In this document: in pieces, positions 1 through 64,000 of the stretch
How positions within the stretch are numbered: the first letter of the stretch is position 1
Layout: every line of letters starts with the position of its first letter
Assembly (NCBI RefSeq): GCF_036053395.1
Contig: NZ_CP107942.1
Span: 5,546,501-5,610,500, forward strand
Origin: Actinoplanes sp. NBC_00393
GTDB taxonomy: Bacteria; Actinomycetota; Actinomycetes; Mycobacteriales; Micromonosporaceae
Length of the DNA: 64,000 nt
Direction: 5' to 3'
The notes under the pieces: model-generated
What the model saw: only the letters and a program-made list of their open reading frames with translations
Database searches by the model: none
What the model was told of the DNA's origin: nothing
Program-made: the position numbers and the translations under genes

Positions 1-1
1 G

Positions 2-520
2 AAGGCGCAGATCCCGATCGTCTGCGTGCCCGGCTGCCCGATCCAGCCGGACAACCTGTCGGAGACGCTGACCTACCTGCTGTATCAGGTCACCGGTCAG
101 GCGCCGATGATCCCGCTGGACGAGGCGTTGCGCCCGACTTGGCTCTTCTCCCAGACCGTGCACGAGGGCTGCGACCGGGCCGGCTACTACGAGCAGGCCG
201 ACTTCGCCGACGCCTACGGCTCGCCGAAGTGCATCGTGAAGCTCGGCTGCTGGGGGCCGGTGGTCAAGTGCAACGTGCCGAAGCGGGGCTGGATCAACGG
301 GGTCGGCGGCTGCCCCAACGTAGGCGGCATCTGCATCGGCTGCACCATGCCCGGCTTCCCGGACAAGTTCCAGCCGTTCATGGACTCGCCGCCGGGCGGG
401 CACCTGTCCACGCGCGTGGTCGGCCCCTACGGCAAGGCGGTCAAGCTCCTCCGCGGCATCACCGCACACACCCTGGATCGCGAACCCAAGTGGCGCAGGC
501 CGAGAGCGGGGACCCGATGA
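2..520 (+). CDS. hhyS: [NiFe]-hydrogenase small subunit, group 1h type (5' partial)
   Basis: This is the C-terminal 172 residues of the iron-sulfur subunit; the start lies before the window and the reading frame is open from base 2. The small subunit carries the FeS clusters that take electrons from the NiFe site in the large subunit. Visible cysteine motifs include CVPGCPIQPDN near the beginning, KLGCWGPVVKC in the middle, and GGCPNVGGICIGCTMPGFPD, which fit the proximal, distal and medial cluster ligand regions of the family. Its stop overlaps the start of the large-subunit gene (ATGA), so the two are translationally coupled. The family assignment is firm; the group 1h label rests mainly on the downstream large subunit and accessory genes. 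Confidence 0.93.
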   Translation, partial: KAQIPIVCVPGCPIQPDNLSETLTYLLYQVTGQAPMIPLDEALRPTWLFSQTVHEGCDRAGYYEQADFADAYGSPKCIVKLGCWGPVVKCNVPKRGWINGVGGCPNVGGICIGCTMPGFPDKFQPFMDSPPGGHLSTRVVGPYGKAVKLLRGITAHTLDREPKWRRPRAGTR

Positions 521-2256
521 CCGAACTGGTGGAGATGGCCTGGGATCCGATCACCCGGATCGTCGGCAGCCTCGGGATCTACACGAAGATCGACTTCGAG
601 AAGAAGGTCGTCGCGGAGTGCAAGAGCACCAGCTCGATCTTCCGCGGCTACTCGATCTTCATGAAGGGCAAGGACCCGCGCGACGCGCACTTCATCACCA
701 GCCGGATCTGCGGCATCTGCGGCGACAACCACGCCACCTGCTCCTGCTACGCGCAGAACATGGCGTACGGCGTGAAGCCGCCCCACCTCGGCGAATGGAT
801 CGTCAACCTGGGCGAGGCCGCCGAGTACATGTTCGACCACAACATCTTCCAGGAGAACCTGGTCGGGGTGGACTACTGCGAGAAGATGGTCGCCGAGACC
901 AACCCCGGCGTCCTCGAGCAGGCCAACCGGACCGAGTCCCCGCACGCCGGCGAGCACGGTTACCGCACCATCGGCGACATCATGCGCTCGCTGAACCCGT
1001 TCACCGGCGAGTTCTACCGCGAGGCGCTGCAGGTCAGCCGCATGACGCGGGAGATGTTCTGCCTCATGGAGGGCCGCCACGTGCACCCCTCCACGCTGTA
1101 TCCGGGCGGGGTCGGCACGGTCGCCACGATCCAGCTGATGACCGACTACCTGAGCCGGCTGATGCGCTACGTCGAGTTCATGAAGAAGGTCGTGCCGATG
1201 CACGACGACCTGTTCGACTTCTTCTACCAGGCGCTGCCCGGTTACGAGCAGGTCGGCAACCGGCGGGTCCTGCTGGGCTGCTGGGGGTCCTTCCAGGACC
1301 CGGAGCACTGCAACTTCCGGTACGCGGACATGACCGGCTGGGGCCGCAGGATGTTCGTCACTCCGGGCATCGTCGTCGACAACAAGCTGATCACCACCGA
1401 CCTCGTCGAGATCAACCTGGGCATCCGGATCCTGCTCGGCTCGTCGTACTACGACGACTGGGAGGGCCAGGAGATCTTCGTGACGCACGATCCGCTGGGC
1501 AACAAGGTGGACCGGCGGCACCCGTGGAACCAGCACACCAACCCGCGCCCGCAGAAACGCGACCTGGACGGCAAGTACAGCTGGGTGATGTCGCCGCGCT
1601 GGTACGACGGCACCGAGTACCTCGCGCTGGACACCGGCGGCGGCCCGCTCGCCCGGCTCTGGGTGACCGCGCTCGCCGGGATGGTCGACATCGGATACGT
1701 CCGGTCCACCGGCTCCAGCGTGCGGATCAACCTGCCGAAGACGGCGCTCAAGGGACCGGTCGAGCTGGAGTGGACCATCCCGCGGTGGAGCAACACGATC
1801 GAGCGCAATCGGGCCCGGACCTACTTCCAGGCGTACGCGGCCGCCTGCGCGCTGCACTTCGCGGAGAAGGCGCTCGCCGAGATCCGGGCCGGGCGCACCA
1901 AGACGTGGGAGTCCTTCGAGGTGCCGGACGAGGGGATCGGCTGCGGCTTCACCGAGGCGGTGCGGGGCGTTCTGTCACACCACATGGTGATCCGGGACGG
2001 GAAGATCGCCAACTATCACCCGTACCCGCCGACGCCGTGGAACGCCGCCCCGCGGGACAGCTTCGGGACGCCGGGGCCGTACGAGGACGCCGTCGAAGGT
2101 CAGCCGATCTTCGAGGAGAACGACCGGGACGACTTCAAGGGCATCGACATCATGCGTACGGTGCGCAGCTTCGACCCCTGCCTGCCCTGCGGGGTGCACA
2201 TGTACCTCGGCGGCGGGAAGAAGCTGGACCTCGTCCACTCCCCCACCGGCGGGTGA
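517..2256 (+). CDS. hhyL: [NiFe]-hydrogenase large subunit, group 1h (high-affinity H2 uptake)
   Basis: The 579-aa catalytic subunit oxidises H2 at the NiFe(CN)2CO centre. The L1 motif RICGICGDNHATCS places two metal-binding cysteines at about residues 65 and 68. The L2 motif DPCLPCGVH lies at about 553-561 and gives the other two cysteines. An 18-residue tail after the final His should be removed by the endopeptidase encoded at 5366. The sequence closely resembles the actinobacterial group 1h enzymes (formerly group 5) of Streptomyces and Mycobacterium smegmatis, which scavenge atmospheric H2 during persistence. The ATG at 517 overlaps the small-subunit stop; a long upstream extension of this frame is only a shadow of that gene. 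Confidence 0.96.
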   Translation: MTELVEMAWDPITRIVGSLGIYTKIDFEKKVVAECKSTSSIFRGYSIFMKGKDPRDAHFITSRICGICGDNHATCSCYAQNMAYGVKPPHLGEWIVNLGEAAEYMFDHNIFQENLVGVDYCEKMVAETNPGVLEQANRTESPHAGEHGYRTIGDIMRSLNPFTGEFYREALQVSRMTREMFCLMEGRHVHPSTLYPGGVGTVATIQLMTDYLSRLMRYVEFMKKVVPMHDDLFDFFYQALPGYEQVGNRRVLLGCWGSFQDPEHCNFRYADMTGWGRRMFVTPGIVVDNKLITTDLVEINLGIRILLGSSYYDDWEGQEIFVTHDPLGNKVDRRHPWNQHTNPRPQKRDLDGKYSWVMSPRWYDGTEYLALDTGGGPLARLWVTALAGMVDIGYVRSTGSSVRINLPKTALKGPVELEWTIPRWSNTIERNRARTYFQAYAAACALHFAEKALAEIRAGRTKTWESFEVPDEGIGCGFTEAVRGVLSHHMVIRDGKIANYHPYPPTPWNAAPRDSFGTPGPYEDAVEGQPIFEENDRDDFKGIDIMRTVRSFDPCLPCGVHMYLGGGKKLDLVHSPTGG

Positions 2257-2259
2257 CCC

Positions 2260-2772
2260 GTGCCGGGCGAGGACTGGCGGGCGGCCGGGGAACGCATCGA
2301 CGCGCTGCTGGCGGCGAGCGGCCCCGGCCGGGCGCGCGCCGAGGAGCTGGTGCGCCTGCTCACCGGCCTGTACGGCGCCGGCCTGCAACGCCTGCTCGAA
2401 CTGCTGCACGGCCACGGCGCCCTGACCGACGAGGTGCTGACCGCGATGGCCCGCGACGACCTGCTCGCGAGCCTGCTGCTGGTGCACGGCCTGCATCCCG
2501 ACGACGTGGCGACGCGGGTGGAGCGGGCGCTCGCGGCGACCGGCGAGGACGTCGAACTGCTGGAGGTGACCGCGGACGGGAACGTGCTGCTGCGGGCGGG
2601 CGCCGGTGGGTGCGGGTGCACCACCACCGCCCGCGACGACCGGGTGCGTGCCGCGGTGGAGGCGGCCGCCCCGGATGTCACCGGGGTCGAGTTCGAGCGT
2701 GCTTCGGGCGTACCCTTGATCCCGGTTTCTGCGCTTTTTGATCGCCCGGCCGAACCGGGGTGGGTGCGATGA
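2260..2772 (+). CDS. NifU-like hydrogenase-cluster protein
   Basis: A 170-aa protein that starts at GTG three bases after the large-subunit stop. The N-terminal half is helical and leucine-rich. The C-terminal ~70 residues (from about VELLEVTADG) resemble the NifU C-terminal scaffold domain, but the usual CxxC is replaced by GGCGCTTT, leaving a CxC pair near residue 117. NifU-domain proteins donate FeS clusters, and a small protein of this type is common in group 1h hydrogenase operons, so a role in cluster delivery to the small subunit is a reasonable inference. Its stop overlaps the next start (ATGA). Confidence 0.7.
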   Translation: MPGEDWRAAGERIDALLAASGPGRARAEELVRLLTGLYGAGLQRLLELLHGHGALTDEVLTAMARDDLLASLLLVHGLHPDDVATRVERALAATGEDVELLEVTADGNVLLRAGAGGCGCTTTARDDRVRAAVEAAAPDVTGVEFERASGVPLIPVSALFDRPAEPGWVR

Positions 2773-3398
2773 CCGACCCCCTCGCCGCGTTACGCCGGGC
2801 CGCCCGGGCCCGGCCTGCAGAGGCCGAAGCAGCGCCGCGCTGTGACATGTGCGCGGCGCCGATCACGCCGGAACACCGGCATGTGGTCGACCTGCACCGG
2901 CGCTCGCTGATGTGCACCTGCACCGCCTGCCACCTGCTCTTCACCGACGAGCACGCCCAGTTGCGCTATCGCGCCGTCCCCGATCGGCACCTGGCGCTCA
3001 CCGGCGCCGCCCTCGACGACCGCGCCTGGGACGAGCTGCAGATCCCGGTCGGCCTGGCGTTCCTGTTCCGCAACTCCAGCCAGGACCGGATGGTCGCCTG
3101 CTATCCGGGCCCGGCCGGCGCCACCGAGTCGGAACTCCCGCTGGCCGCCTGGGACCGCATCGTCGAGGGACATCCGGTGCTGCGCGGCATGCTCCCCGAC
3201 GTGGAGGCGCTGCTGGTCGGCCGCGACGCCGGAAGTTACCTGGTGCCGATCGACGTCTGCTACGAGCTGACCGGGGCGCTGCGGACCCGGTGGCGCGGCT
3301 TCGACGGCGGGCGCGAGGCGCACGAGGCGATGGACGCGTTCTTCACCCGGCTGCGGGCCCGCAGCCGGGTCGCACCGGACGAGGGCGGCGACAGTTGA
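2769..3398 (+). CDS. DUF5947-family hydrogenase accessory protein
   Basis: A 209-aa soluble protein. The N-terminal part has a zinc-ribbon-like arrangement, CDMC at about residues 26-29 and a second pair CTCTAC near 55-60, likely a metal site. The rest has no motif I can tie to a reaction. The family (DUF5947) is found almost only beside group 1h hydrogenase genes. ATG 2769 overlaps the upstream stop and is preferred over a GTG nine bases earlier. The stop overlaps the TTG start of the next gene. Function unknown; assembly or quality control of the hydrogenase is inferred from context. Confidence 0.75.
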   Translation: MTDPLAALRRAARARPAEAEAAPRCDMCAAPITPEHRHVVDLHRRSLMCTCTACHLLFTDEHAQLRYRAVPDRHLALTGAALDDRAWDELQIPVGLAFLFRNSSQDRMVACYPGPAGATESELPLAAWDRIVEGHPVLRGMLPDVEALLVGRDAGSYLVPIDVCYELTGALRTRWRGFDGGREAHEAMDAFFTRLRARSRVAPDEGGDS

Positions 3399-4036
3399 GC
3401 GAGTACCGGTTCACCGTTCTCGACGTGGTCGCCGAGCCGTACGCGGCCGCCCCGCAGCTCACCGCCCGGCTGCGCGTCGACGCCGGGCCGGACCAGCAGG
3501 TCCACGCGATCGTGCTGCGCTGCCAGGTGCGCATCGAACCGCAGCTGCGCCGCTACGAGCCGGCCGAGCAGGACGGAATGCGCGGCATGTTCGGCGAGCC
3601 GGAGCGCTGGGCCGACACGGTCCGGCCGTTCCAATGGATGCAGTGCAGCGTCACCGTGCCCGGCTTCGCCGGCCGCACCGACCTGGACCTGCCGATGCCG
3701 TGCACCTACGACCTCGACGTGGTCGGCTCCCGCTATCTGAATGCGCTCGGCTCCGGCGCCGTGCCGCTCAGCTTCCTGTTCTCCGGCACGGTCTTCACCC
3801 GCGGTGCGACCGGCTTCGCGGTGGAGCAGGTCCCGTGGAGTTGCGAGGCCCGGCACCGGATGCCGGTGGCCGTGTGGCGGCAGATGATCGAGTCCTACTT
3901 CCCGAACAGCGGCTGGCTGCGGGCCGGCTCCGACGTGCTGGCCCAGCTCGCCGGATACCGCGACCGGCACGGTCTGACCAGCTGGGACGAGACGCTGCAG
4001 AAGTTGCTGGCGGTCGCCGACGGGCCGGCGTCGTGA
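3395..4036 (+). CDS. DUF6084-family hydrogenase accessory protein
   Basis: A 213-aa protein read from a TTG codon that overlaps the previous stop (TTGA); the frame is open further upstream but only as a shadow. The sequence is mostly beta-rich (EYRFTVLDVVAEPYAAAP at the N-terminus, VPLSFLFSGTVFTR in the middle) and matches the DUF6084 type seen in hydrogenase operons. It has no signal peptide, membrane segment or catalytic motif that I recognise. It is co-translated with both neighbours, so it is probably made in fixed ratio to them. Confidence 0.72.
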   Translation: MSEYRFTVLDVVAEPYAAAPQLTARLRVDAGPDQQVHAIVLRCQVRIEPQLRRYEPAEQDGMRGMFGEPERWADTVRPFQWMQCSVTVPGFAGRTDLDLPMPCTYDLDVVGSRYLNALGSGAVPLSFLFSGTVFTRGATGFAVEQVPWSCEARHRMPVAVWRQMIESYFPNSGWLRAGSDVLAQLAGYRDRHGLTSWDETLQKLLAVADGPAS

Positions 4037-5274
4037 GCCTGGATGCGGCCCGGGCGGTCGCCGACGCGGTCCTCTACGAGGGATACCTGCTGTATCCCTA
4101 TCGGGCCAGCGCGGTCAAGAATCGGTCCCGCTGGCAGTTCGGCGTGCTCGGCCCACCCCGGGCCGCCGCCGGCGAGCCCTCCGGCATGGCGATGCAGTGC
4201 CTGGTCCGGCCGGGCAGCCACGGCACGGTCACCATCCGCTTGCGCTTCCTTCAACTGCAACACCGCGGGGTACGAGCTACGCGCCCGGACGGCACGCAAG
4301 AGGCGGTCAGCGAGCTGGTAGTCGACGGCGCGACGGTGCTGACCTGGGACGAAGCCACCGAGCGGGAGATCGTCCTGCCGGAGGTGCCTCTGCACGGCGA
4401 CCGCACCTACAGCGTCTCCGTGCCCGGCGGCGCCGACGAGGAACCACTCGGCGACGCGGGCCGGGTGGTCCGCCGCCGCTGGCCGCTCACCGCCCAGGTC
4501 CGCACGACCGCCACCCCGGACGGCGCCCTGACCCGCCTCACCGTGGCAGTAACCAACACCCACCCGGACCCCGTGCCCCGCCCTGACGCGGCCGTCCGCC
4601 ATTCGCTGCTGGGCGCCCATCTGCTGCTCGAAGCCCGCGACGCCGTCTTCGTCTCGCTGCTCGACCCGCCGCCGGACGCGGTCGCGGCCGCCGGACGCTG
4701 CCGGCAGGACCGCTGCTGGCCGGTGCTCGCCGGCCCGCCCGGCACCCACGACCTGCTGCTCGGCTCGCCGATCATCCTGTACGACCACCCGCGCATCGCC
4801 GAACAGAGCAACGGCAACCTGTTCGACTCCTGCGAGATCGACGAGATCCTCACGCTGCGGGTGATGACGATGACCGACGCGGAGAAGGCGGAGGCCCGCG
4901 CCACCGACCCGCGAGCCGCGGCCATCGTCGACCGGTGCGACGCCGCGACCGCCGACGACCTGGACCGGCTGCACGGCACCCGCCACGACCCCGGCGCCGG
5001 TTCGGTGCTGATCGCCGGCGTCCGCGTGGCCCGGGACAGCCTGGTCCGGGTCCGTCCCACCCGGCGCGCCGACGCACAGGACCTGTTCTTCGCCGACCGC
5101 GTCGCCCGGGTCACCGCGGTGGTCGAGGACGTGGACGGCGCCACCCACGTAGCGGTGGTCCTGCTGGACGACCCAGCCGCCGAACTGCACGACTGGTACG
5201 GCCGCTACTTCTACTTCGCACCCGACGAACTGGTGCCGCTCGCACCCGTTCCCGGAGAGGGGAACGAATCATGA
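4033..5274 (+). CDS. conserved hypothetical protein of the hydrogenase operon
   Basis: A 413-aa protein with a GTG start overlapping the upstream stop (GTGA). I recognise it only as a protein that recurs beside DUF5947 and DUF6084 genes. The N-terminal third has FGVLGPP and a stretch that reads like a beta-sandwich. The middle has a region DHPRIAEQSNGNLFDSCEIDE with conserved-looking acidic residues. The C-terminus ends in an aromatic-rich WYGRYFYFAPDELVPL motif. It is predicted to be soluble. The order hydrogenase - NifU - DUF5947 - DUF6084 - this gene - small peptide - protease argues for a role in maturation or assembly, not shown by sequence. Confidence 0.65.
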   Translation: MSLDAARAVADAVLYEGYLLYPYRASAVKNRSRWQFGVLGPPRAAAGEPSGMAMQCLVRPGSHGTVTIRLRFLQLQHRGVRATRPDGTQEAVSELVVDGATVLTWDEATEREIVLPEVPLHGDRTYSVSVPGGADEEPLGDAGRVVRRRWPLTAQVRTTATPDGALTRLTVAVTNTHPDPVPRPDAAVRHSLLGAHLLLEARDAVFVSLLDPPPDAVAAAGRCRQDRCWPVLAGPPGTHDLLLGSPIILYDHPRIAEQSNGNLFDSCEIDEILTLRVMTMTDAEKAEARATDPRAAAIVDRCDAATADDLDRLHGTRHDPGAGSVLIAGVRVARDSLVRVRPTRRADAQDLFFADRVARVTAVVEDVDGATHVAVVLLDDPAAELHDWYGRYFYFAPDELVPLAPVPGEGNES

Positions 5275-5369
5275 AAGCTCTCGGTGTCGTAGCGGTGGCA
5301 CTCGCCGCCGTCGTGGTAGCCCGCTCGTGGCCCGACATCCGCCGCTACCTGCGCATCCGCTCGATGTGA
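5271..5369 (+). CDS. 32-aa membrane peptide, DUF6893-like
   Basis: A very small gene between the 413-aa protein and the protease, overlapping both (ATGA at its start, GTGA at its end). The product has one hydrophobic helix (ALGVVAVALAAVVVA) followed by a basic tail SWPDIRRYLRIRSM. This matches the small single-pass proteins named DUF6893 that accompany group 1h hydrogenases. An upstream AGAGGGGAACG is a plausible ribosome site. It could tether the soluble enzyme to the membrane, but that is speculation. Confidence 0.65.
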   Translation: MKALGVVAVALAAVVVARSWPDIRRYLRIRSM

Positions 5370-6100
5370 ACACCATCCTGGTAGCCGGCATCGGCAACCT
5401 GTTCCTCGGCGACGACGGCTTCGGCCCCGAGGTGGCCCGCACCCTGGCCACCTCCATCACCCTGCCCGCCGGTGTGCGCACAGCGGATTACGGGATCCGC
5501 GGCCTCCACCTCGCCCACGACCTGCTGGCCGGCTACCAAGCCCTGATCCTCATCGACGCCCTCCCCACCACTCCCGACGATCCGCCCGGCTCCGTCGCAG
5601 TGCTCCACATCCCGGCTGACCCCCACCGCTGCCTCCCGGCCGACGAAGCAGCACTGGCCGTCAGCCCAGAGCAACCAGCTGACAGCGAGCGCTGCCTCCC
5701 GGCCGACGAAGCAGCACTGGGCGTCAGCCCAGAGCAGCCAGCTGACAGCGAGCGCTGCCTCCCGGCCGACGAAGCAACACTGGGCGTCAGCCAAGAGCAA
5801 CCAGCTGACAGCGAGCGCTGCCTCCCGGCCGAAAAGGCAGCACTGGGCGTCAGCCGGATGGATGCGCACGGCATGGACCCGGTCGCTGTGCTCGGGGCGG
5901 TCGAGCGGCTCGGCGGGACTGTGCCGCCCACCTATGTGGTGGGATGCCGGGTCGCCGATGTCGGCGAGCGCATCGGGCTGAGCCCGGCGGTCGCTGCGGC
6001 CGTGCCCGAAGCCGTGGCCGCAGTGCACGCCCTGCTGGCCCACCTCGCGGCCAGCTCACCCTCTGCGGCCCGACCCGCCGCCGCGCCGGGGAGGCGGTAG
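5366..6100 (+). CDS. hydrogenase maturation protease with in-frame repeat insert
   Basis: A HyaD/HycI-type endopeptidase, 244 aa against the usual 150-180. The N-terminus VAGIGNLFLGDDGFGPEVA carries the conserved GIGN...DDG nickel-binding region, and the C-terminal part (DPVAVLGAVERLGG, VVGCRVADVGERIGLSP) also fits the family. The enzyme cleaves the large-subunit tail after Ni insertion. Residues ~84-163 are an insert of almost four 21-residue repeats, encoded by a 63-bp tandem repeat, sitting between the IDALPT region and the MDAHGMDP region. If the enzyme is active, the insert must be tolerated as a surface loop. GTG start overlaps the upstream stop. Confidence 0.85.
   Translation: MNTILVAGIGNLFLGDDGFGPEVARTLATSITLPAGVRTADYGIRGLHLAHDLLAGYQALILIDALPTTPDDPPGSVAVLHIPADPHRCLPADEAALAVSPEQPADSERCLPADEAALGVSPEQPADSERCLPADEATLGVSQEQPADSERCLPAEKAALGVSRMDAHGMDPVAVLGAVERLGGTVPPTYVVGCRVADVGERIGLSPAVAAAVPEAVAAVHALLAHLAASSPSAARPAAAPGRR
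5615..5855 (+). repeat. 63-bp tandem repeat, 3.8 copies, inside the protease gene
   Basis: Units begin at 5615, 5678, 5741 and 5804, so the period is exactly 63 bp. Each begins GCTGAC and contains GTCAGCC about 45 bases later. The unit encodes 21 residues including RCLPADEAALGVSPEQ. The same unit type, related in sequence, is found in intergenic DNA at 20.7-21.05, 42.98-43.36 and 49.9-50.2 kb. Confidence 0.95.
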
Positions 6101-6102
6101 CC

Positions 6103-8781
6103 GTGTGCCTCGGCATTCCGGGACGGGTGCGGGAGATCCTGCCGGGTAACGCCGGACACCTCGCGCTGGTCGACGTGGCGGGCGCCGGCCGGCGGGTCAA
6201 CATCGGCATGCTGGAGACCGCGCCGGCGCCCGGGGACTGGGTGCTGATCCACCTCGGCTTCGCCGTGGAGATCATCGACGAGGCGCAGGCGGCCCGGGCG
6301 ATGTCCGGCCTCGAGCTGATGGGCAGCGGCCCGGAACCCGCCAGGCAGCTCGGCGGCGGCGCGAAAGCCGACGGCGCGGCAGCCGACGGCGCGGCAGCCG
6401 ACGGCGCGGCAGCCGACGGCGCGGCAGCCGACGATGCGGCAGCCGGCAGCGCGAAAGCCGACGGCGCGAAAGCCGACAACGCGACAGCCGACAACGCGGC
6501 AGCCGACGGCGCGGCGCGGGTGCGGTGGCGGTTCACGGTGGGTGGGCTGGTGCAGGGGGTGGGGTTCCGGCCGTTCGCGTATGTGACGGCGTCCGAACTG
6601 GGGCTCAGCGGCGAGGTCAGCAACACCGGCGACGGGGTGGTCATCGAGGTCGAAGGCGAACCCGAGGCGGTCGCCGCATATGGGCGGCGGCTCCGGGACG
6701 AAGCGCCACCGCTGGCGATGGTGGCCGCCGTCGAGGAGGAGGAGCTGGCGGTCGAAGGTGGGACCGGGTTCCGGATCGCTGCGTCGGATGGGAGCGGGCC
6801 CGCCCGTACGCTCGCTTCGCCTGATGTCGCGACCTGCGCGGACTGCTTGCGTGAGCTGCTGGACCCGGCCGACCGGAGGTTCCGGCACCCGTTCATCACC
6901 TGCACGAACTGCGGGCCGCGCTTCACCATCATCGACACGCTGCCGTATGACCGGGCGGCCACCACGATGGCCGGCTTCCCGATGTGCGACGCCTGCCGCG
7001 CCGAGTACGACGACCCGTCCGACCGCCGCTTCCACGCCCAGCCGATCGCCTGCCCCGGCTGCGGCCCCCGCCTCGAGCTGGTCACCGCCGACGGCCCGCC
7101 CCGCTACGGCGAGGACGCCCTCCAGGAGGCCCGGCGGCTGCTCGCGACCGGCGCGATCGTCGCGGTGAAGGGCCTCGGCGGCTACCACCTGGCCTGCGAC
7201 GCCCGCGACGACAAGGCGGTGACCACGCTGCGCGAGCGCAAGCGGCGCGGCGGCAAACCTTTCGCCGTGATGGTCGCCGATCTGGGCACCGCCCGCGACC
7301 TGGTGACCCTGTCCGACGGCGAGGAACGGCTGCTCACCGGGGTACGCCGCCCGATCGTGCTGCTCCCCCGCCGCGACGACAGCCCGGGTGTCGCCGCCGC
7401 GGTCGCCCCCGACCACTCCGAACTCGGCGTCATGCTGCCCTACACCCCGCTGCACGTGCTCCTCCTCGAGAAACCCGGCCCGGACGCCCTGGTCATGACC
7501 TCGGGCAACCTCGCCGGCGAGCCGATCGCTTCGGACGACGAGGACGCCCGCAAACGGCTCGCCCCGCTGGCCGACGCCTGGCTGCGCCACGACCGGGCCA
7601 TCCGGGTCCCGTGCGACGACTCGGTCACCCGGCACGCCGCCGGCGCCGAACTCCCGGTCCGCCGGTCCCGCGGTTACGCCCCGCTGCCGGTCACCGTCCC
7701 GTTCGAGCTGACTCCCGCCCTGGCCGTCGGCGCCGACCTGAAGAACACCTGCGTGATCGGCGCCGGCCGGTACGCGTGGGCCAGCCAGCACATCGGCGAC
7801 CTGGACGACCTGGCCGGCATCGACGCGCTGACCGCCAGCGAGAACCACCTGGAACGTCTCACCGGCGTCCGCCCCGAGCTGCTGATCGCCGACCTGCACC
7901 CCGGCTACCACTCCACCGGCTGGGCCCGCGCGCACGCCGACGGCCGCCCGGTACGCCTGGTCCAGCACCACCACGCGCACATCGCAGCGGTTCTCGCCGA
8001 GCACGGCGTGGGACCGGACGAGCAGGTGATCGGGTTCGCGTTCGACGGCACCGGCTACGGAACCGACGGCGCCGTCTGGGGCGGCGAGGTGCTGGTCGCC
8101 GGTTACAAGGCGTTCCGGCGCGTGGCGTACCTCGGCTATGTGCCCCTGGCCGGGGGTGACGCGAGTGTGCGCCGCCCGTACCGGATGGCTCTGTCGCATC
8201 TGCGTGCCGCCGGCGTGCCCTGGTGGCCCGCGCTGCCTCCGGTGACCGCCTGCCCGGCCGCGGAACGGGACGTGCTGGACCGGCAGTTCGGCAGCGGTTT
8301 CGGCTGCGTGCCGACCTCCAGCATGGGCCGCTTGTTCGACGCGGTGGCCGCGCTGGCCGGGGTCCGGCAGATCGTCGAGTACGAGGCGGAGGCCGCGATG
8401 ATCCTGGAGGGTCTGGCTGCCCGGCACGGCCTGGAGCCGCATCCGGCGTACGCGTTCGAGCTGCGCAGCGACGTCGCCGATCCGGGACCGGTGATCCGGG
8501 CGGTGGCCGCGGACGTCCGTGCGGGCGTGTCCCCGGCGGCCGTCGCGGCCCGGTTCCATGCCGCGGTGGCCGGCCTGATCGTCCGGCTGGCCGAGCAGTG
8601 CCGGGAGCAGACCGGGCTGGGCGTGGTGGCGCTGGGCGGCGGCGTCTTCCAGAACGCGCTGCTGCTCGCCGCCGCTGAGCAGGACCTGACCGAACGCGGC
8701 TTCCGGGTGCTGCGGCCCCGGCTGCTGCCGCCCAACGACGGCGGCATCGCGCTCGGCCAACTCGTCGTGGGCGCCGCGTAG
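6103..8781 (+). CDS. hypF: HypC-HypF fusion protein
   Basis: An 892-aa protein that joins two maturation factors. Residues 1-80 (VCLGIPGRV at the start) are a HypC domain with the essential Cys2 after the initiator. Residues ~87-139 are an Ala/Asp/Gly repeat linker. From ~140 the HypF part follows: acylphosphatase domain with VQGVGFRPF, four zinc-finger CxxC pairs (CADC, CTNC, CDAC, CPGC), a YrdC-like carbamoyl-AMP domain, and a Kae1-like domain with HHHAHI near residue 622. HypF makes carbamoyl-AMP and passes the group to HypE; HypC with HypD carries the Fe(CN)2CO unit. Fusion of these two is unusual, because HypC normally pairs with HypD. A GTG start two bases after the protease stop is used. 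Confidence 0.92.
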   Translation: MCLGIPGRVREILPGNAGHLALVDVAGAGRRVNIGMLETAPAPGDWVLIHLGFAVEIIDEAQAARAMSGLELMGSGPEPARQLGGGAKADGAAADGAAADGAAADGAAADDAAAGSAKADGAKADNATADNAAADGAARVRWRFTVGGLVQGVGFRPFAYVTASELGLSGEVSNTGDGVVIEVEGEPEAVAAYGRRLRDEAPPLAMVAAVEEEELAVEGGTGFRIAASDGSGPARTLASPDVATCADCLRELLDPADRRFRHPFITCTNCGPRFTIIDTLPYDRAATTMAGFPMCDACRAEYDDPSDRRFHAQPIACPGCGPRLELVTADGPPRYGEDALQEARRLLATGAIVAVKGLGGYHLACDARDDKAVTTLRERKRRGGKPFAVMVADLGTARDLVTLSDGEERLLTGVRRPIVLLPRRDDSPGVAAAVAPDHSELGVMLPYTPLHVLLLEKPGPDALVMTSGNLAGEPIASDDEDARKRLAPLADAWLRHDRAIRVPCDDSVTRHAAGAELPVRRSRGYAPLPVTVPFELTPALAVGADLKNTCVIGAGRYAWASQHIGDLDDLAGIDALTASENHLERLTGVRPELLIADLHPGYHSTGWARAHADGRPVRLVQHHHAHIAAVLAEHGVGPDEQVIGFAFDGTGYGTDGAVWGGEVLVAGYKAFRRVAYLGYVPLAGGDASVRRPYRMALSHLRAAGVPWWPALPPVTACPAAERDVLDRQFGSGFGCVPTSSMGRLFDAVAALAGVRQIVEYEAEAAMILEGLAARHGLEPHPAYAFELRSDVADPGPVIRAVAADVRAGVSPAAVAARFHAAVAGLIVRLAEQCREQTGLGVVALGGGVFQNALLLAAAEQDLTERGFRVLRPRLLPPNDGGIALGQLVVGAA
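6361..6519 (+). repeat. 15-bp in-frame repeat forming the HypC-HypF linker
   Basis: About ten imperfect copies of a 15-bp unit (GCGGCAGCCGACGGC and variants with AAAGCC or AACGCG) encode AADGA-type pentapeptides. The stretch joins the HypC and HypF domains without a stop codon and contains GCCGAC steps like those of the 63-bp repeats elsewhere. Confidence 0.9.
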
Positions 8782-8793
8782 GAGGGAGACGTC

Positions 8794-9057
8794 ATGTGCC
8801 TCGCTGTTCCCGGCCGGGTTCTGAGCATCACCGAGGCGGACGGCGTGCCGATGGCCGAGGTCGACTTCGGTGGGGTGCGCAAGGAGGTGTGCCTGCAGTA
8901 CGTGCCGGACGTCCGGGTCGGCGAGTACGTGATCGTGCACGTCGGTTTCGCCATCCAGCAGCTCGACGAGGAGTCGGCCCGGCAGACCCTGGCCAACTTC
9001 GAGCGGATGGGAATCTTGGAGGAGGAGTTCGGTGAAGTACCTCGACGAGTTCAGTGA
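8794..9057 (+). CDS. hypC: hydrogenase chaperone HypC
   Basis: An 87-aa stand-alone HypC. The N-terminus MCLAVPGRV has the Cys2 needed to hold the Fe(CN)2CO precursor, followed by the typical [15 protein letters not shown] and [13 protein letters not shown] stretches. It follows the fusion gene by 12 bases with GGAGGGAG as ribosome site. This is the second HypC domain in the operon; because it overlaps hypD it is the more likely partner of HypD. Confidence 0.95.
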
Positions 9058-10126
9058 TCCCGCCCTGGCCGCGCGGCTGGTCGAGCAGATCCATGCGGCC
9101 ACCACCCGGCCCTGGGCGATGATGGAGGTCTGCGGCGGGCAGACCCACTCGATCATCCGGCACGGCATCGACCAGCTGCTGCCGGACGGTGTCGAGATGA
9201 TCCACGGGCCGGGCTGCCCGGTCTGCGTCACCCCGCTCGAAGTGATCGACAAGGCGCTCGCGATCGCGGCGCGGCCCGGCGTGATCTTCTGCTCGTTCGG
9301 CGACATGCTGCGGGTGCCGGGCAGCGGGCAGGACCTGTTCGGGGTGAAGAGCGCGGGCGGCGACGTCCGCGTCGTCTACTCCCCGATGGACGCGCTGAAA
9401 CTGGCCCGGGAGAACCCGGACCGGCAGGTGGTGTTCTTCGGCATCGGCTTCGAGACCACCGCCCCGGCCAACGCGATGACCGTGCACCAGGCCCGGCGGC
9501 TCGGCCTGACCAACTTCTCGCTGCTGGTGTCGCACGTGCTGGTGCCACCGGCGATCGCGGCCATCATGGAGTCGCCGCGCTGCCGGGTGCAGGCGTTCCT
9601 GGCCGCCGGGCACGTGTGCAGCGTGATGGGCACCCGGGAGTACCCGCCGCTGGCCGAGAAGTACGGAGTGCCGATCGTGGTCACCGGGTTCGAACCGCTC
9701 GACATCCTGGAGGGCATCCGGCAGACGGTCACGCTGCTGGAAGCCGGCCGGGCGGAGGTGCGCAACGCGTACCCGCGGGCGGTGCGCGACGAGGGCAACC
9801 CGGCGGCGATGGCGATGCTGCGCGACGTGTTCGAGGTGACCGACCGGACGTGGCGCGGCATCGGTGAGATCCCGGGCAGCGGCTGGCGGCTCTCCCCGCG
9901 GTACCGGGAGTTCGACGCGGAACTGCGTTTCGACGTGGGCGGGCTGCACACCGCGGAGTCGCCGTTGTGCCGCTCGGGCGAGGTTCTGCAGGGGCTGCTC
10001 AAACCGCACGAGTGCGCGGCCTTCGGCAAGCAGTGCACGCCGCGGACGCCGCTGGGCGCGACCATGGTCTCGTCGGAGGGGGCCTGTGCGGCGTATTACG
10101 CGTACCGGTTGGTGACCCACTCATGA
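9032..10126 (+). CDS. hypD: hydrogenase maturation factor HypD
   Basis: A 364-aa FeS protein that, with HypC, assembles the Fe(CN)2CO group. Family motifs are clear: CGGQTHSI near residue 36, [11 protein letters not shown] near 63, and [13 protein letters not shown] near 133, plus cysteines near the C-terminus ([30 protein letters not shown]). A GTG start at 9032 follows GGAGGAG and overlaps the end of hypC by 26 bases. The next gene overlaps its stop (ATGA). Confidence 0.96.
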
Positions 10127-11178
10127 CCCTTGATTTCGAGAGTTGGACCTGCCCGGTGCCGCTGCGCGACACCCCCGCGATCGTGCTGGGCCACGGCGGG
10201 GGCGGCGCGATGTCCGCCGAGCTGGTGCAACATCTCTTCCTTCCGGGGTACGGGTCCGCAGGCGCCCCCGGCGAGCTGGGCGACTGTGCGGTGCTGGAGG
10301 TCGCCGGCGCCCGGCTGGCGTTCTCCACCGACGGTTTCGTGGTCAAGCCGATGGTCTTCCCCGGCGGCTCGATCGGCGACCTGGCGGTTAACGGCACCGT
10401 CAACGACCTGGCGATGTCCGGCGCCACCCCGCTGTACCTGTCGGCCGCCTTCATCCTGCAGGAGGGCACCGCGCTCGCCGAGATCGGCCGGATCGCCGAG
10501 GCGATGGGCGCCGCCGCCCGGGCCGCCGGGGTGCGGCTGGTCACCGGCGACACGAAGGTGGTGGACAACGGCAGCGGCGACGGCGTCTTCATCACCACGG
10601 CCGGGATCGGCGTGGTTCCGGACGGCGTCGACATCCGCCCCGGCCGCGCGAGTCCCGGCGACGCGATCCTGATCAGCGGCGACCTCGGCGAACACGGGGT
10701 GGCCGTGCTGAGCTGCCGGGAGGGCCTGACCTTCGGCACCGAGGTGCGCAGCGACACCGCGCCGCTGCACGGCCTGGTCGCGGCGATGCTCGCCACCGAA
10801 GCCGACGTGCACGTGCTGCGCGATCCGACCCGCGGTGGGGTGGCGGCCGCGCTCAACGAGATCGCCAAGGCCGCGGGCGTCGGTGTCGAGCTGGTCGAGC
10901 GGGATCTGCCGGTGCCGGGTGAGGTGGCGGACGCGTGCAGCCTGCTCGGGCTCGACCCGTTGCAGGTGGCCAACGAGGGGAAGCTGATCGCGTTCGTGCC
11001 GGCGGAACGGGCGGACGAACTGCTCGAGGCGATGCGGGCGCACCCGTACGGAAAGAATGCTCGCAGGATCGGCACCTGCGTGCCGGACCATCCCGGCATG
11101 GTCGTGGCCCGCACCGCGCTCGGCGGCACCCGGGTGATCAGCATGCCGATCGGCGAACAGCTCCCACGGATCTGCTGA
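10123..11178 (+). CDS. hypE: hydrogenase maturation factor HypE
   Basis: A 351-aa PurM/AIRS-family ATPase that dehydrates a carbamoyl group on its C-terminal cysteine to thiocyanate, the source of the CN ligands. The C-terminus ends in PRIC, the reactive cysteine being the last residue as required. Other family features: [12 protein letters not shown] near residue 23, [25 protein letters not shown], and the [13 protein letters not shown] motif. It should receive the carbamoyl group from the HypF part of the fusion protein encoded upstream. Confidence 0.96.
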
Positions 11179-11179
11179 G

Positions 11180-11887
11180 ATGAGCGAACCGGGAACGCGG
11201 CTGTTCGCCCGCTACGCCTACCCGCCGAACGCGCTCGGCTACTGCGGGCCGGAGGGCGCGTCGGTGCTGCTGCGCCCGGACGCCACCGCCGAGATCGCCG
11301 CACGGGCCCGGGCATTCGAGGGCGCGTGGGCGTACCTGGAGTTCATCGCCCGCTCGGCGGGCATCGCCGACCCGCTCGACGCCCGCGTGGTGGAGGCCTA
11401 CTGGATCGGCAACGAGCTGCTGGACCGGGTGCCGCCGGCCGGGCTGACCGCGTTCCTGCGCCGCCGGTTCGCCGGGCAGGAGGGCGGCAGCTGGGCGTCG
11501 GCGCACGACCGGGCAGTCGCGCACCACAGCTTCCACGTCTTCGAGGTGTACCCGTGGCTCGACCTGCTGCGCCGCACCGGCAGCCCGGCCGCGGTCTCGG
11601 TGCTGGACCGCTGCCGCATCCGCACCGGCGTGGTGGCCGCGGTGCACGGCCCGACCGCCACCGTGGTCTCCCGACCGCTGACCTGGACCGACGGCTTGCT
11701 GGCATCCGGCCCGCCGGCCGAGGAGGTGGTCCGGCTGCTGCCGCACGAGGTGGTGCCGGGCGATCGCGTGGCCCTGCACTGGGACTGGATCTGCGACATC
11801 CTGACCGGTCCGCAGCAGGCCGCTCTGGAGTCGCACGAACGCCGCCGGCTGGCCGCTATCCCCCGAGGATCCGGCGCAGCTCCGTGA
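11180..11887 (+). CDS. DUF6390-family protein, last gene of the hydrogenase operon
   Basis: A 235-aa soluble protein one base after the hypE stop. It has the family features GYCGPEGASVLL near residue 20, a HHSFHVFEVYPWLDLLR block in the middle and LPHEVVPGDRVALHWDWICD near the end. Proteins of this family (DUF6390) are found in actinobacterial hydrogenase clusters next to hyp genes; the function is unknown. Its 3' end overlaps the convergent oxidoreductase gene by 32 bases, so the two transcripts are antisense at their ends. Confidence 0.72.
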   Translation: MSEPGTRLFARYAYPPNALGYCGPEGASVLLRPDATAEIAARARAFEGAWAYLEFIARSAGIADPLDARVVEAYWIGNELLDRVPPAGLTAFLRRRFAGQEGGSWASAHDRAVAHHSFHVFEVYPWLDLLRRTGSPAAVSVLDRCRIRTGVVAAVHGPTATVVSRPLTWTDGLLASGPPAEEVVRLLPHEVVPGDRVALHWDWICDILTGPQQAALESHERRRLAAIPRGSGAAP

Positions 11888-12890
11888 CGTCCTTGACCCG
11901 TTCGGCGCGGGTCGCGGCGAGCGGGGAGACCAGGATGGTGGTCACCCCGGCGGCGGCCAGGTCGTCGAGCCTCTGCTTGACCGAATCCGGAGCGCCGACC
12001 AGGCAGGTCGCGGCGACCAGGTCGTCCGGGACCGCGGCGGCGGCCTCCGCCTTGCGGCCGCTCAGGAACAGGTCCTGGATCAGCTCGGCCTCGCGCGGGT
12101 AGCCGTACCGGCGGATCAGGTCGTTGGAGAAGTTGCGCTTGCGCGCGCCCATGCCGCCCAGGTAGAGCGCGAGTTGCGCACGGTGCCGCGCCAGCAGGTC
12201 CGGCGTCGGTTCGGCAAGGGCGAAGGGTACGGGCACCGACACATCCAGCGGACCGAGAGTGGGATCACGGCGGGTCTGCCCGTCCGCGAGCGCCTCGCCG
12301 AACACCCGGCCGGCCGCCCGCGGGTCGAGGAAGAGCGCCTGCCAGCCGTCGGCGATCTCGGCGGCCAGGGCCACGTTGCGCGGGCCCATGGCGGCCAGCA
12401 GGATCGGGATCCGCTCGCGGACCGGCCGGTTGATCAGTTTGAGCGGTTTGCCGTAGTCGCCGGGCAGCGGGATCCGGTAGTGCTCGCCCTCGAAGACCAG
12501 CGCCTCCCGCCGCCAGGCACGCCGGCAGATCTCCACGATCTCGCGGGTCCGCCCGACCGGCGCGTCGTACCGCACCCCGTGGAACCCCTCGATCACCTGC
12601 GGCCCGGAGGCGCCCAGCCCGAGCGAGAACCGTCCGCCGGAGACGTAGTCCAGGCCGGCCGCGGTCATCGCGGTCAGCGTCGGCGTACGCGTGTAGGTCT
12701 GCATCACCCCGGACGCCAGCCCCATCGTGCGGGTCCGCGCGGCCAGGTAGCCGAGCTGGCTGACCGCGTCGAAGCTGTACGCCTCCGGCACCACGACCAG
12801 CTCGGCACCGGCCTGCTCGAACTCCACGACCTCGTCCACCGCGTCAGCGAAACCCTGCCCGCTGTAGCCCAGCTGGATGCCGAGCCGCAT
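11856..12890 (-). CDS. LLM-class F420-dependent oxidoreductase
   Basis: A 344-aa protein of the luciferase-like TIM-barrel family that uses F420 or flavin. It has the N-terminal GIQLGYSGQGF and EFEQAGAELVVVPEAYSFDA, the GRFSLGLGASGPQVIEGFHG region and the C-terminal CLVGAPDSVKQRLDDLAAAGVTTI. The ATG start overlaps the upstream alcohol dehydrogenase stop by one base, so both are one operon behind the KstR-type site at 14000. That context suggests an oxidation or reduction of a steroid or side-chain intermediate; the substrate cannot be read from sequence. Confidence 0.85.
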   Translation of the reverse strand: MRLGIQLGYSGQGFADAVDEVVEFEQAGAELVVVPEAYSFDAVSQLGYLAARTRTMGLASGVMQTYTRTPTLTAMTAAGLDYVSGGRFSLGLGASGPQVIEGFHGVRYDAPVGRTREIVEICRRAWRREALVFEGEHYRIPLPGDYGKPLKLINRPVRERIPILLAAMGPRNVALAAEIADGWQALFLDPRAAGRVFGEALADGQTRRDPTLGPLDVSVPVPFALAEPTPDLLARHRAQLALYLGGMGARKRNFSNDLIRRYGYPREAELIQDLFLSGRKAEAAAAVPDDLVAATCLVGAPDSVKQRLDDLAAAGVTTILVSPLAATRAERVKDVTELRRILGG

Positions 12891-13978
12891 CAGGCGCCGT
12901 CGCCGTGGACGATGACCTGCCGGATCACGTCGCCGCTGCCGAGGCCGGCCAGGGCGTCGCCGACCTGGTCGAGACGCAGCCGGCGGCTGATCATGCCCTC
13001 GATGTCGAGCCGCCCGGCCCGCCACAGGCTGAGCAGGCGGGGGAAGTCGCGGGGCGGGTCGGCCGAACCATACAGCGACGGGATGATCGTCTTGCCCTCG
13101 AAGAGCAGCTCGAACGGGCTGAACTCGACCTGATGCTCGGCCCGGCCGGCGCCGACCACGACCACGCTGCCGCCGCGGCGGGTGGCGGTCCAGGCGGTGC
13201 GCAGCGTCTGCGGGACGGCCACCACGTCGAAGGAGCAGTCGAAGCCCTCCGGGACCACCTCCGTCTGCAGGTCGCTGAGCTCGTCGGGGGTGACCGAGTG
13301 GGTGGCGCCGAAGCGGCGGGCCGCCTCGTGCCGGGCGGGCACGGTGTCGACGGCGACGATCACGGCCGCGCCGGCGAGCCGGGCGCCCTGGACCGCGGCG
13401 ATGCCCACGCCCCCGCAGCCGATCACCACGACGGTGTCGCCGGGGCGCACCCGGGCCGTGTTGATCACCGCGCCGACGCCGGTGGTGACGCCGCAGCCGA
13501 CCAGGGCGGCCACCTCGTACGGCACATCGTCGTCGATCTTCACCGCGCCGGCCCGGGGCACGACCATCTCCTCGGCGAACGAGCCGCACCCGGCCATCCC
13601 GAAGACGGGCAGGTCACCGGCCATGAACCGAGGCATCACGTAGCCGGCCATCACGTGGGTCATGCACAGGTAGGGCTCGTTGCGCCGGCAGTGCGCACAG
13701 GTCCCGCAGGAGGGCAGCCAGTTCACCGCGATCCGGTCCCCCGGCCCCAGATCCTCGACCCCGTCACCGACCGCGATCACGTCACCGGCCGCCTCGTGAC
13801 CGAGCACCGCGGGGACCGGCTGGGGCAGGCCGCCGTTGAGCGCGGACAGGTCGGAGTGGCAGACACCGGAGGCCCGCACCCGCAGGTGCACCTCGCCCGG
13901 GCCGGGACCGACGACGGTGACGTCGTCACGGAGGTCGAGTTTCTCTTCGCCGATCGTGTGGAGAACCGCCGCGCGCAT
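12890..13978 (-). CDS. zinc-dependent alcohol dehydrogenase, KstR-controlled
   Basis: A 362-aa medium-chain dehydrogenase, NAD(P)-linked. The catalytic zinc site is GVCHSD plus GHEAAGDV; the structural zinc cysteines are CGTCAHCRRNEPYLC; the nucleotide fold is VVVIGCGGVGIAAVQGA. I chose the ATG at 13978 (MRAAVLHTIGEEK), because the open frame further upstream runs through the operator. Homologues act on side-chain or other alcohols, and the promoter carries an exact KstR-type operator, so a role in steroid (for example C26 alcohol) oxidation is likely but not proven. Confidence 0.87.
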   Translation of the reverse strand: MRAAVLHTIGEEKLDLRDDVTVVGPGPGEVHLRVRASGVCHSDLSALNGGLPQPVPAVLGHEAAGDVIAVGDGVEDLGPGDRIAVNWLPSCGTCAHCRRNEPYLCMTHVMAGYVMPRFMAGDLPVFGMAGCGSFAEEMVVPRAGAVKIDDDVPYEVAALVGCGVTTGVGAVINTARVRPGDTVVVIGCGGVGIAAVQGARLAGAAVIVAVDTVPARHEAARRFGATHSVTPDELSDLQTEVVPEGFDCSFDVVAVPQTLRTAWTATRRGGSVVVVGAGRAEHQVEFSPFELLFEGKTIIPSLYGSADPPRDFPRLLSLWRAGRLDIEGMISRRLRLDQVGDALAGLGSGDVIRQVIVHGDGA

Positions 13979-13999
13979 CCCGCCACCCCCACTCAGAAT

Positions 14000-14013
14000 T
14001 AGAACGCGTTCTA
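14000..14013. promoter_or_regulatory. KstR-type operator (TAGAACGCGTTCTA)
   Basis: Perfect 14-bp palindrome matching TnnAACnnGTTnnA at all eight fixed positions, 21 bases before the alcohol dehydrogenase start. On the minus strand it runs into TAATTC, a possible -10 element, so a bound repressor would block the promoter. Confidence 0.88.
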
Positions 14014-14036
14014 CGCTATCCGGGTGGGGTGAACCA

Positions 14037-14050
14037 AGCAAGCGTTTGGC
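14037..14050. promoter_or_regulatory. KstR2-like operator upstream of kstR2
   Basis: AGCAAGCGTTTGGC matches AnCAAGnnCTTGnT at 8 of 10 fixed positions. It lies 20 bases before the kstR2 start and just upstream of a possible -10 (TAATAG, 14060-14065), consistent with autoregulation. Confidence 0.65.
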
Positions 14051-14070
14051 AGGGCGGCATAATAGGCCTG

Positions 14071-14667
14071 GTGACGACCCCTTCGAAGAGCAGCTCGCAA
14101 CGGCGTGCGCACCTGGTCCAGCTCGCCGGCGACCTGTTCGCCGAGAAGGGCTTCCGCGCGACGACGGTACGCGAGATCGCCGACGCCGCCGGCATCCTCT
14201 CCGGCAGCCTGTACCACCACTTCGACTCGAAGGAGTCGATCGGCGACGAGATCCTCAGCGCCTTCCTCGAGGACGTGCTCGCCGGCTACCGGGCGGCGGC
14301 CGCGTCCACCGACGACCCGCGCAAGGCGATCGAGGAGATCGTCCGGTCCAGCACCGCCACCCTGAGCCGGCACCGGGCGGCGCTGACCATGCTGCAGAAC
14401 GACTGGGCGTACTTCAGCGCCCAGCCCCGCTTCGGCTACCTGCGCACCGCCATGAAGGAGATCGAGCAGACCTGGGTCGAGCAACTGGAACGCGGCAAGG
14501 AGACCGGGCTGTTCCGCGCCGACCTGGACGCCCGGCTGATCTACCGGCTGCTGCGCGACGTGCTGTGGATCCCCACCTCCTGGCAGCAGAGCCGAAGCTC
14601 GGGCTGGTCCGCCGAGCAGATCAACGACGGCCTGCTGCGCCTGCTCTTCGACGGCATCACCGCCTGA
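14071..14667 (+). CDS. kstR2: TetR-family repressor KstR2
   Basis: A 198-aa regulator close to KstR2 (Rv3557c), which represses the C/D-ring (HIP) genes until HIP-CoA binds. The N-terminal helix-turn-helix spans about residues 9-55, with LAGDLFAEKGFRATTVREIA and GILSGSLYHHFDSKE, nearly as in KstR2; the C-terminal ligand domain has QPRFGYLR and DLDARLIYRLLRD. I prefer GTG 14071 because KstR2 starts at this length; an upstream ATG at 14029 would put coding sequence over the operator. No clear ribosome site, and TAATAG five bases upstream suggests a leaderless transcript. Confidence 0.92.
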   Translation: MTTPSKSSSQRRAHLVQLAGDLFAEKGFRATTVREIADAAGILSGSLYHHFDSKESIGDEILSAFLEDVLAGYRAAAASTDDPRKAIEEIVRSSTATLSRHRAALTMLQNDWAYFSAQPRFGYLRTAMKEIEQTWVEQLERGKETGLFRADLDARLIYRLLRDVLWIPTSWQQSRSSGWSAEQINDGLLRLLFDGITA

Positions 14668-14700
14668 CAAACCGCCGCGCTCGGTCTACGCTCCGAACCA

Positions 14701-14714
14701 AGCAAGCGCTTGGT
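14701..14714. promoter_or_regulatory. KstR2-type operator, exact match
   Basis: AGCAAGCGCTTGGT fits AnCAAGnnCTTGnT at all ten fixed positions and is embedded in the longer palindrome ACCAAGCAAGCGCTTGGT. It ends 11 bases before the downstream SDR start, next to the ribosome site GGGAGG. Confidence 0.88.
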
Positions 14715-14725
14715 GGGAGGATGCC

Positions 14726-15487
14726 ATGGGGCGGCTGGACGGCAAGGTTGCACTGATCACCGGCGGCGCCCGCGGCATGGGCAAGGCGCACGCCCGGCAC
14801 TTCGCCGCCGAAGGGGCCCGGGTGGTCATCGGCGACGTGCTCGACGACAAGGGTCAGGCCGTCGCGGACGGGCTCGGCGCGGACCGGTGCCGGTTCGTGC
14901 ACCACGACGTGACCAGCGAGGACGAGTGGGCGGCCGCGGTGGCGGCGACGCTGTCCGCGTTCGGTCGCGTGGACGTGCTGGTCAACAACGCGGGGATCCT
15001 GCGGCACGCGCCGGTCGCCGAGATGCCGCTGGACGAGTTCCGCCGGGTGATCGACGTCAACCTGGTCGGCACCTGGCTCGGCATCCGGCAGGTCGTCCCG
15101 GCGATGACCACGGCCGGCGGCGGTTCCATCGTCAACATCTCGTCGATCGAGGGCATCGCCGGGGCGGCCGGGCTTTCGGCGTACAGTGCCAGCAAATTCG
15201 GCGTCCGCGGCCTCACCCGGTCGGCGGCGCAGGAGCTGGGCCCGCTCGGCATCCGGGTCAACTCGGTGCACCCCGGCGGCGTGATGACCTCGATGGCGCT
15301 GTCCGCGGCGCAGACCATGACCGGTGTGGACGGCACCGGCTTCCTGAAGGCGCTGCCGATCGCCCGCTTCGCCGAGCCGGTGGAGATCTCCCGGCTGGTC
15401 GCGTTCCTCGCCTCCGACGAGTCGTCGTACACCACCGGCGCCGAGTTCCTCGCCGACGGCGGCCTGCTCAGCGGCCCGGGCTACTGA
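14726..15487 (+). CDS. FabG3-like hydroxysteroid dehydrogenase (SDR)
   Basis: A 253-aa classical short-chain dehydrogenase very like mycobacterial 20beta/3alpha-hydroxysteroid dehydrogenase (FabG3, Rv2002). The NAD(P) motif GGARGMG is at residues 13-19, NNAG near 89, and the catalytic tetrad is N-S-Y-K with ISSIEG and YSASK. The C-terminal half ends ASDESSYTTGAEFLADGG, typical of the group. It follows an exact KstR2 site and is coupled to the next SDR gene, so it probably oxidises or reduces a ring-hydroxyl of a C/D-ring intermediate. Confidence 0.85.
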   Translation: MGRLDGKVALITGGARGMGKAHARHFAAEGARVVIGDVLDDKGQAVADGLGADRCRFVHHDVTSEDEWAAAVAATLSAFGRVDVLVNNAGILRHAPVAEMPLDEFRRVIDVNLVGTWLGIRQVVPAMTTAGGGSIVNISSIEGIAGAAGLSAYSASKFGVRGLTRSAAQELGPLGIRVNSVHPGGVMTSMALSAAQTMTGVDGTGFLKALPIARFAEPVEISRLVAFLASDESSYTTGAEFLADGGLLSGPGY

Positions 15488-15488
15488 G

Positions 15489-16409
15489 ATGGGCAGCCTG
15501 GACGGGCGGGTCGCGATCGTCACCGGCGCGGCACAGGGGCTGGGCGCGGCCGAAGCGGTCGCGCTGGCGGCGAACGGGGCCCGGGTGGTGCTCAACGACC
15601 TGCCCGGGCCGCATCTCGACGAGGTGGCTGACCGGATCAAGACGGCGGGCGGCGAAGCGACAGTCCATCCCGGCGACGTCGGCGACTGGTCCACCGGTGA
15701 GGCGCTGGTCAAGGCCGCGACGGACACGTTCGGTGGGCTGGACATCCTGGTCAACAACGCCGGCGTGCTGCGCGACCGGATGGTCTTCTCGATGTCCGAA
15801 CAGGAGTGGGACACCGTCGTCCGGGTGCACCTGCGCGGCCACTTCGTCACCACCCGCTTCGCCACCGCGTACTGGCGCGACCGCAGCAAGGCCGACGGCC
15901 GTCCGCCGTACGCGAGGATAATCAATACTGCCTCCGAGGCCTTCCTGCTGGGCTCGGCCGGGCAGCCCAACTACGCCGCCGCCAAAGGCGGCATCGTCGC
16001 CCTGACCCTCGCGACCGCACGGGGTTGCGCCAAATATGGGGTACGCGCAAACGCCATCTGCCCCCGCGCCCGCACCGCGATGACCGGCGACCTGATGGGC
16101 CCACCGCCGGACGGGCCGGACCCGATGGCTCCCGAACGGGTCACCCCGCTGGTCACCTACCTGGCCGGGCCGGCCGCCGCGCGGATCACCGGCGAGGTGT
16201 TCGTGGTGCACGGCGACGTGGTGGCGGTGCTCGGGCCGCCGACGGTCCGGGCCGCGTTCCATGCCGTCAGCGGCCGGTGGTCGCTCACCGAACTCGATGC
16301 GGCCCTGAGTACGGTCTTCACGGACGACCCGCCGCGGCCCGGCTTCGTCTGCGAGGACACCCTGCCGCTGGCCGCTTCCACCTTCGGGGAGACGAGTCGG
16401 GATGCCTAG
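15489..16409 (+). CDS. HSD17B4-like short-chain dehydrogenase
   Basis: A 306-aa SDR starting one base after the previous stop. It has GAAQGLGAAEA near residue 13, NNAGVLRDRMVF near 90, and the YAAAKGG active-site segment. The VLRDRM and long C-terminal extension (about 60 residues beyond the core) are typical of the 17beta-hydroxysteroid dehydrogenase 4 / 3-hydroxyacyl-CoA dehydrogenase group such as Hsd4A (Rv3502c) or Rv3548c. A 3-hydroxyacyl-CoA or 17beta-OH step is likely. The normal serine of the tetrad falls in INTASEAF. The gene overlaps the next by eight bases. Confidence 0.82.
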   Translation: MGSLDGRVAIVTGAAQGLGAAEAVALAANGARVVLNDLPGPHLDEVADRIKTAGGEATVHPGDVGDWSTGEALVKAATDTFGGLDILVNNAGVLRDRMVFSMSEQEWDTVVRVHLRGHFVTTRFATAYWRDRSKADGRPPYARIINTASEAFLLGSAGQPNYAAAKGGIVALTLATARGCAKYGVRANAICPRARTAMTGDLMGPPPDGPDPMAPERVTPLVTYLAGPAAARITGEVFVVHGDVVAVLGPPTVRAAFHAVSGRWSLTELDAALSTVFTDDPPRPGFVCEDTLPLAASTFGETSRDA

Positions 16410-16857
16410 TCAGCGGGACACGGTCACGATGACTCCGGACGAGGTTGCGGCGCTTCTCGCGTACGCGCGAAAGGTCCAGATCGCCACCATCAACCCGGAC
16501 GGAACGCCGCACCTGGTGACCATGTTCGTTGGTCTGGCCGAAGGCCGGATCGCGTTCTGGACCTACCGGGCCTCGCGCAAGGCGCTCAACCTGGCCCGGG
16601 ACCCACGGATCACCTGCCTGGTCGAGGACGGCGAGGACTATTTCGAGCTGCGCGGCGTGCAGGTGACCGGCACCGTGAAGCGGATCGACGACCTGCCCGG
16701 GGTGACCGAGGTGGGCCGGCTGATCGCCGGGCGGATGCCGGACGTGCCGCAGGAGGCGCTGGACGCGTACGTCACGCATGCGGCCCGCAAGCGCGCCGCC
16801 TACCTGGTGGAGCCGGAACGCATCGCCAGTTGGGACCACCGCAAGCTGCTGGGCTGA
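16402..16857 (+). CDS. PPOX-class F420-dependent oxidoreductase
   Basis: A 151-aa split-barrel flavin/F420-binding protein of the pyridoxamine 5'-phosphate oxidase superfamily. Features: KVQIATINPDGTPHLVTMF near the N-terminus, FWTYRASRKALNLARDPR in the centre and KRAAYLVEPERIASWDHRKL at the end. Relatives reduce unsaturated or quinone-like substrates with F420H2. It is the last gene of the KstR2-linked trio and overlaps the SDR by eight bases, so it may reduce a steroid-derived enone; the substrate is unknown. Confidence 0.82.
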   Translation: MPSQRDTVTMTPDEVAALLAYARKVQIATINPDGTPHLVTMFVGLAEGRIAFWTYRASRKALNLARDPRITCLVEDGEDYFELRGVQVTGTVKRIDDLPGVTEVGRLIAGRMPDVPQEALDAYVTHAARKRAAYLVEPERIASWDHRKLLG

Positions 16858-16881
16858 CGCGCCGGCGGCTACCGTGTCCGC

Positions 16882-17403
16882 ATGCGCGGGCGGGTGGTGG
16901 CCATCGGGCTGGGCGGGGCGGCCGCGGTGGTCGCGGTGACCTGGGCGGTCGGCGCATTCTTGGGCTTCAACGGGTTCGCCGCTGCCTGGACCGTGCACTT
17001 CGCGATGATGGCGTGGATGTCGGCGTTGCTCGACGCGGCGAAACCGGAACTTCGCGGCGACTGGTTCCGGGTCCGCGCCTGGGAACCCGGCGCGTACCGG
17101 CGGCTCGGCGCGTGGCGGTACATGCGGCTGCTACGGGCGATCGGCTGGGAGCGGCACAACCGCAGGCTCGACGGCGCCCGGTCCTCACTGCCTGCGTTCG
17201 AGCTGGCCACCCGCCGCTCTGAGGCGGCGCACCTGGTCATCGGCCTGATCGGGCTGGTGCTGGCGGCCGTGGCGATCGGATTCCGGGCGTGGTGGGCGGC
17301 CGGCTGGCTGGTGTTCCTCGACGTCGTCCTGCACGGGTACCCGGTGCTGCTGCAGCGGGCGGTGCGCTTCCGGCTGCAACGCCTCGCACCGGCGCACACC
17401 TAG
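16882..17403 (+). CDS. small integral membrane protein, acyltransferase-like
   Basis: A 173-aa protein with about four hydrophobic segments: residues 5-30, 33-50, 112-130 and 135-152. The end HGYPVLLQRAVRFRLQRL resembles the final motif (N/H-x-P...QRxxRxR) of glycosyl-diaponeurosporenoate acyltransferase-like proteins, and an RLLRAIGWERHNR block lies in the middle. That likeness is only suggestive. It is not obviously part of the steroid operon and is followed closely by a TetR gene. Confidence 0.55.
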   Translation: MRGRVVAIGLGGAAAVVAVTWAVGAFLGFNGFAAAWTVHFAMMAWMSALLDAAKPELRGDWFRVRAWEPGAYRRLGAWRYMRLLRAIGWERHNRRLDGARSSLPAFELATRRSEAAHLVIGLIGLVLAAVAIGFRAWWAAGWLVFLDVVLHGYPVLLQRAVRFRLQRLAPAHT

Positions 17404-17413
17404 AATCTCGATC

Positions 17414-18013
17414 GTGGCTGTCACGCCCGCGGGCCGGCCCCGCGATCCCGAGGTCGACGCGCGTATCACCCGCGCGGCCGCCGAGGTCTACGGCGCCGAG
17501 GGCTGGGCGCGGTTCTCGGTGGACGCGGTCGCGCGCCGGGCCGGCGTCGGCAAGGCGTCGATCTACCTGCGCTGGCCGAACAAGGAGGCCCTGCTGGCCG
17601 CCGCGCTGGCCACCCGGCTGGCGGGTGTCCGCGACATCGACACCGGATCGGTACGCGACGACCTGGTCGCCCTGGCCCGCCAGGTGCTGCACACGTTCCT
17701 CGGCGAGTCGGGCGGCACCGTGCTGCGGCTGATGCTCGAGGCGGAGAACATCCCGGCCGGTCTTGAGCACCTGGACCGGTTCCGGCAGTCGCAGACCTCG
17801 GCGGCCCGGGCGATCGTGCACCGGGGTATCGACCGGGGGCAACTGGGCCGCGACACCAGCGTCACGCTGCTGCTGGACAGCATCAGTGGGGGCGCGCTCA
17901 ACCACGCCCTGGTCACCCCGGCGCGGCTGCGGGCCACCGTGGCGGCAGGCGCTGATCAGTACGCGGAGGACCTGGTCGATTTCGTGCTGGCGTCAGTGAC
18001 CACGGCCGCGTAG
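17414..18013 (+). CDS. TetR-family transcriptional regulator
   Basis: A 199-aa regulator. The N-terminal DNA-binding part has ARITRAAAEVYGAEGW and VARRAGVGKASIYLRWPNKE, in the usual place (about residues 16-62). The C-terminal domain shows no ligand signature I recognise. A TAGAAT -10-like element sits about seven bases before the GTG start, so it may be leaderless. It converges on the MBL hydrolase gene, whose promoter has a 25-bp palindrome that is a good candidate target. Confidence 0.85.
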   Translation: MAVTPAGRPRDPEVDARITRAAAEVYGAEGWARFSVDAVARRAGVGKASIYLRWPNKEALLAAALATRLAGVRDIDTGSVRDDLVALARQVLHTFLGESGGTVLRLMLEAENIPAGLEHLDRFRQSQTSAARAIVHRGIDRGQLGRDTSVTLLLDSISGGALNHALVTPARLRATVAAGADQYAEDLVDFVLASVTTAA

Positions 18014-18032
18014 CGCCTGCCCTTTTCTCGCA

Positions 18033-19067
18033 TCATTGACCACGGCCGCACAGCACGCCGGACAGCAACCGGCCGTCGCCGTCACGGGCCAGTTCCCCGG
18101 TGTGGATCAGCAGCTCGACGTGGGCCGCCGTCTCCGCGATCGCAGCGACTCGCATCGGCCCGATCTCGGCCCACGGGCGCGACCAGGTCAGCGCCGCGGC
18201 GAGCTGCCAGATGCTCGGGTTGCCCAGCTTCTCCACGGTCGCGGTGATCTCGGCGCAGCGCTGCCGGTGATGGCCGGCGAGTTCGGCCGCACGGGCGGCG
18301 ATGCCGTCGAACCGGTACTCGTGCGCGGGCAGCGCCTCACACCCGTCGTGGGCGGCGACCTTGGTCAGCGACTCCAGGTAGCGGCCGAGCGGGTCGTCGC
18401 CGGTCAACTGCAGGCCGATGTTCGGGCTGATCCGGGGCAGCAGGTGGTCGCCGGTGAGCAGCACCTGCGCGTCCGGTTCGAGCAGGCAGATGTGGCCGGG
18501 AGTGTGCCCGGGCGTCCAGACGGCCCGCAGCTGCCGGCCCTTCACCGGCACCAGGTCGCCGTCGTCGAGCAGCACGTCGGCGTCGGCGAGCGGGGCGAAG
18601 TGCCGGTCCACGTCCGCGCCGAACGTGCTGAGCAGGCCGGCGACCTCATCCTCGGGCACATGCAGGGCCCGCATCCAGGTGCCGAGAGCCCGGGCGGGGT
18701 CGGCGTCCCGGTCGCGGATCAGCGTCGCGCGCTCGGCCGGATGCATGGCCACCCAGGCGCCGGAGGCGTCGCGCAGCCGCCCGGTCAGACCGTGGTGATC
18801 GGGGTGCACGTGGGTGACCACGATCCCGGTGACATCGGCGGGGGTGGCGCCGGCCACGGCGAGACCCGTCTCCAGGGCGGTCCAGCCGAGCTCGCTGTTC
18901 CAGCCCGGGTCGACCACGACCAGCTCGTCGTCGCCTGGGACGAGATAGGTGAGGGTGTAGCGCAACGGGTTGTCCGGGATCGGCACGGGAACCGAGATCA
19001 GGCCGCTGGGCAGTTTCTCCACCGGCGGCAGGGTCCGCGCCCGCCAGGCAGCCTGTTGCACGTTCAC
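18033..19067 (-). CDS. MBL-fold metallo-hydrolase
   Basis: A 344-aa metallo-beta-lactamase-fold enzyme. The metal motif VVTHVHPDHHGL (HxHxDH) is near residue 86-96; further ligands lie in WTPGHTPGHICLL and LLTGDHLLPRIS and the late HEY. This layout fits the glyoxalase II-like or thioesterase-like MBL proteins found near acyl-CoA catabolic genes. Hydrolysis of an acyl-CoA or lactone would suit the location but is not demonstrated. The start is preceded by AAAGGGGA and by the palindrome at 19080. Confidence 0.85.
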   Translation of the reverse strand: MNVQQAAWRARTLPPVEKLPSGLISVPVPIPDNPLRYTLTYLVPGDDELVVVDPGWNSELGWTALETGLAVAGATPADVTGIVVTHVHPDHHGLTGRLRDASGAWVAMHPAERATLIRDRDADPARALGTWMRALHVPEDEVAGLLSTFGADVDRHFAPLADADVLLDDGDLVPVKGRQLRAVWTPGHTPGHICLLEPDAQVLLTGDHLLPRISPNIGLQLTGDDPLGRYLESLTKVAAHDGCEALPAHEYRFDGIAARAAELAGHHRQRCAEITATVEKLGNPSIWQLAAALTWSRPWAEIGPMRVAAIAETAAHVELLIHTGELARDGDGRLLSGVLCGRGQ

Positions 19068-19079
19068 GCCGAGTCCCCT

Positions 19080-19104
19080 TTCCTAGACGGCAGCCGTCTA
19101 GGAA
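19080..19104. promoter_or_regulatory. perfect 25-bp palindrome, likely TetR operator
   Basis: TTCCTAGACGGC-A-GCCGTCTAGGAA is fully symmetrical about base 19092. It starts 12 bases before the MBL hydrolase ATG and lies between that gene and the end of the aldehyde dehydrogenase gene. The form is unlike the KstR or KstR2 sites and suits a dimeric TetR regulator, most simply the one at 17414. Confidence 0.8.
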
Positions 19105-19111
19105 GCGAACC

Positions 19112-20620
19112 CTACATCATCTCCTCGGTCGTGGGGATGAGGACCGTCTTGACCTCGGTGTACGCCTCGATCGAACTGCGCCCGCCCTCCCGGCCCAGCC
19201 CCGACTGCCCGAACCCGCCGAACTCCACGTGCGGCTCCAACTGGTAGCCGTTGACCCCGACCGTGCCGGCCCGGACCGCCCGGGTCAGCCGCATCGCCCG
19301 CTTCACGTCCTTCGTCCAAACGGTGGCAGCCAGCCCGTACGAGGTGTCGTTCGCCAACCGGACCGCCTCGTCCTCGTCGGTGAACGGGACGATGGCCAGG
19401 ACCGGCCCGAAGATCTCCTCCCGGGCGATGGTCGCGTCGTTGCTGACGTCGGCGAACACCGTCGGCATGACGAAGTTGCCGGCCGCCAGATCACCGTCCG
19501 CACGGCCGCCGCCGACCACGAGCCGGGCACCCTCGGCCTGGCCGCGCTCGATGTAGCCGAGGACCCGGTTCATCTGCCGCTCGTTGATCAGCGGCGACGC
19601 GGTGGTCTCCGGATGGAACGGATCGCCGTAGTTGACCAGCGCAGCCATCGCCTCGGTGATCGCCAGGAACTCGTCGTAGACGTCGCGGTGCACCAGCGCC
19701 CGGGTGTGTGCGACACAGGCCTGACCGGACAGGCCCATGGTCACCGTGCCCATCGTGGTGGTGGCGGCCGCGTAGACGTCGGCGTCGGCGAAGACCAGCG
19801 ACGGGCTCTTGCCGCCGAGCTCCAGGCTGGTCCGCTTCATGGTGTTCGCAGCGGCGGCGAGCACCTTGCGGCCGACCACCCGGCTCCCGGTGAAGGTGAT
19901 CTTGTCGACCAGCGGGTGGTTGATCAGGACGTCGCCGGTCGGTTCGCCGGGGCCGGTGACCACGTTGAGCACACCCGGCGGCAGTCCCGCCTCCTCGACG
20001 ATGCGGGCCAGCCGCAGGGCCGAGAACGTCGCGTACTCACTCGGCTTCAACACCACCGTGCACCCAGCGGCCAGTGCCGGCGCGAGTTTCTGGGCGGCGA
20101 GCAGCAGCGGCCCGTTCCACGGGATGATCGCGGCGACCACGCCGACCGGTTCGCGCAGGGTCATCACCAGGTGCTCACCGCCCTGATAGCCGGGCAGAGT
20201 CTCGCCGCCGAGCTTGTCCACCCAGCCGGCGTGATGCTCGAAGACGTCGGCCACACACTCGACCGACATCGCATAGGTCTCGCCGAAGCTGACCGGCACC
20301 CCGTTATCCAAGGCGACCAGCGCTTGCAGCTCGGGCGCGTGCGCCCGGATCTGCTCAGCGATGCGGAGCAGGACCCGAATACGTTCCTTGGCCCGGGTAC
20401 GCGGCCACGGCCCCTCGTCGAACGCCCGGCGCGCACTGCGGACGGCTGCGTCCACGTCGCTCTCCCCGGCCACCGCGAACGCGCCGACCTCCTCAGCGGT
20501 CGCCGGATGCGGGTGCGTCCAGGTACGCCCGTCGGCGGCCGCCCGCCACGTTCCGCCAACGAGAAGCTCGCCGGTGGACAGGCCTAGTTCGTCGCGCTTC
20601 GCCTTGATCGAGAGAACCAT
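19112..20620 (-). CDS. NAD-dependent aldehyde dehydrogenase, KstR-controlled
   Basis: A 502-aa ALDH-superfamily enzyme. The catalytic cysteine lies in GLSGQACVAHTR, the general base in SLELGGKSPSLVF, and the cofactor fold around FTGSRVVGRKVLAAA; PWNGP is the oxyanion region. It should oxidise an aldehyde to an acid. With an exact KstR-type site 26 bases upstream, a role in oxidising the steroid C26 aldehyde or propionaldehyde is a fair inference. The gene is isolated, with 63-bp repeats filling the upstream gap. Confidence 0.9.
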   Translation of the reverse strand: MVLSIKAKRDELGLSTGELLVGGTWRAAADGRTWTHPHPATAEEVGAFAVAGESDVDAAVRSARRAFDEGPWPRTRAKERIRVLLRIAEQIRAHAPELQALVALDNGVPVSFGETYAMSVECVADVFEHHAGWVDKLGGETLPGYQGGEHLVMTLREPVGVVAAIIPWNGPLLLAAQKLAPALAAGCTVVLKPSEYATFSALRLARIVEEAGLPPGVLNVVTGPGEPTGDVLINHPLVDKITFTGSRVVGRKVLAAAANTMKRTSLELGGKSPSLVFADADVYAAATTTMGTVTMGLSGQACVAHTRALVHRDVYDEFLAITEAMAALVNYGDPFHPETTASPLINERQMNRVLGYIERGQAEGARLVVGGGRADGDLAAGNFVMPTVFADVSNDATIAREEIFGPVLAIVPFTDEDEAVRLANDTSYGLAATVWTKDVKRAMRLTRAVRAGTVGVNGYQLEPHVEFGGFGQSGLGREGGRSSIEAYTEVKTVLIPTTEEMM

Positions 20621-20645
20621 CCCGCACCTCCGGCGGCCGCAGTAT

Positions 20646-20659
20646 TGAAACCTGTTCTA
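20646..20659. promoter_or_regulatory. KstR-type operator (TGAAACCTGTTCTA)
   Basis: All eight fixed positions of TnnAACnnGTTnnA match, although the two halves are not identical. It sits 26 bases upstream of the aldehyde dehydrogenase start on the minus strand. Confidence 0.82.
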
Positions 20660-20716
20660 CTTCTGCGGAGGGTACGCCGAGCCCCGCCCCACCGCCAGAG
20701 CCCCTTCCGCCGCCCG

Positions 20717-21054
20717 CAAGCAACACTGCGCGTCAGCCCACCCAACCCGGCTGACCGCCAGAGCGGCTTCCAGCCGCCGGAAACGACGCTGCGCGTCAGC
20801 CGACCCAACCCTGCTGACCGCCAGAGCGGCTTCAGGCCACCCGAAACGACGCTGCACGTCAGCCGGGCAAACCCGGCTGACCGCCAGAGCGGCTTCGGGC
20901 CACCGGAAGCGACGCTGCGCGTCAGCCGGGCGAACCCGGCTGACCGCCAGAGCGGCTTCAGGCCGGCGGAAACGACGCTGCGCGTCAGCCGGGCGAACCG
21001 GCTGACCGCCAGAGCGGCTTCGGGCCGGCGGAAGCGACGCTGGTTGTCAGCTTG
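20717..21054. repeat. 63-bp tandem repeats filling the ALDH-SDR gap
   Basis: GCTGAC starts fall at 20750, 20813, 20876, 20939 and 21001 (63, 63, 63, 62 bases), with a partial unit before. Each unit ends GCGTCAGCC, giving an inverted repeat. The rest of the 426-bp gap holds only the ALDH promoter. The last unit supplies the stop codon (TCA on the plus strand at 21047) of the SDR gene, so the array has fused to the gene end. Confidence 0.95.
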
Positions 21055-22006
21055 GGCGGAACTCGGTCAGGTAGGCGGGCCACTCGCCGCCGCCGTGGAC
21101 GGCGAGGGCGGCGCCGCTCACGTAGCCGGCCAGCGGGGAGGCCAGGAAGAGGCAGGCGCCGGCTACGTCGTCGGGTGAAGCGGTTCGGCCGGCCGGCACG
21201 GTGCGGGCGGCGACTGCTGGGGTCAGGCCGTTGCCGACCGGGCCGACTACGAGGCTGTTCACGCGTACCGCCGGGGCCCATTCCACGGCGAGGCTGGCGG
21301 CGAGATTCAGCAGGCCCGCCTTGGCGGCGCCGTAGGCGGCGGTGCCGGGTGACGGCCTGGTGCCGCTCACGCTGCCGATCATCAGGATCACCCCGCCGCC
21401 GGGCTGGGCCTGCATGACCGCGTTGGCTGCCTGCGAGACGTGCAGCGGTGCGATCAGGTTCAGCTCGATCACCTTGGCGTGCAGCCGGGGCGAGGCGCTG
21501 TCCGCAGCGACCTGCGGGCTGCCGCCGGCGTTGTTGACCACCACGTCGAGCCGCCCGAACCGGGCCACCGCCTCGTTGATCAGCGCGGCCGCCTGCTCCG
21601 GGTCCCGCACGTCGGCGCGGAAGAAGCCTGGCCCGCCGCGCGGCGCCGCGCCACCCCCGCCACCGCCGATCGGCACCGCGTGGCCGTCGGCAGCGCCCGA
21701 GCTGTAGGTGGAGGTTGCACCGGAAGGCCGGGCGGCGGCGGGCAGCGGCAAGGTGGACGTTGCACCGGAAGGCGGGGCGAAGGAGGAGGGCAGCGGCGAG
21801 GTGGAGGTTGCACCGGAAGGCGGGGCGGCGGAGGGCCGCGGCGAGGTGGAGGTTGCGGTGACGGCGGATAGCGGGGCTGGGGGTGTTCGGCCGCAGACCA
21901 GTACGTCGGCGCCGGCGCGGTGGAAGGCTGCGGCGATCTGGGCGCCTATTCCGCGGGTGCCGCCGGTGACGACCACGGCCTTGCCGGTGAAGTCGAGGGG
22001 GTCCAT
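21047..22006 (-). CDS. SDR-family oxidoreductase with ~80-residue repeat insert (Rv3549c-like)
   Basis: A 319-aa SDR with normal ends: GGTRGIGAQIA at residues 15-25, VVNNAGGSPQ, the YGAAKAG active site, and a C-terminus AGYVSGAALAVHGGG. Between the second strand (VLVCGR) and the FFRADVRDPEQ strand lies an insert of about 80 residues, rich in Ser/Ala/Pro/Thr/Gly, made of PPSGATSTSPLPS-type repeats. SDRs normally have about ten residues there. Position divergent from echA20 with a KstR2 site between matches Rv3549c, a KstR2-regulon member thought to act in C/D-ring breakdown. Whether the enlarged enzyme folds normally is open. Confidence 0.82.
   Translation of the reverse strand: MDPLDFTGKAVVVTGGTRGIGAQIAAAFHRAGADVLVCGRTPPAPLSAVTATSTSPRPSAAPPSGATSTSPLPSSFAPPSGATSTLPLPAAARPSGATSTYSSGAADGHAVPIGGGGGGAAPRGGPGFFRADVRDPEQAAALINEAVARFGRLDVVVNNAGGSPQVAADSASPRLHAKVIELNLIAPLHVSQAANAVMQAQPGGGVILMIGSVSGTRPSPGTAAYGAAKAGLLNLAASLAVEWAPAVRVNSLVVGPVGNGLTPAVAARTVPAGRTASPDDVAGACLFLASPLAGYVSGAALAVHGGGEWPAYLTEFRPS
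21700..21860. repeat. 45/48-bp in-frame repeat inside the SDR gene
   Basis: Three units of 45, 48 and 45 bases start with GAGGTTGCACCGGAAGGC or close variants (plus-strand reading). All are multiples of three and encode Pro/Ser/Ala/Thr-rich peptide on the minus strand. Confidence 0.88.
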
Positions 22007-22028
22007 AGGGTTCGATGCTAGCTACCCA

Positions 22029-22042
22029 AGCAAGCGCTAGGT
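22029..22042. promoter_or_regulatory. KstR2-type operator between SDR and echA20
   Basis: AGCAAGCGCTAGGT matches the KstR2 consensus at 9 of 10 fixed positions. It lies 13 bases before echA20 and 22 bases before the divergent SDR and could control both. Confidence 0.82.
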
Positions 22043-22055
22043 TAGGCTGCCGGGC

Positions 22056-22793
22056 ATGGGCGTGCAGCTGCACCGCGGCGCCGTCGCCGAGGTGGTCATC
22101 GACTTTCCGCCGGTCAATGCGGTTCCGGCGGCGGGCTGGCATGGGCTTGCTGATGCGCTGATCACGGCCGGTGCCGATACGCAGACGCGGGCCGTGGTGC
22201 TCGCTGCCGAGGGGCGCGGTTTCTGCGCCGGCGTCGACATCAAGGAGATGCAGCGGACCGAGGGACACGACGCCCTGCTGGCCGCCAACCGGGGCTGTGC
22301 GCGGGCGTTCGCCGCGGTCTACGACTGCCCGATTCCGGTGATCGCCGCGGTGCACGGTTTCTGTCTGGGCGGCGGGGTCGGCCTGGCGGGGAATGCGGAT
22401 CTGGTGCTGGCCTCCGACGACGCCACGTTCGGGCTGCCCGAGGTGGACCGGGGTGCGCTCGGCGCCGCCACGCACCTGTCCCGGCTGGTTCCGCACCAGT
22501 TGATGCGCACCATGGTCTACACCTGCCGGCCGGTGACCGCGTGGCAGCTGCACCGGTTCGGGACGGTCCTGGAGGTGGTCCCCGAAGCCGGGCTGCGGCG
22601 GGCCGCGCACCGGGTCGCGGCCGAGATCGCCGGCAAGGATCCGCTGATCATCCGCCGGGCCAAGGAGTCGCTGAACGGCATCGATCCGGTCGACGTGAAG
22701 CGCTCCTACCGGTTCGAGCAGGGCTTCACCTTCGAGCTGAACCTGGACGGCGCCGGCGACCGGGCCCGGCAACGGTTTGTGGAGGGCCGATGA
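22056..22793 (+). CDS. echA20: EchA20, C/D-ring enone-CoA hydrolase
   Basis: A 245-aa crotonase-fold protein. The oxyanion hole region RGFCAGVDIKEM and HGFCLGGGVGLAGNADLV are well preserved. In M. tuberculosis EchA20 (Rv3550) hydrolyses the D ring of the HIEC-CoA intermediate. The identity is supported by order: divergent SDR, KstR2 site, echA20, ipdA, ipdB, ipdC, as in Rv3549c-Rv3553. The stop overlaps the ipdA start (ATGA). Confidence 0.9.
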   Translation: MGVQLHRGAVAEVVIDFPPVNAVPAAGWHGLADALITAGADTQTRAVVLAAEGRGFCAGVDIKEMQRTEGHDALLAANRGCARAFAAVYDCPIPVIAAVHGFCLGGGVGLAGNADLVLASDDATFGLPEVDRGALGAATHLSRLVPHQLMRTMVYTCRPVTAWQLHRFGTVLEVVPEAGLRRAAHRVAAEIAGKDPLIIRRAKESLNGIDPVDVKRSYRFEQGFTFELNLDGAGDRARQRFVEGR

Positions 22794-23611
22794 TCGTCAC
22801 GATCGACGAGGTGGTCGGCGAGATCCGCGACGGGATGACCATCGGCATCGGCGGCTGGGGCTCACGGCGTAAACCGATGGCCCTGGTCCGGGCCATCGCC
22901 CGCTCCGGCCGCACCGATCTCACGCTGGTCACCTACGGCGGCCCCGATGTCGGCCTGCTGGTGGCTTCCGGCTGTGTCCGGCGCGTGGTCACCGGTTTCG
23001 TCTCCCTGGACAGCATCCCGCTGGAGCCGCATTTCCGGCAGGCCCGCAGCGCCGGAACCGTGGAGCTGACCGAGTACGACGAGGGGATGCTCTATTGGGG
23101 ACTGCTCGCGGCGGCGAACCGTCTGCCGTTCCTCCCGATCCGGGCCGGCCTCGGCTCCGACGTCATGCGAGTCAACCCGGAACTCAGGACGATCCGCTCC
23201 CCGTACCCCGACAACTCCGAACTCGTCGCTATGCCCGCCATAAACCTAGATATCGGAATCATCCATCTCAACCGCGCCGACGCGGATGGCAACGGCCGCT
23301 ACCTGGGCCCGGACCCGTACTTCGATGATCTCTTCTGCCTGGCCGCGAAGCGACGGTTCGTCTCCTGCGAGGAGATCCTGAGCACCGCAGATCTGATGGA
23401 CGCCGGCCCGCCCCAAACCCTCCTGGTGAACCGGTCGATGGTCGACGGCGTGATAGCCACCCCGAACGGCGCCCACTTCACCAGCTGCGTCCCCGACTAC
23501 GGCCGCGACGAGCAGTTCCAGCGCGAGTACGCCACCACCGCCTGGGACGACTTCCGGGCCCGCTATCTGGACGGCGACGAGGCCGCCTACCAGCAGGCGA
23601 TCAAGCGATGA
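22790..23611 (+). CDS. ipdA: IpdA, COCHEA-CoA hydrolase alpha subunit
   Basis: A 273-aa protein of the CoA-transferase alpha fold. The N-terminus has the GIGGWGSRRKPMALVRAI phosphate/CoA-binding motif; the middle reads VTYGGPDVGLL and the end FTSCVPDYGRDEQFQREYA. IpdA and IpdB form a heterotetramer that, unlike true CoA transferases, hydrolytically opens the last steroid ring. Start and stop overlap both neighbours, which fits equal production with IpdB. Confidence 0.93.
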   Translation: MIVTIDEVVGEIRDGMTIGIGGWGSRRKPMALVRAIARSGRTDLTLVTYGGPDVGLLVASGCVRRVVTGFVSLDSIPLEPHFRQARSAGTVELTEYDEGMLYWGLLAAANRLPFLPIRAGLGSDVMRVNPELRTIRSPYPDNSELVAMPAINLDIGIIHLNRADADGNGRYLGPDPYFDDLFCLAAKRRFVSCEEILSTADLMDAGPPQTLLVNRSMVDGVIATPNGAHFTSCVPDYGRDEQFQREYATTAWDDFRARYLDGDEAAYQQAIKR

Positions 23612-24300
23612 CCAGGGCAGACGTGTGCGTGGTGGCCTGCGCCGAGGCCTGGCGCGGCGACGGCGCGATCCTGGCCAGCCATGCCGGGCTGATCCCGAAA
23701 CTCGGTGCCCGCCTGGCCCAGCTCACCTTCTCCCCCGACCTGCTGGTCACCGACGGCGAGGCCACGCTGCTGCGCGACGAGCAGGTCGAGGGCTGGCTGC
23801 CGTACCGGGCGGTGTTCACGATGGTCGCCGCCGGCACCCGGCACGTGATGATGGGCGCCAGCCAGCTCGACCGGTACGGCAACCAGAACATCTCCTGCAT
23901 CGGCGACTGGTCCCGGCCGAAGTCGCAGCTGCTCGGCGTACGCGGCGCCCCCGGCAACACGGTCAACCACCCGACCAGCTACTGGGTGCCCCGGCACTCG
24001 CCCCGGGTTTTCGTCGAGCACGTCGACATGGTCTCCGGCGTCGGCCACGACCGCGGCGCGTACGAGATCCGCGTGGTGGTCACCAACCTCGCGGTGCTCG
24101 ACTTCGCCACCCCGGAACGTTCGATGCGCCTGCGTTCGGTGCACCCCGGCGTCACCGTGCCCGAGGTCGTCGCGGCCACCGGCTTCCCGCTGACCGTTCC
24201 GGACGAGGTCCCCTCGACCCGGGAGCCGACCGCGGAGGAGCTGTCGCTGCTCAGCAACCACCTGGACCCGGACGGCCTGCGGGAGAAGGAACTGCGGTGA
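23608..24300 (+). CDS. ipdB: IpdB, COCHEA-CoA hydrolase beta subunit
   Basis: A 230-aa CoA-transferase-fold beta subunit. Visible features are ACAEAWRGDGAILASHAGLIP at the N-terminus, a GASQLDRYGNQNISCIGDW block, and GAPGNTVNHPTSYWV. This is the partner of IpdA in ring opening. Overlaps ipdA by four bases (ATGA) and ipdC by four (GTGA). Confidence 0.93.
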   Translation: MTRADVCVVACAEAWRGDGAILASHAGLIPKLGARLAQLTFSPDLLVTDGEATLLRDEQVEGWLPYRAVFTMVAAGTRHVMMGASQLDRYGNQNISCIGDWSRPKSQLLGVRGAPGNTVNHPTSYWVPRHSPRVFVEHVDMVSGVGHDRGAYEIRVVVTNLAVLDFATPERSMRLRSVHPGVTVPEVVAATGFPLTVPDEVPSTREPTAEELSLLSNHLDPDGLREKELR

Positions 24301-25346
24301 GGACCGCGCTCACCGACCTGCTCGGCTGCCGGCATCCGATCGTGCAGACCGGGATGGGGTACGTGGCAGGCGCCCGCCTGGTCTCCGCGGTCTCCGGCGC
24401 GGGCGGCTTCGGCATCGTCGCGTCGGCGACCATGAGCCTCGGCGAACTGCGGGACACGATCCACCGGATCCGCGAGCGTACGGACGCCCCGTTCGGCGTC
24501 AACCTGCGTGCCGACGCACCCGACGCCCGGGAGCGCATCGACCTGCTCATCCGCGAGAAGGTCAGGCTGGCGTCGTTCGCGCTGGCCCCGGACCGGGAGC
24601 TGATCCGGCGGTGCGCCGACGGCGGGCTGCTGACCATGCCGTCGGTCGGCGCGCGCCGGCACGCCGAGAAGGTGGCCGGCTGGGGCGTGGACGCGGTGCT
24701 GGTGCAGGGCGGCGAAGGCGGCGGGCACACCGGGCCGGTCCCGACGACGCTGCTGTTGCCGCAGGTGGTGGACGCGGTGGACATTCCGGTGGTGGCGGCC
24801 GGCGGGTTCTTCGACGGGCGGGGGCTGGTGGCGGCGCTGGCCTACGGTGCGGCCGGGATCGCGATGGGCACCCGATTCCTGCTCACCGCGGACAGCCCGG
24901 TCGCCGGGGAGGTCAAGCAGCTCTACCTGGATGCGCCGGTGACCGGGACGGTGGTGACCACGAGGGTTGACGGGGTTCCGCACCGGGTGCTGCGTACGCC
25001 GTACATCGATGGTTTGGAAAGATCGGGAAGGGTGAGTGCCCTGGTGCGCTCGGCCCGGCACGCGGTCGCGTTCCGGCGTCTGGCCGGGCTCTCCTGGCCG
25101 CAGCTGCTGCGCGCCGGCCGCGCGGCGCGGCACGGCCGCGAGCTGACCTGGGCGCAGACGTTGATGGCGGCGGGCACGCCGGTGCTGTTGCGCACGGCGA
25201 TGGTGGAAGGCCGTCCGGAGTACGGGGTGATGTCCGCAGGTCAGGTGGCCGGTGTGATCGACGACCTGCCGTCGTGCGCCGAACTGATCGACCGGATCAT
25301 GAAGGACGCGCACGCCATCCTGGACCGGCTCAACAGCGTTCGATGA
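24297..25346 (+). CDS. ipdC: IpdC, flavin-dependent enoyl-CoA reductase
   Basis: A 349-aa TIM-barrel flavoprotein of the nitronate monooxygenase-like group. FMN-binding segments: PIVQTGMGYVAGARL near residue 14, VLVQGGEGGGHTGP near 138, AAGGFFDGRG near 165 and GAAGIAMGTRF near 182. IpdC (Rv3553) introduces a double bond in 5-OH-HIC-CoA during C/D-ring catabolism. GTG start overlaps the ipdB stop. The stop lies inside a 40-bp duplication shared with the convergent fadA6 end. Confidence 0.9.
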   Translation: MRTALTDLLGCRHPIVQTGMGYVAGARLVSAVSGAGGFGIVASATMSLGELRDTIHRIRERTDAPFGVNLRADAPDARERIDLLIREKVRLASFALAPDRELIRRCADGGLLTMPSVGARRHAEKVAGWGVDAVLVQGGEGGGHTGPVPTTLLLPQVVDAVDIPVVAAGGFFDGRGLVAALAYGAAGIAMGTRFLLTADSPVAGEVKQLYLDAPVTGTVVTTRVDGVPHRVLRTPYIDGLERSGRVSALVRSARHAVAFRRLAGLSWPQLLRAGRAARHGRELTWAQTLMAAGTPVLLRTAMVEGRPEYGVMSAGQVAGVIDDLPSCAELIDRIMKDAHAILDRLNSVR

Positions 25347-25409
25347 TCGCCCGGCCGGCCGTCGCCGGATCACATGCGTTCGATGATCGCCCGGCCGGCC
25401 GCCGCCGGG

Positions 25410-25420
<11 letters not shown>
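25341..25420. repeat. 40-bp direct duplication at the ipdC/fadA6 junction
   Basis: Bases 25341-25380 and 25381-25420 are the same 40-bp unit with two mismatches, beginning CGATGATCGCCCGGCC and ending CACATGCGTT. The first copy holds the ipdC stop and the second the fadA6 stop, with a third partial start at 25421. A recent duplication of the fadA6 end is the simplest origin. Confidence 0.9.
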
Positions 25421-26531
<1,111 letters not shown>

Positions 26532-26564
26532 TGTTGACGCCTCCCGCCGCGCTCGGTCTACTAG

Positions 26565-26578
26565 TAGAACACGTTCTA
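26565..26578. promoter_or_regulatory. KstR-type operator between fadA6 and fadE genes
   Basis: TAGAACACGTTCTA is an exact match. It lies 34 bases from the fadA6 start and 24 from the acyl-CoA dehydrogenase start, so it may control both divergent operons. The plus-strand end overlaps TAATCT, a possible -10. Confidence 0.88.
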
Positions 26579-26601
26579 ATCTAACGCGACGGGGACGGCC
26601 G

Positions 26602-27750
26602 ATGCATCCTCCGGAAGAGAAGCTGCGCCAGGAGCTACGGGCGTACTTCGCCGATCTGATGACCCCCGACCTCCGCGAAGCCCTGACCGACCGCGGCGGC
26701 GAGTACGGCGACGGAACCGCCTACCGGGAGATCGTCCGGCGACTCGGCCGCGACGGCTGGCTGGCGCTCGGCTGGCCGGCCGAGCACGGCGGCGGCGGAC
26801 GGTCCGCGATGGACCAGCTGATCTTCGCCGACGAGGCGGCGTTGGCCGGTGTGCCGGTGCCGTTCCTGACCATCTACACCGTCGGTCCGACGATCATGCG
26901 GCACGGCACGCCCGAGCAGCGCGCCGCCCTGTTGCCCCGGATCGCCGCCGGCGAGCTGCACTTCTCCATCGGCTATTCAGAACCGGACGCCGGCACCGAC
27001 CTGGCCGCCCTGCGCACCCGGGCGGTCCGCGACGGCGACCACTACGTGATCAACGGTCAGAAGATGTGGACCAGCCTCATCCAGTACGCGGACTACGTCT
27101 GGCTGGCCTGCCGCACCGACCCCTCCGCGGAACGGCACCGCGGCCTGTCCATCCTGATCGTGCCGACCGACTCCCCCGGCTTCTCGTGGACCCCGGTGCA
27201 CACCGTGGCCGGCCCGTCGACCAGCGCCACCTACTACGAGGACGTGGTGGTGCCGGTGTCCGCGCTGGTCGGCGAGGAGAACCAGGGCTGGCGGCTGATC
27301 ACCAGCCAGCTCAACCACGAGCGGGTCGCCCTCACCCCGGTCGCACCGCTGCAGCGCTCGCTGCGCGAGGTCGTCGAGTGGGCGACGTCGACCGGGGCGA
27401 TCAAGCAGGAGTGGGTCCGGCTGCACCTGGCCCGCGTGCACGCCAGAACGGAAGCGCTGAAGCTGTTCAACTGGCGGGTGGCCGCGGACGCGCAGTCGGC
27501 GCCGGCCGCCACCCGGGCGTCGGCCGGCAAGGTCTACGGGACCGAGCTGGCGATCGAGGCGTACCGGCTGCTCATGGAGGTGCTGGGCCCGGCGGCGCTG
27601 GTCCGGGACGGTTCGCCGGGGACGCTGCTGGCCGGCCGGATCGAGCGGATGCACCGCGCCGCGCTGATCCTCACCTTCGGCGGCGGCACCAACGAGGTGC
27701 AGCGCGACATCATCGCGGCCGGCGCCCTCGGCCTCCCGATCCGGCGATAA
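26602..27750 (+). CDS. acyl-CoA dehydrogenase, FadE29-like (ChsE2)
   Basis: A 382-aa ACAD-fold protein. FAD-binding features: GYSEPDAGTDLAALRTRA near residue 128, GQKMWTSLIQYADYVWLACRTDP near 152, and the C-terminal LTFGGGTNEVQRDIIAAGALGLP. It most resembles FadE29 (Rv3543c), which with FadE28 forms the ChsE1-ChsE2 heterotetramer that dehydrogenates the 3-carbon side-chain CoA ester; FadE26/27 is the alternative pair. It is 11 bases before its partner gene and follows a KstR site. Confidence 0.86.
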   Translation: MHPPEEKLRQELRAYFADLMTPDLREALTDRGGEYGDGTAYREIVRRLGRDGWLALGWPAEHGGGGRSAMDQLIFADEAALAGVPVPFLTIYTVGPTIMRHGTPEQRAALLPRIAAGELHFSIGYSEPDAGTDLAALRTRAVRDGDHYVINGQKMWTSLIQYADYVWLACRTDPSAERHRGLSILIVPTDSPGFSWTPVHTVAGPSTSATYYEDVVVPVSALVGEENQGWRLITSQLNHERVALTPVAPLQRSLREVVEWATSTGAIKQEWVRLHLARVHARTEALKLFNWRVAADAQSAPAATRASAGKVYGTELAIEAYRLLMEVLGPAALVRDGSPGTLLAGRIERMHRAALILTFGGGTNEVQRDIIAAGALGLPIRR

Positions 27751-27761
27751 GGGGCCCGATC

Positions 27762-28652
27762 ATGGATTTCGAACCCGGTGACGAGGCGCGCGAGCTGGCC
27801 GCACTCACCCGCGATCTCGCGGCTTCCGGCCGCCCGCTCTGGCCGGCGCTCACCGAGGCAGGTGTGCTCACGGCCGCACTTCCCAAGCAGGCAGGAGGCG
27901 AGGGGTACGCCCTACCCGAGCAAACCGCGATCCTGACCGAGTTGGGCCGTCACGCCGCCACCGTGCCGTACCTGACCTCGATCGTCGTCGCCGCCTCGAC
28001 ACTGGCCCAGTTCGACCCGTCCTTCGTCTACGACTCCGTGCTGGCCGTCGGCCATGGCGGCCAGGTCCACGGCATCAACCCCGCCCCCGCCGCGGTCCTG
28101 ATCCCCACCGCCACCGGCGTCCACCTCATCGAGTCCGCCGACATCGAACCGCAGCAGGTCGAAGGCGGCCCCGGCACCGGCCTGCTCCGCTCCCCGCTGC
28201 CGGACCAGCCGCACCTCACCGACCCCGCCGCGGCCGGGTGGATGCGGGCCCGGCTGACCGTCGGCGCCGCCGCCTACCAGCTCGGCGTCGTCGAACGCGC
28301 CCTCGAGATGACCGCCGGGTACGCCCGCACCCGCATCCAGTTCGGCCGCCCGATCGGCGCCTTCCAGGCCGTGTCGCAGCGGCTCGCCGACGCGTACATC
28401 GACGTCGAAGCACTGCGGGTCGCGCTCTGGCAGGCGGTGTCGAACCCCGGCCCGGCCGAGGTGGCCACCGCCGGTTTCTGGGCCGCCGAGGCCGGTCACC
28501 GGGTTCTGCACACCGCCGTGCACATCCACGGTGGCGTCGGCATCGACCTGGAGTACCCGCTGCACCGCTACTTCCTCGCCGCCAAGTACCACGAGTTCCT
28601 GCTCGGCGGCGCCACCGCCCAACTGCTCGACCTAGCCGAGGTGCTCGTATGA
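27762..28652 (+). CDS. acyl-CoA dehydrogenase, FadE28-like (ChsE1) partner subunit
   Basis: A 296-aa ACAD, shorter than the usual 380. Conserved parts are the TEAGVLTAALPKQAGGEGYALPE region, TRIQFGRPIGAFQAVSQRLAD near residue 188 and HIHGGVGIDLEYPLHRYF near 250. It lacks much of the middle beta domain, as in Rv3544c/FadE28 and related partner subunits that function only as heterotetramers. Together with the previous gene it should oxidise a steroid side-chain acyl-CoA. Confidence 0.86.
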   Translation: MDFEPGDEARELAALTRDLAASGRPLWPALTEAGVLTAALPKQAGGEGYALPEQTAILTELGRHAATVPYLTSIVVAASTLAQFDPSFVYDSVLAVGHGGQVHGINPAPAAVLIPTATGVHLIESADIEPQQVEGGPGTGLLRSPLPDQPHLTDPAAAGWMRARLTVGAAAYQLGVVERALEMTAGYARTRIQFGRPIGAFQAVSQRLADAYIDVEALRVALWQAVSNPGPAEVATAGFWAAEAGHRVLHTAVHIHGGVGIDLEYPLHRYFLAAKYHEFLLGGATAQLLDLAEVLV

Positions 28653-29524
28653 AGTTCACCCTGGGCATCGCCCTGAGCCCGCTCGACCAGCTGACCGAGT
28701 TGGCGCGCACCGCCGAGGAGTGCGGCTTCGCGTCGATCGCCCTGCCCGACTCGCTCTTCTACTCCGAGCACGTGTCGGCCAACTATCCCTACACCCCGGA
28801 CGGCCGCCGCTTCTGGGACGCCGACACCCCGTGGGCCGACCCGATGGTGGCCGCCGCCGCGATGGGCGCGGTGACCAGCCGGATCCGGTTCTACACCCAG
28901 GTCCTCAAACTGGACCCGCGCAACCCGGTGCTGCTGGCCCGGCAGGTCGGCTCGGTCGCCAACCTGACCGGCAACCGGTTCGGCCTCGGCGTCGGGCTCG
29001 GCTGGTCGCCCGAGGAGTCGTACTGGTGCGGCACCCCCTTCAAGGACCGCGGCGCCCGCGCCGACGAGGCGATCGACGTGCTGCGGCTGATCCTCGGCGG
29101 CGGCATGGTCTCGTACCACGGCAAGCACTTCTCGTTCGAAAAGCTCCAGATGAGCCCGGCCCCCAGCGCCCCGGTGCCGATCTACGTGGGCGGCCACACC
29201 GAACCCGCCTTGCGGCGCGCAGCCCGCATCGGCGATGGCTGGTCATCAGCGATGATGCGCTTCAAGGATCTCGGTACGACCATCGAGCGCCTGACGTCGT
29301 TGCGCGCTTCCTACGGCCGCGCCGACCTCCCCTTCGAGGTCCAGGCCGTCTGCATCGACCGTTTCGGCCTGGACGGTTACCGCCAGCAGGCCTCCATCGG
29401 CGTAACCGACGCGATCGTAGTCCCCTGGCGCGCCTACGGCGCCGGCTTCGACGCCGACCTCGACACGAAGCGCGCCGCCCTGCACCGCTTCGCCGAAGAG
29501 GTCATCGCCCCACTCACCCCGTAG
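28649..29524 (+). CDS. LLM-class F420-dependent oxidoreductase, Rv3520c-like
   Basis: A 291-aa luciferase-like oxidoreductase overlapping the previous stop (ATGA). Features: LTELARTAEECGFASIALPDS, GNRFGLGVGLGWSPEESYWCG and SYHGKHFSFEKLQMSPAP. Its closest known counterpart is Rv3520c, an F420-linked member of the KstR regulon with unknown substrate. The place in an operon with two side-chain acyl-CoA dehydrogenases suggests a reduction in side-chain processing. Confidence 0.83.
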   Translation: MKFTLGIALSPLDQLTELARTAEECGFASIALPDSLFYSEHVSANYPYTPDGRRFWDADTPWADPMVAAAAMGAVTSRIRFYTQVLKLDPRNPVLLARQVGSVANLTGNRFGLGVGLGWSPEESYWCGTPFKDRGARADEAIDVLRLILGGGMVSYHGKHFSFEKLQMSPAPSAPVPIYVGGHTEPALRRAARIGDGWSSAMMRFKDLGTTIERLTSLRASYGRADLPFEVQAVCIDRFGLDGYRQQASIGVTDAIVVPWRAYGAGFDADLDTKRAALHRFAEEVIAPLTP

Positions 29525-29539
29525 CCCCGGGCCGCCTCC

Positions 29540-29640
29540 AGCCCAGCCACCCTCGTAGCGGCCAGCCCTCCCACCCTCGTAGCGGCCAGCCCTCCCGCCC
29601 AGCCACCCTCTGGCCGGCCGCCCTCCCGCCCAGCATGCCC
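29540..29640. repeat. short 24-bp tandem repeat downstream of the LLM gene
   Basis: Two adjacent copies of CCTCGTAGCGGCCAGCCCTC plus four bases, followed by partial CCAGCC-rich copies. The 169-bp gap holds nothing else apart from the HIT gene promoter (possible TAGGCT before 29694). Confidence 0.8.
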
Positions 29641-29693
29641 GGCCCGCCGCGGACCGGCTGCGTTCACAGCCGTGGCCGTCATAGGCTGCGGCC

Positions 29694-30155
29694 GTGAGCG
29701 ACGAGAATGGATGCACGGCCTGCGATCTGACCTCAGGCCGAGCCCATCTGCCCGGCGGCCGCATCGACGAGACCGGTCACTGGGTGGTCGAGCATTGCGT
29801 GGGCCCGCTAGGCGTCGGCACATTGATCGTCAAGCCGTTCCGGCACGTGCTGCACGTCGCCGACCTGACCGCTGCCGAGAGCGCCGAGCTGGGCCCACTG
29901 CTGCAGCGCACCTCGGCGGCCGTGACCGAACTGACCGCACCCGAACAGGTCTACGTCACCCTGTGGTCCCATGCCGGCGGGGTCCCCGGCCACATCCACT
30001 TCGTGGTCCAGCCGATCCACCGGGCGGACATGGACCGGCACGGCTTCCACGGCCCACGACTCCAGCTGGCCATGCTCGACGCCGCCGAGTTCCCCGGCCC
30101 AGCCGCGATGCAGTCCTTCACCGACCGCATGCGCGCCCACTTGCATCCCGCGTGA
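29694..30155 (+). CDS. HIT-family hydrolase
   Basis: A 153-aa histidine triad protein. The motif HIHFVVQP (HxHxxxx) lies near residue 101; an N-terminal CTACDL pair suggests a zinc site. HIT proteins hydrolyse nucleotide phosphoramidates or dinucleotides. It is unrelated to steroid catabolism and is bracketed by two repeat tracts. GTG start; no strong ribosome site is seen, so a leaderless message is possible. Confidence 0.88.
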   Translation: MSDENGCTACDLTSGRAHLPGGRIDETGHWVVEHCVGPLGVGTLIVKPFRHVLHVADLTAAESAELGPLLQRTSAAVTELTAPEQVYVTLWSHAGGVPGHIHFVVQPIHRADMDRHGFHGPRLQLAMLDAAEFPGPAAMQSFTDRMRAHLHPA

Positions 30156-30202
30156 CCGCGGCCGCCACATACACAACCAACCCGGCGAAGACGTGCCTGG
30201 CA

Positions 30203-30560
30203 GGCGGCTCACGACCGCCAGCCGCCAGCCACGCACGCAACAACGGCCGCGGGGACGTGCTTGGTGGGCGGCTCACCAACGCCAGCCGCCAGCCACGCAC
30301 GCAACAACGGCGCCGAGACATGCGCAGCAGGCGGCTCACCAACGCCAGCCGCCAACCACGCACGCAACAACGACGCGCAGACATGCGCAGCAGGCGGCTC
30401 ACCAACGCCAGCCGCCACCCAGACCTGCAACCGGACCCCCGAAACGTGCGGGGACGGCGGCTCGGCGGGACCAGCCGCCAGTCAGGCACGAAACCGGGCC
30501 GAGACGTGCGCGGCGGGCGGCTCGCGAGTGCTGGCGGCCGGTTGGGCGGGGAACAGCACG
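30203..30560. repeat. 63-bp tandem repeats between convergent genes (second sequence type)
   Basis: GGCGGCTC anchors lie at 30203, 30267, 30330, 30393, 30456 and 30516 (64, 63, 63, 63, 60). Each unit contains CGCCAGCCGCCAGCCACGCA or similar. The 480-bp gap between the HIT gene and the 2H phosphoesterase gene holds no other feature. The period equals that of the GCTGAC family, but the sequence is a different subfamily, closer to 49.7-49.9 kb. Confidence 0.93.
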
Positions 30561-30635
30561 TGCCGACGGGAGCGGCCCGGCCGGCCGAGGCCTGCGCGGG
30601 TTTCCGGGCGGCGGAGGGCGGTGCGCCGGGAGTGC

Positions 30636-31106
30636 CTAGAGGTCGACGGTGATGCGTGACTCCGTGTCGTAGCTTCGGGCCGCCACCAATTGGCCGTGCG
30701 CCGGCGCGAGGTCACGCAGCAGGTCCAGCGCCGGTGAGACCTGGGTGGCGGGGACTCTCAGCGCCAGGCTGACGTGCGGCATCCAGCGGCCCGGCGAGTG
30801 CAGCGGGTTCGACGGCTCCACCGATTGCCAGACGAGGTCGTGGAGTTTGCGCAGCTCAGGACCATCGTCGACGGCTCGGGCCAGGGTTCGCCCGAGCATG
30901 ACGGCAGGGCCGAGCGAGACCGGGACCGGCAGTGACAGGGTGGGCAGCCGGTCCAGCCGGCCGGTGGTCACCAGCGTCAGGTGCGGACGGTTGGTGGGAT
31001 GACCGTGGGCGGCGAGGCTGCGCAGCCCCGCCGCCTGCAGCCGGGCCCAGGCGTCCCGGACGCCCGCTTCCAGGGCGGCGTCGAAGAGCAGCTCGACGGT
31101 GTGCAC
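30636..31106 (-). CDS. 2H phosphoesterase (2'-5' RNA ligase family)
   Basis: A 156-aa protein with the two H-x-T/S-x motifs of the 2H superfamily: HLTLVTT near residue 42 and HVSLALR near 111. Relatives act on 2',3'-cyclic phosphates or 2'-5' RNA linkages. It is not obviously connected to steroid metabolism; it sits between a repeat array and a KstR-controlled operon end, nine bases from the next stop. Confidence 0.85.
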   Translation of the reverse strand: MHTVELLFDAALEAGVRDAWARLQAAGLRSLAAHGHPTNRPHLTLVTTGRLDRLPTLSLPVPVSLGPAVMLGRTLARAVDDGPELRKLHDLVWQSVEPSNPLHSPGRWMPHVSLALRVPATQVSPALDLLRDLAPAHGQLVAARSYDTESRITVDL

Positions 31107-31115
31107 GACCGGTCT

Positions 31116-32231
31116 TTACCCCAGAAACGCCGCGTCCACGTCGGCCGGCGTCAGGCCGAAGGAGGCCAGGTCGTAGCGGTGCGCTGGTTTGCGCGTACCC
31201 CGCAGTTGGTTCTGCATGGCGGCCTGCGCGGCGTCGGTGAGCGGAATGCCGAGGCGATCGTAGATCGCTGAGACGGTGGCCAGCGGATCCCGGACGAAGT
31301 CCTCATACCGGACGTCGATGAAGCGCTGCGGGTCGTGCCCGGCGCGGTCGGCGCGGAAGCGGCGCAGGCCGCGGGACCAGAGGGCGAGCTGGGTGCGGCC
31401 GACCACCGGCCCCTCATAAACCGTGGACCAGCCGGCCGAGGAGCGCGCGTTGAGGCTGCACACCGAGGCGATGGCGGTGCGCGGATCCCGGTGGGTCTGG
31501 ATGATCACGGCGTCCGGGTAGACCTCGAGTAGAGCGTTCAGGGCGAAGAGGTGGCTGGGGTTCTTCAGGACCCAGCGCCGCTCCTGGTCCGGCAGGCCGA
31601 TGAGCTGCAGGATGCGGCGGTGCCGCTGGTAGGCCGCCGTCCAGTCGTGCGCGGCGAGCCAGGCAGAATAGGCCGGGATGTACGCGGTGCATTCGAACGA
31701 GACCGACGTCATCGACTGGCAGAAGATCCGCCAGCACTCCTCGACCTGCTCAGGGCCGGTGTAGTGCATGCCCATGAGTTCCGGATGCTGCGCATAGGCG
31801 TCACGCAGCGCCACGAAGACCGGATGTTCGTCCCAGGTGGCGCGGGGTGGGCGGGGCTGCGGGACCTCGCAGAGCCAGAGCTCCGGGCCCTGGTGGGCGG
31901 GGTCGGCGGCGAGCAGCCGGTGCAGCGCGGTGGTGCCGGTGCGCGGCAGGCCGGTCACGAAGATCGGCCGCGGCACGCCCACCTCCGCATGCTGCGGGTA
32001 CTGCTTCCAGGCGGCTTCCGCCAGCAGGCGGGAGACCAGGGCGGAGCGCAGCAGGCCGCGGGTCTGCTTGCTGCCGGCCGGGGTCAGGCTTGCCTCTTTC
32101 GCGTACGCGGAAAGCAGCACCCGCAACCCGTCAAGATGATCTACGCCGAAGTCGTCGAGGCCGGTGAGCCGGGTCGCCGAGGCGTGCAGATCCTCGACGG
32201 TGCCGACGTCGGTGCGTTGGGTGGCAGTCAA
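31116..32231 (-). CDS. sulfotransferase-family protein, Rv3529c-like
   Basis: A 371-aa protein with a PAPS-type P-loop fold: PIFVTGLPRTGTTALHRLL near residue 90, the 3'-phosphate region THRDPRTAIASVCSLN near 232, and KNPSHLFALNALL. Rv3529c, a KstR-regulon gene of the same class, is followed by Rv3530c (SDR) and Rv3531c in the same order as here. Sulfation of a steroid or side-chain hydroxyl is possible but unproven. I chose TTG 32231, which overlaps the SDR stop (TTGA); no ATG or GTG is suitably placed. Confidence 0.84.
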   Translation of the reverse strand: MTATQRTDVGTVEDLHASATRLTGLDDFGVDHLDGLRVLLSAYAKEASLTPAGSKQTRGLLRSALVSRLLAEAAWKQYPQHAEVGVPRPIFVTGLPRTGTTALHRLLAADPAHQGPELWLCEVPQPRPPRATWDEHPVFVALRDAYAQHPELMGMHYTGPEQVEECWRIFCQSMTSVSFECTAYIPAYSAWLAAHDWTAAYQRHRRILQLIGLPDQERRWVLKNPSHLFALNALLEVYPDAVIIQTHRDPRTAIASVCSLNARSSAGWSTVYEGPVVGRTQLALWSRGLRRFRADRAGHDPQRFIDVRYEDFVRDPLATVSAIYDRLGIPLTDAAQAAMQNQLRGTRKPAHRYDLASFGLTPADVDAAFLG

Positions 32232-33004
32232 TGGTGGAACTCCCCGCAGTTGACGTCGAGGCAGGCCCCGGTGATGCCCCGGGCCAGGCCGGACGCGAGG
32301 AAGCAGACCGCGTCCGCCACCTCCTCGGGTTCCGGCAGGCGCCGCAGGTCGATGTTCGCCGCGATCTCGTCGTAGATCTGCCGGGCCGGCACCCCGCGTT
32401 CGGCGGCCTGGAAGTCGAACCAGGCCCGCAGTGTGTCCGCCCAGATCCAGCCGGGCGCCACCGAGTTGACCCGGACCCCTTTCGGCCCGAGTTCGCTGGC
32501 CAGGTTCTGGGCGACCGCGAGCAGCCCGGCCTTGACCACCTTGTACGGCCCGAACGGCCGCCGCGAGTGCCGCAGCACCGCCGAGTTGACCACCACGACG
32601 GAGCCGGCGGAGTCGACGAGGGCCGGGGTGAGCAGCCGGATCGTGTTCAGGGCGGCGAGCACGTTGGCGTCGAAGCCGGAACGCAGCTCGTCCAGGTCGA
32701 CCTTGCCGAGGCTGCGCATCGGCGGCATGGCGAACGCGTTCTGCACCAGCGCGTCGACCCGCCCGAACTCGTCCAGTGCGGTGTCGACGAGGCGCTGCAC
32801 GGCGGCGTCGTCGGTCAGGTCGGTCGGCACCGCCCGAGCGCGGCGGCCGGCCGCGGTGACCTTGCCGGCCACTTCGGCGAGGACCGATTCGGTACGCGCG
32901 GCGAGCACCACGTCGGCGCCGTGCTGCGCGGCCCGGACGGCGACGGCCTGACCGAGGCCGGGCCCGACGCCGGCGACCAGCACCACTTTGTCGGCGAGCA
33001 GCAC
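32228..33004 (-). CDS. SDR-family oxidoreductase, Rv3530c-like
   Basis: A 258-aa short-chain dehydrogenase. The cofactor motif GVGPGLGQAVA is at residues 12-22; instead of NNAG it has QNAFAMPPMRSLG near 88, and the active site is VVVNSAVLRHSRRPFGPYKVVKAG, where the Tyr-Lys spacing is intact. Order and length match Rv3530c of the KstR regulon. Substrate unknown. Three bases separate it from the upstream DUF1214 gene. Confidence 0.85.
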   Translation of the reverse strand: MLLADKVVLVAGVGPGLGQAVAVRAAQHGADVVLAARTESVLAEVAGKVTAAGRRARAVPTDLTDDAAVQRLVDTALDEFGRVDALVQNAFAMPPMRSLGKVDLDELRSGFDANVLAALNTIRLLTPALVDSAGSVVVVNSAVLRHSRRPFGPYKVVKAGLLAVAQNLASELGPKGVRVNSVAPGWIWADTLRAWFDFQAAERGVPARQIYDEIAANIDLRRLPEPEEVADAVCFLASGLARGITGACLDVNCGEFHH

Positions 33005-33007
33005 GGC

Positions 33008-34135
33008 TCAGCCCAGCATCCGGTCGGCGGTGGCGGCCTGTCGGGCGGCGATCCGCTCCCGGTACGCCGGCGCGCCGATCGCCTCGTAGTAGGGCAACTG
33101 TTTCGGCAGGTCGTCGACGGCCACGATGTCGACCTTGGGCCCGTCCGCCGCGCCGAGCGCCCGGGACAGCCGCTGCCAGCGCAGCTGCACGTATCCGCGG
33201 CGGTGCCCGGTGCGCTCCAGCCAGTTGGCGACGCCCGGGTTCCGTTCGCTGATCACGTACCGGATCATCCTGTCCGGATCGATGGTGGCCTGGGCGGCGG
33301 TGAGGCTGGTCTGGTGGTTGATGTAGTCGAGCGAGACGTACCACGTGCTGCCGAGCTGAATCCCCTGGTAGGGAGCGTCGCTCGCCGGGACGGTGACCAC
33401 CATGGCCTGCTCGTCGTCGAGGTCGTAGTGGCCGACCGACGAGTACTGCGTGGACAGTCCGCCGGGTGTCGGCCGCGGAGTGGTGAGCGTGTTGACCGGC
33501 AGGCCGAGGTAGAACCGTTCGGCGAAGGCGAGGAAGGTGCGCAGGCGGCTGAGCAGGATCTTGCCGGCTACGCCGTACCGCTTGGTCATCCTGTCGAGGG
33601 TGAGTGGTGGCGGCGCCGCGCCGATCTTGTCGGCCCGCTGGATGCGCAGCTTGCCGGGCCGCTCGGCGGCCCAGTCGCTGAACACCTCCCGGACCACCAG
33701 CATGGCCGCGTTCTTCGCCGGGCCGACGGTGATCCGGTACGCCCCGTCGGGCCCGATGTCGATCTCGCGGTCGTCGAACGCAGCGAGGCTGCCGGGCACC
33801 TCGACCGGCGAGTAGTCACCGTCCAGGATCTGGAAGCTGAGGTCGGCGGTGGTCCCGCGCACGCCGGTGACCAGGTATTCGGCGTCCTCGCGCAGCCAGG
33901 CGTGGAAGTAGAGGGTGTCCGGGTTGTCCAGGCCCATCTTGGTGTAGGGGCCGGTGGACCGGACGAAATACGGAAAGTCCCGCTCGTAGGCGCCGGCCAT
34001 CTGGATCGAGGCCCGGATGCTGCCGGCCAGGTAGTCGTAGCCCTCGACGAGGTCCTGGTCGCCCCGGCAGTGCGGGGCGCTGGTGATGATCTTCTCGGCT
34101 TCCCGGATGGCGTCCGCGAGCGGCTGCGTCAGCAT
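33008..34135 (-). CDS. DUF1214-containing protein, Rv3531c-like
   Basis: A 375-aa protein of the same length and setting as Rv3531c. It has GPYTKMGLDNPDTLYFHAW near residue 58 and late motifs NHQTSLTAAQATIDPDRMI and PGVANWLERTGHRRGYVQLRWQR, which mark the DUF1254/DUF1214 class. No enzyme function is known; no signal peptide is visible. It is the first gene of a three-gene KstR-type operon, its ATG lying 10 bases from the operator. Confidence 0.82.
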   Translation of the reverse strand: MLTQPLADAIREAEKIITSAPHCRGDQDLVEGYDYLAGSIRASIQMAGAYERDFPYFVRSTGPYTKMGLDNPDTLYFHAWLREDAEYLVTGVRGTTADLSFQILDGDYSPVEVPGSLAAFDDREIDIGPDGAYRITVGPAKNAAMLVVREVFSDWAAERPGKLRIQRADKIGAAPPPLTLDRMTKRYGVAGKILLSRLRTFLAFAERFYLGLPVNTLTTPRPTPGGLSTQYSSVGHYDLDDEQAMVVTVPASDAPYQGIQLGSTWYVSLDYINHQTSLTAAQATIDPDRMIRYVISERNPGVANWLERTGHRRGYVQLRWQRLSRALGAADGPKVDIVAVDDLPKQLPYYEAIGAPAYRERIAARQAATADRMLG

Positions 34136-34145
34136 GGGATGAGGC

Positions 34146-34159
34146 TAGAACGAGTTCTA
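34146..34159. promoter_or_regulatory. KstR-type operator (TAGAACGAGTTCTA)
   Basis: All fixed positions match. It sits 10 bases before the DUF1214 gene (minus) and 45 before the alcohol dehydrogenase (plus), so it may serve both. TAATAT overlaps its plus-strand end as a -10 candidate. Confidence 0.87.
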
Positions 34160-34204
34160 ATATTCGGTCAACGCTACTGCTGGATCCTGCGATAACGTGT
34201 TCCA

Positions 34205-35221
34205 GTGGAGACGATGCGGGCGTACCGGATGACGAACTGGGGCGAGCCCCCGCAACCCACCACCGTGCCGGTGCCGTCGCCCGGCCCGGGCGAGGTGCTG
34301 GTGCGGGTGGCCGGCTGCGGGCTGTGCCGCTCCGACCTGACGATGCGGCGGATGCCGCAGGTGGTCGGCGACAAACTGGGCTGGCGGATGCCGTTCACGC
34401 TCGGCCACGAGACCGCCGGCCGGGTCGCCGCGGTGGGCGCCGGCGTCGACGGCCTCACCCTGGGCGAGGCCGTCGCGCTGGTCTCCCCCACCTCCTGCGG
34501 GAGCTGTGGTCATTGTCTGCGCGGACGCGACAGCATGTGCCCACACGGGCTGACCGGCCGGGGGTACGGGCGAGACGGCGGCCTGGCCGACTATGTGCTG
34601 GTGCCCGGCCGCCGCGACCTGCTGCCGCTCGGCGACCTCGACCCCCGCTCGGCGGGCCCGCTGACCGACGCCGGCGCCACGGCCTACCACGCGGTACGCC
34701 GTGCGCTGCCCCGGATCACCGCTTCCGGCCGCGTCGTGGTGATCGGGGCGGGCGGGCTGGGCGCGTTCGCCGTACAGTTCCTGCGGGTGCTGAGCGGCGC
34801 CCAGATCTTCGTGGTCGACCCCGCGCCCGCACGCCGCGACTACGCGGTCTCAGTTGGAGCGTCCTCCGCCTCCCCCGACCTGTCCGGCGTTTCCGGCGCC
34901 GACGTGGTGCTCGACTTCGTCGGCACCGACGAGACCATCGCCGCCGGCATCGCAGCGGTGACCCCCGGCGGCGCCTACGGCCTGATCGGCTCAGCCGGTG
35001 GCCGACTGGCAGCCCCGTGGTTCGGCACACTCCCCCGCGACGGCGAGGTCTTCACCTTCCAGGGCTCATCGATCGCCGACGCCCAGGACGTGATCGCCCT
35101 GGCCCGCGCCGGCACGATCCGCAACGAGGTCACCGAGTTCCCCTTCGAAGCCGCCGACGACGCGTACGCCCAGCTGGCCGCCGGCACTCTCCCCGGCCGC
35201 GCCGTCATCGTGCTCGACTAA
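34205..35221 (+). CDS. zinc-dependent alcohol dehydrogenase
   Basis: A 338-aa medium-chain dehydrogenase. Catalytic zinc residues lie in GCGLCRSD and GHETAGRV; structural zinc cysteines are CGSCGHCLRGRDSMC; the cofactor fold is VVVIGAGGLGAFAVQFLRV. The GTG at 34205 and the ATG three codons later (MRAYRMTNWG) are both possible starts. It shares a KstR-type promoter region with the Rv3531c-like gene. It may oxidise a side-chain alcohol, but this is inferred from position. Confidence 0.85.
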   Translation: METMRAYRMTNWGEPPQPTTVPVPSPGPGEVLVRVAGCGLCRSDLTMRRMPQVVGDKLGWRMPFTLGHETAGRVAAVGAGVDGLTLGEAVALVSPTSCGSCGHCLRGRDSMCPHGLTGRGYGRDGGLADYVLVPGRRDLLPLGDLDPRSAGPLTDAGATAYHAVRRALPRITASGRVVVIGAGGLGAFAVQFLRVLSGAQIFVVDPAPARRDYAVSVGASSASPDLSGVSGADVVLDFVGTDETIAAGIAAVTPGGAYGLIGSAGGRLAAPWFGTLPRDGEVFTFQGSSIADAQDVIALARAGTIRNEVTEFPFEAADDAYAQLAAGTLPGRAVIVLD

Positions 35222-35351
35222 CGCTTCCCGGTATCCGTCGGCAAAGGATCATGACCGGTTTCGTAACCGGCGGCTCAGCTGGATCTCAGCCTCGACCCGC
35301 ACCATGATCGCGTCGGGTGAACCTACGCCCCCAGCAATGCGCCGCCCGATG

Positions 35352-35401
35352 CCCGCTCCGCGCCCGGATCCGCCCCGCCAGGCGTTCCGGCGCGGAGCGG
35401 G
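35352..35401. terminator. strong hairpin between ADH and ABC exporter
   Basis: A perfect 13-bp stem, CCCGCTCCGCGCC with GGCGCGGAGCGGG, around a 24-base loop that contains CGGATCCG. There is no T-run, as is usual in high-GC actinobacteria. It could end the ADH transcript. The rest of the 254-bp gap holds only the exporter promoter, with TTGACC at about 35435 and a weak inverted repeat ACCTG...CAGGT. Confidence 0.6.
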
Positions 35402-35475
35402 GCTTCCCGCGGCGAGGGGCTCTGATGGCGGAAAGCGCTTGACCTGAACCTGAGTGCAGGTGGGAGCGTCGAGCC

Positions 35476-37359
35476 ATGAGCATGGAGATGGCTGCGTGGA
35501 ACTCGATGTACCACGCCATGAATCAGCAGGACGACAAGCGGCCGTTCAAGCTGGCGACGTTACGCCGGATTGCGCGGTTCGCGCGGCCGCACCGGCGCGC
35601 GCTCACCGGGTTCCTGATAGTCAGCGTGGTCACGGCTGTTCTGGCCGTGGCCACTCCCGTGCTGGCCGGGCGGGTGGTGGACGCGATCGTCGACGGGCAG
35701 GACACCGATCTGGTCTTCGGGCTGGCGGTGGCGATCGGCGTGATCGCGCTGTTCGAGTCGGGGCTGGGGCTGGTGCAGCGGTGGTATTCGTCGCGGATCG
35801 GTGAGGGGCTGATCCTCGACCTGCGCACGGCGGTCTTCGACCATGTGCAGCGGATGCCGGTGGCGTTCTTCACGCGTACGCGTACCGGCGCGCTGGTCAG
35901 CCGGCTCAACAACGACGTGATCGGGGCGCAGCGCGGGTTCAGCGACACCCTGTCCGGTGTCGTCGGGAACCTGGTCGGGCTGATCCTGACGCTGATCGTG
36001 ATGCTCGGCATCTCCTGGCAGATCACCGTGCTGTCGCTCCTGCTGCTGCCGGTCTTCCTGCTGCCGGCGCGCCGGATGGGTGGCCGGCTGGCCAAGTTGG
36101 AGCGCGAGGCCGCCGAGCACAACGCGGCCATGAACACGCAGATGACCGAGCGCTTCTCGGCGCCGGGCGCGACGCTGGTCAAGCTTTACGGCCGGCCGGG
36201 CGCCGAGTCGGCCGAGTTCGCCGCTCGCGCCCGGCGGGTCCGTGACATCGGGGTGCGTACGGCGATGACGCAATGGGTGTTCCTGACCGCCCTGGTCTCG
36301 GTGTCGGGTGTCGCGATCGCCCTGGTCTACGGCCTCGGCGGCTACTACGCGATCCAGGGGCAGCTGGAGCCGGGCGCGGTCGTGGCGCTCGCCATCCTGC
36401 TCACCCGGTTGTACGCGCCGCTGACCGCCCTGGCCAGCGCCCGCGTCGAGGTGATGAGCGCGCTGGTCAGCTTCGAGCGGGTCTTCGAGGTGCTCGACCT
36501 GAAGCCGCTGATCGAGGAGAAGCCGGATGCCCGCCCGGTGCCGGACGGGCCGGTGGCGGTGGAGTTCGACGGGGTCCGGTTCGCGTACCCGTCGGCGGAC
36601 AAGGTCTCGCTGGCCTCGCTGGAGGAGGTCGCGACCCTGGACACCCGCGGCGGGGTGGAGGTGCTGCACGACATCTCGTTCCGCGCGGAGCCGGGGCAGA
36701 TGGTGGCCCTGGTCGGGTCGTCCGGCGCGGGTAAGTCCACGATGGCGTCGCTGCTGCCCCGCCTCTACGACGTGGGTGAGGGAGCGGTCCGGCTGGCCGA
36801 CATCGACGTGCGTGACGTGACGGCCGCCTCGCTGCGGCAGACGCTCGGCCTGGTCACCCAGGACGGCCATCTCTTCCACGACACCGTCCGCGCCAACCTG
36901 CTGCTCGCCCGCCCGGAGGCCGGCGAGGACGAGCTGTGGGAGGTGCTGCGCCGGGCCCGGATCGCCGAGCTGGTCGAGTCGCTGCCCGACGGGCTGGACA
37001 CGGTGATCGGCGAGCGCGGCTACCGGCTGTCCGGCGGCGAACGGCAGCGGCTGACCATCGCCCGGCTGCTGCTGGCCCGGCCGCGGGTGGTGGTGCTCGA
37101 CGAGGCCACCGCCCATCTGGACTCCACGTCTGAGCAGGCGGTGCAGGCCGCTCTCGGCGAAGCGCTGACCGGGCGGACCGCCGTGGTGATCGCCCACCGG
37201 CTGTCCACGGTCCGTGCCGCCGACCAGATCCTGGTCATCGAGGAGGGCCGGGTCGTGGAGCGCGGAACGCACGCCGAATTGCTCGCCGCGGGCGGCCGTT
37301 ACACCGAGCTGCACAACACCCAGTTCGATCAGGGACGCTCGGAAACCGCCGCCGCCTGA
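35476..37359 (+). CDS. ABC exporter half-transporter (fused membrane and ATPase domains)
   Basis: A 627-aa protein. Residues ~45-330 hold the six-helix membrane domain (FLIVSVVTAVLAVATPVLAG is the first). The ATPase has Walker A GSSGAGKST near 414, signature LSGGERQR near 518, Walker B VVVLDEAT near 540 and the His loop IAHRLST. It would work as a homodimer exporting an unknown substrate. It has no KstR-type site and is not obviously part of the steroid set. Ribosome site GTGGGAG precedes ATG 35476. Confidence 0.92.
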   Translation: MSMEMAAWNSMYHAMNQQDDKRPFKLATLRRIARFARPHRRALTGFLIVSVVTAVLAVATPVLAGRVVDAIVDGQDTDLVFGLAVAIGVIALFESGLGLVQRWYSSRIGEGLILDLRTAVFDHVQRMPVAFFTRTRTGALVSRLNNDVIGAQRGFSDTLSGVVGNLVGLILTLIVMLGISWQITVLSLLLLPVFLLPARRMGGRLAKLEREAAEHNAAMNTQMTERFSAPGATLVKLYGRPGAESAEFAARARRVRDIGVRTAMTQWVFLTALVSVSGVAIALVYGLGGYYAIQGQLEPGAVVALAILLTRLYAPLTALASARVEVMSALVSFERVFEVLDLKPLIEEKPDARPVPDGPVAVEFDGVRFAYPSADKVSLASLEEVATLDTRGGVEVLHDISFRAEPGQMVALVGSSGAGKSTMASLLPRLYDVGEGAVRLADIDVRDVTAASLRQTLGLVTQDGHLFHDTVRANLLLARPEAGEDELWEVLRRARIAELVESLPDGLDTVIGERGYRLSGGERQRLTIARLLLARPRVVVLDEATAHLDSTSEQAVQAALGEALTGRTAVVIAHRLSTVRAADQILVIEEGRVVERGTHAELLAAGGRYTELHNTQFDQGRSETAAA

Positions 37360-37690
37360 CCCGGGAAATCTGAAAAAAGAGTCGATGCTCACGAATTCCA
37401 GGACGGCTTTGAATAGGAAATTCGTGCTACGGTCGGCACCGGCGGATGTCGAATGTCCGCCGCGCCAAGATCTTTCCGCCCGCGGCGATTCGACTGGTTC
37501 AGCGGATCGCTGCGGGCGGGATTTGGCTGCTCGCGGGGTGGGCTACGTCACCCTGCCGATGGGCGAAAACACGTCGGCAACATTTCTGTGATATCGCCGT
37601 CACTGTTCCATTCTTAATTTCCGTGGAAATTCTTTCATCGGCATCCGGGTGTCCCGGTTGTGGCCGTCGAATGTGGCCTCACGGACCGGA
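37360..37690. other. gene-free, lower-GC stretch between exporter and NMO gene
   Basis: No open frame of useful size on either strand. The DNA has runs such as TCTGAAAAAAGAG and TTCTTAATTTCC that are unlike the rest of the window. It contains an inverted repeat, CACGAATTCC (about 37390) with GGAAATTCGTG, separated by some 16 bases, and a second small one around TTTCCGTGGAAA. It may be a remnant of a lost element or a long 3' region; nothing can be assigned. Confidence 0.5.
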
Positions 37691-37722
37691 AACGGGCGGC
37701 TCCCACGCGGGAGCCGCCCGTT
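37691..37722. terminator. bidirectional hairpin terminator
   Basis: AACGGGCGGCTCCC and GGGAGCCGCCCGTT form a perfect 14-bp stem with a four-base loop (ACGC). It starts five bases beyond the stop of the minus-strand NMO gene and lies 330 bases after the exporter stop, so it should end transcription from both sides. Confidence 0.85.
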
Positions 37723-37727
37723 CCTGT

Positions 37728-38822
37728 TCACGTCAGTTTGCCGAGGCGGGCCAGGGTTTCGTCGGCCTCGGCGACCAGTTCGGCGAGAACCTCGGCGACC
37801 GGGCGGACCTCGTTCATCCGGCCGACGATCTGACCGACCGGCATCGGCACCACGCTCGGATCACCGGAGGACATCAGCCGGTCGTGGGCGCGCGACACGA
37901 GCAGGTTCTGCAAGGGCATCGGCAGCGGTTTCGGCGCCTGCGGATCGTTCCACGCCTCGGTCCAGCGGTTGCGCAGCAGCCGGGCCGGTTTGCCGGTATA
38001 GATGCGGCTGCGCACGGTGTCACCCGAGCCGGCCTTCAGCAGGGCTTCGCGGAGCGCCTCGGTGGCCTGGTACTCCGCGGTGCCGAGCCACACCGACCCC
38101 ATCCAGACCCCGCGGGCGCCGAGCGCGAGGGCGGCGGCGATCTGCCGGCCGCTGCCGATGCCGCCCGCGGCGAGCACCGGCACGTCCGCGCCGACCGCGT
38201 CGACGATCTCCGGGATCAGGACCATGCTGCCGATCTCGCCGGTGTGCCCGCCCGCTTCGTACCCCTGCGCCACCACGATGTCCACGCCCCCGGCCAGATG
38301 GCTGCGGGCATGATCGGCGCGGCCCGCGAGGGCCGCGACCAGCAGGCCGTGCGCATGCGCCTGCTGGATCACATCCTCCGGCGGCGGGCCGAGCGCGTTG
38401 GCGATCAGCCGGGCCGGGTGGGTCAGAGCAACTTCCACATGGGTACGCGCAACCGAGTGCAACCATCCGAGGACGCCGGCGCGCTGTGACTCGTCGACAC
38501 CGAGCGGGGGGACACCGAGCCGCAGCAGGGTGCGCTCGACGAAGTCGCGGTGCCCGGGCGGGATCAGCTCGTTCAGGTCGGACGGGGTGCCCTCGGTCGG
38601 CACGCGGCTGGGCATCACCACGTCCACGCCGTACGGGCGGTCGCCGAGTTCGCCGTCCAGCCAGGTCAGGACCTGGTCCAGTTCGTCGGCGTCGTTGAAC
38701 CGGACGCAGCCCAGCACACCGAGCCCGCCGGCCCGGCTGATCGCCGCGACGACGTGCTCGGACGGGCTGAACCCGACGATCGGGACGTCGATCCCGAGCC
38801 GCTCGCAGAGGTCAGTCCGCAC
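37728..38822 (-). CDS. nitronate monooxygenase-like flavoprotein
   Basis: A 364-aa TIM-barrel FMN protein. Motifs: VPIVGFSPSEHVVAAISRAGGLGVLG at the N-terminus, VDIVVAQGYEAGGHTGEIG near 190, AAGGIGSGRQIAAALALGARGVWMGS near 226. The GTG start at 38822 overlaps the end of the fadD19 gene by 11 bases, so it is in that KstR-linked operon. Relatives include true nitronate oxidases and enoyl-CoA reductases such as IpdC; the operon points to the latter type of reaction on a side-chain or ring acyl-CoA. Confidence 0.84.
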   Translation of the reverse strand: MRTDLCERLGIDVPIVGFSPSEHVVAAISRAGGLGVLGCVRFNDADELDQVLTWLDGELGDRPYGVDVVMPSRVPTEGTPSDLNELIPPGHRDFVERTLLRLGVPPLGVDESQRAGVLGWLHSVARTHVEVALTHPARLIANALGPPPEDVIQQAHAHGLLVAALAGRADHARSHLAGGVDIVVAQGYEAGGHTGEIGSMVLIPEIVDAVGADVPVLAAGGIGSGRQIAAALALGARGVWMGSVWLGTAEYQATEALREALLKAGSGDTVRSRIYTGKPARLLRNRWTEAWNDPQAPKPLPMPLQNLLVSRAHDRLMSSGDPSVVPMPVGQIVGRMNEVRPVAEVLAELVAEADETLARLGKLT

Positions 38823-40419
38823 TGCGCACCGCCTCGGCGTGGGTGCGGGCGTACTCGTGGGCCCAGCGGTAGTCGGCCTTTCCGCTGATCGTGCGATGTA
38901 TCCGGTCCACCAGCCAGACCGAGCGGGGCACCTTGTAGCCGGCGACGCGTTGACGCACATGTAGTTCGAGTTCGTCCAGGTTCACCCGTACGCCGTCGCG
39001 GGGTTGAATCAGAGCGACCACCCTCTGACCGAGACGCTCGTCTGCCGCCCCGATCACCAGGGCGTCGAAGACGTCCGGGTGTGCCTTCAGCGCACCCTCG
39101 ACCTCTTCCGGAAAAACCTTCTCGCCGCCGGTGTTGATGCAGGTGTTGCCGCGGCCGAGCAGCGTGATGGTGCCGTCCTCCTCGAGCCGGGCCAGGTCGC
39201 CGGGTATCGCGTAGCGCACGCCCTCGACCTCGGTGAGCAGCGCCGCGGTCTTCTCCGGGTCCTTGTAGTAGCCGAGCGGGACGTACCCGCCGCGGGCCAG
39301 CCGGCCGATCACGCCCGGCGCGGCCTTCTTGCCGTATTCGTCGATCACGATGGTGTCCGGGCCGGGCATCACCCGGGGGCCGTCAACCGCGCCGCCCTCG
39401 ACGTCGGCGACGATGCCGATCCCGGCGAACCCGGTCTCCGAGGAGCCGATCGCGTCGGTGACCATGATGTCCGGCAGCGCCTGCAGGTACTGGCGTTTCA
39501 CCGATGGAGAGAACAGCGCGGCGCTGGAGGAGACCGCCACCAGTGACGAGCCGTCGTGGTTGCCGGCCAGGAAGGCCTCGATGATCGGGCGGGCCATCGC
39601 GTCGCCGATCAGCACCACCACGTTCACCTTGCGGCGTTCGATGGTGCGCCAGACCTCCTCGGCGTCGAAGTGCGGCAGGACCACCACGGTGTCGCCGGCG
39701 AACAACGCCATCAGCGCGGCCCACTGCGCGTTGCCGTGGATCAGCGGGGCCAGGCAGAGCCGGGTCATCGGCGGCATCTCGGTGCCGCGCCGGGTCTGCG
39801 CCCACTCGTCCTCGAGCGGGATGCCGGACATGAAGTCGATGCCGCCGCCGAGCACCCGCCACACGTCCTCGTGGCGCCAGATGACGCCTTTCGGGTAGCC
39901 GGTGGTGCCGCCGGTGTAGAGCAGGTAGATGTCCTCGCCGGACCGTTCACCGAAGTCCCGGACCGGCGCCCCGCCGGCCAGCGCGTCCTCGTAGCGGGTG
40001 CCGTCGATCTTCTCGTCCGAGCCGTCGGGCAGCGCGACCGTGGTGTGCAGGCCGGGCGCGGCGGGGAGCACCGCGGCGACCCTCGGGGCGTACTTGCGGT
40101 CGTGGATCAGCGCCTTCAACTCGGCGTCCGCGAACAGATACTGCAACTCGTTCTCGACGTACCGGAAGTTGACGTTGACGACCACCGCACGCAGCTTGTA
40201 GACCGCGACCATGGATACCACGGCCTCGATCGAGTTGCCCGCGTACAGTCCGATGTGGTCGCCCCGGCCCAGCCCGTGATCATGCAGGAAGTGGGCCAGA
40301 CGGTTGGCGGCGTCCTCCAGCTCGGCGTAGGTCAGTTCACGTTCGCCGCAGGCCACCGCGACACGGTCGGGAAAGGCGTCGACCGCGTGCTCGATCAGGT
40401 CCGCAATATTGGCCGCCAT
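38812..40419 (-). CDS. fadD19: FadD19, steroid side-chain acyl-CoA ligase
   Basis: A 535-aa AMP-forming ligase. P-loop LLYTGGTTGYPKGVIWRHED near residue 172, SIGSSETGF (A5-like) near 324, GRGNTCINTGGEKVFPEEVE near 440 and the C-terminal lysine in RTISGKADYRWAHEY. It is very like FadD19 (Rv3515c), which activates C26 acids of the sterol side chain. The ATG at 40419 gives the correct NIADLIEHAVDA start; the frame beyond it runs through the promoter. Divergent echA19 repeats the Rv3515c-Rv3516 order. Confidence 0.92.
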   Translation of the reverse strand: MAANIADLIEHAVDAFPDRVAVACGERELTYAELEDAANRLAHFLHDHGLGRGDHIGLYAGNSIEAVVSMVAVYKLRAVVVNVNFRYVENELQYLFADAELKALIHDRKYAPRVAAVLPAAPGLHTTVALPDGSDEKIDGTRYEDALAGGAPVRDFGERSGEDIYLLYTGGTTGYPKGVIWRHEDVWRVLGGGIDFMSGIPLEDEWAQTRRGTEMPPMTRLCLAPLIHGNAQWAALMALFAGDTVVVLPHFDAEEVWRTIERRKVNVVVLIGDAMARPIIEAFLAGNHDGSSLVAVSSSAALFSPSVKRQYLQALPDIMVTDAIGSSETGFAGIGIVADVEGGAVDGPRVMPGPDTIVIDEYGKKAAPGVIGRLARGGYVPLGYYKDPEKTAALLTEVEGVRYAIPGDLARLEEDGTITLLGRGNTCINTGGEKVFPEEVEGALKAHPDVFDALVIGAADERLGQRVVALIQPRDGVRVNLDELELHVRQRVAGYKVPRSVWLVDRIHRTISGKADYRWAHEYARTHAEAVRSAD

Positions 40420-40429
40420 CACCAGAAAG

Positions 40430-40443
40430 TAGAACCTGTTATC
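40430..40443. promoter_or_regulatory. KstR-type operator (TAGAACCTGTTATC)
   Basis: Seven of eight fixed positions match (last A is C). It lies 10 bases upstream of the fadD19 ATG and about 92 bases from the divergent echA19. Confidence 0.72.
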
Positions 40444-40454
40444 GTTCTGGGCAA

Positions 40455-40522
40455 GCCCTGTCGCGCTCTTGTCTGTTCTCGTCGCGCACTTGTCGTGCAC
40501 TTGTCGCGCTCTCGTCGTGCTC
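40455..40522. repeat. degenerate ~15-bp repeats between fadD19 and echA19
   Basis: Runs of CTTGTCGCGCT, CTTGTCGTGCA and CTCGTCGTGCT variants occupy the promoter gap of echA19. They separate the KstR-type site from the ribosome site AAGGAG at about 40525. CGCGCTCTTG steps recall the 16-bp repeat after echA19. Confidence 0.75.
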
Positions 40523-40535
40523 TTAAGGAGACCTG

Positions 40536-41318
40536 GTGGACGCTCTCGTCGAACAGCGCGGACCGATCCTGATCGTCACGATGAACCGGCCGCAGGTCCG
40601 CAACGCACTCTCACCCGAGATGATGGCCGTGATGCGCGACGCCTGGGACCGGGTCGACGCCGACCCGTCGATCCGGGTCGCCATCCTCACCGGGGCGGGC
40701 GGCTCGTTCTGCGCGGGCGCCGACCTGCGAGCGATGACCGAGTCACATCCCGGCGACGACTTCGGCGGCAACGGCGGGATCGACCTGTCCCGGATCGACG
40801 CGCTGCTCAAGGGCCGGCGGCTGAGCAAGCCGCTGATCGCGGCGGTCGAGGGGGCGGCGGTCGCCGGCGGCACGGAGATTCTGCAGGCCACCGACGTACG
40901 GGTGGCCGGCGAAAGCGCCCGGTTCGGGGTGTCCGAGGCGCGGTGGGGACTGTTCCCGCTGGGCGGGTCGGCGGTGCGGTTGCCGCGGCAGTTGCCGTAC
41001 ACGGTGGCGGCCGAACTGCTGCTCACCGGCCGCCACCTGTCGGCCGCCGAGGCGCGCGACGCCGGCCTGATCGGGCACGTCGTCCCGGACGGCGAGGCTC
41101 TGACCAAGGCGCTGGAGCTGGCCTCGCTCATCGCGGCCAACGGGCCGCTCGCGGTGCAGGCCATCCTGCGCACGATCCGGGAGACCGAGGGCATGGCCGA
41201 AAACGACGCGTTCGCCATCGAGGCGCGGATCGGTATGGAGGTGTTCACCAGCGAGGATGCCAAGGAGGGGCCGCGAGCCTTCATCGAGAAACGCCGCCCG
41301 ATCTTCCACGGCCGATAG
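40536..41318 (+). CDS. echA19: EchA19, side-chain enoyl-CoA hydratase
   Basis: A 260-aa crotonase-family enzyme. The oxyanion region [12 protein letters not shown] is near residue 55 and [21 protein letters not shown] near 106, with catalytic Glu in [12 protein letters not shown]. EchA19 (Rv3516) hydrates C22-C24 enoyl-CoA of cholesterol side chains. The GTG start follows a good AAGGAG. The order fadD19 / echA19 (divergent) is as in mycobacteria. Confidence 0.9.
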
Positions 41319-41334
41319 CACTCTTGTTCGCGTC

Positions 41335-41417
41335 CGCTCTTGCTCGCGCCTGCTCTTGCACGCGCCAGCTCTTGCACGCGCCTGCTCTTGCACGCGCCTG
41401 CTCTTGCACGCGCTTCT
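41335..41417. repeat. 16-bp tandem repeats after echA19
   Basis: At least four copies of CTGCTCTTGCACGCGC or CAGCTCTTGCACGCGC, with degenerate copies at each end. The period (16) is not a multiple of three, unlike the coding repeats, so a methyltransferase start upstream of it is unlikely. Confidence 0.9.
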
Positions 41418-41451
41418 TCTCGCGCCTGGGAATCCGGTTGCCGGCGGGCCG

Positions 41452-42225
41452 GTGATCCGTTTGGGTCGGCTGGTGACCGCCTTGGAACGTCTGGTGCGCC
41501 CCGACCGCTATCCCCGCTCGTCCCGCTACGACCCGGCGTGGGTGCTGAGCCTCGACATGGGCCCGCACCCGTTGTGGCTGCTCGAGAACCTGACCCGTGA
41601 CCTCGACCTGCGGCCCGGGATGCGGGTGCTCGACCTGGGCTCCGGCAAGGGCGCGACCTCGGTCTTCCTGGCCCGCGAGTTCGGGGTGGACGTCGTCGCC
41701 TCGGACTGGTGGATCCCGGCCGACCAGGCAGCGGCGGTGTTCACCGAGGCCGGGGTGGACAACCGGGTGCGGGCGGTGCACGCCGAGGCGCACCAGCTGC
41801 CGTTCGAGGACGAGTCATTCGACGCGATCATCAGCGTGGACGCGTTCGAGTACTTCGGGACGGCTGACAGCTATCTGCCGTACCTCGCCCGGTTCCTGCG
41901 GCCCGGCGGCCAACTGGGAATGGCCACGCCCGGGATGAGCCGGGAGGTCCGCGAGCTCGGCGCGATCCCGGCGCACATCAAAGAGGTCGTCGGCTGGGAG
42001 GCGATCGCCTGGCACACCCCACAGTGGTGGCGCTTCCAGTGGGAGATCACCGAGCTGGTCACGGTCACCTCGGCGCGCCTGCAGGACGACGGCTGGCAGG
42101 ACTGGCTGCTCTGGGCCCAGGCCTGCGCCTCGCTCGAACCGGGCCCCCAGCCGGTCATCGACATGCTCGAGAAGGACGCGGGTGAGCTGCTCGGCTTCAC
42201 CCTGATCACCGCCGTCAAGAACTGA
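41452..42225 (+). CDS. class I SAM-dependent methyltransferase
   Basis: A 257-aa methyltransferase when started at GTG 41452 (VIRLGRLVTALERL); the open frame continues upstream through the 16-bp repeats to overlap echA19 but that part looks like repeat translation. The SAM site is RVLDLGSGKGATSVFLAREFG near residue 57 with acidic loop VVASDWW, then AHQLPFEDESFDAIISVDAFEYF. Substrate unknown. It is not a known steroid gene. Confidence 0.8.
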   Translation: MIRLGRLVTALERLVRPDRYPRSSRYDPAWVLSLDMGPHPLWLLENLTRDLDLRPGMRVLDLGSGKGATSVFLAREFGVDVVASDWWIPADQAAAVFTEAGVDNRVRAVHAEAHQLPFEDESFDAIISVDAFEYFGTADSYLPYLARFLRPGGQLGMATPGMSREVRELGAIPAHIKEVVGWEAIAWHTPQWWRFQWEITELVTVTSARLQDDGWQDWLLWAQACASLEPGPQPVIDMLEKDAGELLGFTLITAVKN

Positions 42226-42234
42226 CCGGCCCGC

Positions 42235-42490
42235 TGCCGTTCTCCAGCCAGGCCGGCTGCCGTTGTCCAGCTTGGCGGTGGGCCAGCTGCCGTTCTCCAG
42301 CTTGGCGGTGGGCCAGCTGCCGTTCTCCAGCTTGGCGGTCGGCCGGCTGCCGTTGTCCAGCTGGCGGTGGGCCGGCTGCCGTTGTCCAGCTGGCGGTGGG
42401 CCGGCTGCGTTCTCCAGTTAGGCGATCGGCAGGCTGCCGTTGTCCAGCTGGCGGTGGGCCGGCTGCGTTCTCCAGTTAGGCGATCGGCAG
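42235..42490. repeat. 29/30/58-bp repeats derived from the Nudix 3' end
   Basis: Units such as GGCCAGCTGCCGTTCTCCAG plus CTTGGCGGTG recur eight or nine times, first with 30 or 29 bases and then as two longer copies that contain GGCGATCGGCAGGCTGCCGT. That longer copy is the same as the 3' end of the Nudix gene (42476-42515), so the array seems to have grown by copying the gene's end. Confidence 0.9.
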
Positions 42491-42949
42491 GCTGCCGTTC
42501 TCCAGATAGGCGGTCGTGCCGTCGGCGCGAGCCCGGATCGCTGCGGCCACGCGGCGGGCGAGGAGGGTGGAAAGGCGGTCGACGGCCTCTGGTTCGGCGC
42601 ACCAGGCCCAGCTGCGCAGCTCGTCCGCGGGCAGGCTGATCCGGGCCGTCTGCTCCGCGTCGAGGACCCCGCCGTCGAAGACGAGCATGAAACCCTCGGT
42701 CCGTTCCGGCCTGGGCGGCACCCAGTCGGTGACCAGCAGCCTGCCGATCGGAAGCGTCAGGCCGAGCTCCTCTTTGAGCTCGCGCTGCGCGGCGGCCAGT
42801 GGCGACTCGTCGGCCTCGACGCAGCCGCCCGGAATCTCCCAGTCCGGCTTGTAGGCCGGCTCGACCAGCAGCACCCGGCCGGTTGGATCGGAGAGCAGGA
42901 CGCCCGCTCCCATCCGCTTACGAGGCAACGTCGCCGTGAAATCCCCCAT
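42476..42949 (-). CDS. Nudix hydrolase
   Basis: A 157-aa protein with a good Nudix box, GGCVEADESPLAAAQRELKE followed by ELGL, near residue 43-66. The N-terminus VLLSDPTGRVLLVEPAYKPDWEIPGG is typical. It hydrolyses a nucleoside diphosphate derivative; the actual substrate cannot be read. I chose ATG 42949 (MGDFTATL), because the earlier codons lie in a repeat. Its last 12 codons are shared with the repeat array downstream. Confidence 0.88.
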   Translation of the reverse strand: MGDFTATLPRKRMGAGVLLSDPTGRVLLVEPAYKPDWEIPGGCVEADESPLAAAQRELKEELGLTLPIGRLLVTDWVPPRPERTEGFMLVFDGGVLDAEQTARISLPADELRSWAWCAEPEAVDRLSTLLARRVAAAIRARADGTTAYLENGSLPIA

Positions 42950-42978
42950 CACCCCACCGTATTCGTCCCGCCAACCCC

Positions 42979-43358
42979 GGCTGGCGCTCACGGCTGCTTC
43001 AGCGGCGCCGAAACAACACTGAGCGTCAGCCGGTCAACCTCGGCTGACGCTCACGGCTGTTTCGGCGGCGCTGAAACGACACTGAGCGCCAGCCGGACAA
43101 CCTCGGCTGACGGTCACGGCTGCTTCGGCGGCGCTGAAACGACACTGAGCGCCAGCCGGACAACCTCGGCTGGCGGTCACGGCTGCTTCGGCGGCCCGGA
43201 TACAGCAGTCAGCGCCAGCCCGCAGGACCAGCCCAAGCCTGGCTGGCGGTCACGGCTGTTTCGGCGGCGCTGAGACGACACTCAGCGTCAGCTGGGCGAA
43301 CCCGGCTGACCTACAGGGCTGTCTCGGCGGCGTTTTGGCAGCGCTGGGGGTCAGCCGG
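42979..43358. repeat. 63-bp tandem repeats between Nudix and fadD17
   Basis: GGCTG(A/G)C starts at 42979, 43042, 43105, 43168, 43241 and 43304 (63, 63, 63, 73, 63). Units end GCG(T/C)CAGCC. They fill the 410-bp gap completely and run up to the fadD17 stop codon. Sequence is clearly related to the arrays at 5.6, 20.7 and 49.9 kb (shared TTCGG, GAAACGAC, CTGAGCGCCAGCCGG). Confidence 0.95.
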
Positions 43359-43359
43359 G

Positions 43360-44904
43360 CTAGATGGCTCGGGAGCGGGCGGACCAGTAGGGGTCTCGGA
43401 GGTGGCGTTTGTAGAGCTTGCCGTTCGGGTCGCGGGGCAGCTCGTCGACGTAGTCGATGGTTCGGGGCAGTTTGAACTTCGCGAGGCGGCCGCCCAGGAA
43501 GTCCAGCAGCGAAACGGTCAGCGCCGGGCCGGGGGTTACGCCGGGGGCGGGCTGGACCACGGCCTTGATCTCCTCGCCCCACTCGTCGTGGGGGATGCCG
43601 AAGACGGCTACGTCGCCGACGGACGGGTGGACGGCCAGTTCGTTCTCGATCTCTGCCGGATAGACGTTCACGCCGCCGGTGATGATGACGTCGGCGGCGC
43701 GGTCGCAGAGGAACAGGTAGCCGTCGTCGTCGAGGTAGCCGATGTCGCCGACGGTGAACATGCGGTCGCGCCAGGAGGCCCGGGTCTTGTCGGCGTCGTT
43801 GTGGTATTCGAACGTGGCGTCGCCCATCTGCAGGTAGACCTGGCCGGGAGTGCCGACCGGGGCGTCCTTGCCGTCGTCGTCGAGGACACGGACGCGGGAG
43901 CCGGGCCAGGCGCGGCCGACTGAGCCGGGACGGTCGAGCCATTCGGCGGCGGTGATCAGGGTGCCGCCGCCTTCGGAGGCCGCGTAGTACTCGATCACTA
44001 CCGGGCCGAACCAGTCGAGCATCTGCTGTTTCACCGGCTGCGGGCACGGGGCGGCGCCGTGGATCATCGCGCGCATCGAGGAGACGTCAGTGGCGGCGCG
44101 AACCGAGGACGGGAGGGCGAGCAGGCGGCGGAACTGGGTGGGGACCATGTGACTGTGGGTGACCCGGTGCCGGTTCACCAGGGAGAGGAACTGCGCAGCG
44201 TCCCAGTGGTCCATCACGACGACGGTGTGGCCGAACTGGACGGAGATCACCGCGAAGTTCATCACCGCCGTGTGGTAGAGCGGTGAGCAGCACAGATGCA
44301 CGTGATCGTCGAACGGCCGGAGCCCGAACAGGCCGAAGAACCAGAGCGAGACGGGCGGCACGTCGTCCGGGTCGAGGCCGAGCAGCGGGCGGCGTACCCC
44401 TTTGGGCCGGCCGGAGGTGCCGGACGTGTAGACCATGAGCGCGCCGAGCGTACGCCCGTCGGGTCTGCCTGATCCGCCCGCGCCGAGCGTGGCCAGTGGC
44501 TCGAAGCCCGGGATGTCGCCGACCGCGTAGCGGGCGCCGGAGAATGCGGACGAAGCCGATGCCGCCACGGCGGCCTCGGCGAAGCGGGCGTGCGCGATGA
44601 AGGCACGCGCGCCGCTGTCGCGCAGGATGTAGCCGAGCTCAGATCCGGTCAAATGCCAATTCAGGGGTACGACGTGAAGCCCGATCTGAACCGCCGCGAA
44701 ATAGGCGGTGAGGATGTCGGCGCCGTTCGGCAGCAGCAGGGCCACGGTGTCCCCGGCCTTGAGCCCGGCTGCACGCAGACCGCGGCCGATCCGGTCGGCC
44801 TCGGCCGCCAGCTCGCCGTAGGTGACAGTGCGCCCGTCGGCCTCGACAACGGCCGCGAGCTGCGGTGACTGGTGCGCGACGGTCCACATCCCGATCCCGG
44901 TCAT
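43360..44904 (-). CDS. fadD17: FadD17-like steroid acyl-CoA ligase
   Basis: A 514-aa AMP-forming ligase. P-loop VYTSGTSGRPKGVRRP near residue 160, YYAASEGGGTLIT near 308, GDIGYLDDDGYLFLCDR near 392 and the C-terminal lysine in PRDPNGKLYKRHL. Length and placement next to the Rv3521-Rv3523 type operon point to FadD17 (Rv3506), which activates C24/C5 side-chain acids; other KstR-regulon ligases cannot be excluded. ATG 44904 lies 10 bases from a KstR operator. Confidence 0.83.
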   Translation of the reverse strand: MTGIGMWTVAHQSPQLAAVVEADGRTVTYGELAAEADRIGRGLRAAGLKAGDTVALLLPNGADILTAYFAAVQIGLHVVPLNWHLTGSELGYILRDSGARAFIAHARFAEAAVAASASSAFSGARYAVGDIPGFEPLATLGAGGSGRPDGRTLGALMVYTSGTSGRPKGVRRPLLGLDPDDVPPVSLWFFGLFGLRPFDDHVHLCCSPLYHTAVMNFAVISVQFGHTVVVMDHWDAAQFLSLVNRHRVTHSHMVPTQFRRLLALPSSVRAATDVSSMRAMIHGAAPCPQPVKQQMLDWFGPVVIEYYAASEGGGTLITAAEWLDRPGSVGRAWPGSRVRVLDDDGKDAPVGTPGQVYLQMGDATFEYHNDADKTRASWRDRMFTVGDIGYLDDDGYLFLCDRAADVIITGGVNVYPAEIENELAVHPSVGDVAVFGIPHDEWGEEIKAVVQPAPGVTPGPALTVSLLDFLGGRLAKFKLPRTIDYVDELPRDPNGKLYKRHLRDPYWSARSRAI

Positions 44905-44914
44905 GCCGCGACTC

Positions 44915-44928
44915 TATAACTCGTTCCA
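44915..44928. promoter_or_regulatory. KstR-type operator for fadD17 (TATAACTCGTTCCA)
   Basis: All eight fixed positions match TnnAACnnGTTnnA. It lies 10 bases upstream of the fadD17 start on the minus strand. Confidence 0.78.
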
Positions 44929-44970
44929 TCTATGGAAAAGCTTCTGGACAGCCCGCTTGCCGACGAATAT

Positions 44971-44984
44971 TGGAACGTGTTTCA
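44971..44984. promoter_or_regulatory. KstR-type operator for the ltp operon (TGGAACGTGTTTCA)
   Basis: All eight fixed positions match. It lies 21 bases upstream of the DUF35 gene and 42 bases from the first site, suggesting one operator per direction. Confidence 0.8.
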
Positions 44985-45005
44985 CTCAACGGCGTGGAAG
45001 CGCCC

Positions 45006-45923
45006 ATGGCCATCGCCTTCGACTACACGCGGTCGCTCGGGCCGGTGCTGGGCCGGTTCATGGCGGGCCTGCGGGACCGCCGGGTGCTCGGCAGCCGGAC
45101 CGCTGACGGGCGGGTTCACGTGCCGCCGGTGGAGTACGACCCGGTCACGCTCGCCCCGGTCGAGGACCTGGTCGAGGTCGCGAGCGTCGGCACGGTCGTC
45201 ACCTGGACCTGGATGGAACGGCCGGTCGAGGGGCAGCCGCTGGAGGAGCCCTTCGGGTGGGCGCTGATCCGGCTCGACGGGGCGGACACTCCGCTGCTGC
45301 ACGCGGTCGACGCGGGTGCGCGGGAGAACATGCGCACCGGGATGCGGGTGCGGGTCCGCTGGGCAGCCGAGCGCACCGGCCACATCCGGGACATCGAGTG
45401 CTTCGAGCCCGGCGTGGAGGCGGTAGAACCAGACGCCGAGGGTGAGCCGGTCACGATCATGACCACGCCGATCCGGCTGAGCTATCGGCACACCACCTCC
45501 GACGAGGAGGACCGGTATCTGCGGGCGCTCGCCGAGGGGCGGCTGATCGGCCAGCGCTGCCCGGCCTGCCACAAGGTGTACGTGCCACCCCGCGTCTGCC
45601 CCGCCGACGGCGTCGCACCGGACGAGGTCGTGGAGATCGCCGACCGCGGCACGGTCACCACCTTCTGCGTGGTCAACGTGCCGTTCGCGGGGCAGCGGCT
45701 GACCCCGCCGTACGTGGTGGCCCAGGTGTTGCTCGACGGCGCGGACATCCCGATCCCGCATCTCGTCCTCGGCGTCGAGGCCGAGCAGGTGCGGATGGGG
45801 TTGCGGGTGGCCGCGGTCTGGCGGGACCGGTCGGAGTGGTCCACGACGCCGGAGAACATCGCGCACTTCGAGCCGGCCGGTGAGCCGGACGCGCCCTACG
45901 AGTCGTATGCGGAGCACCTGTGA
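45006..45923 (+). CDS. tandem DUF35/OB-fold protein, Rv3521-like
   Basis: A 305-aa protein with two OB-fold domains and a zinc ribbon (CPACHKVYVPPRVCPADG near residue 186). Such proteins bind the acyl-CoA and pair with thiolase-like retro-aldolases: ChsH2 or Rv3521 with Ltp2, Ltp3 or Ltp4. The second domain has VTTFCVVNVPFAGQ and PPYVVAQVLLDGAD. Followed directly by ltp4 and ltp3, as in Rv3521-Rv3523. Start ATG 45006 is 21 bases after the operator. Confidence 0.88.
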   Translation: MAIAFDYTRSLGPVLGRFMAGLRDRRVLGSRTADGRVHVPPVEYDPVTLAPVEDLVEVASVGTVVTWTWMERPVEGQPLEEPFGWALIRLDGADTPLLHAVDAGARENMRTGMRVRVRWAAERTGHIRDIECFEPGVEAVEPDAEGEPVTIMTTPIRLSYRHTTSDEEDRYLRALAEGRLIGQRCPACHKVYVPPRVCPADGVAPDEVVEIADRGTVTTFCVVNVPFAGQRLTPPYVVAQVLLDGADIPIPHLVLGVEAEQVRMGLRVAAVWRDRSEWSTTPENIAHFEPAGEPDAPYESYAEHL

Positions 45924-46912
45924 ACGCCGTCGCCGTCGTCGGTTTCGCCCGGTCCGATCAGTCGCTGACGACGAGCGGGGTGGAGACCCTGGTGCCCGTG
46001 ATCGGGGACGCTCTGCAACAGGCCGGGCTCGCCAAGCGTGAGGTGGACTTCTGGTGCTCCGGATCGTCGGACTATCTGGCGGGGCGGGCGTTCTCGTTCG
46101 TCAACGCGGTGGACGCGATCGGGGCGGTTCCGCCGATCAGCGAGTCGCACGTGGAGATGGACGCGGCCTGGGCGCTGTACGAGGCGTACCTCAAGATTCT
46201 GGCCGGGGAGGCCGAGACGGCGCTGGTGTACGGGTTCGGCAAGGGGACGGCCGGTGAGTTGCATCGGGTGCTGGCTCTGCAGCTGGACCCGTACACGGTG
46301 GCGCCCCTCTGGCCGGATGCGGTGAGTGTGGCTGCTTTGCAGGCCCGGCTCGGGCTGGAGGCCGGGTTGTTCACCGAGCGCGAGATGGCGTCGGTGGCGG
46401 CCCGCGACTCGGGTGGCGATGTCGAGGAGATGCTCGGTCGGCCGTACATCGCGGATCCTTTGCGTGCCCACGACGTCGCGCGAGTCGGTGACGGCGCCGC
46501 AGCCATCGTGCTCGCCGCCGGCGATCGTGCCCGTGGATGCCGGGAGCGCCCCGCCTGGATCTCCGGGATCGCGCATCGCGTCGACCCGCAGGGGCTGGGT
46601 GAGCGGGATCTGACCGCGGTGCCGTCGGCGACCGCGGCCGGCCGCGATGCCGGGCTGGACAGTGACGTGGACGCGGTGGCGTTGCATGCGCCGTTCACAC
46701 CGCAGGAGCTGCTGTTGCGGGCGGCGCTCGGTGTCGCCGGGGAGAAGGTCGTCCCCAGCGACGGCGATGCGATGTTCTCGGCCGGGCTGTCCCGGATCGG
46801 CGCCGCGGCCGAGGAGATCATGTCCGGCCGGGCGGAGCGGGCCGCCGGGCACGCGACCAGCGGACCTGCGCTACAGCAGAATCTCGTCTGCGTCATGGAG
46901 GCGGCATCGTGA
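45920..46912 (+). CDS. ltp4: Ltp4-like thiolase-fold lipid-transfer protein
   Basis: A 330-aa SCP-x/thiolase-like protein. It reads ESHVEMDAAWALYEAYLKILAGEAETALVYGFGK and later the GDGAAAIVLAAGD motif; the C-terminal GHATSGPALQQN replaces the usual GHxxGG loop, which suggests a regulatory or non-catalytic subunit. Ltp4 (Rv3522) cooperates with Rv3521 and Ltp3. GTG start overlaps the previous stop. Confidence 0.87.
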   Translation: MNAVAVVGFARSDQSLTTSGVETLVPVIGDALQQAGLAKREVDFWCSGSSDYLAGRAFSFVNAVDAIGAVPPISESHVEMDAAWALYEAYLKILAGEAETALVYGFGKGTAGELHRVLALQLDPYTVAPLWPDAVSVAALQARLGLEAGLFTEREMASVAARDSGGDVEEMLGRPYIADPLRAHDVARVGDGAAAIVLAAGDRARGCRERPAWISGIAHRVDPQGLGERDLTAVPSATAAGRDAGLDSDVDAVALHAPFTPQELLLRAALGVAGEKVVPSDGDAMFSAGLSRIGAAAEEIMSGRAERAAGHATSGPALQQNLVCVMEAAS

Positions 46913-48060
46913 GGAGAGCGGCGGTACTCGGGACCGGGCAGACCGAACACCGCACCCGGCGCACCGACGTCTCGATGGCGGGCCTGTGCCGGGAGGCGAT
47001 CGACCGGGCCCTCGCCGACGCCGGCACCGACTGGTCGCAGATCGACGCCGTGGTGCTCGGCAAGGCGCCCGACCTGTTCGAAGGCGTGATGATGCCGGAG
47101 CTGTTCCTGGCCGCGTCGCTGGGCGCCGCCGGGAAACCGCTGCTGCGGGTGCACACCGCCGGATCGGTGGGCGGGGCCACCGCGATCGTGGCGACCAGCC
47201 TGATCCGGGCCGGCGTGCACCGGCGGGTGCTGGCCGTCGCGTTCGAGAAGCAGTCCGAGTCGAACGCGATGTGGGCGCTCTCGATCCAGCCGCCGTTCAC
47301 CGCGCCGATCGGGGCCGGGGCGGGCGGCTACTTCGCGCCGCACATCCGGTCGTACATCCGCCGGTTCGACGCGCCGCCGCACATCGGGACGCTGGTGGCG
47401 GTCAAGGATCGCCGCAACGGGGCGCTCAATCCGTACGCCCACCTGCGCCAGCCCGACATCACCCTGGAGTCGGTGCGCGAGTCGCGGATGCTGTGGGATC
47501 CGATTCGGTACGACGAGACGTGCCCCTCCTCCGACGGGGCGTGTGCCGTCGTGATCGGCGACGAGGCGGCGGCGTCTGCCTCCACGCGGCAGGTGGCCTG
47601 GATCCGGGCGACCGCCATGCGGACCGAGCCGACGTTCTACTCGGGCAAGGACCACGTCAATCCGCAGGCGGGGGCGCTGGCCGCGGCGTCGTTGTGGGCT
47701 GCCGCCGGGATCAAGTCGCCGCTGGACGAGATCGATGTCGCCGAGCTGTACGTCCCGTTCTCATGGTTCGAGCCCATGTGGCTGGAGAACGTCGGATTCG
47801 TCGGACAGGGGCAGGGCTGGAAGCTCGTCGAAAGCGGCGAGACCCGCATCGGCGGAGCGCTCCCCGTGAACCCGTCCGGCGGTGTCCTCTGCTCCAACCC
47901 GATCGGCGCATCCGGCCTGCTGCGCTTCGCCGAAGCTGCCATGCAGGTGATGGGCCGGGCCGGTGAACACCAGGTGCCGGGCGCCGCGACGGCGCTCGGG
48001 CACGCCTACGGGGGCGGATCCCAGTTCTTCTCCATGTGGGTGGTCGGGAGACAGCCATGA
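46909..48060 (+). CDS. ltp3: Ltp3-like aldolase/thiolase
   Basis: A 383-aa thiolase-fold protein. It has a normal GHAYGGGSQFFSMWV C-terminal loop, VHTAGSVGGATAIVATSLIRAG where thiolases carry the active-site Cys (here Ser), and SSDGACAVVIGDEA. Such replacements are typical of the Ltp retro-aldolases that release propionyl-CoA-type fragments from side chains. With the DUF35 protein and Ltp4 it should form one complex. GTG start overlaps the ltp4 stop; the stop overlaps the cholesterol oxidase start. Confidence 0.88.
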   Translation: MRRAAVLGTGQTEHRTRRTDVSMAGLCREAIDRALADAGTDWSQIDAVVLGKAPDLFEGVMMPELFLAASLGAAGKPLLRVHTAGSVGGATAIVATSLIRAGVHRRVLAVAFEKQSESNAMWALSIQPPFTAPIGAGAGGYFAPHIRSYIRRFDAPPHIGTLVAVKDRRNGALNPYAHLRQPDITLESVRESRMLWDPIRYDETCPSSDGACAVVIGDEAAASASTRQVAWIRATAMRTEPTFYSGKDHVNPQAGALAAASLWAAAGIKSPLDEIDVAELYVPFSWFEPMWLENVGFVGQGQGWKLVESGETRIGGALPVNPSGGVLCSNPIGASGLLRFAEAAMQVMGRAGEHQVPGAATALGHAYGGGSQFFSMWVVGRQP

Positions 48061-49670
48061 AACGTCGTACCGTGCTCCAGGCCGGCGCCCTGAGCGTCGG
48101 CGCCGTGGCCCTCGAACAGGTGCCCGCCCTGCGGGGACGCACCGCTGTGATCATCGGGAGCGGGTTCGGTGGTGCGGTCGCCGCGTACCGGCTGGCCCAG
48201 GCCGGCATGGTGGTGACGGTGCTGGAGCGGGGACGCCGCTGGACCGTGGACGGTTCCGGCACCACGTTCTGCACGATCAGCAACCCGGACTGGCGGTGCG
48301 CGTGGTTCGGTGACCGGCCGCCGCTGGGCCTGGACACCAGCAAGACCATCGAGCGCCGGGCCGGCCTCATTCAGAAGCACATCGGTGACGGCATCCAGGT
48401 GATGTGCGGCGCGGGCGTCGGTGGTGGCTCGCTGGTGATCGGGATGTTCTTCCCGCAGCCGCGCCGGGGCGACTGGGAGAAGGTGTACCCACCTCAGCTC
48501 TCCTACTCGGAATTCGACAGCGTCTACTGGCCGCGGGCCCGGCAGAACCTCGGCGTCTCACCCCTTCCTGCGGACATCCAGGCCGCGGCCGGTTACGAGG
48601 GCGCCCGGTCCTGGCTGCAGTACATCGCGGAGTTCGGGCGTACCGCGGTGCCGGTGCCGTTCGGCGTCGACTGGGACGTGGTCCGCGACGAGATCGCCGG
48701 GCGGGTGGTCAAATGCCACAGCATCGGCGAAGGGCCGTTCGGCAGCAACTCCGGCGCCAAGAACAGCGTCGACCGCAACTATCTCGCCTGGGCCGAGGCG
48801 ACCGGCAACGTCCAGGTCCTGCCGTTGCACGAGGTCACCGAGATCCGCGAGGTGTCCGGCCAGGAACGCTTCGAGGTGGCGGCACGGCAGATCGACGACC
48901 GGGGCACGGTGCTGGCGTCCAAAGTGCTGCCCGCGGAGTTCGTGTTCCTGGCGGCCGGGTCGCTGGGCAGCACGTCACTGCTGCTCACCTCCCGCGCCCG
49001 GGGGCGGCTGCCCCGGCTGACCAGCACCGAGATCGGCAAGGGCTGGGGCAACAACGGGGACTTCCTGGTGGCCCGGCTGAACCTGCGCAAACCCGTCGGC
49101 AGCGCCCAGGGCGGGCCGGGCAACGTGCGGTTCTTCGACGACAGCAACCCGTACGCCCCCGCCGCCATGGCCTGGGAAGCCGCCCCCATCCCGTCCTGGC
49201 TGCCGGGCACCACCGCCCACCTGATCACCAGCCTGGCCCCGGAACGCGGCGAGATCCGCTACGACGCCGCCACCGGCACCGGCAAGGTCCACTGGCCGTA
49301 CGCCGAGATGGCCACCTCGTCCGACAAAGCCGGCCGCGACCTGGTCAGCCGGCTGTGGTGGCAGACCGAGGGAAGTCGCGGCAGTCTGCTCACCGGCCTG
49401 CCCTCCTACGACCGCAACACCGGCATGGGCCTGGGCTCCCGCAACACCTACCACCCGCTCGGCGGCCTGGTGATGGGCAAGGCCACCGACTACACCGGCC
49501 GGGTGGCCGGATACCCCAACCTCTACTGCGTGGACGGCGCCCTGCTGCCTGGCTCCGCCGCCCTGGCCAACCCGTCGCTGACGATCACCGCCAATGCCGA
49601 ACGCTGCCTGGACCACTTCCTGGCAACCCACACCACAGGGGTACGCGCGACGAGTCCCGCCGAACCGTGA
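48057..49670 (+). CDS. choD: cholesterol oxidase (GMC family), Tat-type N-terminus
   Basis: A 537-aa FAD flavoprotein that converts cholesterol and O2 to cholest-4-en-3-one and H2O2. The N-terminus MKRRTVLQAGALSVGAVAL has twin arginines and a hydrophobic stretch, as in Tat-exported oxidases. Then VIIGSGFGGAVAAYRL (FAD), GAGVGGGSLV near residue 121, NTYHPLGGLVMG with the active-site His, and SAALANPSLT with the active-site Asn. It is the last gene of the DUF35-ltp4-ltp3 operon (ATGA overlap), so expression follows the KstR site at 44971. Confidence 0.92.
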   Translation: MKRRTVLQAGALSVGAVALEQVPALRGRTAVIIGSGFGGAVAAYRLAQAGMVVTVLERGRRWTVDGSGTTFCTISNPDWRCAWFGDRPPLGLDTSKTIERRAGLIQKHIGDGIQVMCGAGVGGGSLVIGMFFPQPRRGDWEKVYPPQLSYSEFDSVYWPRARQNLGVSPLPADIQAAAGYEGARSWLQYIAEFGRTAVPVPFGVDWDVVRDEIAGRVVKCHSIGEGPFGSNSGAKNSVDRNYLAWAEATGNVQVLPLHEVTEIREVSGQERFEVAARQIDDRGTVLASKVLPAEFVFLAAGSLGSTSLLLTSRARGRLPRLTSTEIGKGWGNNGDFLVARLNLRKPVGSAQGGPGNVRFFDDSNPYAPAAMAWEAAPIPSWLPGTTAHLITSLAPERGEIRYDAATGTGKVHWPYAEMATSSDKAGRDLVSRLWWQTEGSRGSLLTGLPSYDRNTGMGLGSRNTYHPLGGLVMGKATDYTGRVAGYPNLYCVDGALLPGSAALANPSLTITANAERCLDHFLATHTTGVRATSPAEP

Positions 49671-49699
49671 CAGTCCCGCCTCGCCGCGCGATCAATGAG

Positions 49700-49913
49700 C
49701 GGCGGCCGGCCAGCACGAGCCGCCAGCCACACACGTCTCACCGCCCGCGAAACAGGCCTGACCGGCGGCCGGCCAGCACGAGCCGCCAGCCAGACACGTC
49801 TCACCGCCCGCGAAGCAGGCCTGACCGGCGGCCGGGCGGTGCGAGCCGCCAGCAGGGCGGGTTCCCGGGCCGGGAAACATGCGTGGAGGGCGGCCAGGCA
49901 ACCCGAGACGTCG
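49700..49913. repeat. 63-bp repeats after choD (subfamily of the 30-kb array)
   Basis: GGCGGCCGGC anchors at 49701, 49764 and 49827 (63 each) and 49889. Units include GAGCCGCCAGCCACACACGT or close forms, resembling the array at 30.2-30.56 kb in period and in the GCCGCCAGCCA core. It occupies the first part of the 634-bp gap between choD and cyp125. Confidence 0.9.
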
Positions 49914-50215
49914 GCGGCTGACCACCAGCGCTGCCTCAGCCGTCGCGAAGCGGCACCCAGCGATAGCCGGCAGGGCGGCTGACGGCGGCCGCGAAGCGGC
50001 GGACGGCGTCAGCCGGGTGGGCGGCGACCGCGAAGCGGCGGACGGCGTCAGCCGGGTGGGCGGCGACCGCGAAGCGGCGGACGGCGTCAGCCGGGTGGGC
50101 GGCGGCCGCGAAGCGGCGGGCGGCGTCAACCCGGTGGGCCGCGGCCGCGAAGCGGCGGGCGGCGTCAGCCGGGTGGGCGGCGACCGCAAAGCGGCGGGCG
50201 GCGTCGGCCGGGTGG
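49914..50215. repeat. GCTGAC-family repeats, then 39-bp repeats
   Basis: One unit of the GCTGAC family begins at 49914. From about 49977 six units of 39 bases follow (CGGCGACCGCGAAGCGGCGG plus ACGGCGTCAGCCGGGTGGG), a shortened form of the 63-bp unit that keeps the GCGTCAGCCGGG end. From 50216 to 50304 nothing else is seen. Confidence 0.92.
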
Positions 50216-50304
50216 GTGACCGGCTGGGTGAGCCCGGCGCGGGCGCTGGGGCCGGGAGGGCAGCAGTGGTCGCGGCCGCACGAGGGAGGACGTGTAGGCG
50301 TACC

Positions 50305-52750
<2,446 letters not shown>

Positions 52751-52761
52751 GGAGTTTGTCG

Positions 52762-52926
52762 ATGCTACTGGTGAAGAGCCTGGTGGTGGGCGCGGCCATC
52801 GCGGTCGTGCTCGCGGTCATCGGGGTCACCGCGATGATGGCAGCGCTCAACCCGAGCGCCGCCGAGGTGGCCTCCACGTCCAACGAGGACCCGGCGGTTC
52901 CGCCGGACTTCTACGGCACCCGCTGA
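52762..52926 (+). CDS. small single-pass membrane protein, DUF2613-like
   Basis: A 54-aa protein 11 bases after fadA5 with ribosome site GAGGAG. Residues 4-30 form one hydrophobic helix (LVKSLVVGAAIAVVLAVIGV), then a polar tail ending in DFYGTR. The size and YG(S/T)R end fit the DUF2613 type of actinobacterial small membrane proteins. Because it is in the KstR-linked fadA5 transcript it could assist an envelope step of sterol uptake, but this is a guess. Its end overlaps the convergent glycosyltransferase by 16 bases. Confidence 0.65.
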   Translation: MLLVKSLVVGAAIAVVLAVIGVTAMMAALNPSAAEVASTSNEDPAVPPDFYGTR

Positions 52927-54032
52927 CGCGGGCGGGCCGCTACTTCGTCCAGCACGCGGGCGAAGCGGCGGCCCGATTCGGCCCAGGTGAACCCTTGGGC
53001 GTACGCACGGGCGCCCGCACCCAGCTGCCGGCGCGTCCGGTCGTCGGTGAGCAGCCAGCGGGTCAGCCCGACGAAGTCGCGGGGGTCGTCGGCGAGCAGC
53101 CCGGTGCGGCCGTCGACGATGGCGTCGCGCACCCCGCCGGCTTCCCGGAAGGCGATCGTCGGCGTGCCGCGTGCCCCGGCCTCCAGGATGGTCAGCCCCC
53201 AGCCTTCCTTCAGGGACGGCACCAGCGCCACCCAGGCCGCGGCGAGCAGCCGGTGTTTGCACTGCTCACTGACGTATCCGGTGAACTCGGTGCGGTCCGC
53301 GACGCCGAGTTCGGCGGCGAGCCGCCGCAGCTCCGGCTCCCACCAGCCGCGCCCGGCGACGACCAGGCGGGCATCGGGCAGCGCCACGAGGGCACGCAGG
53401 GCATGTTCCACCCGCTTGTGCGGGACCAGCCTTCCCAGAACCACAAGACTTGGGTACGGCGTACGCGCGACAACCTCACCATGGACCGGGTTCACCCCGT
53501 TGCGCACGATCGTGATGCGCTCGGGGTCGACGCCGAGCCGGACCAGCTCCGACCGCGTCGCCTCGGAGACGGTCACATAGCGGCACCGCCGGTAGACCCG
53601 GGGCGCGACCCTCGACTCCAGCCACCAGCCCACCCGGCCGCGCCAGCCGGGCAGAACCACCGGCCACTGCTCCCGGTGCACGTGGTGGACCACCACGACG
53701 GTCGGGCAGGAGGCGTAGAGCGGCGACAGGAACGGCACCCCGTTGCAGACGTCCACGATCAGGTCGGGCCGCAGGCCACCGGTCAGGTACGCCCACAGCG
53801 CCCACAGGTAGACCGTGCGCCATCCGCCGCGCCGGAGCACGCGTACGCCGGAGGTGAGGATCTGCTCGCGCGGCGCCCCCGGGTACGCCGCGCAGAACAG
53901 CGTGACCCGGTAGCCGCGCGTGACCAGTTCGGCGGCGACCCGCTCGACGAAGACCTCGGAGCCGCCGCCGTCGGGGTTGCGGGTGTCTCTCCAGTTGAGG
54001 AACAGGACATGGCGCGACTCGGCGGCTGCCAC
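52911..54032 (-). CDS. GT4-family glycosyltransferase
   Basis: A 373-aa GT-B glycosyltransferase. The N-terminal part has NWRDTRNPDGGGSEVFVERVAAELV near residue 13; the donor-binding part has VVLGRLVPHKRVEHALRAL near 200 and SLKEGWGLTILEAGARGTPTIAF near 278 (E-x7-E motif). Nine bases separate it from the upstream DUF3068 gene, so the two are probably one operon behind a KstR-type site. The sugar and acceptor are unknown; a cell-envelope glycolipid is likely. Confidence 0.86.
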   Translation of the reverse strand: MAAAESRHVLFLNWRDTRNPDGGGSEVFVERVAAELVTRGYRVTLFCAAYPGAPREQILTSGVRVLRRGGWRTVYLWALWAYLTGGLRPDLIVDVCNGVPFLSPLYASCPTVVVVHHVHREQWPVVLPGWRGRVGWWLESRVAPRVYRRCRYVTVSEATRSELVRLGVDPERITIVRNGVNPVHGEVVARTPYPSLVVLGRLVPHKRVEHALRALVALPDARLVVAGRGWWEPELRRLAAELGVADRTEFTGYVSEQCKHRLLAAAWVALVPSLKEGWGLTILEAGARGTPTIAFREAGGVRDAIVDGRTGLLADDPRDFVGLTRWLLTDDRTRRQLGAGARAYAQGFTWAESGRRFARVLDEVAARPRQRVP

Positions 54033-54041
54033 GATGCGACC

Positions 54042-55082
54042 TCAGGCCTGTGCGCGGGTCGTCTCGGGCTCGGCCGCGTGCTGCGCGGCGGTCTGGCGTG
54101 GCTCCCGGTCCCGGCGGGCGATCAGGTATCCGAGGACGGCGAGGAGCAGCCCGGCGACGGCGAGCATGAGCGGCACCCACACGCCGAGCAGCATCAGCTG
54201 CGACCGGCCGTTGGCCGCCTCCTCGCCGACCTTGGCGAGGGTGGCCTCGTCGTAGCTGAGGTCGGCGTCGAAGATGACCACGGGCGAGCCGACGGCCGGC
54301 ACCAGCTCGCGGTGCTGCTGCTCGCGGTAGCCGACGATGGCGCCGGTCTTCGGCTCCACCCAGAGGGTGCGGGTCGCCACGTAGGTGACCGAGCCGGTGG
54401 TGGAACCGGGGGTGAGGTAGCCGAGCAGGGCGGCCAGTTCCTGCGGGTCCATGCTGATCACCTGCTGCGGGATCTGCTGCTGGAACCGGTAGGTGGGCAG
54501 GCCGTTGTACTCCAACTCGTCCTGGTACTCCATCGGCAGCGCCTCGTGCAGAGCCGAGTCCCAGTACAGGTAGGTCTGCTTCTGCGTGCCGAACGGGAAC
54601 AGGTAGAGCTGGCCCTCGAACTCGACGTTGCCGGGCGTGCAGGTGCTCTGCTCCGGGTCCTCGTTGTGGCACTGGCCGTCCCACGGGACCGCCGCGCCGC
54701 TCTGCCGGTCGAGGGCGACCCGGCTCTCCGACCGGTTGATCGCCTCACCGGTGTCGGACCGGTCGGTGGCGTGGTACACGTTCCAGATCAACGTGTCGCC
54801 CTCCAGGTCGCCGGTGAGATCGGCGGCGGCCTCGAAGTCGGGCTTGATGCCGGTGGTCGTGTGCAGCGGGCCGGTCTGCACGGTGAGCTGCGGCGAGCCC
54901 TCCGGTGACGTCTGGATCTGGGCGAACATCGCGTTGTCCGATGCGACGACCACGTCCGGCGGCACCAGGTCGAGTGGCACCTTTCGCTGGGAGGGAACGA
55001 TGATCCAGGCCAGCGCGCCCGCCAGGAGCAGGCAGAGCACGCCCAGCCCGAAGAGTGTGGCACCGGTTGTCCGCCGCTTCAT
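54042..55082 (-). CDS. DUF3068 (PorA-family-like) membrane protein
   Basis: A 346-aa protein with two membrane helices, residues ~8-28 (ATLFGLGVLCLLLAGALAWI) and ~288-314 (LMLLGVWVPLMLAVAGLLLAVLGYLI), and a large presumably extracellular beta-rich domain between them with one Cys pair (QCHNEDPEQSTC). This is the layout of DUF3068 proteins of mycolata and relatives, for which no firm function is known. It starts 16 bases from an exact KstR-type operator, so it should be induced with sterol catabolism. Confidence 0.85.
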   Translation of the reverse strand: MKRRTTGATLFGLGVLCLLLAGALAWIIVPSQRKVPLDLVPPDVVVASDNAMFAQIQTSPEGSPQLTVQTGPLHTTTGIKPDFEAAADLTGDLEGDTLIWNVYHATDRSDTGEAINRSESRVALDRQSGAAVPWDGQCHNEDPEQSTCTPGNVEFEGQLYLFPFGTQKQTYLYWDSALHEALPMEYQDELEYNGLPTYRFQQQIPQQVISMDPQELAALLGYLTPGSTTGSVTYVATRTLWVEPKTGAIVGYREQQHRELVPAVGSPVVIFDADLSYDEATLAKVGEEAANGRSQLMLLGVWVPLMLAVAGLLLAVLGYLIARRDREPRQTAAQHAAEPETTRAQA

Positions 55083-55098
55083 CGCGTCCTCCCCACAC

Positions 55099-55112
55099 TA
55101 GAACGCGTTACA
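55099..55112. promoter_or_regulatory. KstR-type operator of the DUF3068/glycosyltransferase operon
   Basis: TAGAACGCGTTACA matches all eight fixed positions. It lies 16 bases upstream of the DUF3068 start (minus strand) and 46 bases beyond the ipdF stop. Confidence 0.83.
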
Positions 55113-55158
55113 ATCTACTGGGCCGTAACATAGATGAAAACCCCTGAGTCAAATGACG

Positions 55159-55935
55159 CTACGGGTGCTGGCTGCTCACCGAGATGACCTCGCCGGTGAG
55201 GTACGACGCGTAGTCGCTGGCCAGGAACGCCACCACGGTCGCCACCTCCCACGGGTGCGCGGCCCGGCCGAACGCCTCCCGCCCGGCCAGGGCCGCCAGC
55301 TCGTCCTCGCTGATCACCTTGCTCAGGAACGGGTGCGCCGCCAGGCTCGGCGCGACCGCGTTGACCCGGATCCGGTGTGCCGCGACCTCCAGGGCGGTGC
55401 ACCGGGTGAACGCCATGACGCCGGCCTTCGCGGCCGCGTAGTGGGCCTGGCCGGCCTGGGCGCGCCAGCCGAGCACCGAGGCGTTGTTGACGACCGCTCC
55501 GCCGCCGCCCTGGGCGATCATGCAGCGCAGGGCCGCCCGGGTGCAGCGGAACGTGCCGGTCAGGGTCACGTCCAGGACCCGCGCCCACTCGTCGTCGGTC
55601 ATCTCGGTGACCGGGCGGTCGCCGCCCAGACCGGCGTTGTTGACCAGGACGTCGAGCCGGCCGTACCGGTCGCAGGCGCCGTCGATCAGCCGCTGGACGC
55701 CGGTCTCGTCGGTGACGTCGCAGGGGATCGCCCAGACCCGGGCCGGGTAGGCGTCGGAGAGGCGGTCGCGGATGTCGCCGAGACGCCGTTCGTGACTGTC
55801 GCCGAGGACGACCCGGGCGCCCTCGGCGAGGCAGCGGCGGGCCACCGCGGAGCCGATCCCGGCGCCCGCCGCGGCGGTGACCACCACGACCTTGCCGGCC
55901 AGCAGGCCCCGGCCGGCGGGTGGCTGCGGGATCAT
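55159..55935 (-). CDS. ipdF: IpdF, C/D-ring hydroxy-HIP-CoA dehydrogenase
   Basis: A 258-aa SDR nearly identical in layout to IpdF (Rv3559c). N-terminus GRGLLAGKVVVVTAAAGAGIG at about 8-28, NNAGLGGDRPVTEMTDDEW near 97, VVNNASVLGWRAQAGQAHYAAAKAG, and C-terminus LTGEVISVSSQHP. It oxidises 5-hydroxy-HIP-CoA. The ATG overlaps the fadE30 stop (ATGA), matching the Rv3559c-Rv3560c pair. Confidence 0.93.
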   Translation of the reverse strand: MIPQPPAGRGLLAGKVVVVTAAAGAGIGSAVARRCLAEGARVVLGDSHERRLGDIRDRLSDAYPARVWAIPCDVTDETGVQRLIDGACDRYGRLDVLVNNAGLGGDRPVTEMTDDEWARVLDVTLTGTFRCTRAALRCMIAQGGGGAVVNNASVLGWRAQAGQAHYAAAKAGVMAFTRCTALEVAAHRIRVNAVAPSLAAHPFLSKVISEDELAALAGREAFGRAAHPWEVATVVAFLASDYASYLTGEVISVSSQHP

Positions 55936-57083
55936 CGCCGCCCTTGGCGGGGCAGACCCAGCACGCGTTCGGCGACGATGCCGCGCTGGATCTCGTTGGA
56001 GCCGCCGTAGATGGTGTCGGCCCGGCTGAACAGGAAGTGCCGGTGCCAGCGGCCGGTCTCGTCGTCGGTGGCGCCGCCCTCGGCGAGGACGTCCATGGCC
56101 AGCTCGCCGAGGCCCTGCCGCCAGCGGGTCCAGAGCAGCTTGACGATCGACGGGTTGCCGGGTGGCGGCTGCGGCGCGGACAGGCTGCGCAGGGTGTGCG
56201 AGCGCAGCACGGTGAGGTCGATCCAGGCGCGGGTCAGCCGCTCCCGCAGGGCCGGGTCGGCCGTCGCGCCGGTGCGCCGGGCCAGCGCCACCAGGTCGTC
56301 GAGGTCGCGCTGGAAGCCGATCTGCTGGCCGACGGTGGCGGCGCCGCGCTCGTAGGCGAGGGTGGCCATGGCCACCTTCCAACCGTCGCCGGGGCGGCCG
56401 ACGACCAGGCCGGCCTCGGTGCGGGCCTCGTCGAAGAAGACCTCGTTGAACTCGCTGTCGCCGGTGAGCTGCCGGATCGGGTGGACCGTGACGCCCGGCT
56501 GGCGCATGGGCACCAGCAGGTAGGAGAGGCCGCGGTGGCGCGGGGCGCCGTCCGGGACCGATTCGGTACGCGCGAGCACGAAACACCAGTCGGCGACGTG
56601 GGCGAGCGACGTCCACACCTTCTGCCCGGTGAGCACCCAGGAGTCGCCGTCGAGCCGGGCCCTCGTGGTGACGCCGGCCAGGTCGGAGCCGGCACCGGGC
56701 TCGGAATAGCCCTGGCACCACAGCTCGTCGACGGCGGCGAGAGCGGGCAGGAAACGGCGCTGCTGCTCGGGCGTGCCGTGGTCCATCAGCGTGGGGCCGA
56801 CCATCGTGGTGCCGATGTGGTCGACACGGCTGGGGGCGGCGGCTTTCGCGTACTCCTCATGGAAGATCACTTGCTGGTTGAGGGACGCGCCGCGCCCACC
56901 GTGCGCCACCGGCCATCCCAGCGTGGTCCAGCCGGCGGCGGCCAGCCGCCGGGCGAAGGCCAGGCGTTGCGGGAAGGCCTCGTTCTCCCGGCCGGGGCCG
57001 CCGGCGCCGCGCACCTCGTCGGTGAGGTTGGCGGCCAGCCAGTCCCTGATCTCCCGCCGGAAACCCTCGTCGTCGGAGAGCAC
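55932..57083 (-). CDS. fadE30: FadE30, HIP-CoA dehydrogenase
   Basis: A 383-aa acyl-CoA dehydrogenase that oxidises the propionyl side chain of HIP-CoA. FAD/substrate motifs: CQGYSEPGAGSDLAGVTTRA near residue 121, GQKVWTSLAHVADWCFVLART near 150, and IYGGSNEIQRGIVAERVLGLP at the end. GTG 57083 is preferred because GGGAGGT lies seven bases upstream; earlier GTGs at 57092 and 57116 overlap that ribosome site or the promoter. Divergent fadD3 is as in Rv3560c/Rv3561c, though those are co-directional. Confidence 0.9.
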   Translation of the reverse strand: MLSDDEGFRREIRDWLAANLTDEVRGAGGPGRENEAFPQRLAFARRLAAAGWTTLGWPVAHGGRGASLNQQVIFHEEYAKAAAPSRVDHIGTTMVGPTLMDHGTPEQQRRFLPALAAVDELWCQGYSEPGAGSDLAGVTTRARLDGDSWVLTGQKVWTSLAHVADWCFVLARTESVPDGAPRHRGLSYLLVPMRQPGVTVHPIRQLTGDSEFNEVFFDEARTEAGLVVGRPGDGWKVAMATLAYERGAATVGQQIGFQRDLDDLVALARRTGATADPALRERLTRAWIDLTVLRSHTLRSLSAPQPPPGNPSIVKLLWTRWRQGLGELAMDVLAEGGATDDETGRWHRHFLFSRADTIYGGSNEIQRGIVAERVLGLPRQGRR

Positions 57084-57123
57084 TGGCGTCACCTCCCGGA
57101 GCGCGCGTAGGCTCACCCTACCG

Positions 57124-57137
57124 ACCAAGCACTTGCT
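57124..57137. promoter_or_regulatory. KstR2-type operator between fadE30 and fadD3
   Basis: ACCAAGCACTTGCT fits AnCAAGnnCTTGnT at all ten fixed positions. It lies 25 bases before fadD3 and 40 before fadE30 and should control both. Confidence 0.88.
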
Positions 57138-57162
57138 TGGTAAACCAGCTCAGGAGGCCCGG

Positions 57163-58722
57163 ATGGAATCGACCATCCCGGCGGCGGTGGCGGAGGCGGC
57201 GCAGCGGTTCGGTACGGCGGACGCGCTGGTGGAGCCGGGTGTGGGGCGGTGGACCTTCGCCGATCTGCAAGCCGAAGTCCGCACTGTGGCCAGGGCGTTC
57301 ATCGCGGCCGGCATCAACCCGGGCGACCGGGTGGCCGTGTGGGCGCCGAACACCGCGCACTGGATGCTGGCGGCGCTCGGCGCGAGCTCCGCGGGAGCGA
57401 CGCTGGTGCCGGTCAACACGCGCTACACCGCGATCGAGGCCGCCGACGTGATCAACCGGAGCGGGGCGCGGGCCCTGGTGATCACCCAGCCGTTCCTCGG
57501 CGTGGATCGCTTGGCGGCGCTGCGGGCGACGGGCGAAACGCTGCCGCCGCTGGTCGTGACGCTGCCGGCTCCGCCCGGCACACAGGCTCCGGCGGCCGGC
57601 GGAGCTGACGGCACACTGGACTTCGCAGCCTTCCTCGGGCGGGCGGACGAGGTGCCGGCCGAGGATGCCGAGGCCCGCGCGGCCGCGGTCTCCCCCGACG
57701 ACGTCAGCGACATCCTCTTCACGTCCGGGACCACCGGGCGCAGCAAAGGGGCGATGAGCGCCCACCGGCAGACGCTCGGCGCCGCCGAAGCCTGGGCGGA
57801 GATCGCCGCGCTCTCCCCCGAGGACCGCTATCTGGTGGTCAACCCGTTCTTCCACAGCTTCGGGCTGAAGGCCGGCATCCTCGCCTGCCTGCGCAGCGGC
57901 GCGACCGTGGTGCCGCTGCCGGTGTTCGACGTGCGGCGGGCCCTCGAGGTGATCGCCGCCGAGCGGATCACGGTGCTGCCCGGGGCGCCGACGCTCTATC
58001 TCGGACTGCTCGACCATCACGCGCGGGACGCGTACGACCTGTCGTCGCTGCGGCTCGCGGTCACCGGTGCGGCGACCGTGCCGGCCGCGCTGATCGAGCG
58101 GATCCGCGAGGAGCTGGGATTCAGCACGGTGCTGACGGCGTACGGGCTGACCGAGGCCGTGGTCGCGACGATGTGCCGGCCCGGCGACGACGTGCACACC
58201 GTGGCGAACACCAGCGGGCGGGCGGCCGGCGGCATGGAGATCCGGATCGCCGAGTCGGACGGCGAAGTCCTGCTGCGCGGGCCGAACGTGATGCTCGGTT
58301 ACCTGGACGACCCGGAGGCCACAGCCGAAGCCGTCGACACCGACGGGTGGCTGCACACCGGGGACGTCGGCCGGCTCGACGAGCACGGCAATCTGACGAT
58401 CACCGACCGGCTCAAGGACATGTACATCTGCGGCGGCTTCAACGTGTACCCGGCCGAGGTGGAGCGGGTGCTCGCCGAGATGAAAGGCGTGTCCGAGGCC
58501 GCGGTGCTGGGCGTACCGGACAGGCGGCTCGGCGAGGTCGGCCGCGCCTACGTGGTGCCACGCCCCGGAGTCGGCGTCTCGGTGATCGAGGTGATCAATC
58601 ACTGCCGGACCCGGCTGGCCGGCTACAAGGTGCCGCGCAGCGTGGTGATGCGCCGCGAGCTGCCGCACAACGCCTCCGGCAAGGTCGTGAAGTACCAGCT
58701 GCGCCAGGAGCCGGTGCTGTGA
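57163..58722 (+). CDS. fadD3: FadD3, HIP-CoA ligase
   Basis: A 519-aa AMP-forming ligase that activates HIP, the product left after A/B-ring removal; HIP-CoA is also the KstR2 inducer. P-loop ILFTSGTTGRSKGAMSAHRQ near residue 185, YGLTEAVVATMC near 327, GDVGRLDEHGNLTITDR near 405, and the C-terminal lysine in LPHNASGKVVKYQLR. Ribosome site AGGAGG lies eight bases before ATG 57163. First gene of a plus-strand five-gene operon. Confidence 0.93.
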   Translation: MESTIPAAVAEAAQRFGTADALVEPGVGRWTFADLQAEVRTVARAFIAAGINPGDRVAVWAPNTAHWMLAALGASSAGATLVPVNTRYTAIEAADVINRSGARALVITQPFLGVDRLAALRATGETLPPLVVTLPAPPGTQAPAAGGADGTLDFAAFLGRADEVPAEDAEARAAAVSPDDVSDILFTSGTTGRSKGAMSAHRQTLGAAEAWAEIAALSPEDRYLVVNPFFHSFGLKAGILACLRSGATVVPLPVFDVRRALEVIAAERITVLPGAPTLYLGLLDHHARDAYDLSSLRLAVTGAATVPAALIERIREELGFSTVLTAYGLTEAVVATMCRPGDDVHTVANTSGRAAGGMEIRIAESDGEVLLRGPNVMLGYLDDPEATAEAVDTDGWLHTGDVGRLDEHGNLTITDRLKDMYICGGFNVYPAEVERVLAEMKGVSEAAVLGVPDRRLGEVGRAYVVPRPGVGVSVIEVINHCRTRLAGYKVPRSVVMRRELPHNASGKVVKYQLRQEPVL

Positions 58723-59555
58723 CCGACGTGGTGCTCTACCAGCGGCGCGGGCCGGTCGCGCTGGTCACGATGAACCGGCCGCGGTATCGCAACGCGCAGA
58801 ACTCGGCGATGACGTACGCGCTGGACGACGCGTTCGCCCGGGCCGTCGACGACCCGGAGGTGGCGGTGATCGTGCTCGCCGGGGCGGGCGAGCACTTCTC
58901 CGCCGGGCACGACATCGGCACCCCAGAACGGGATGCGGACACCGAGTTCCCCCGCCGGGCCGGGCAGTGGTGGACGCACGCCGACCGGGACGGCGCGGAC
59001 CGCCGGTATGCCCGGGAGATGGAGGTCTACCTCGGGATGTGCCGTCGGTGGCGGGACATCCCGAAGCCGACCGTCGCCATGGTGCAGGGCGCGTGCATCG
59101 CGGGCGGGCTGATGCTGGCCTGGGTGTGCGACCTGATCGTGGCCGCCGAGGACGCGTTCTTCGCCGATCCGGTGGTGCGGATGGGGATCCCGGGGGTCGA
59201 GTACTTCGCCCATCCCTGGGTGCTGGGGCCGCGGATCGCCAAGGAGGTTCTGTTCACCGGGGAGCGGTTCGGGGCTCGTCGGGCGTACGAAATCGGGATG
59301 GTGAACCGCGTGGTGCCGCGAGCGGACCTGGAGACCGCGACCCTCGCCCTGGCCGGGAAGATCGCCGGTATGCCGGCGTTCGGGCTGGCGCTCACGAAGC
59401 GTGCGGTCAACCAGTGCGAGGACCAGATGGGGATGCGCGCCGGCATGGAGGCGGTGTTCGGGCTGCACCACCTCGCGCATGCGCACAATGCCGAGGTCAG
59501 CGCGGATTCCCTCGCTGGGATGGATGCCGCCGCCATGAAGAAGGCCGCGCAGTGA
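58719..59555 (+). CDS. enoyl-CoA hydratase of the FadD3 operon
   Basis: A 278-aa crotonase-fold protein. Oxyanion region GEHFSAGHDIGTPE near residue 60 and VQGACIAGGLMLAWVCDLIVA near 124 are clear; FFADPVVRMGIPGVEYFAHPW replaces the common catalytic Glu positions, so the reaction may be hydratase, isomerase or other. It overlaps fadD3 (GTGA) and fadE31. No counterpart in the Rv3561c-Rv3564 run comes to mind, so its step in HIP degradation is uncertain. Confidence 0.83.
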   Translation: MTDVVLYQRRGPVALVTMNRPRYRNAQNSAMTYALDDAFARAVDDPEVAVIVLAGAGEHFSAGHDIGTPERDADTEFPRRAGQWWTHADRDGADRRYAREMEVYLGMCRRWRDIPKPTVAMVQGACIAGGLMLAWVCDLIVAAEDAFFADPVVRMGIPGVEYFAHPWVLGPRIAKEVLFTGERFGARRAYEIGMVNRVVPRADLETATLALAGKIAGMPAFGLALTKRAVNQCEDQMGMRAGMEAVFGLHHLAHAHNAEVSADSLAGMDAAAMKKAAQ

Positions 59556-60634
59556 ACCTGAACCTCGACGCGGAGGCGATTGCGTTCCGTGACGAGGTGC
59601 GGGAGTGGTTGGCCGCGAATGTCCCCTTTGCGGAGGAGACCGCGGGTCGCGCTTGGGAGCGGCGTCTGGCGGAGGCCGGGCTGGCTGCGGTGTCGTGGCC
59701 GGTCGAGTACGGCGGACGGGCCGCTCCCCCGCTGCACGCCGTGCTGTTCGACGAGGAGTACCACGCGGCCGGAGCACCGACCCGAATCGGTCAGAACGGG
59801 TTGTTCCTGCTGGCGCCGACACTGCTCGCGCACGGCACGCCCGAGCAGTGCGCCCGCGTGCTGCCGCCGATGGCCCGGGGTGACCAGGTGTGGGCGCAGG
59901 CCTGGTCGGAACCGGACGCCGGCAGCGACCTCGCGGCCATCAGATCCCGCGCGGCACGCACCGGCGGCGGCTGGCTGCTGTCCGGGCAGAAGACGTGGAG
60001 TTCGCGGGCGGTGATCGCGGACCGGGCGTTCGGGCTGTTCCGCAGCGACCCGTCGGCGGCCCGGCATCGTGGGCTGACCTACCTGATGTTCGACCTGCGG
60101 GCGGCCGGTGTGACGGTCCGGCCGATCCGGCAGCTGGACGGCTCGGCCGGGTTCGCGGAGATCTTCCTGGACGACGTGTTCGTGCCCGACGCGGACGTGA
60201 TCGGCACGCCCGGGGACGGGTGGCGGGTGGCGATGAGCACCGCCGGGCACGAGCGGGGGCTGTCGCTGCGCGGGCCGGGCCGGTTCACGGCGGCGGCGTC
60301 GCGGCTGGTGGAGCTCTGGGTGTCCGATCCTGATCCGGCGCTGCGGGACCGGGTGGTGGATGCCTGGATCGGCGCCCGGGCGTACCGGATGCAGGCGTAC
60401 GCCGCGCTGGACACGGCCGTGCCGCCGAGCGCGACCAAGCTGTTCTGGTCCGAACTGGATCTGGCCCTGCATGAGACGGCGCTGGACGTGCTCGGGGCGC
60501 GCGCCGAGATCGATCCGGCCTGGTCCGCGGGATATCTGTTCGCGCTGGCCGGGCCGATCTACGCGGGCACCAACGAGATCCAGCGGGACATCCTCGCGCA
60601 GCGGGTGCTCGGCCTGCCGAGAGATCCGCGATGA
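59552..60634 (+). CDS. fadE31: acyl-CoA dehydrogenase FadE31
   Basis: A 360-aa ACAD. FAD motifs QAWSEPDAGSDLAAIRSRAAR near residue 114, GQKTWSSRAVIADRAFGLF, and IYAGTNEIQRDILAQRVLGLP at the end. Place after fadD3 and before two shorter ACAD genes fits FadE31 (Rv3562), which works with FadE32 as a heteromer in C/D-ring breakdown. GTG start overlaps the hydratase stop. Confidence 0.88.
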   Translation: MNLNLDAEAIAFRDEVREWLAANVPFAEETAGRAWERRLAEAGLAAVSWPVEYGGRAAPPLHAVLFDEEYHAAGAPTRIGQNGLFLLAPTLLAHGTPEQCARVLPPMARGDQVWAQAWSEPDAGSDLAAIRSRAARTGGGWLLSGQKTWSSRAVIADRAFGLFRSDPSAARHRGLTYLMFDLRAAGVTVRPIRQLDGSAGFAEIFLDDVFVPDADVIGTPGDGWRVAMSTAGHERGLSLRGPGRFTAAASRLVELWVSDPDPALRDRVVDAWIGARAYRMQAYAALDTAVPPSATKLFWSELDLALHETALDVLGARAEIDPAWSAGYLFALAGPIYAGTNEIQRDILAQRVLGLPRDPR

Positions 60635-61560
60635 GGCTCGCCCCGTCGGCCGAGCAGGCCGATCTCGCCGATGCGGTGCACTCGCTGCTGAATTCCGCCA
60701 CGACGTGGCCGGGCCTCGCCTCACTCGGCGTGACCGGGCTGGTGGTTCCGGAGCGGTGGGGTGGGCTCGGCGGGACGGTGGCCGACCTGGTGGTGGTCGC
60801 CGAGGAACTGGGGCATCACGCGATGCCGGGGCCGGTCACCGAGTCGATCGCGGCGGTTCCGGTGCTGCTGGCGGGCATCGGTTCGGAGGAGGTGGCCGGG
60901 AAATGGCTGCCGGAGCTCGCGGCCGGGCGGGCGGTCGCGACGATGGCGGCGCCACCGTGGTTGCCGTTCGCTGTCGACGCGGAGACGGCTGACCTGGTGT
61001 TGTTCGCGGCGTCGGGCACTGTTCGGTGGGGAGTGGCCGGGGCGGCGTACCCCTCGATCGATGCGACCCGGCGGCTTGCTGAGGTCTCGCCCGCCGGGAT
61101 GATCGCTTCCGGCGCCGACGGCGCCATCGCGCAGGCGATGAACGTGGGCGCGCTGGTCTGCGCGGCCCAACTGTTGGGCGCGGGGCGGGCTCTCCTGGAG
61201 AAATCCGTGGCGTACGCGGGACAGCGCACCCAGTTCGGCCGGCCCATCGGGTCGTTCCAGGCCGTGCAGCACCGGCTCGCGGACGTGGCTGTGGGGTTGG
61301 AGTTCGCGCGTCCATTGCTCTACGCGGCCGCAGCATCTGCTCAAGACCTTGATGTGTCGGCGGCGAAGGTCGCGTGCGGGGAGGCGGCGCACCGGGCGGC
61401 GCGGGCGGCGCTGCAGGTGCACGGCGCGATCGGCTACACGCAGGAGCACGGTTTGGGCCGGTGGCTGACCCGGGTGCGGGCGCTGACGCTCGCCTGGGGC
61501 ACTCCGTCACAGCATCGGGCCCGGGTGATGACGGAACTGGCGAAGGAGGCACAGCCATGA
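60631..61560 (+). CDS. fadE32: acyl-CoA dehydrogenase FadE32 (partner subunit)
   Basis: A 309-aa ACAD of the short partner type. GVTGLVVPERWGGLGGTVAD near residue 33, GQRTQFGRPIGSFQAVQHRLAD near 195, QVHGAIGYTQEHGLGRWLTR near 262. It overlaps fadE31 by four bases, fitting FadE31-FadE32 heteromer formation. Confidence 0.88.
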   Translation: MRLAPSAEQADLADAVHSLLNSATTWPGLASLGVTGLVVPERWGGLGGTVADLVVVAEELGHHAMPGPVTESIAAVPVLLAGIGSEEVAGKWLPELAAGRAVATMAAPPWLPFAVDAETADLVLFAASGTVRWGVAGAAYPSIDATRRLAEVSPAGMIASGADGAIAQAMNVGALVCAAQLLGAGRALLEKSVAYAGQRTQFGRPIGSFQAVQHRLADVAVGLEFARPLLYAAAASAQDLDVSAAKVACGEAAHRAARAALQVHGAIGYTQEHGLGRWLTRVRALTLAWGTPSQHRARVMTELAKEAQP

Positions 61561-62633
61561 CCGAGGAACGGGAGGCGCTGCGCTCAGCGGTTCGAGGGCT
61601 GCTCGCCTCCTATCCGACGCGGGCGGCGATCGGCGGGCCGGCCGGGTATGACGCCGGGCTCTGGGCGCGGCTCTGCAAAGAGATCGGGGTGGCCGGGTTG
61701 GCGGTGCCGCCGGAGTACGGCGGGGCCGGGGCCGGGCTGCTCGAAACCCACGTGGTGCTGGAGGAACTCGGGCGGCGGCTGACCCCTTCGCCGATGCTGG
61801 GTGCGGTGCTGGCCGGGCAGGCGCTGCTGCGCTCCGGTGACCTGGAGGCCTGCGAGCGACTGCTACCCGCAATCTGTACCGGCGATGTGATCGCAGCTGT
61901 CGCTTTCGACCCTTTCTCCTCTTCCATCATGCCTTCCTCTCCCCCCACCTCCGCTGGCCTTCCATCCCCTGCCTCCCTCACCGCTTCCGGTGGCCGGCTG
62001 AGCGGCGAGCTTCAGCATGTGCTGGATGCCGGGGTGGCCGATGTCCTCCTCGTCATCGCTCGGGGTGGGGTGTGGGAGGTGGACGCCTCGACGGTTCACC
62101 GGCAGCCGGAGGAGTCGCTCGATCTGACCCGGCGGCTGAGCACGGTTCGGCTCGACGACGTGCCCGCCCGCCGGCTCGGCGACGACCCGGAGCCCACTTT
62201 GTGGGACATCGGGTGCGTGGCACTCAGCGCGGAGCAGATCGGCGCGGCCGCGCAGGCATTGGAGCTGACCCTCGAGTACGCCAAGACGCGCCACCAGTTC
62301 GGCCGGCCGATCGGCTCGTTCCAGGTCCTGCAGCACCGGCTCGCCGAGGCACACGTGCGGGTGGAAGCCGCTCGCTCGGCCTCCTGGACCGCTGTCGAAG
62401 CGCTGGTCGCCGGTGATCCGCAGGCGTACCGGCCGGCCGCCGTGGCGAAGGTCTGCTGCTCGGAAACGCTGCAGGTCGTGGCCGCCGAGATGGTGCAGAT
62501 ACACGGCGGGATCGCGATCACCTGGGAGCATGATGCGCATCTTTACCTTCGCCGCGCGTACGCATCGGCTCAGCTCTTCGGTTCCCCGGCCCAGCACGTG
62601 GAGCGCCTCGCGTTCGCCGCCGGTCTCGCCTGA
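61557..62633 (+). CDS. fadE33: acyl-CoA dehydrogenase FadE33 with Ser/Pro insert
   Basis: A 358-aa ACAD, longer than the ~318 aa of Rv3564. Motifs VAGLAVPPEYGGAGAGLLE near residue 43, KTRHQFGRPIGSFQVLQHRLAE near 244, and IHGGIAITWEHDAHLYLRRA near 318. An insert of about 30 residues (FSSSIMPSSPPTSAGLPSPA, near 119-147) encoded by an unusual pyrimidine-rich stretch accounts for much of the extra length. Last gene of the fadD3 operon. Confidence 0.87.
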   Translation: MTEEREALRSAVRGLLASYPTRAAIGGPAGYDAGLWARLCKEIGVAGLAVPPEYGGAGAGLLETHVVLEELGRRLTPSPMLGAVLAGQALLRSGDLEACERLLPAICTGDVIAAVAFDPFSSSIMPSSPPTSAGLPSPASLTASGGRLSGELQHVLDAGVADVLLVIARGGVWEVDASTVHRQPEESLDLTRRLSTVRLDDVPARRLGDDPEPTLWDIGCVALSAEQIGAAAQALELTLEYAKTRHQFGRPIGSFQVLQHRLAEAHVRVEAARSASWTAVEALVAGDPQAYRPAAVAKVCCSETLQVVAAEMVQIHGGIAITWEHDAHLYLRRAYASAQLFGSPAQHVERLAFAAGLA

Positions 62634-62679
62634 TGGATCGCGGGCAGGCAGATCGAAGCGTGCCAACTAGCATGATCCG

Positions 62680-64000
62680 GTGCTTGCCCCGGGGATCGTT
62701 CTCAACGGCCGTTACCAGCTGACCCAGCGGATCGCGGCCGGGGGCATGGGCGAGGTGTGGCGCGGTTCCGACCTGCTGCTGCAGCGCGAGATCGCGGTCA
62801 AGGTGCTGCTGCCCGCGCTGATGGCCGACGAGCAGTTCATCACCCGGTTCCGGGCCGAGGCCAGGATGATGGCGGCGTTGCGGCACCCCGGGATCGTGCA
62901 GGTCTACGACTACGGCGAGAACGCTGTCGTCGGCAACGACCGGCTCGACTACCTGGTCATGGAGTTCGTCGAGGGCACCCCGCTCGCCAAGCGCATCCAG
63001 CAGGCCGGCCGCCTCGGCGTACCCGAGACCATGACCCTGGTGGCCCAGGTCGCCGACGCGCTGCAGGCCGCCCACGAGGCCGGCATCATCCACCGAGACG
63101 TGAAGCCCAGCAACCTGCTGGTCCGCCGCAACGGCGCCATCGTGCTGGTCGACTTCGGGGTTGCGCGGTCCATCGGGGTCACCGGCATAACCAGCACGAA
63201 CGTCGTGATGGGCTCAGCCCACTACATGGCGCCCGAGCAGGCCGAGGGCAAGCCGGTCTCGGCCGCCACCGATGTGTACGCCCTGGGTGCGGTCGCGTTC
63301 AGCTGCCTCGCGGGGCGCCCGCCGTATGTGGGTGACAACCCCTTGGCCGTGCTGGCCCAGTTGGTGCACGGCCAGCCACCCACGCTGCCGGACGATCTGC
63401 CGGCGGCGGTGGGAGCTGTGGTGTTGCGCTCTCTCGCCCGAGAGCCGAGCCAGCGGTTCGCCAGCGCGGCCGCGTTGGCCGAGGCGGCGCGTGCAGCGGC
63501 CCAGAAGTCCTCGGCGCCGCACGCCCAGCCATTTTCGGCACCGCACGCCCAGCCATTTTCGGGGCCGCACGCCCAGCCATTTTCGGCACCGCACTCCCGG
63601 CCGTCTTCGGCCCCGCACTCCCAGCCCGGTCCGGCACAGGCCCGGTCGGCAGGCTCCGTCTTCGGAGGCGCCTCCCCGGTGCCGCCCGCGCCCGGAATCT
63701 ATGGCTCGGCAACACCCGGCCAGCCCGGATCCCCCGCTTACGGCTCCGCTGGTTTCGGTCAGCGCAACTCCCCTGCCTATCAGCCGGCCACGCCTGGGCA
63801 GCCCAGCTCCGGGGCATATCGGGCAGCCGTGCCCAGCCAGCCGGGCTTCGGATCTGCGGCGGTCCCGAGTGCGCCGGCCGCAGGTAGCGCTACAGCGGAC
63901 GGCCCGGCACAGCAGGCGGGCCGGAAGCAGAAGAAGGTCCTGGCCGTCGTTGCGGGCGCGCTCGTTCTCGCCCTCGGCGGCACCGGCATCGTTCTCGCCA
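62680..64000 (+). CDS. Ser/Thr protein kinase, 3' partial
   Basis: The first 440 residues of a eukaryotic-type (PknB-like) kinase; the frame is open at the window end. Glycine loop IAAGGMGEVWRG near residue 19-30, Lys in REIAVKVLL, HRDVKPSNLL near 145, DFG near 163, APEQ near 187. From about 278 follows a Ser/Pro/Ala/Gly/Gln linker with five copies of an 8-residue SAPHAQPF repeat, then KQKKVLAVVAGALVLALGG, the start of a membrane helix. An extracellular part presumably follows. GTG start; 46-base gap after fadE33. Confidence 0.92.
   Translation, partial: MLAPGIVLNGRYQLTQRIAAGGMGEVWRGSDLLLQREIAVKVLLPALMADEQFITRFRAEARMMAALRHPGIVQVYDYGENAVVGNDRLDYLVMEFVEGTPLAKRIQQAGRLGVPETMTLVAQVADALQAAHEAGIIHRDVKPSNLLVRRNGAIVLVDFGVARSIGVTGITSTNVVMGSAHYMAPEQAEGKPVSAATDVYALGAVAFSCLAGRPPYVGDNPLAVLAQLVHGQPPTLPDDLPAAVGAVVLRSLAREPSQRFASAAALAEAARAAAQKSSAPHAQPFSAPHAQPFSGPHAQPFSAPHSRPSSAPHSQPGPAQARSAGSVFGGASPVPPAPGIYGSATPGQPGSPAYGSAGFGQRNSPAYQPATPGQPSSGAYRAAVPSQPGFGSAAVPSAPAAGSATADGPAQQAGRKQKKVLAVVAGALVLALGGTGIVLA
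63511..63630 (+). repeat. 24-bp in-frame repeat in kinase linker
   Basis: Five units of exactly 24 bases encode SAPHAQPF, SAPHAQPF, SGPHAQPF, SAPHSRPS and SAPHSQPG. The first three are almost identical at the DNA level. Confidence 0.93.

Follow-up and report, generated by a model that had tools for sequence, protein, structure and literature searches.

The genome of Actinoplanes sp. NBC_00393 carries a large family of short hairpin repeats, present both as single copies and as regular tandem arrays, and the mispaired positions within these hairpins are polarised in a way that tracks replication, not transcription. We consider this family to be probably a REP/MITE-like hairpin element that inserts as a single copy, is amplified in tandem and then evolves in a manner coupled to replication. 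Our description is centred on one stretch of 64,000 nucleotides, referred to here as the window, within a source genome that consists of a single contig of 11.43 Mb. An initial annotation of the window had proposed that four arrays share a unit starting with GGCTGAC and ending with GTCAGCC. This holds for arrays A, B and C; at array D, only the first unit (49916-49968) belongs to the family, and the rest is a 39-bp repeat. The arrays of the window and the genes that host or adjoin them are the following.

5327..6100, plus strand: HycI-like hydrogenase maturation protease gene containing array A (Pfam PF01750, E 1.4e-7; the open reading frame starts at 5327, the gene caller's model at 5366)
5614..5855, plus strand: array A, four units with steps of 63, 63 and 63 bp (unit profile)
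20686..21052, no strand assigned: array B, six units, the first of them weak (20.7 bits), with steps of 63, 63, 63, 63 and 62 bp (unit profile)
21047..21676, minus strand: short-chain dehydrogenase (SDR) gene with its stop inside array B (gene model; Pfam adh_short_C2 on the longer open reading frame 21047-22006)
30200..30523, no strand assigned: array of a second 63-bp family that differs in sequence from the first; keto-rich on the leading strand (TRF; composition)
42979..43356, no strand assigned: array C, six units with steps of 63, 63, 63, 73 and 63 bp, starting 3 nt past the stop of the AMP-binding gene
43360..44904, minus strand: gene for an AMP-binding enzyme, immediately upstream of array C (Pfam PF00501, E 2.9e-67)
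49696..49853, no strand assigned: array of the second 63-bp family, keto-rich on the leading strand (TRF; composition)
49916..49968, no strand assigned: array D, one degenerate family unit (nhmmer, 27 bits)
49983..50216, no strand assigned: 39-bp tandem repeat with the right end of the family (GGCGTCAGCC), adjoining unit D (TRF; sequence)

The two arrays of the second family had been absent from the initial annotation. TRF also reports tandem repeats at 6357-6515, 41321-41413, 42251-42514 and 63499-63626 (periods of 15, 16, 30/58 and 24/48 bp), and the source genome looks rich in minisatellites.

Each unit of the main family consists of an imperfect palindrome of 53 bp and a spacer of 9-10 bp; the palindrome has a loop of 9 bases and stems of 12 and 8 bp. 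It starts with GGCTG and ends with CAGCC, many units have GACG/CGTC within both arms, and the spacers are alike within each array. An iterated profile (nhmmer) identified 401 units, forming 80 arrays and 14 singletons, in the 690 kb examined, 27 of these units scoring below 25 bits; the possibility that no copies exist beyond the window can clearly be set aside. The 690 kb comprise the window, 73 stretches around matches (L101-L173, some with several arrays) and seven arbitrary stretches of 20 kb (L174-L180), so that only the last, 140 kb with one array, serve as arbitrary controls. A covariance model gave 150 matches in the source genome, which is the number of candidates scored, and the unit and array totals are therefore lower bounds for the genome.

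The proposal that the units share common descent is supported. A 192-bp query from array C matched the source genome 77 times at E <= 1e-3, far above chance, in a count that covers both strands, includes some places twice and takes in four matches to array C itself; among 19 relatives, the same query gave one weak match in one genome. The suggested hairpin potential of the inverted ends is supported by covariation. For this test, 132 units scoring at least 28 were drawn from three genomes, with a single unit taken from each array or singleton. Double changes were seen in 258 cells, against 92.5 ± 13.6 for 500 shuffles and 30-101 for slid controls; of all cells, 87.9% are paired, and four of the 20 pairs are invariant. 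Arm sequence differs among species while complementarity is retained. The period, given initially as exactly 63 bp for most steps, describes most steps in arrays A, B and C, but across the 690 kb steps of 62 bp (158 of 307) outnumber those of 63 bp (125), the two together making 283, and a further six measure 71-73 bp. The family combines inverted-repeat ends, a feature of MITEs, with tandem units of about 60 bp, a feature of minisatellites (VNTRs) and MIRU-like repeats. CRISPR can be rejected, since the spacers recur in most of the arrays listed rather than being unique. A known Rfam RNA is rejected too, the arrays and singletons searched giving only microRNA matches below the gathering threshold, on array C and at two of the four relative loci; two other matches below that threshold lie elsewhere in the window.

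Placement relative to genes agrees with the initial annotation, in which arrays were said to lie after gene ends or in frame. According to our own gene caller, the 94 arrays and singletons occupy 55 convergent, 32 tandem (co-oriented) and three divergent gaps, two lie in genes and two have one side undetermined; the 81 control gaps longer than 60 bp, drawn from the window and the control stretches, are convergent in 15 cases, co-oriented in 39 and divergent in 27. Of the 144 gene ends that face arrays, 46 are no more than 15 nt away, and in 11 cases the stop codon is the TGA of the element itself, the SDR gene at array B being one of these. In the explanation that we favour, single copies occur preferentially at or just past stop codons, and their terminal GGC-TGA can offer a ready-made stop.

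The initial annotation had further suggested a mobile or copy-spreading REP/MITE-like element that has evolved to be translatable. The copy-spreading palindrome is upheld, and the claim of evolution for translation is rejected: frame-breaking 62-bp steps outnumber 63-bp steps, only 20 of the 80 multi-unit arrays have exclusively steps divisible by three, and predicted genes fully enclose only two of the 94 arrays and singletons, which are in frame and have 63-bp steps only. Under the explanation that we favour, translation within genes is probably tolerated and simply follows from a length that is a multiple of three. One of the two cases is array A; the reading frame of the HycI-type protease runs through it, which adds about 80 residues to a loop of the protein. 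The insert is absent from all 80 named HycI homologues compared (the best 80 of 205): the 82-residue stretch aligns with 8-16 residues in 79 of them, and the remaining one has 32 residues there, from its own unrelated repeat. The loop seems to be a permissive site, since in the homologue from Actinoplanes solisilvae (L021) the same loop is filled by an unrelated peptide repeat, AQPAN/AQTAN. The second case lies outside the window: the gene at L147:2974-4500, on the minus strand, encodes what by eye is predicted to be a multi-span membrane protein, and three 63-bp units supply the coding sequence of its tail; no Pfam match was found for this protein.

The polarity of the mispairs was unexpected. 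Read on the plus strand, one half of the chromosome has more G.T than A.C and the other half more A.C than G.T. The best two switch points, for whose fit no origin data were used, fall at 8.03-8.60 Mb, a range that includes dnaA (8.53 Mb), and at 2.91-2.99 Mb, close to the antipode computed from dnaA (2.82 Mb). None of 200 shuffles came closer than 78 log units to this fit. Once units are oriented along the leading strand, G.T accounts for 1002 of 1402 transition mispairs, and with all mispairs summed per array, 70 of the 94 arrays and singletons have the expected sign, 12 the opposite one and 12 are tied. This polarity tracks replication and not transcription. Where co-oriented genes are codirectional with the fork, G.T and A.C stand at 63:27 and 87:38 on the leading strand (150 of 215 in sum); where they are head-on, the counts are 67 against 51 for minus-strand genes of the right replichore and 62 against 13 for plus-strand genes of the left (129 of 193 in sum). 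Arrays beside lagging-strand genes thus have the same sign, and transcription polarity as a general cause is rejected. The idea that the element has an intrinsic orientation that follows replication was unsupported: of 90 cases oriented without supervision, 50 matched the leading strand (best of 25 starts; 57:33 from a single start).

Polarity is also clear in two further species and weak in a third. With one consensus per array, the counts for and against are 64:8 in the source genome (18 ties), 17:0 in G044 (three ties) and 9:0 in G010 (14 ties). In G066, a misregistered model gave 10:7, which is not significant, and a looser pattern, which also admits false units, gave 19:4, or 12:3 for multi-unit clusters. 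The loci of G010, G044 and G066 were picked from listed high-scoring matches, a choice that favours good hairpins.

The skew extends to the unpaired loops and spacers, and G.G exceeds C.C, which makes the polarity a compositional keto bias and not just tolerance of wobble pairs. Folded as DNA, the hairpin is stabler on the strand with the leading sequence in 63 of 79 multi-unit arrays (less stable in 14), in all 17 of G044 and in all nine of G010. Hairpin stability alone does not give a full account, since loops and spacers are skewed as well and T.C exceeds G.A even as G.G exceeds C.C. We also compared minor variants within arrays, as C>T per C column against G>A per G column, and obtained 0.130/0.140 in the source genome, 0.132/0.113 in G044 and 0.064/0.125 in G010. 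Recent variants in these three genomes thus carry no leading-strand excess of C>T, so that simple cytosine deamination fails to explain the polarity, and the bias is fixed at the level of the array and not in recent mutations.

Polarity belongs to the arrays and not to their flanks or to most other tandem repeats. Main-family arrays of at least two units are keto-rich on the leading strand in 77 of 80 cases. The rest of the intergenic DNA is flat (T/(A+T) 0.510, G/(G+C) 0.499), as is the background of G010 and, nearly, that of G044 (T/(A+T) 0.526). Singletons in G010 (n=14) and G044 (n=3) are 94-98% Watson-Crick paired with T/(A+T) of 0.51-0.52, and arrays in the same genomes are 70-84% paired with T/(A+T) of 0.58-0.62; the source-genome singletons above 25 bits (n=11) are 75.5% paired, with T/(A+T) of 0.54.

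The element is almost confined to one genus. In a set with one genome per species, and with strict filters, the element was matched in 21 of 60 genus genomes, counting the source, and 39 gave no match; among the positive genomes, 18 yield 24 or more matches each and the other three just one or two. Eight of 150 genomes were positive in a family-level search, seven of them within the same genus, and six of 296 in a class-level search, which includes the source and five others with one to four weak matches. In a tree of the AMP-binding gene, comprising the 25 genomes in which this gene was matched, 16 element-rich genomes fall in two groups, each of which also has poor or empty members; the element-rich G040 and G053 lie outside it.

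At the array C site, where the source genome has six units, G060 has a singleton: one perfect 53-bp hairpin (L187:3061-3113), which starts 13 nt beyond the stop codon of the orthologous AMP-binding gene. Of the 24 orthologous loci scanned, this is the only one with a hairpin at the site, G007 having a weak match elsewhere and 22 having nothing. A second site, that of the L157 array, had no unit in 30 loci from 18 relatives, the full gap between the flanking matches being covered in ten of them by our reckoning; the gap measures just 55 bp in G027 and 100 bp in G029. No relative has an array at either of these two sites, and therefore sites turn over fast. Neither a target-site duplication nor an exact filled-empty junction was obtained at the two sites, the intergenic sequence at L157 being unalignable by eye.

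The relatives also differ in spacing. Of 119 steps in G044, 90 measure 62/63 bp and 16 measure 72/73 bp, and in G010 most measure 92-108 bp. In G010 singletons (for example L214, L229 and L231), the flanks partly prolong the palindrome (CACGGTCCC ... GGGACCGTG), so that the element may be longer there, near the array period of that genome.

Taken together, these results lead us to the following model. A single copy is a hairpin that measures about 53 bp in the source genome and in G044 and is apparently longer in G010; some copies would then be amplified into head-to-tail arrays of constant spacing, 62/63 bp here, probably by replication slippage or unequal exchange. The tandem units would subsequently lose perfect pairing in a replication-polarised way, with G and T building up on the leading-strand sequence, which is the strand exposed as lagging-strand template, and the hairpin would in this way remain stabler there than on the complement. 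The insertion as a hairpin, the order from singleton to array, slippage and a single-stranded DNA intermediate are what we infer from these patterns. More tentatively, the underlying process may be one of replication-coupled single-stranded hairpins, in which perfect hairpins insert singly and expansion favours variants that retain the hairpin on the leading-strand sequence only.

Ordinary mutation bias is a rather unlikely alternative. A leading strand rich in G and T is the classical sign of replication bias, arising from C>T changes on the lagging-strand template, and might simply be more visible in unconstrained repeats; the sign in the arrays is the same, and the noncoding tandem arrays outside the main family and outside the related periods described below have a slight excess of T (T/(A+T) 0.568). 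These other arrays are not keto-rich overall, however (29 of 62, G/(G+C) 0.472), and the flat backgrounds, the near absence of skew in singletons and the lack of a C>T excess among recent variants all argue against it. An RNA-level role, with 3' UTR hairpins acting as terminators or mRNA stabilisers and G.T read as G.U in the transcript, seems very unlikely to us. It would fit the 3'-end placement, the convergent enrichment, the G.U-like pairs and the covariation, and the units of arrays B and C (one folded per array) do fold better on the transcribed strand, which there is also the leading one. The unit of array A, however, folds better antisense, unpaired positions are skewed too, and the strand of G.T at arrays between co-oriented genes follows replication, whereas the polarity of an intrinsic terminator would follow transcription.

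KOPS and Chi are directional chromosome signals, and selection of a keto-rich signal of this kind, or of a helix-phased array of protein-bound dyads, could account for so consistent a polarity. The spacings of 62/63 and 71-73 bp correspond to about six and seven helical turns in the source genome and similarly in G044, but phasing fails in G010 with its longer steps. Together with the 39 genus genomes that have no match at the sensitivity used, the lack of arrays in relatives at both orthologous sites and the lone unit of G060, this makes such a signal improbable. We regard mobilisation as a REP/REPIN family in the strict sense, by a RAYT, as the least probable of these readings, despite the hairpin, the high copy number and the 3' placement. 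Searches with PF01797 found no intact RAYT-type (Y1) transposase, the enzyme that the initial annotation had proposed to look for, in the source genome: its two Y1_Tnp matches are both partial, one in a short open reading frame and one with an internal stop, they are by eye of IS200/IS605 type, and one lies beside a TnpB-like zinc-finger open reading frame. Across the genus, 15 of 60 genomes have a Y1_Tnp match, which splits into eight of the 21 element-positive and seven of the 39 element-negative genomes. The element-rich, single-contig genomes G024, G044, G059 and G066 have none, so that the element does not at present need a RAYT of the kind that PF01797 recognises; a mobilising enzyme of another type, or an ancestral one, is possible.

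Dispersed hairpin repeats are common in bacteria, and MIRUs provide a comparison among minisatellites. REP, BIME and REPIN sequences are likewise high-copy hairpin palindromes with compensatory changes, mostly located between convergent or unidirectional genes and sometimes within genes or in tandem clusters (PMC3733652, PMC3116915). The family described here shares the palindrome, the high copy number and the position 3' of genes between convergent or unidirectional open reading frames. REPs are defined by a length of 20-40 bp and a one-ended tetranucleotide tag, GTAG or CGTC (PMC3733652), whereas this element measures 53 bp and has GGCTG/CAGCC at both ends without such a tag; regular 62/63-bp arrays, the replication-strand keto polarity and the lack of a detected RAYT set it apart further. 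A possible parallel to the polarity is found in Pseudomonas fluorescens SBW25, where tandem REP arrays are reported to be oppositely oriented on the two sides of the chromosome (PMC3116915). Rickettsia palindromic elements and other MITEs are also short palindromes, some of them in frame in genes; the former are described as about 150 bp long and often inserted in frame (PMC10969869), whereas here two of 94 lie in genes, both as tandem arrays. Prokaryotic satellites and minisatellites similarly form tandem-repeat families scattered over the chromosome, and a survey table gives 23 satellites for Amycolatopsis mediterranei; the word 'hairpin' does not occur in the main text of that survey, and its passages on satellites describe neither a hairpin unit nor a replication polarity (PMC6749651).

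In the titles and abstracts of the open-access literature, with subscription papers mostly outside this scope, we recognised neither this family nor a replication polarity of hairpin arrays. What makes the family informative is that one genome contains both singletons and arrays, and that the arrays bear a strand bias set by the fork which is missing from their flanks and from most other tandem repeats. This gives a sequence-based handle on leading- versus lagging-strand expansion of hairpin repeats, and it shows that the 3' placement of such repeats need not reflect a function in the transcript. If the more tentative reading holds, every array preserves the direction in which the replication fork passed through it, and the family would be a replication-polarised minisatellite with its own RAYT-independent life cycle.

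A similar composition is seen in other arrays of related period. Sixteen noncoding tandem arrays that do not belong to the family have periods of 61-64 or 124-128 bp, and 15 of them are keto-rich on the leading strand; one of the 16, L160, resembles the main family. Beyond the window, the second 63-bp family is found at L125, L140, L154, L156, L170, L171 and L178, with short hairpins visible by eye. Its array at L178:17948-18719, with 12 copies at about 6.82 Mb, is reversed, being amino-rich on the leading strand, and possibly lies in a recently inverted segment.
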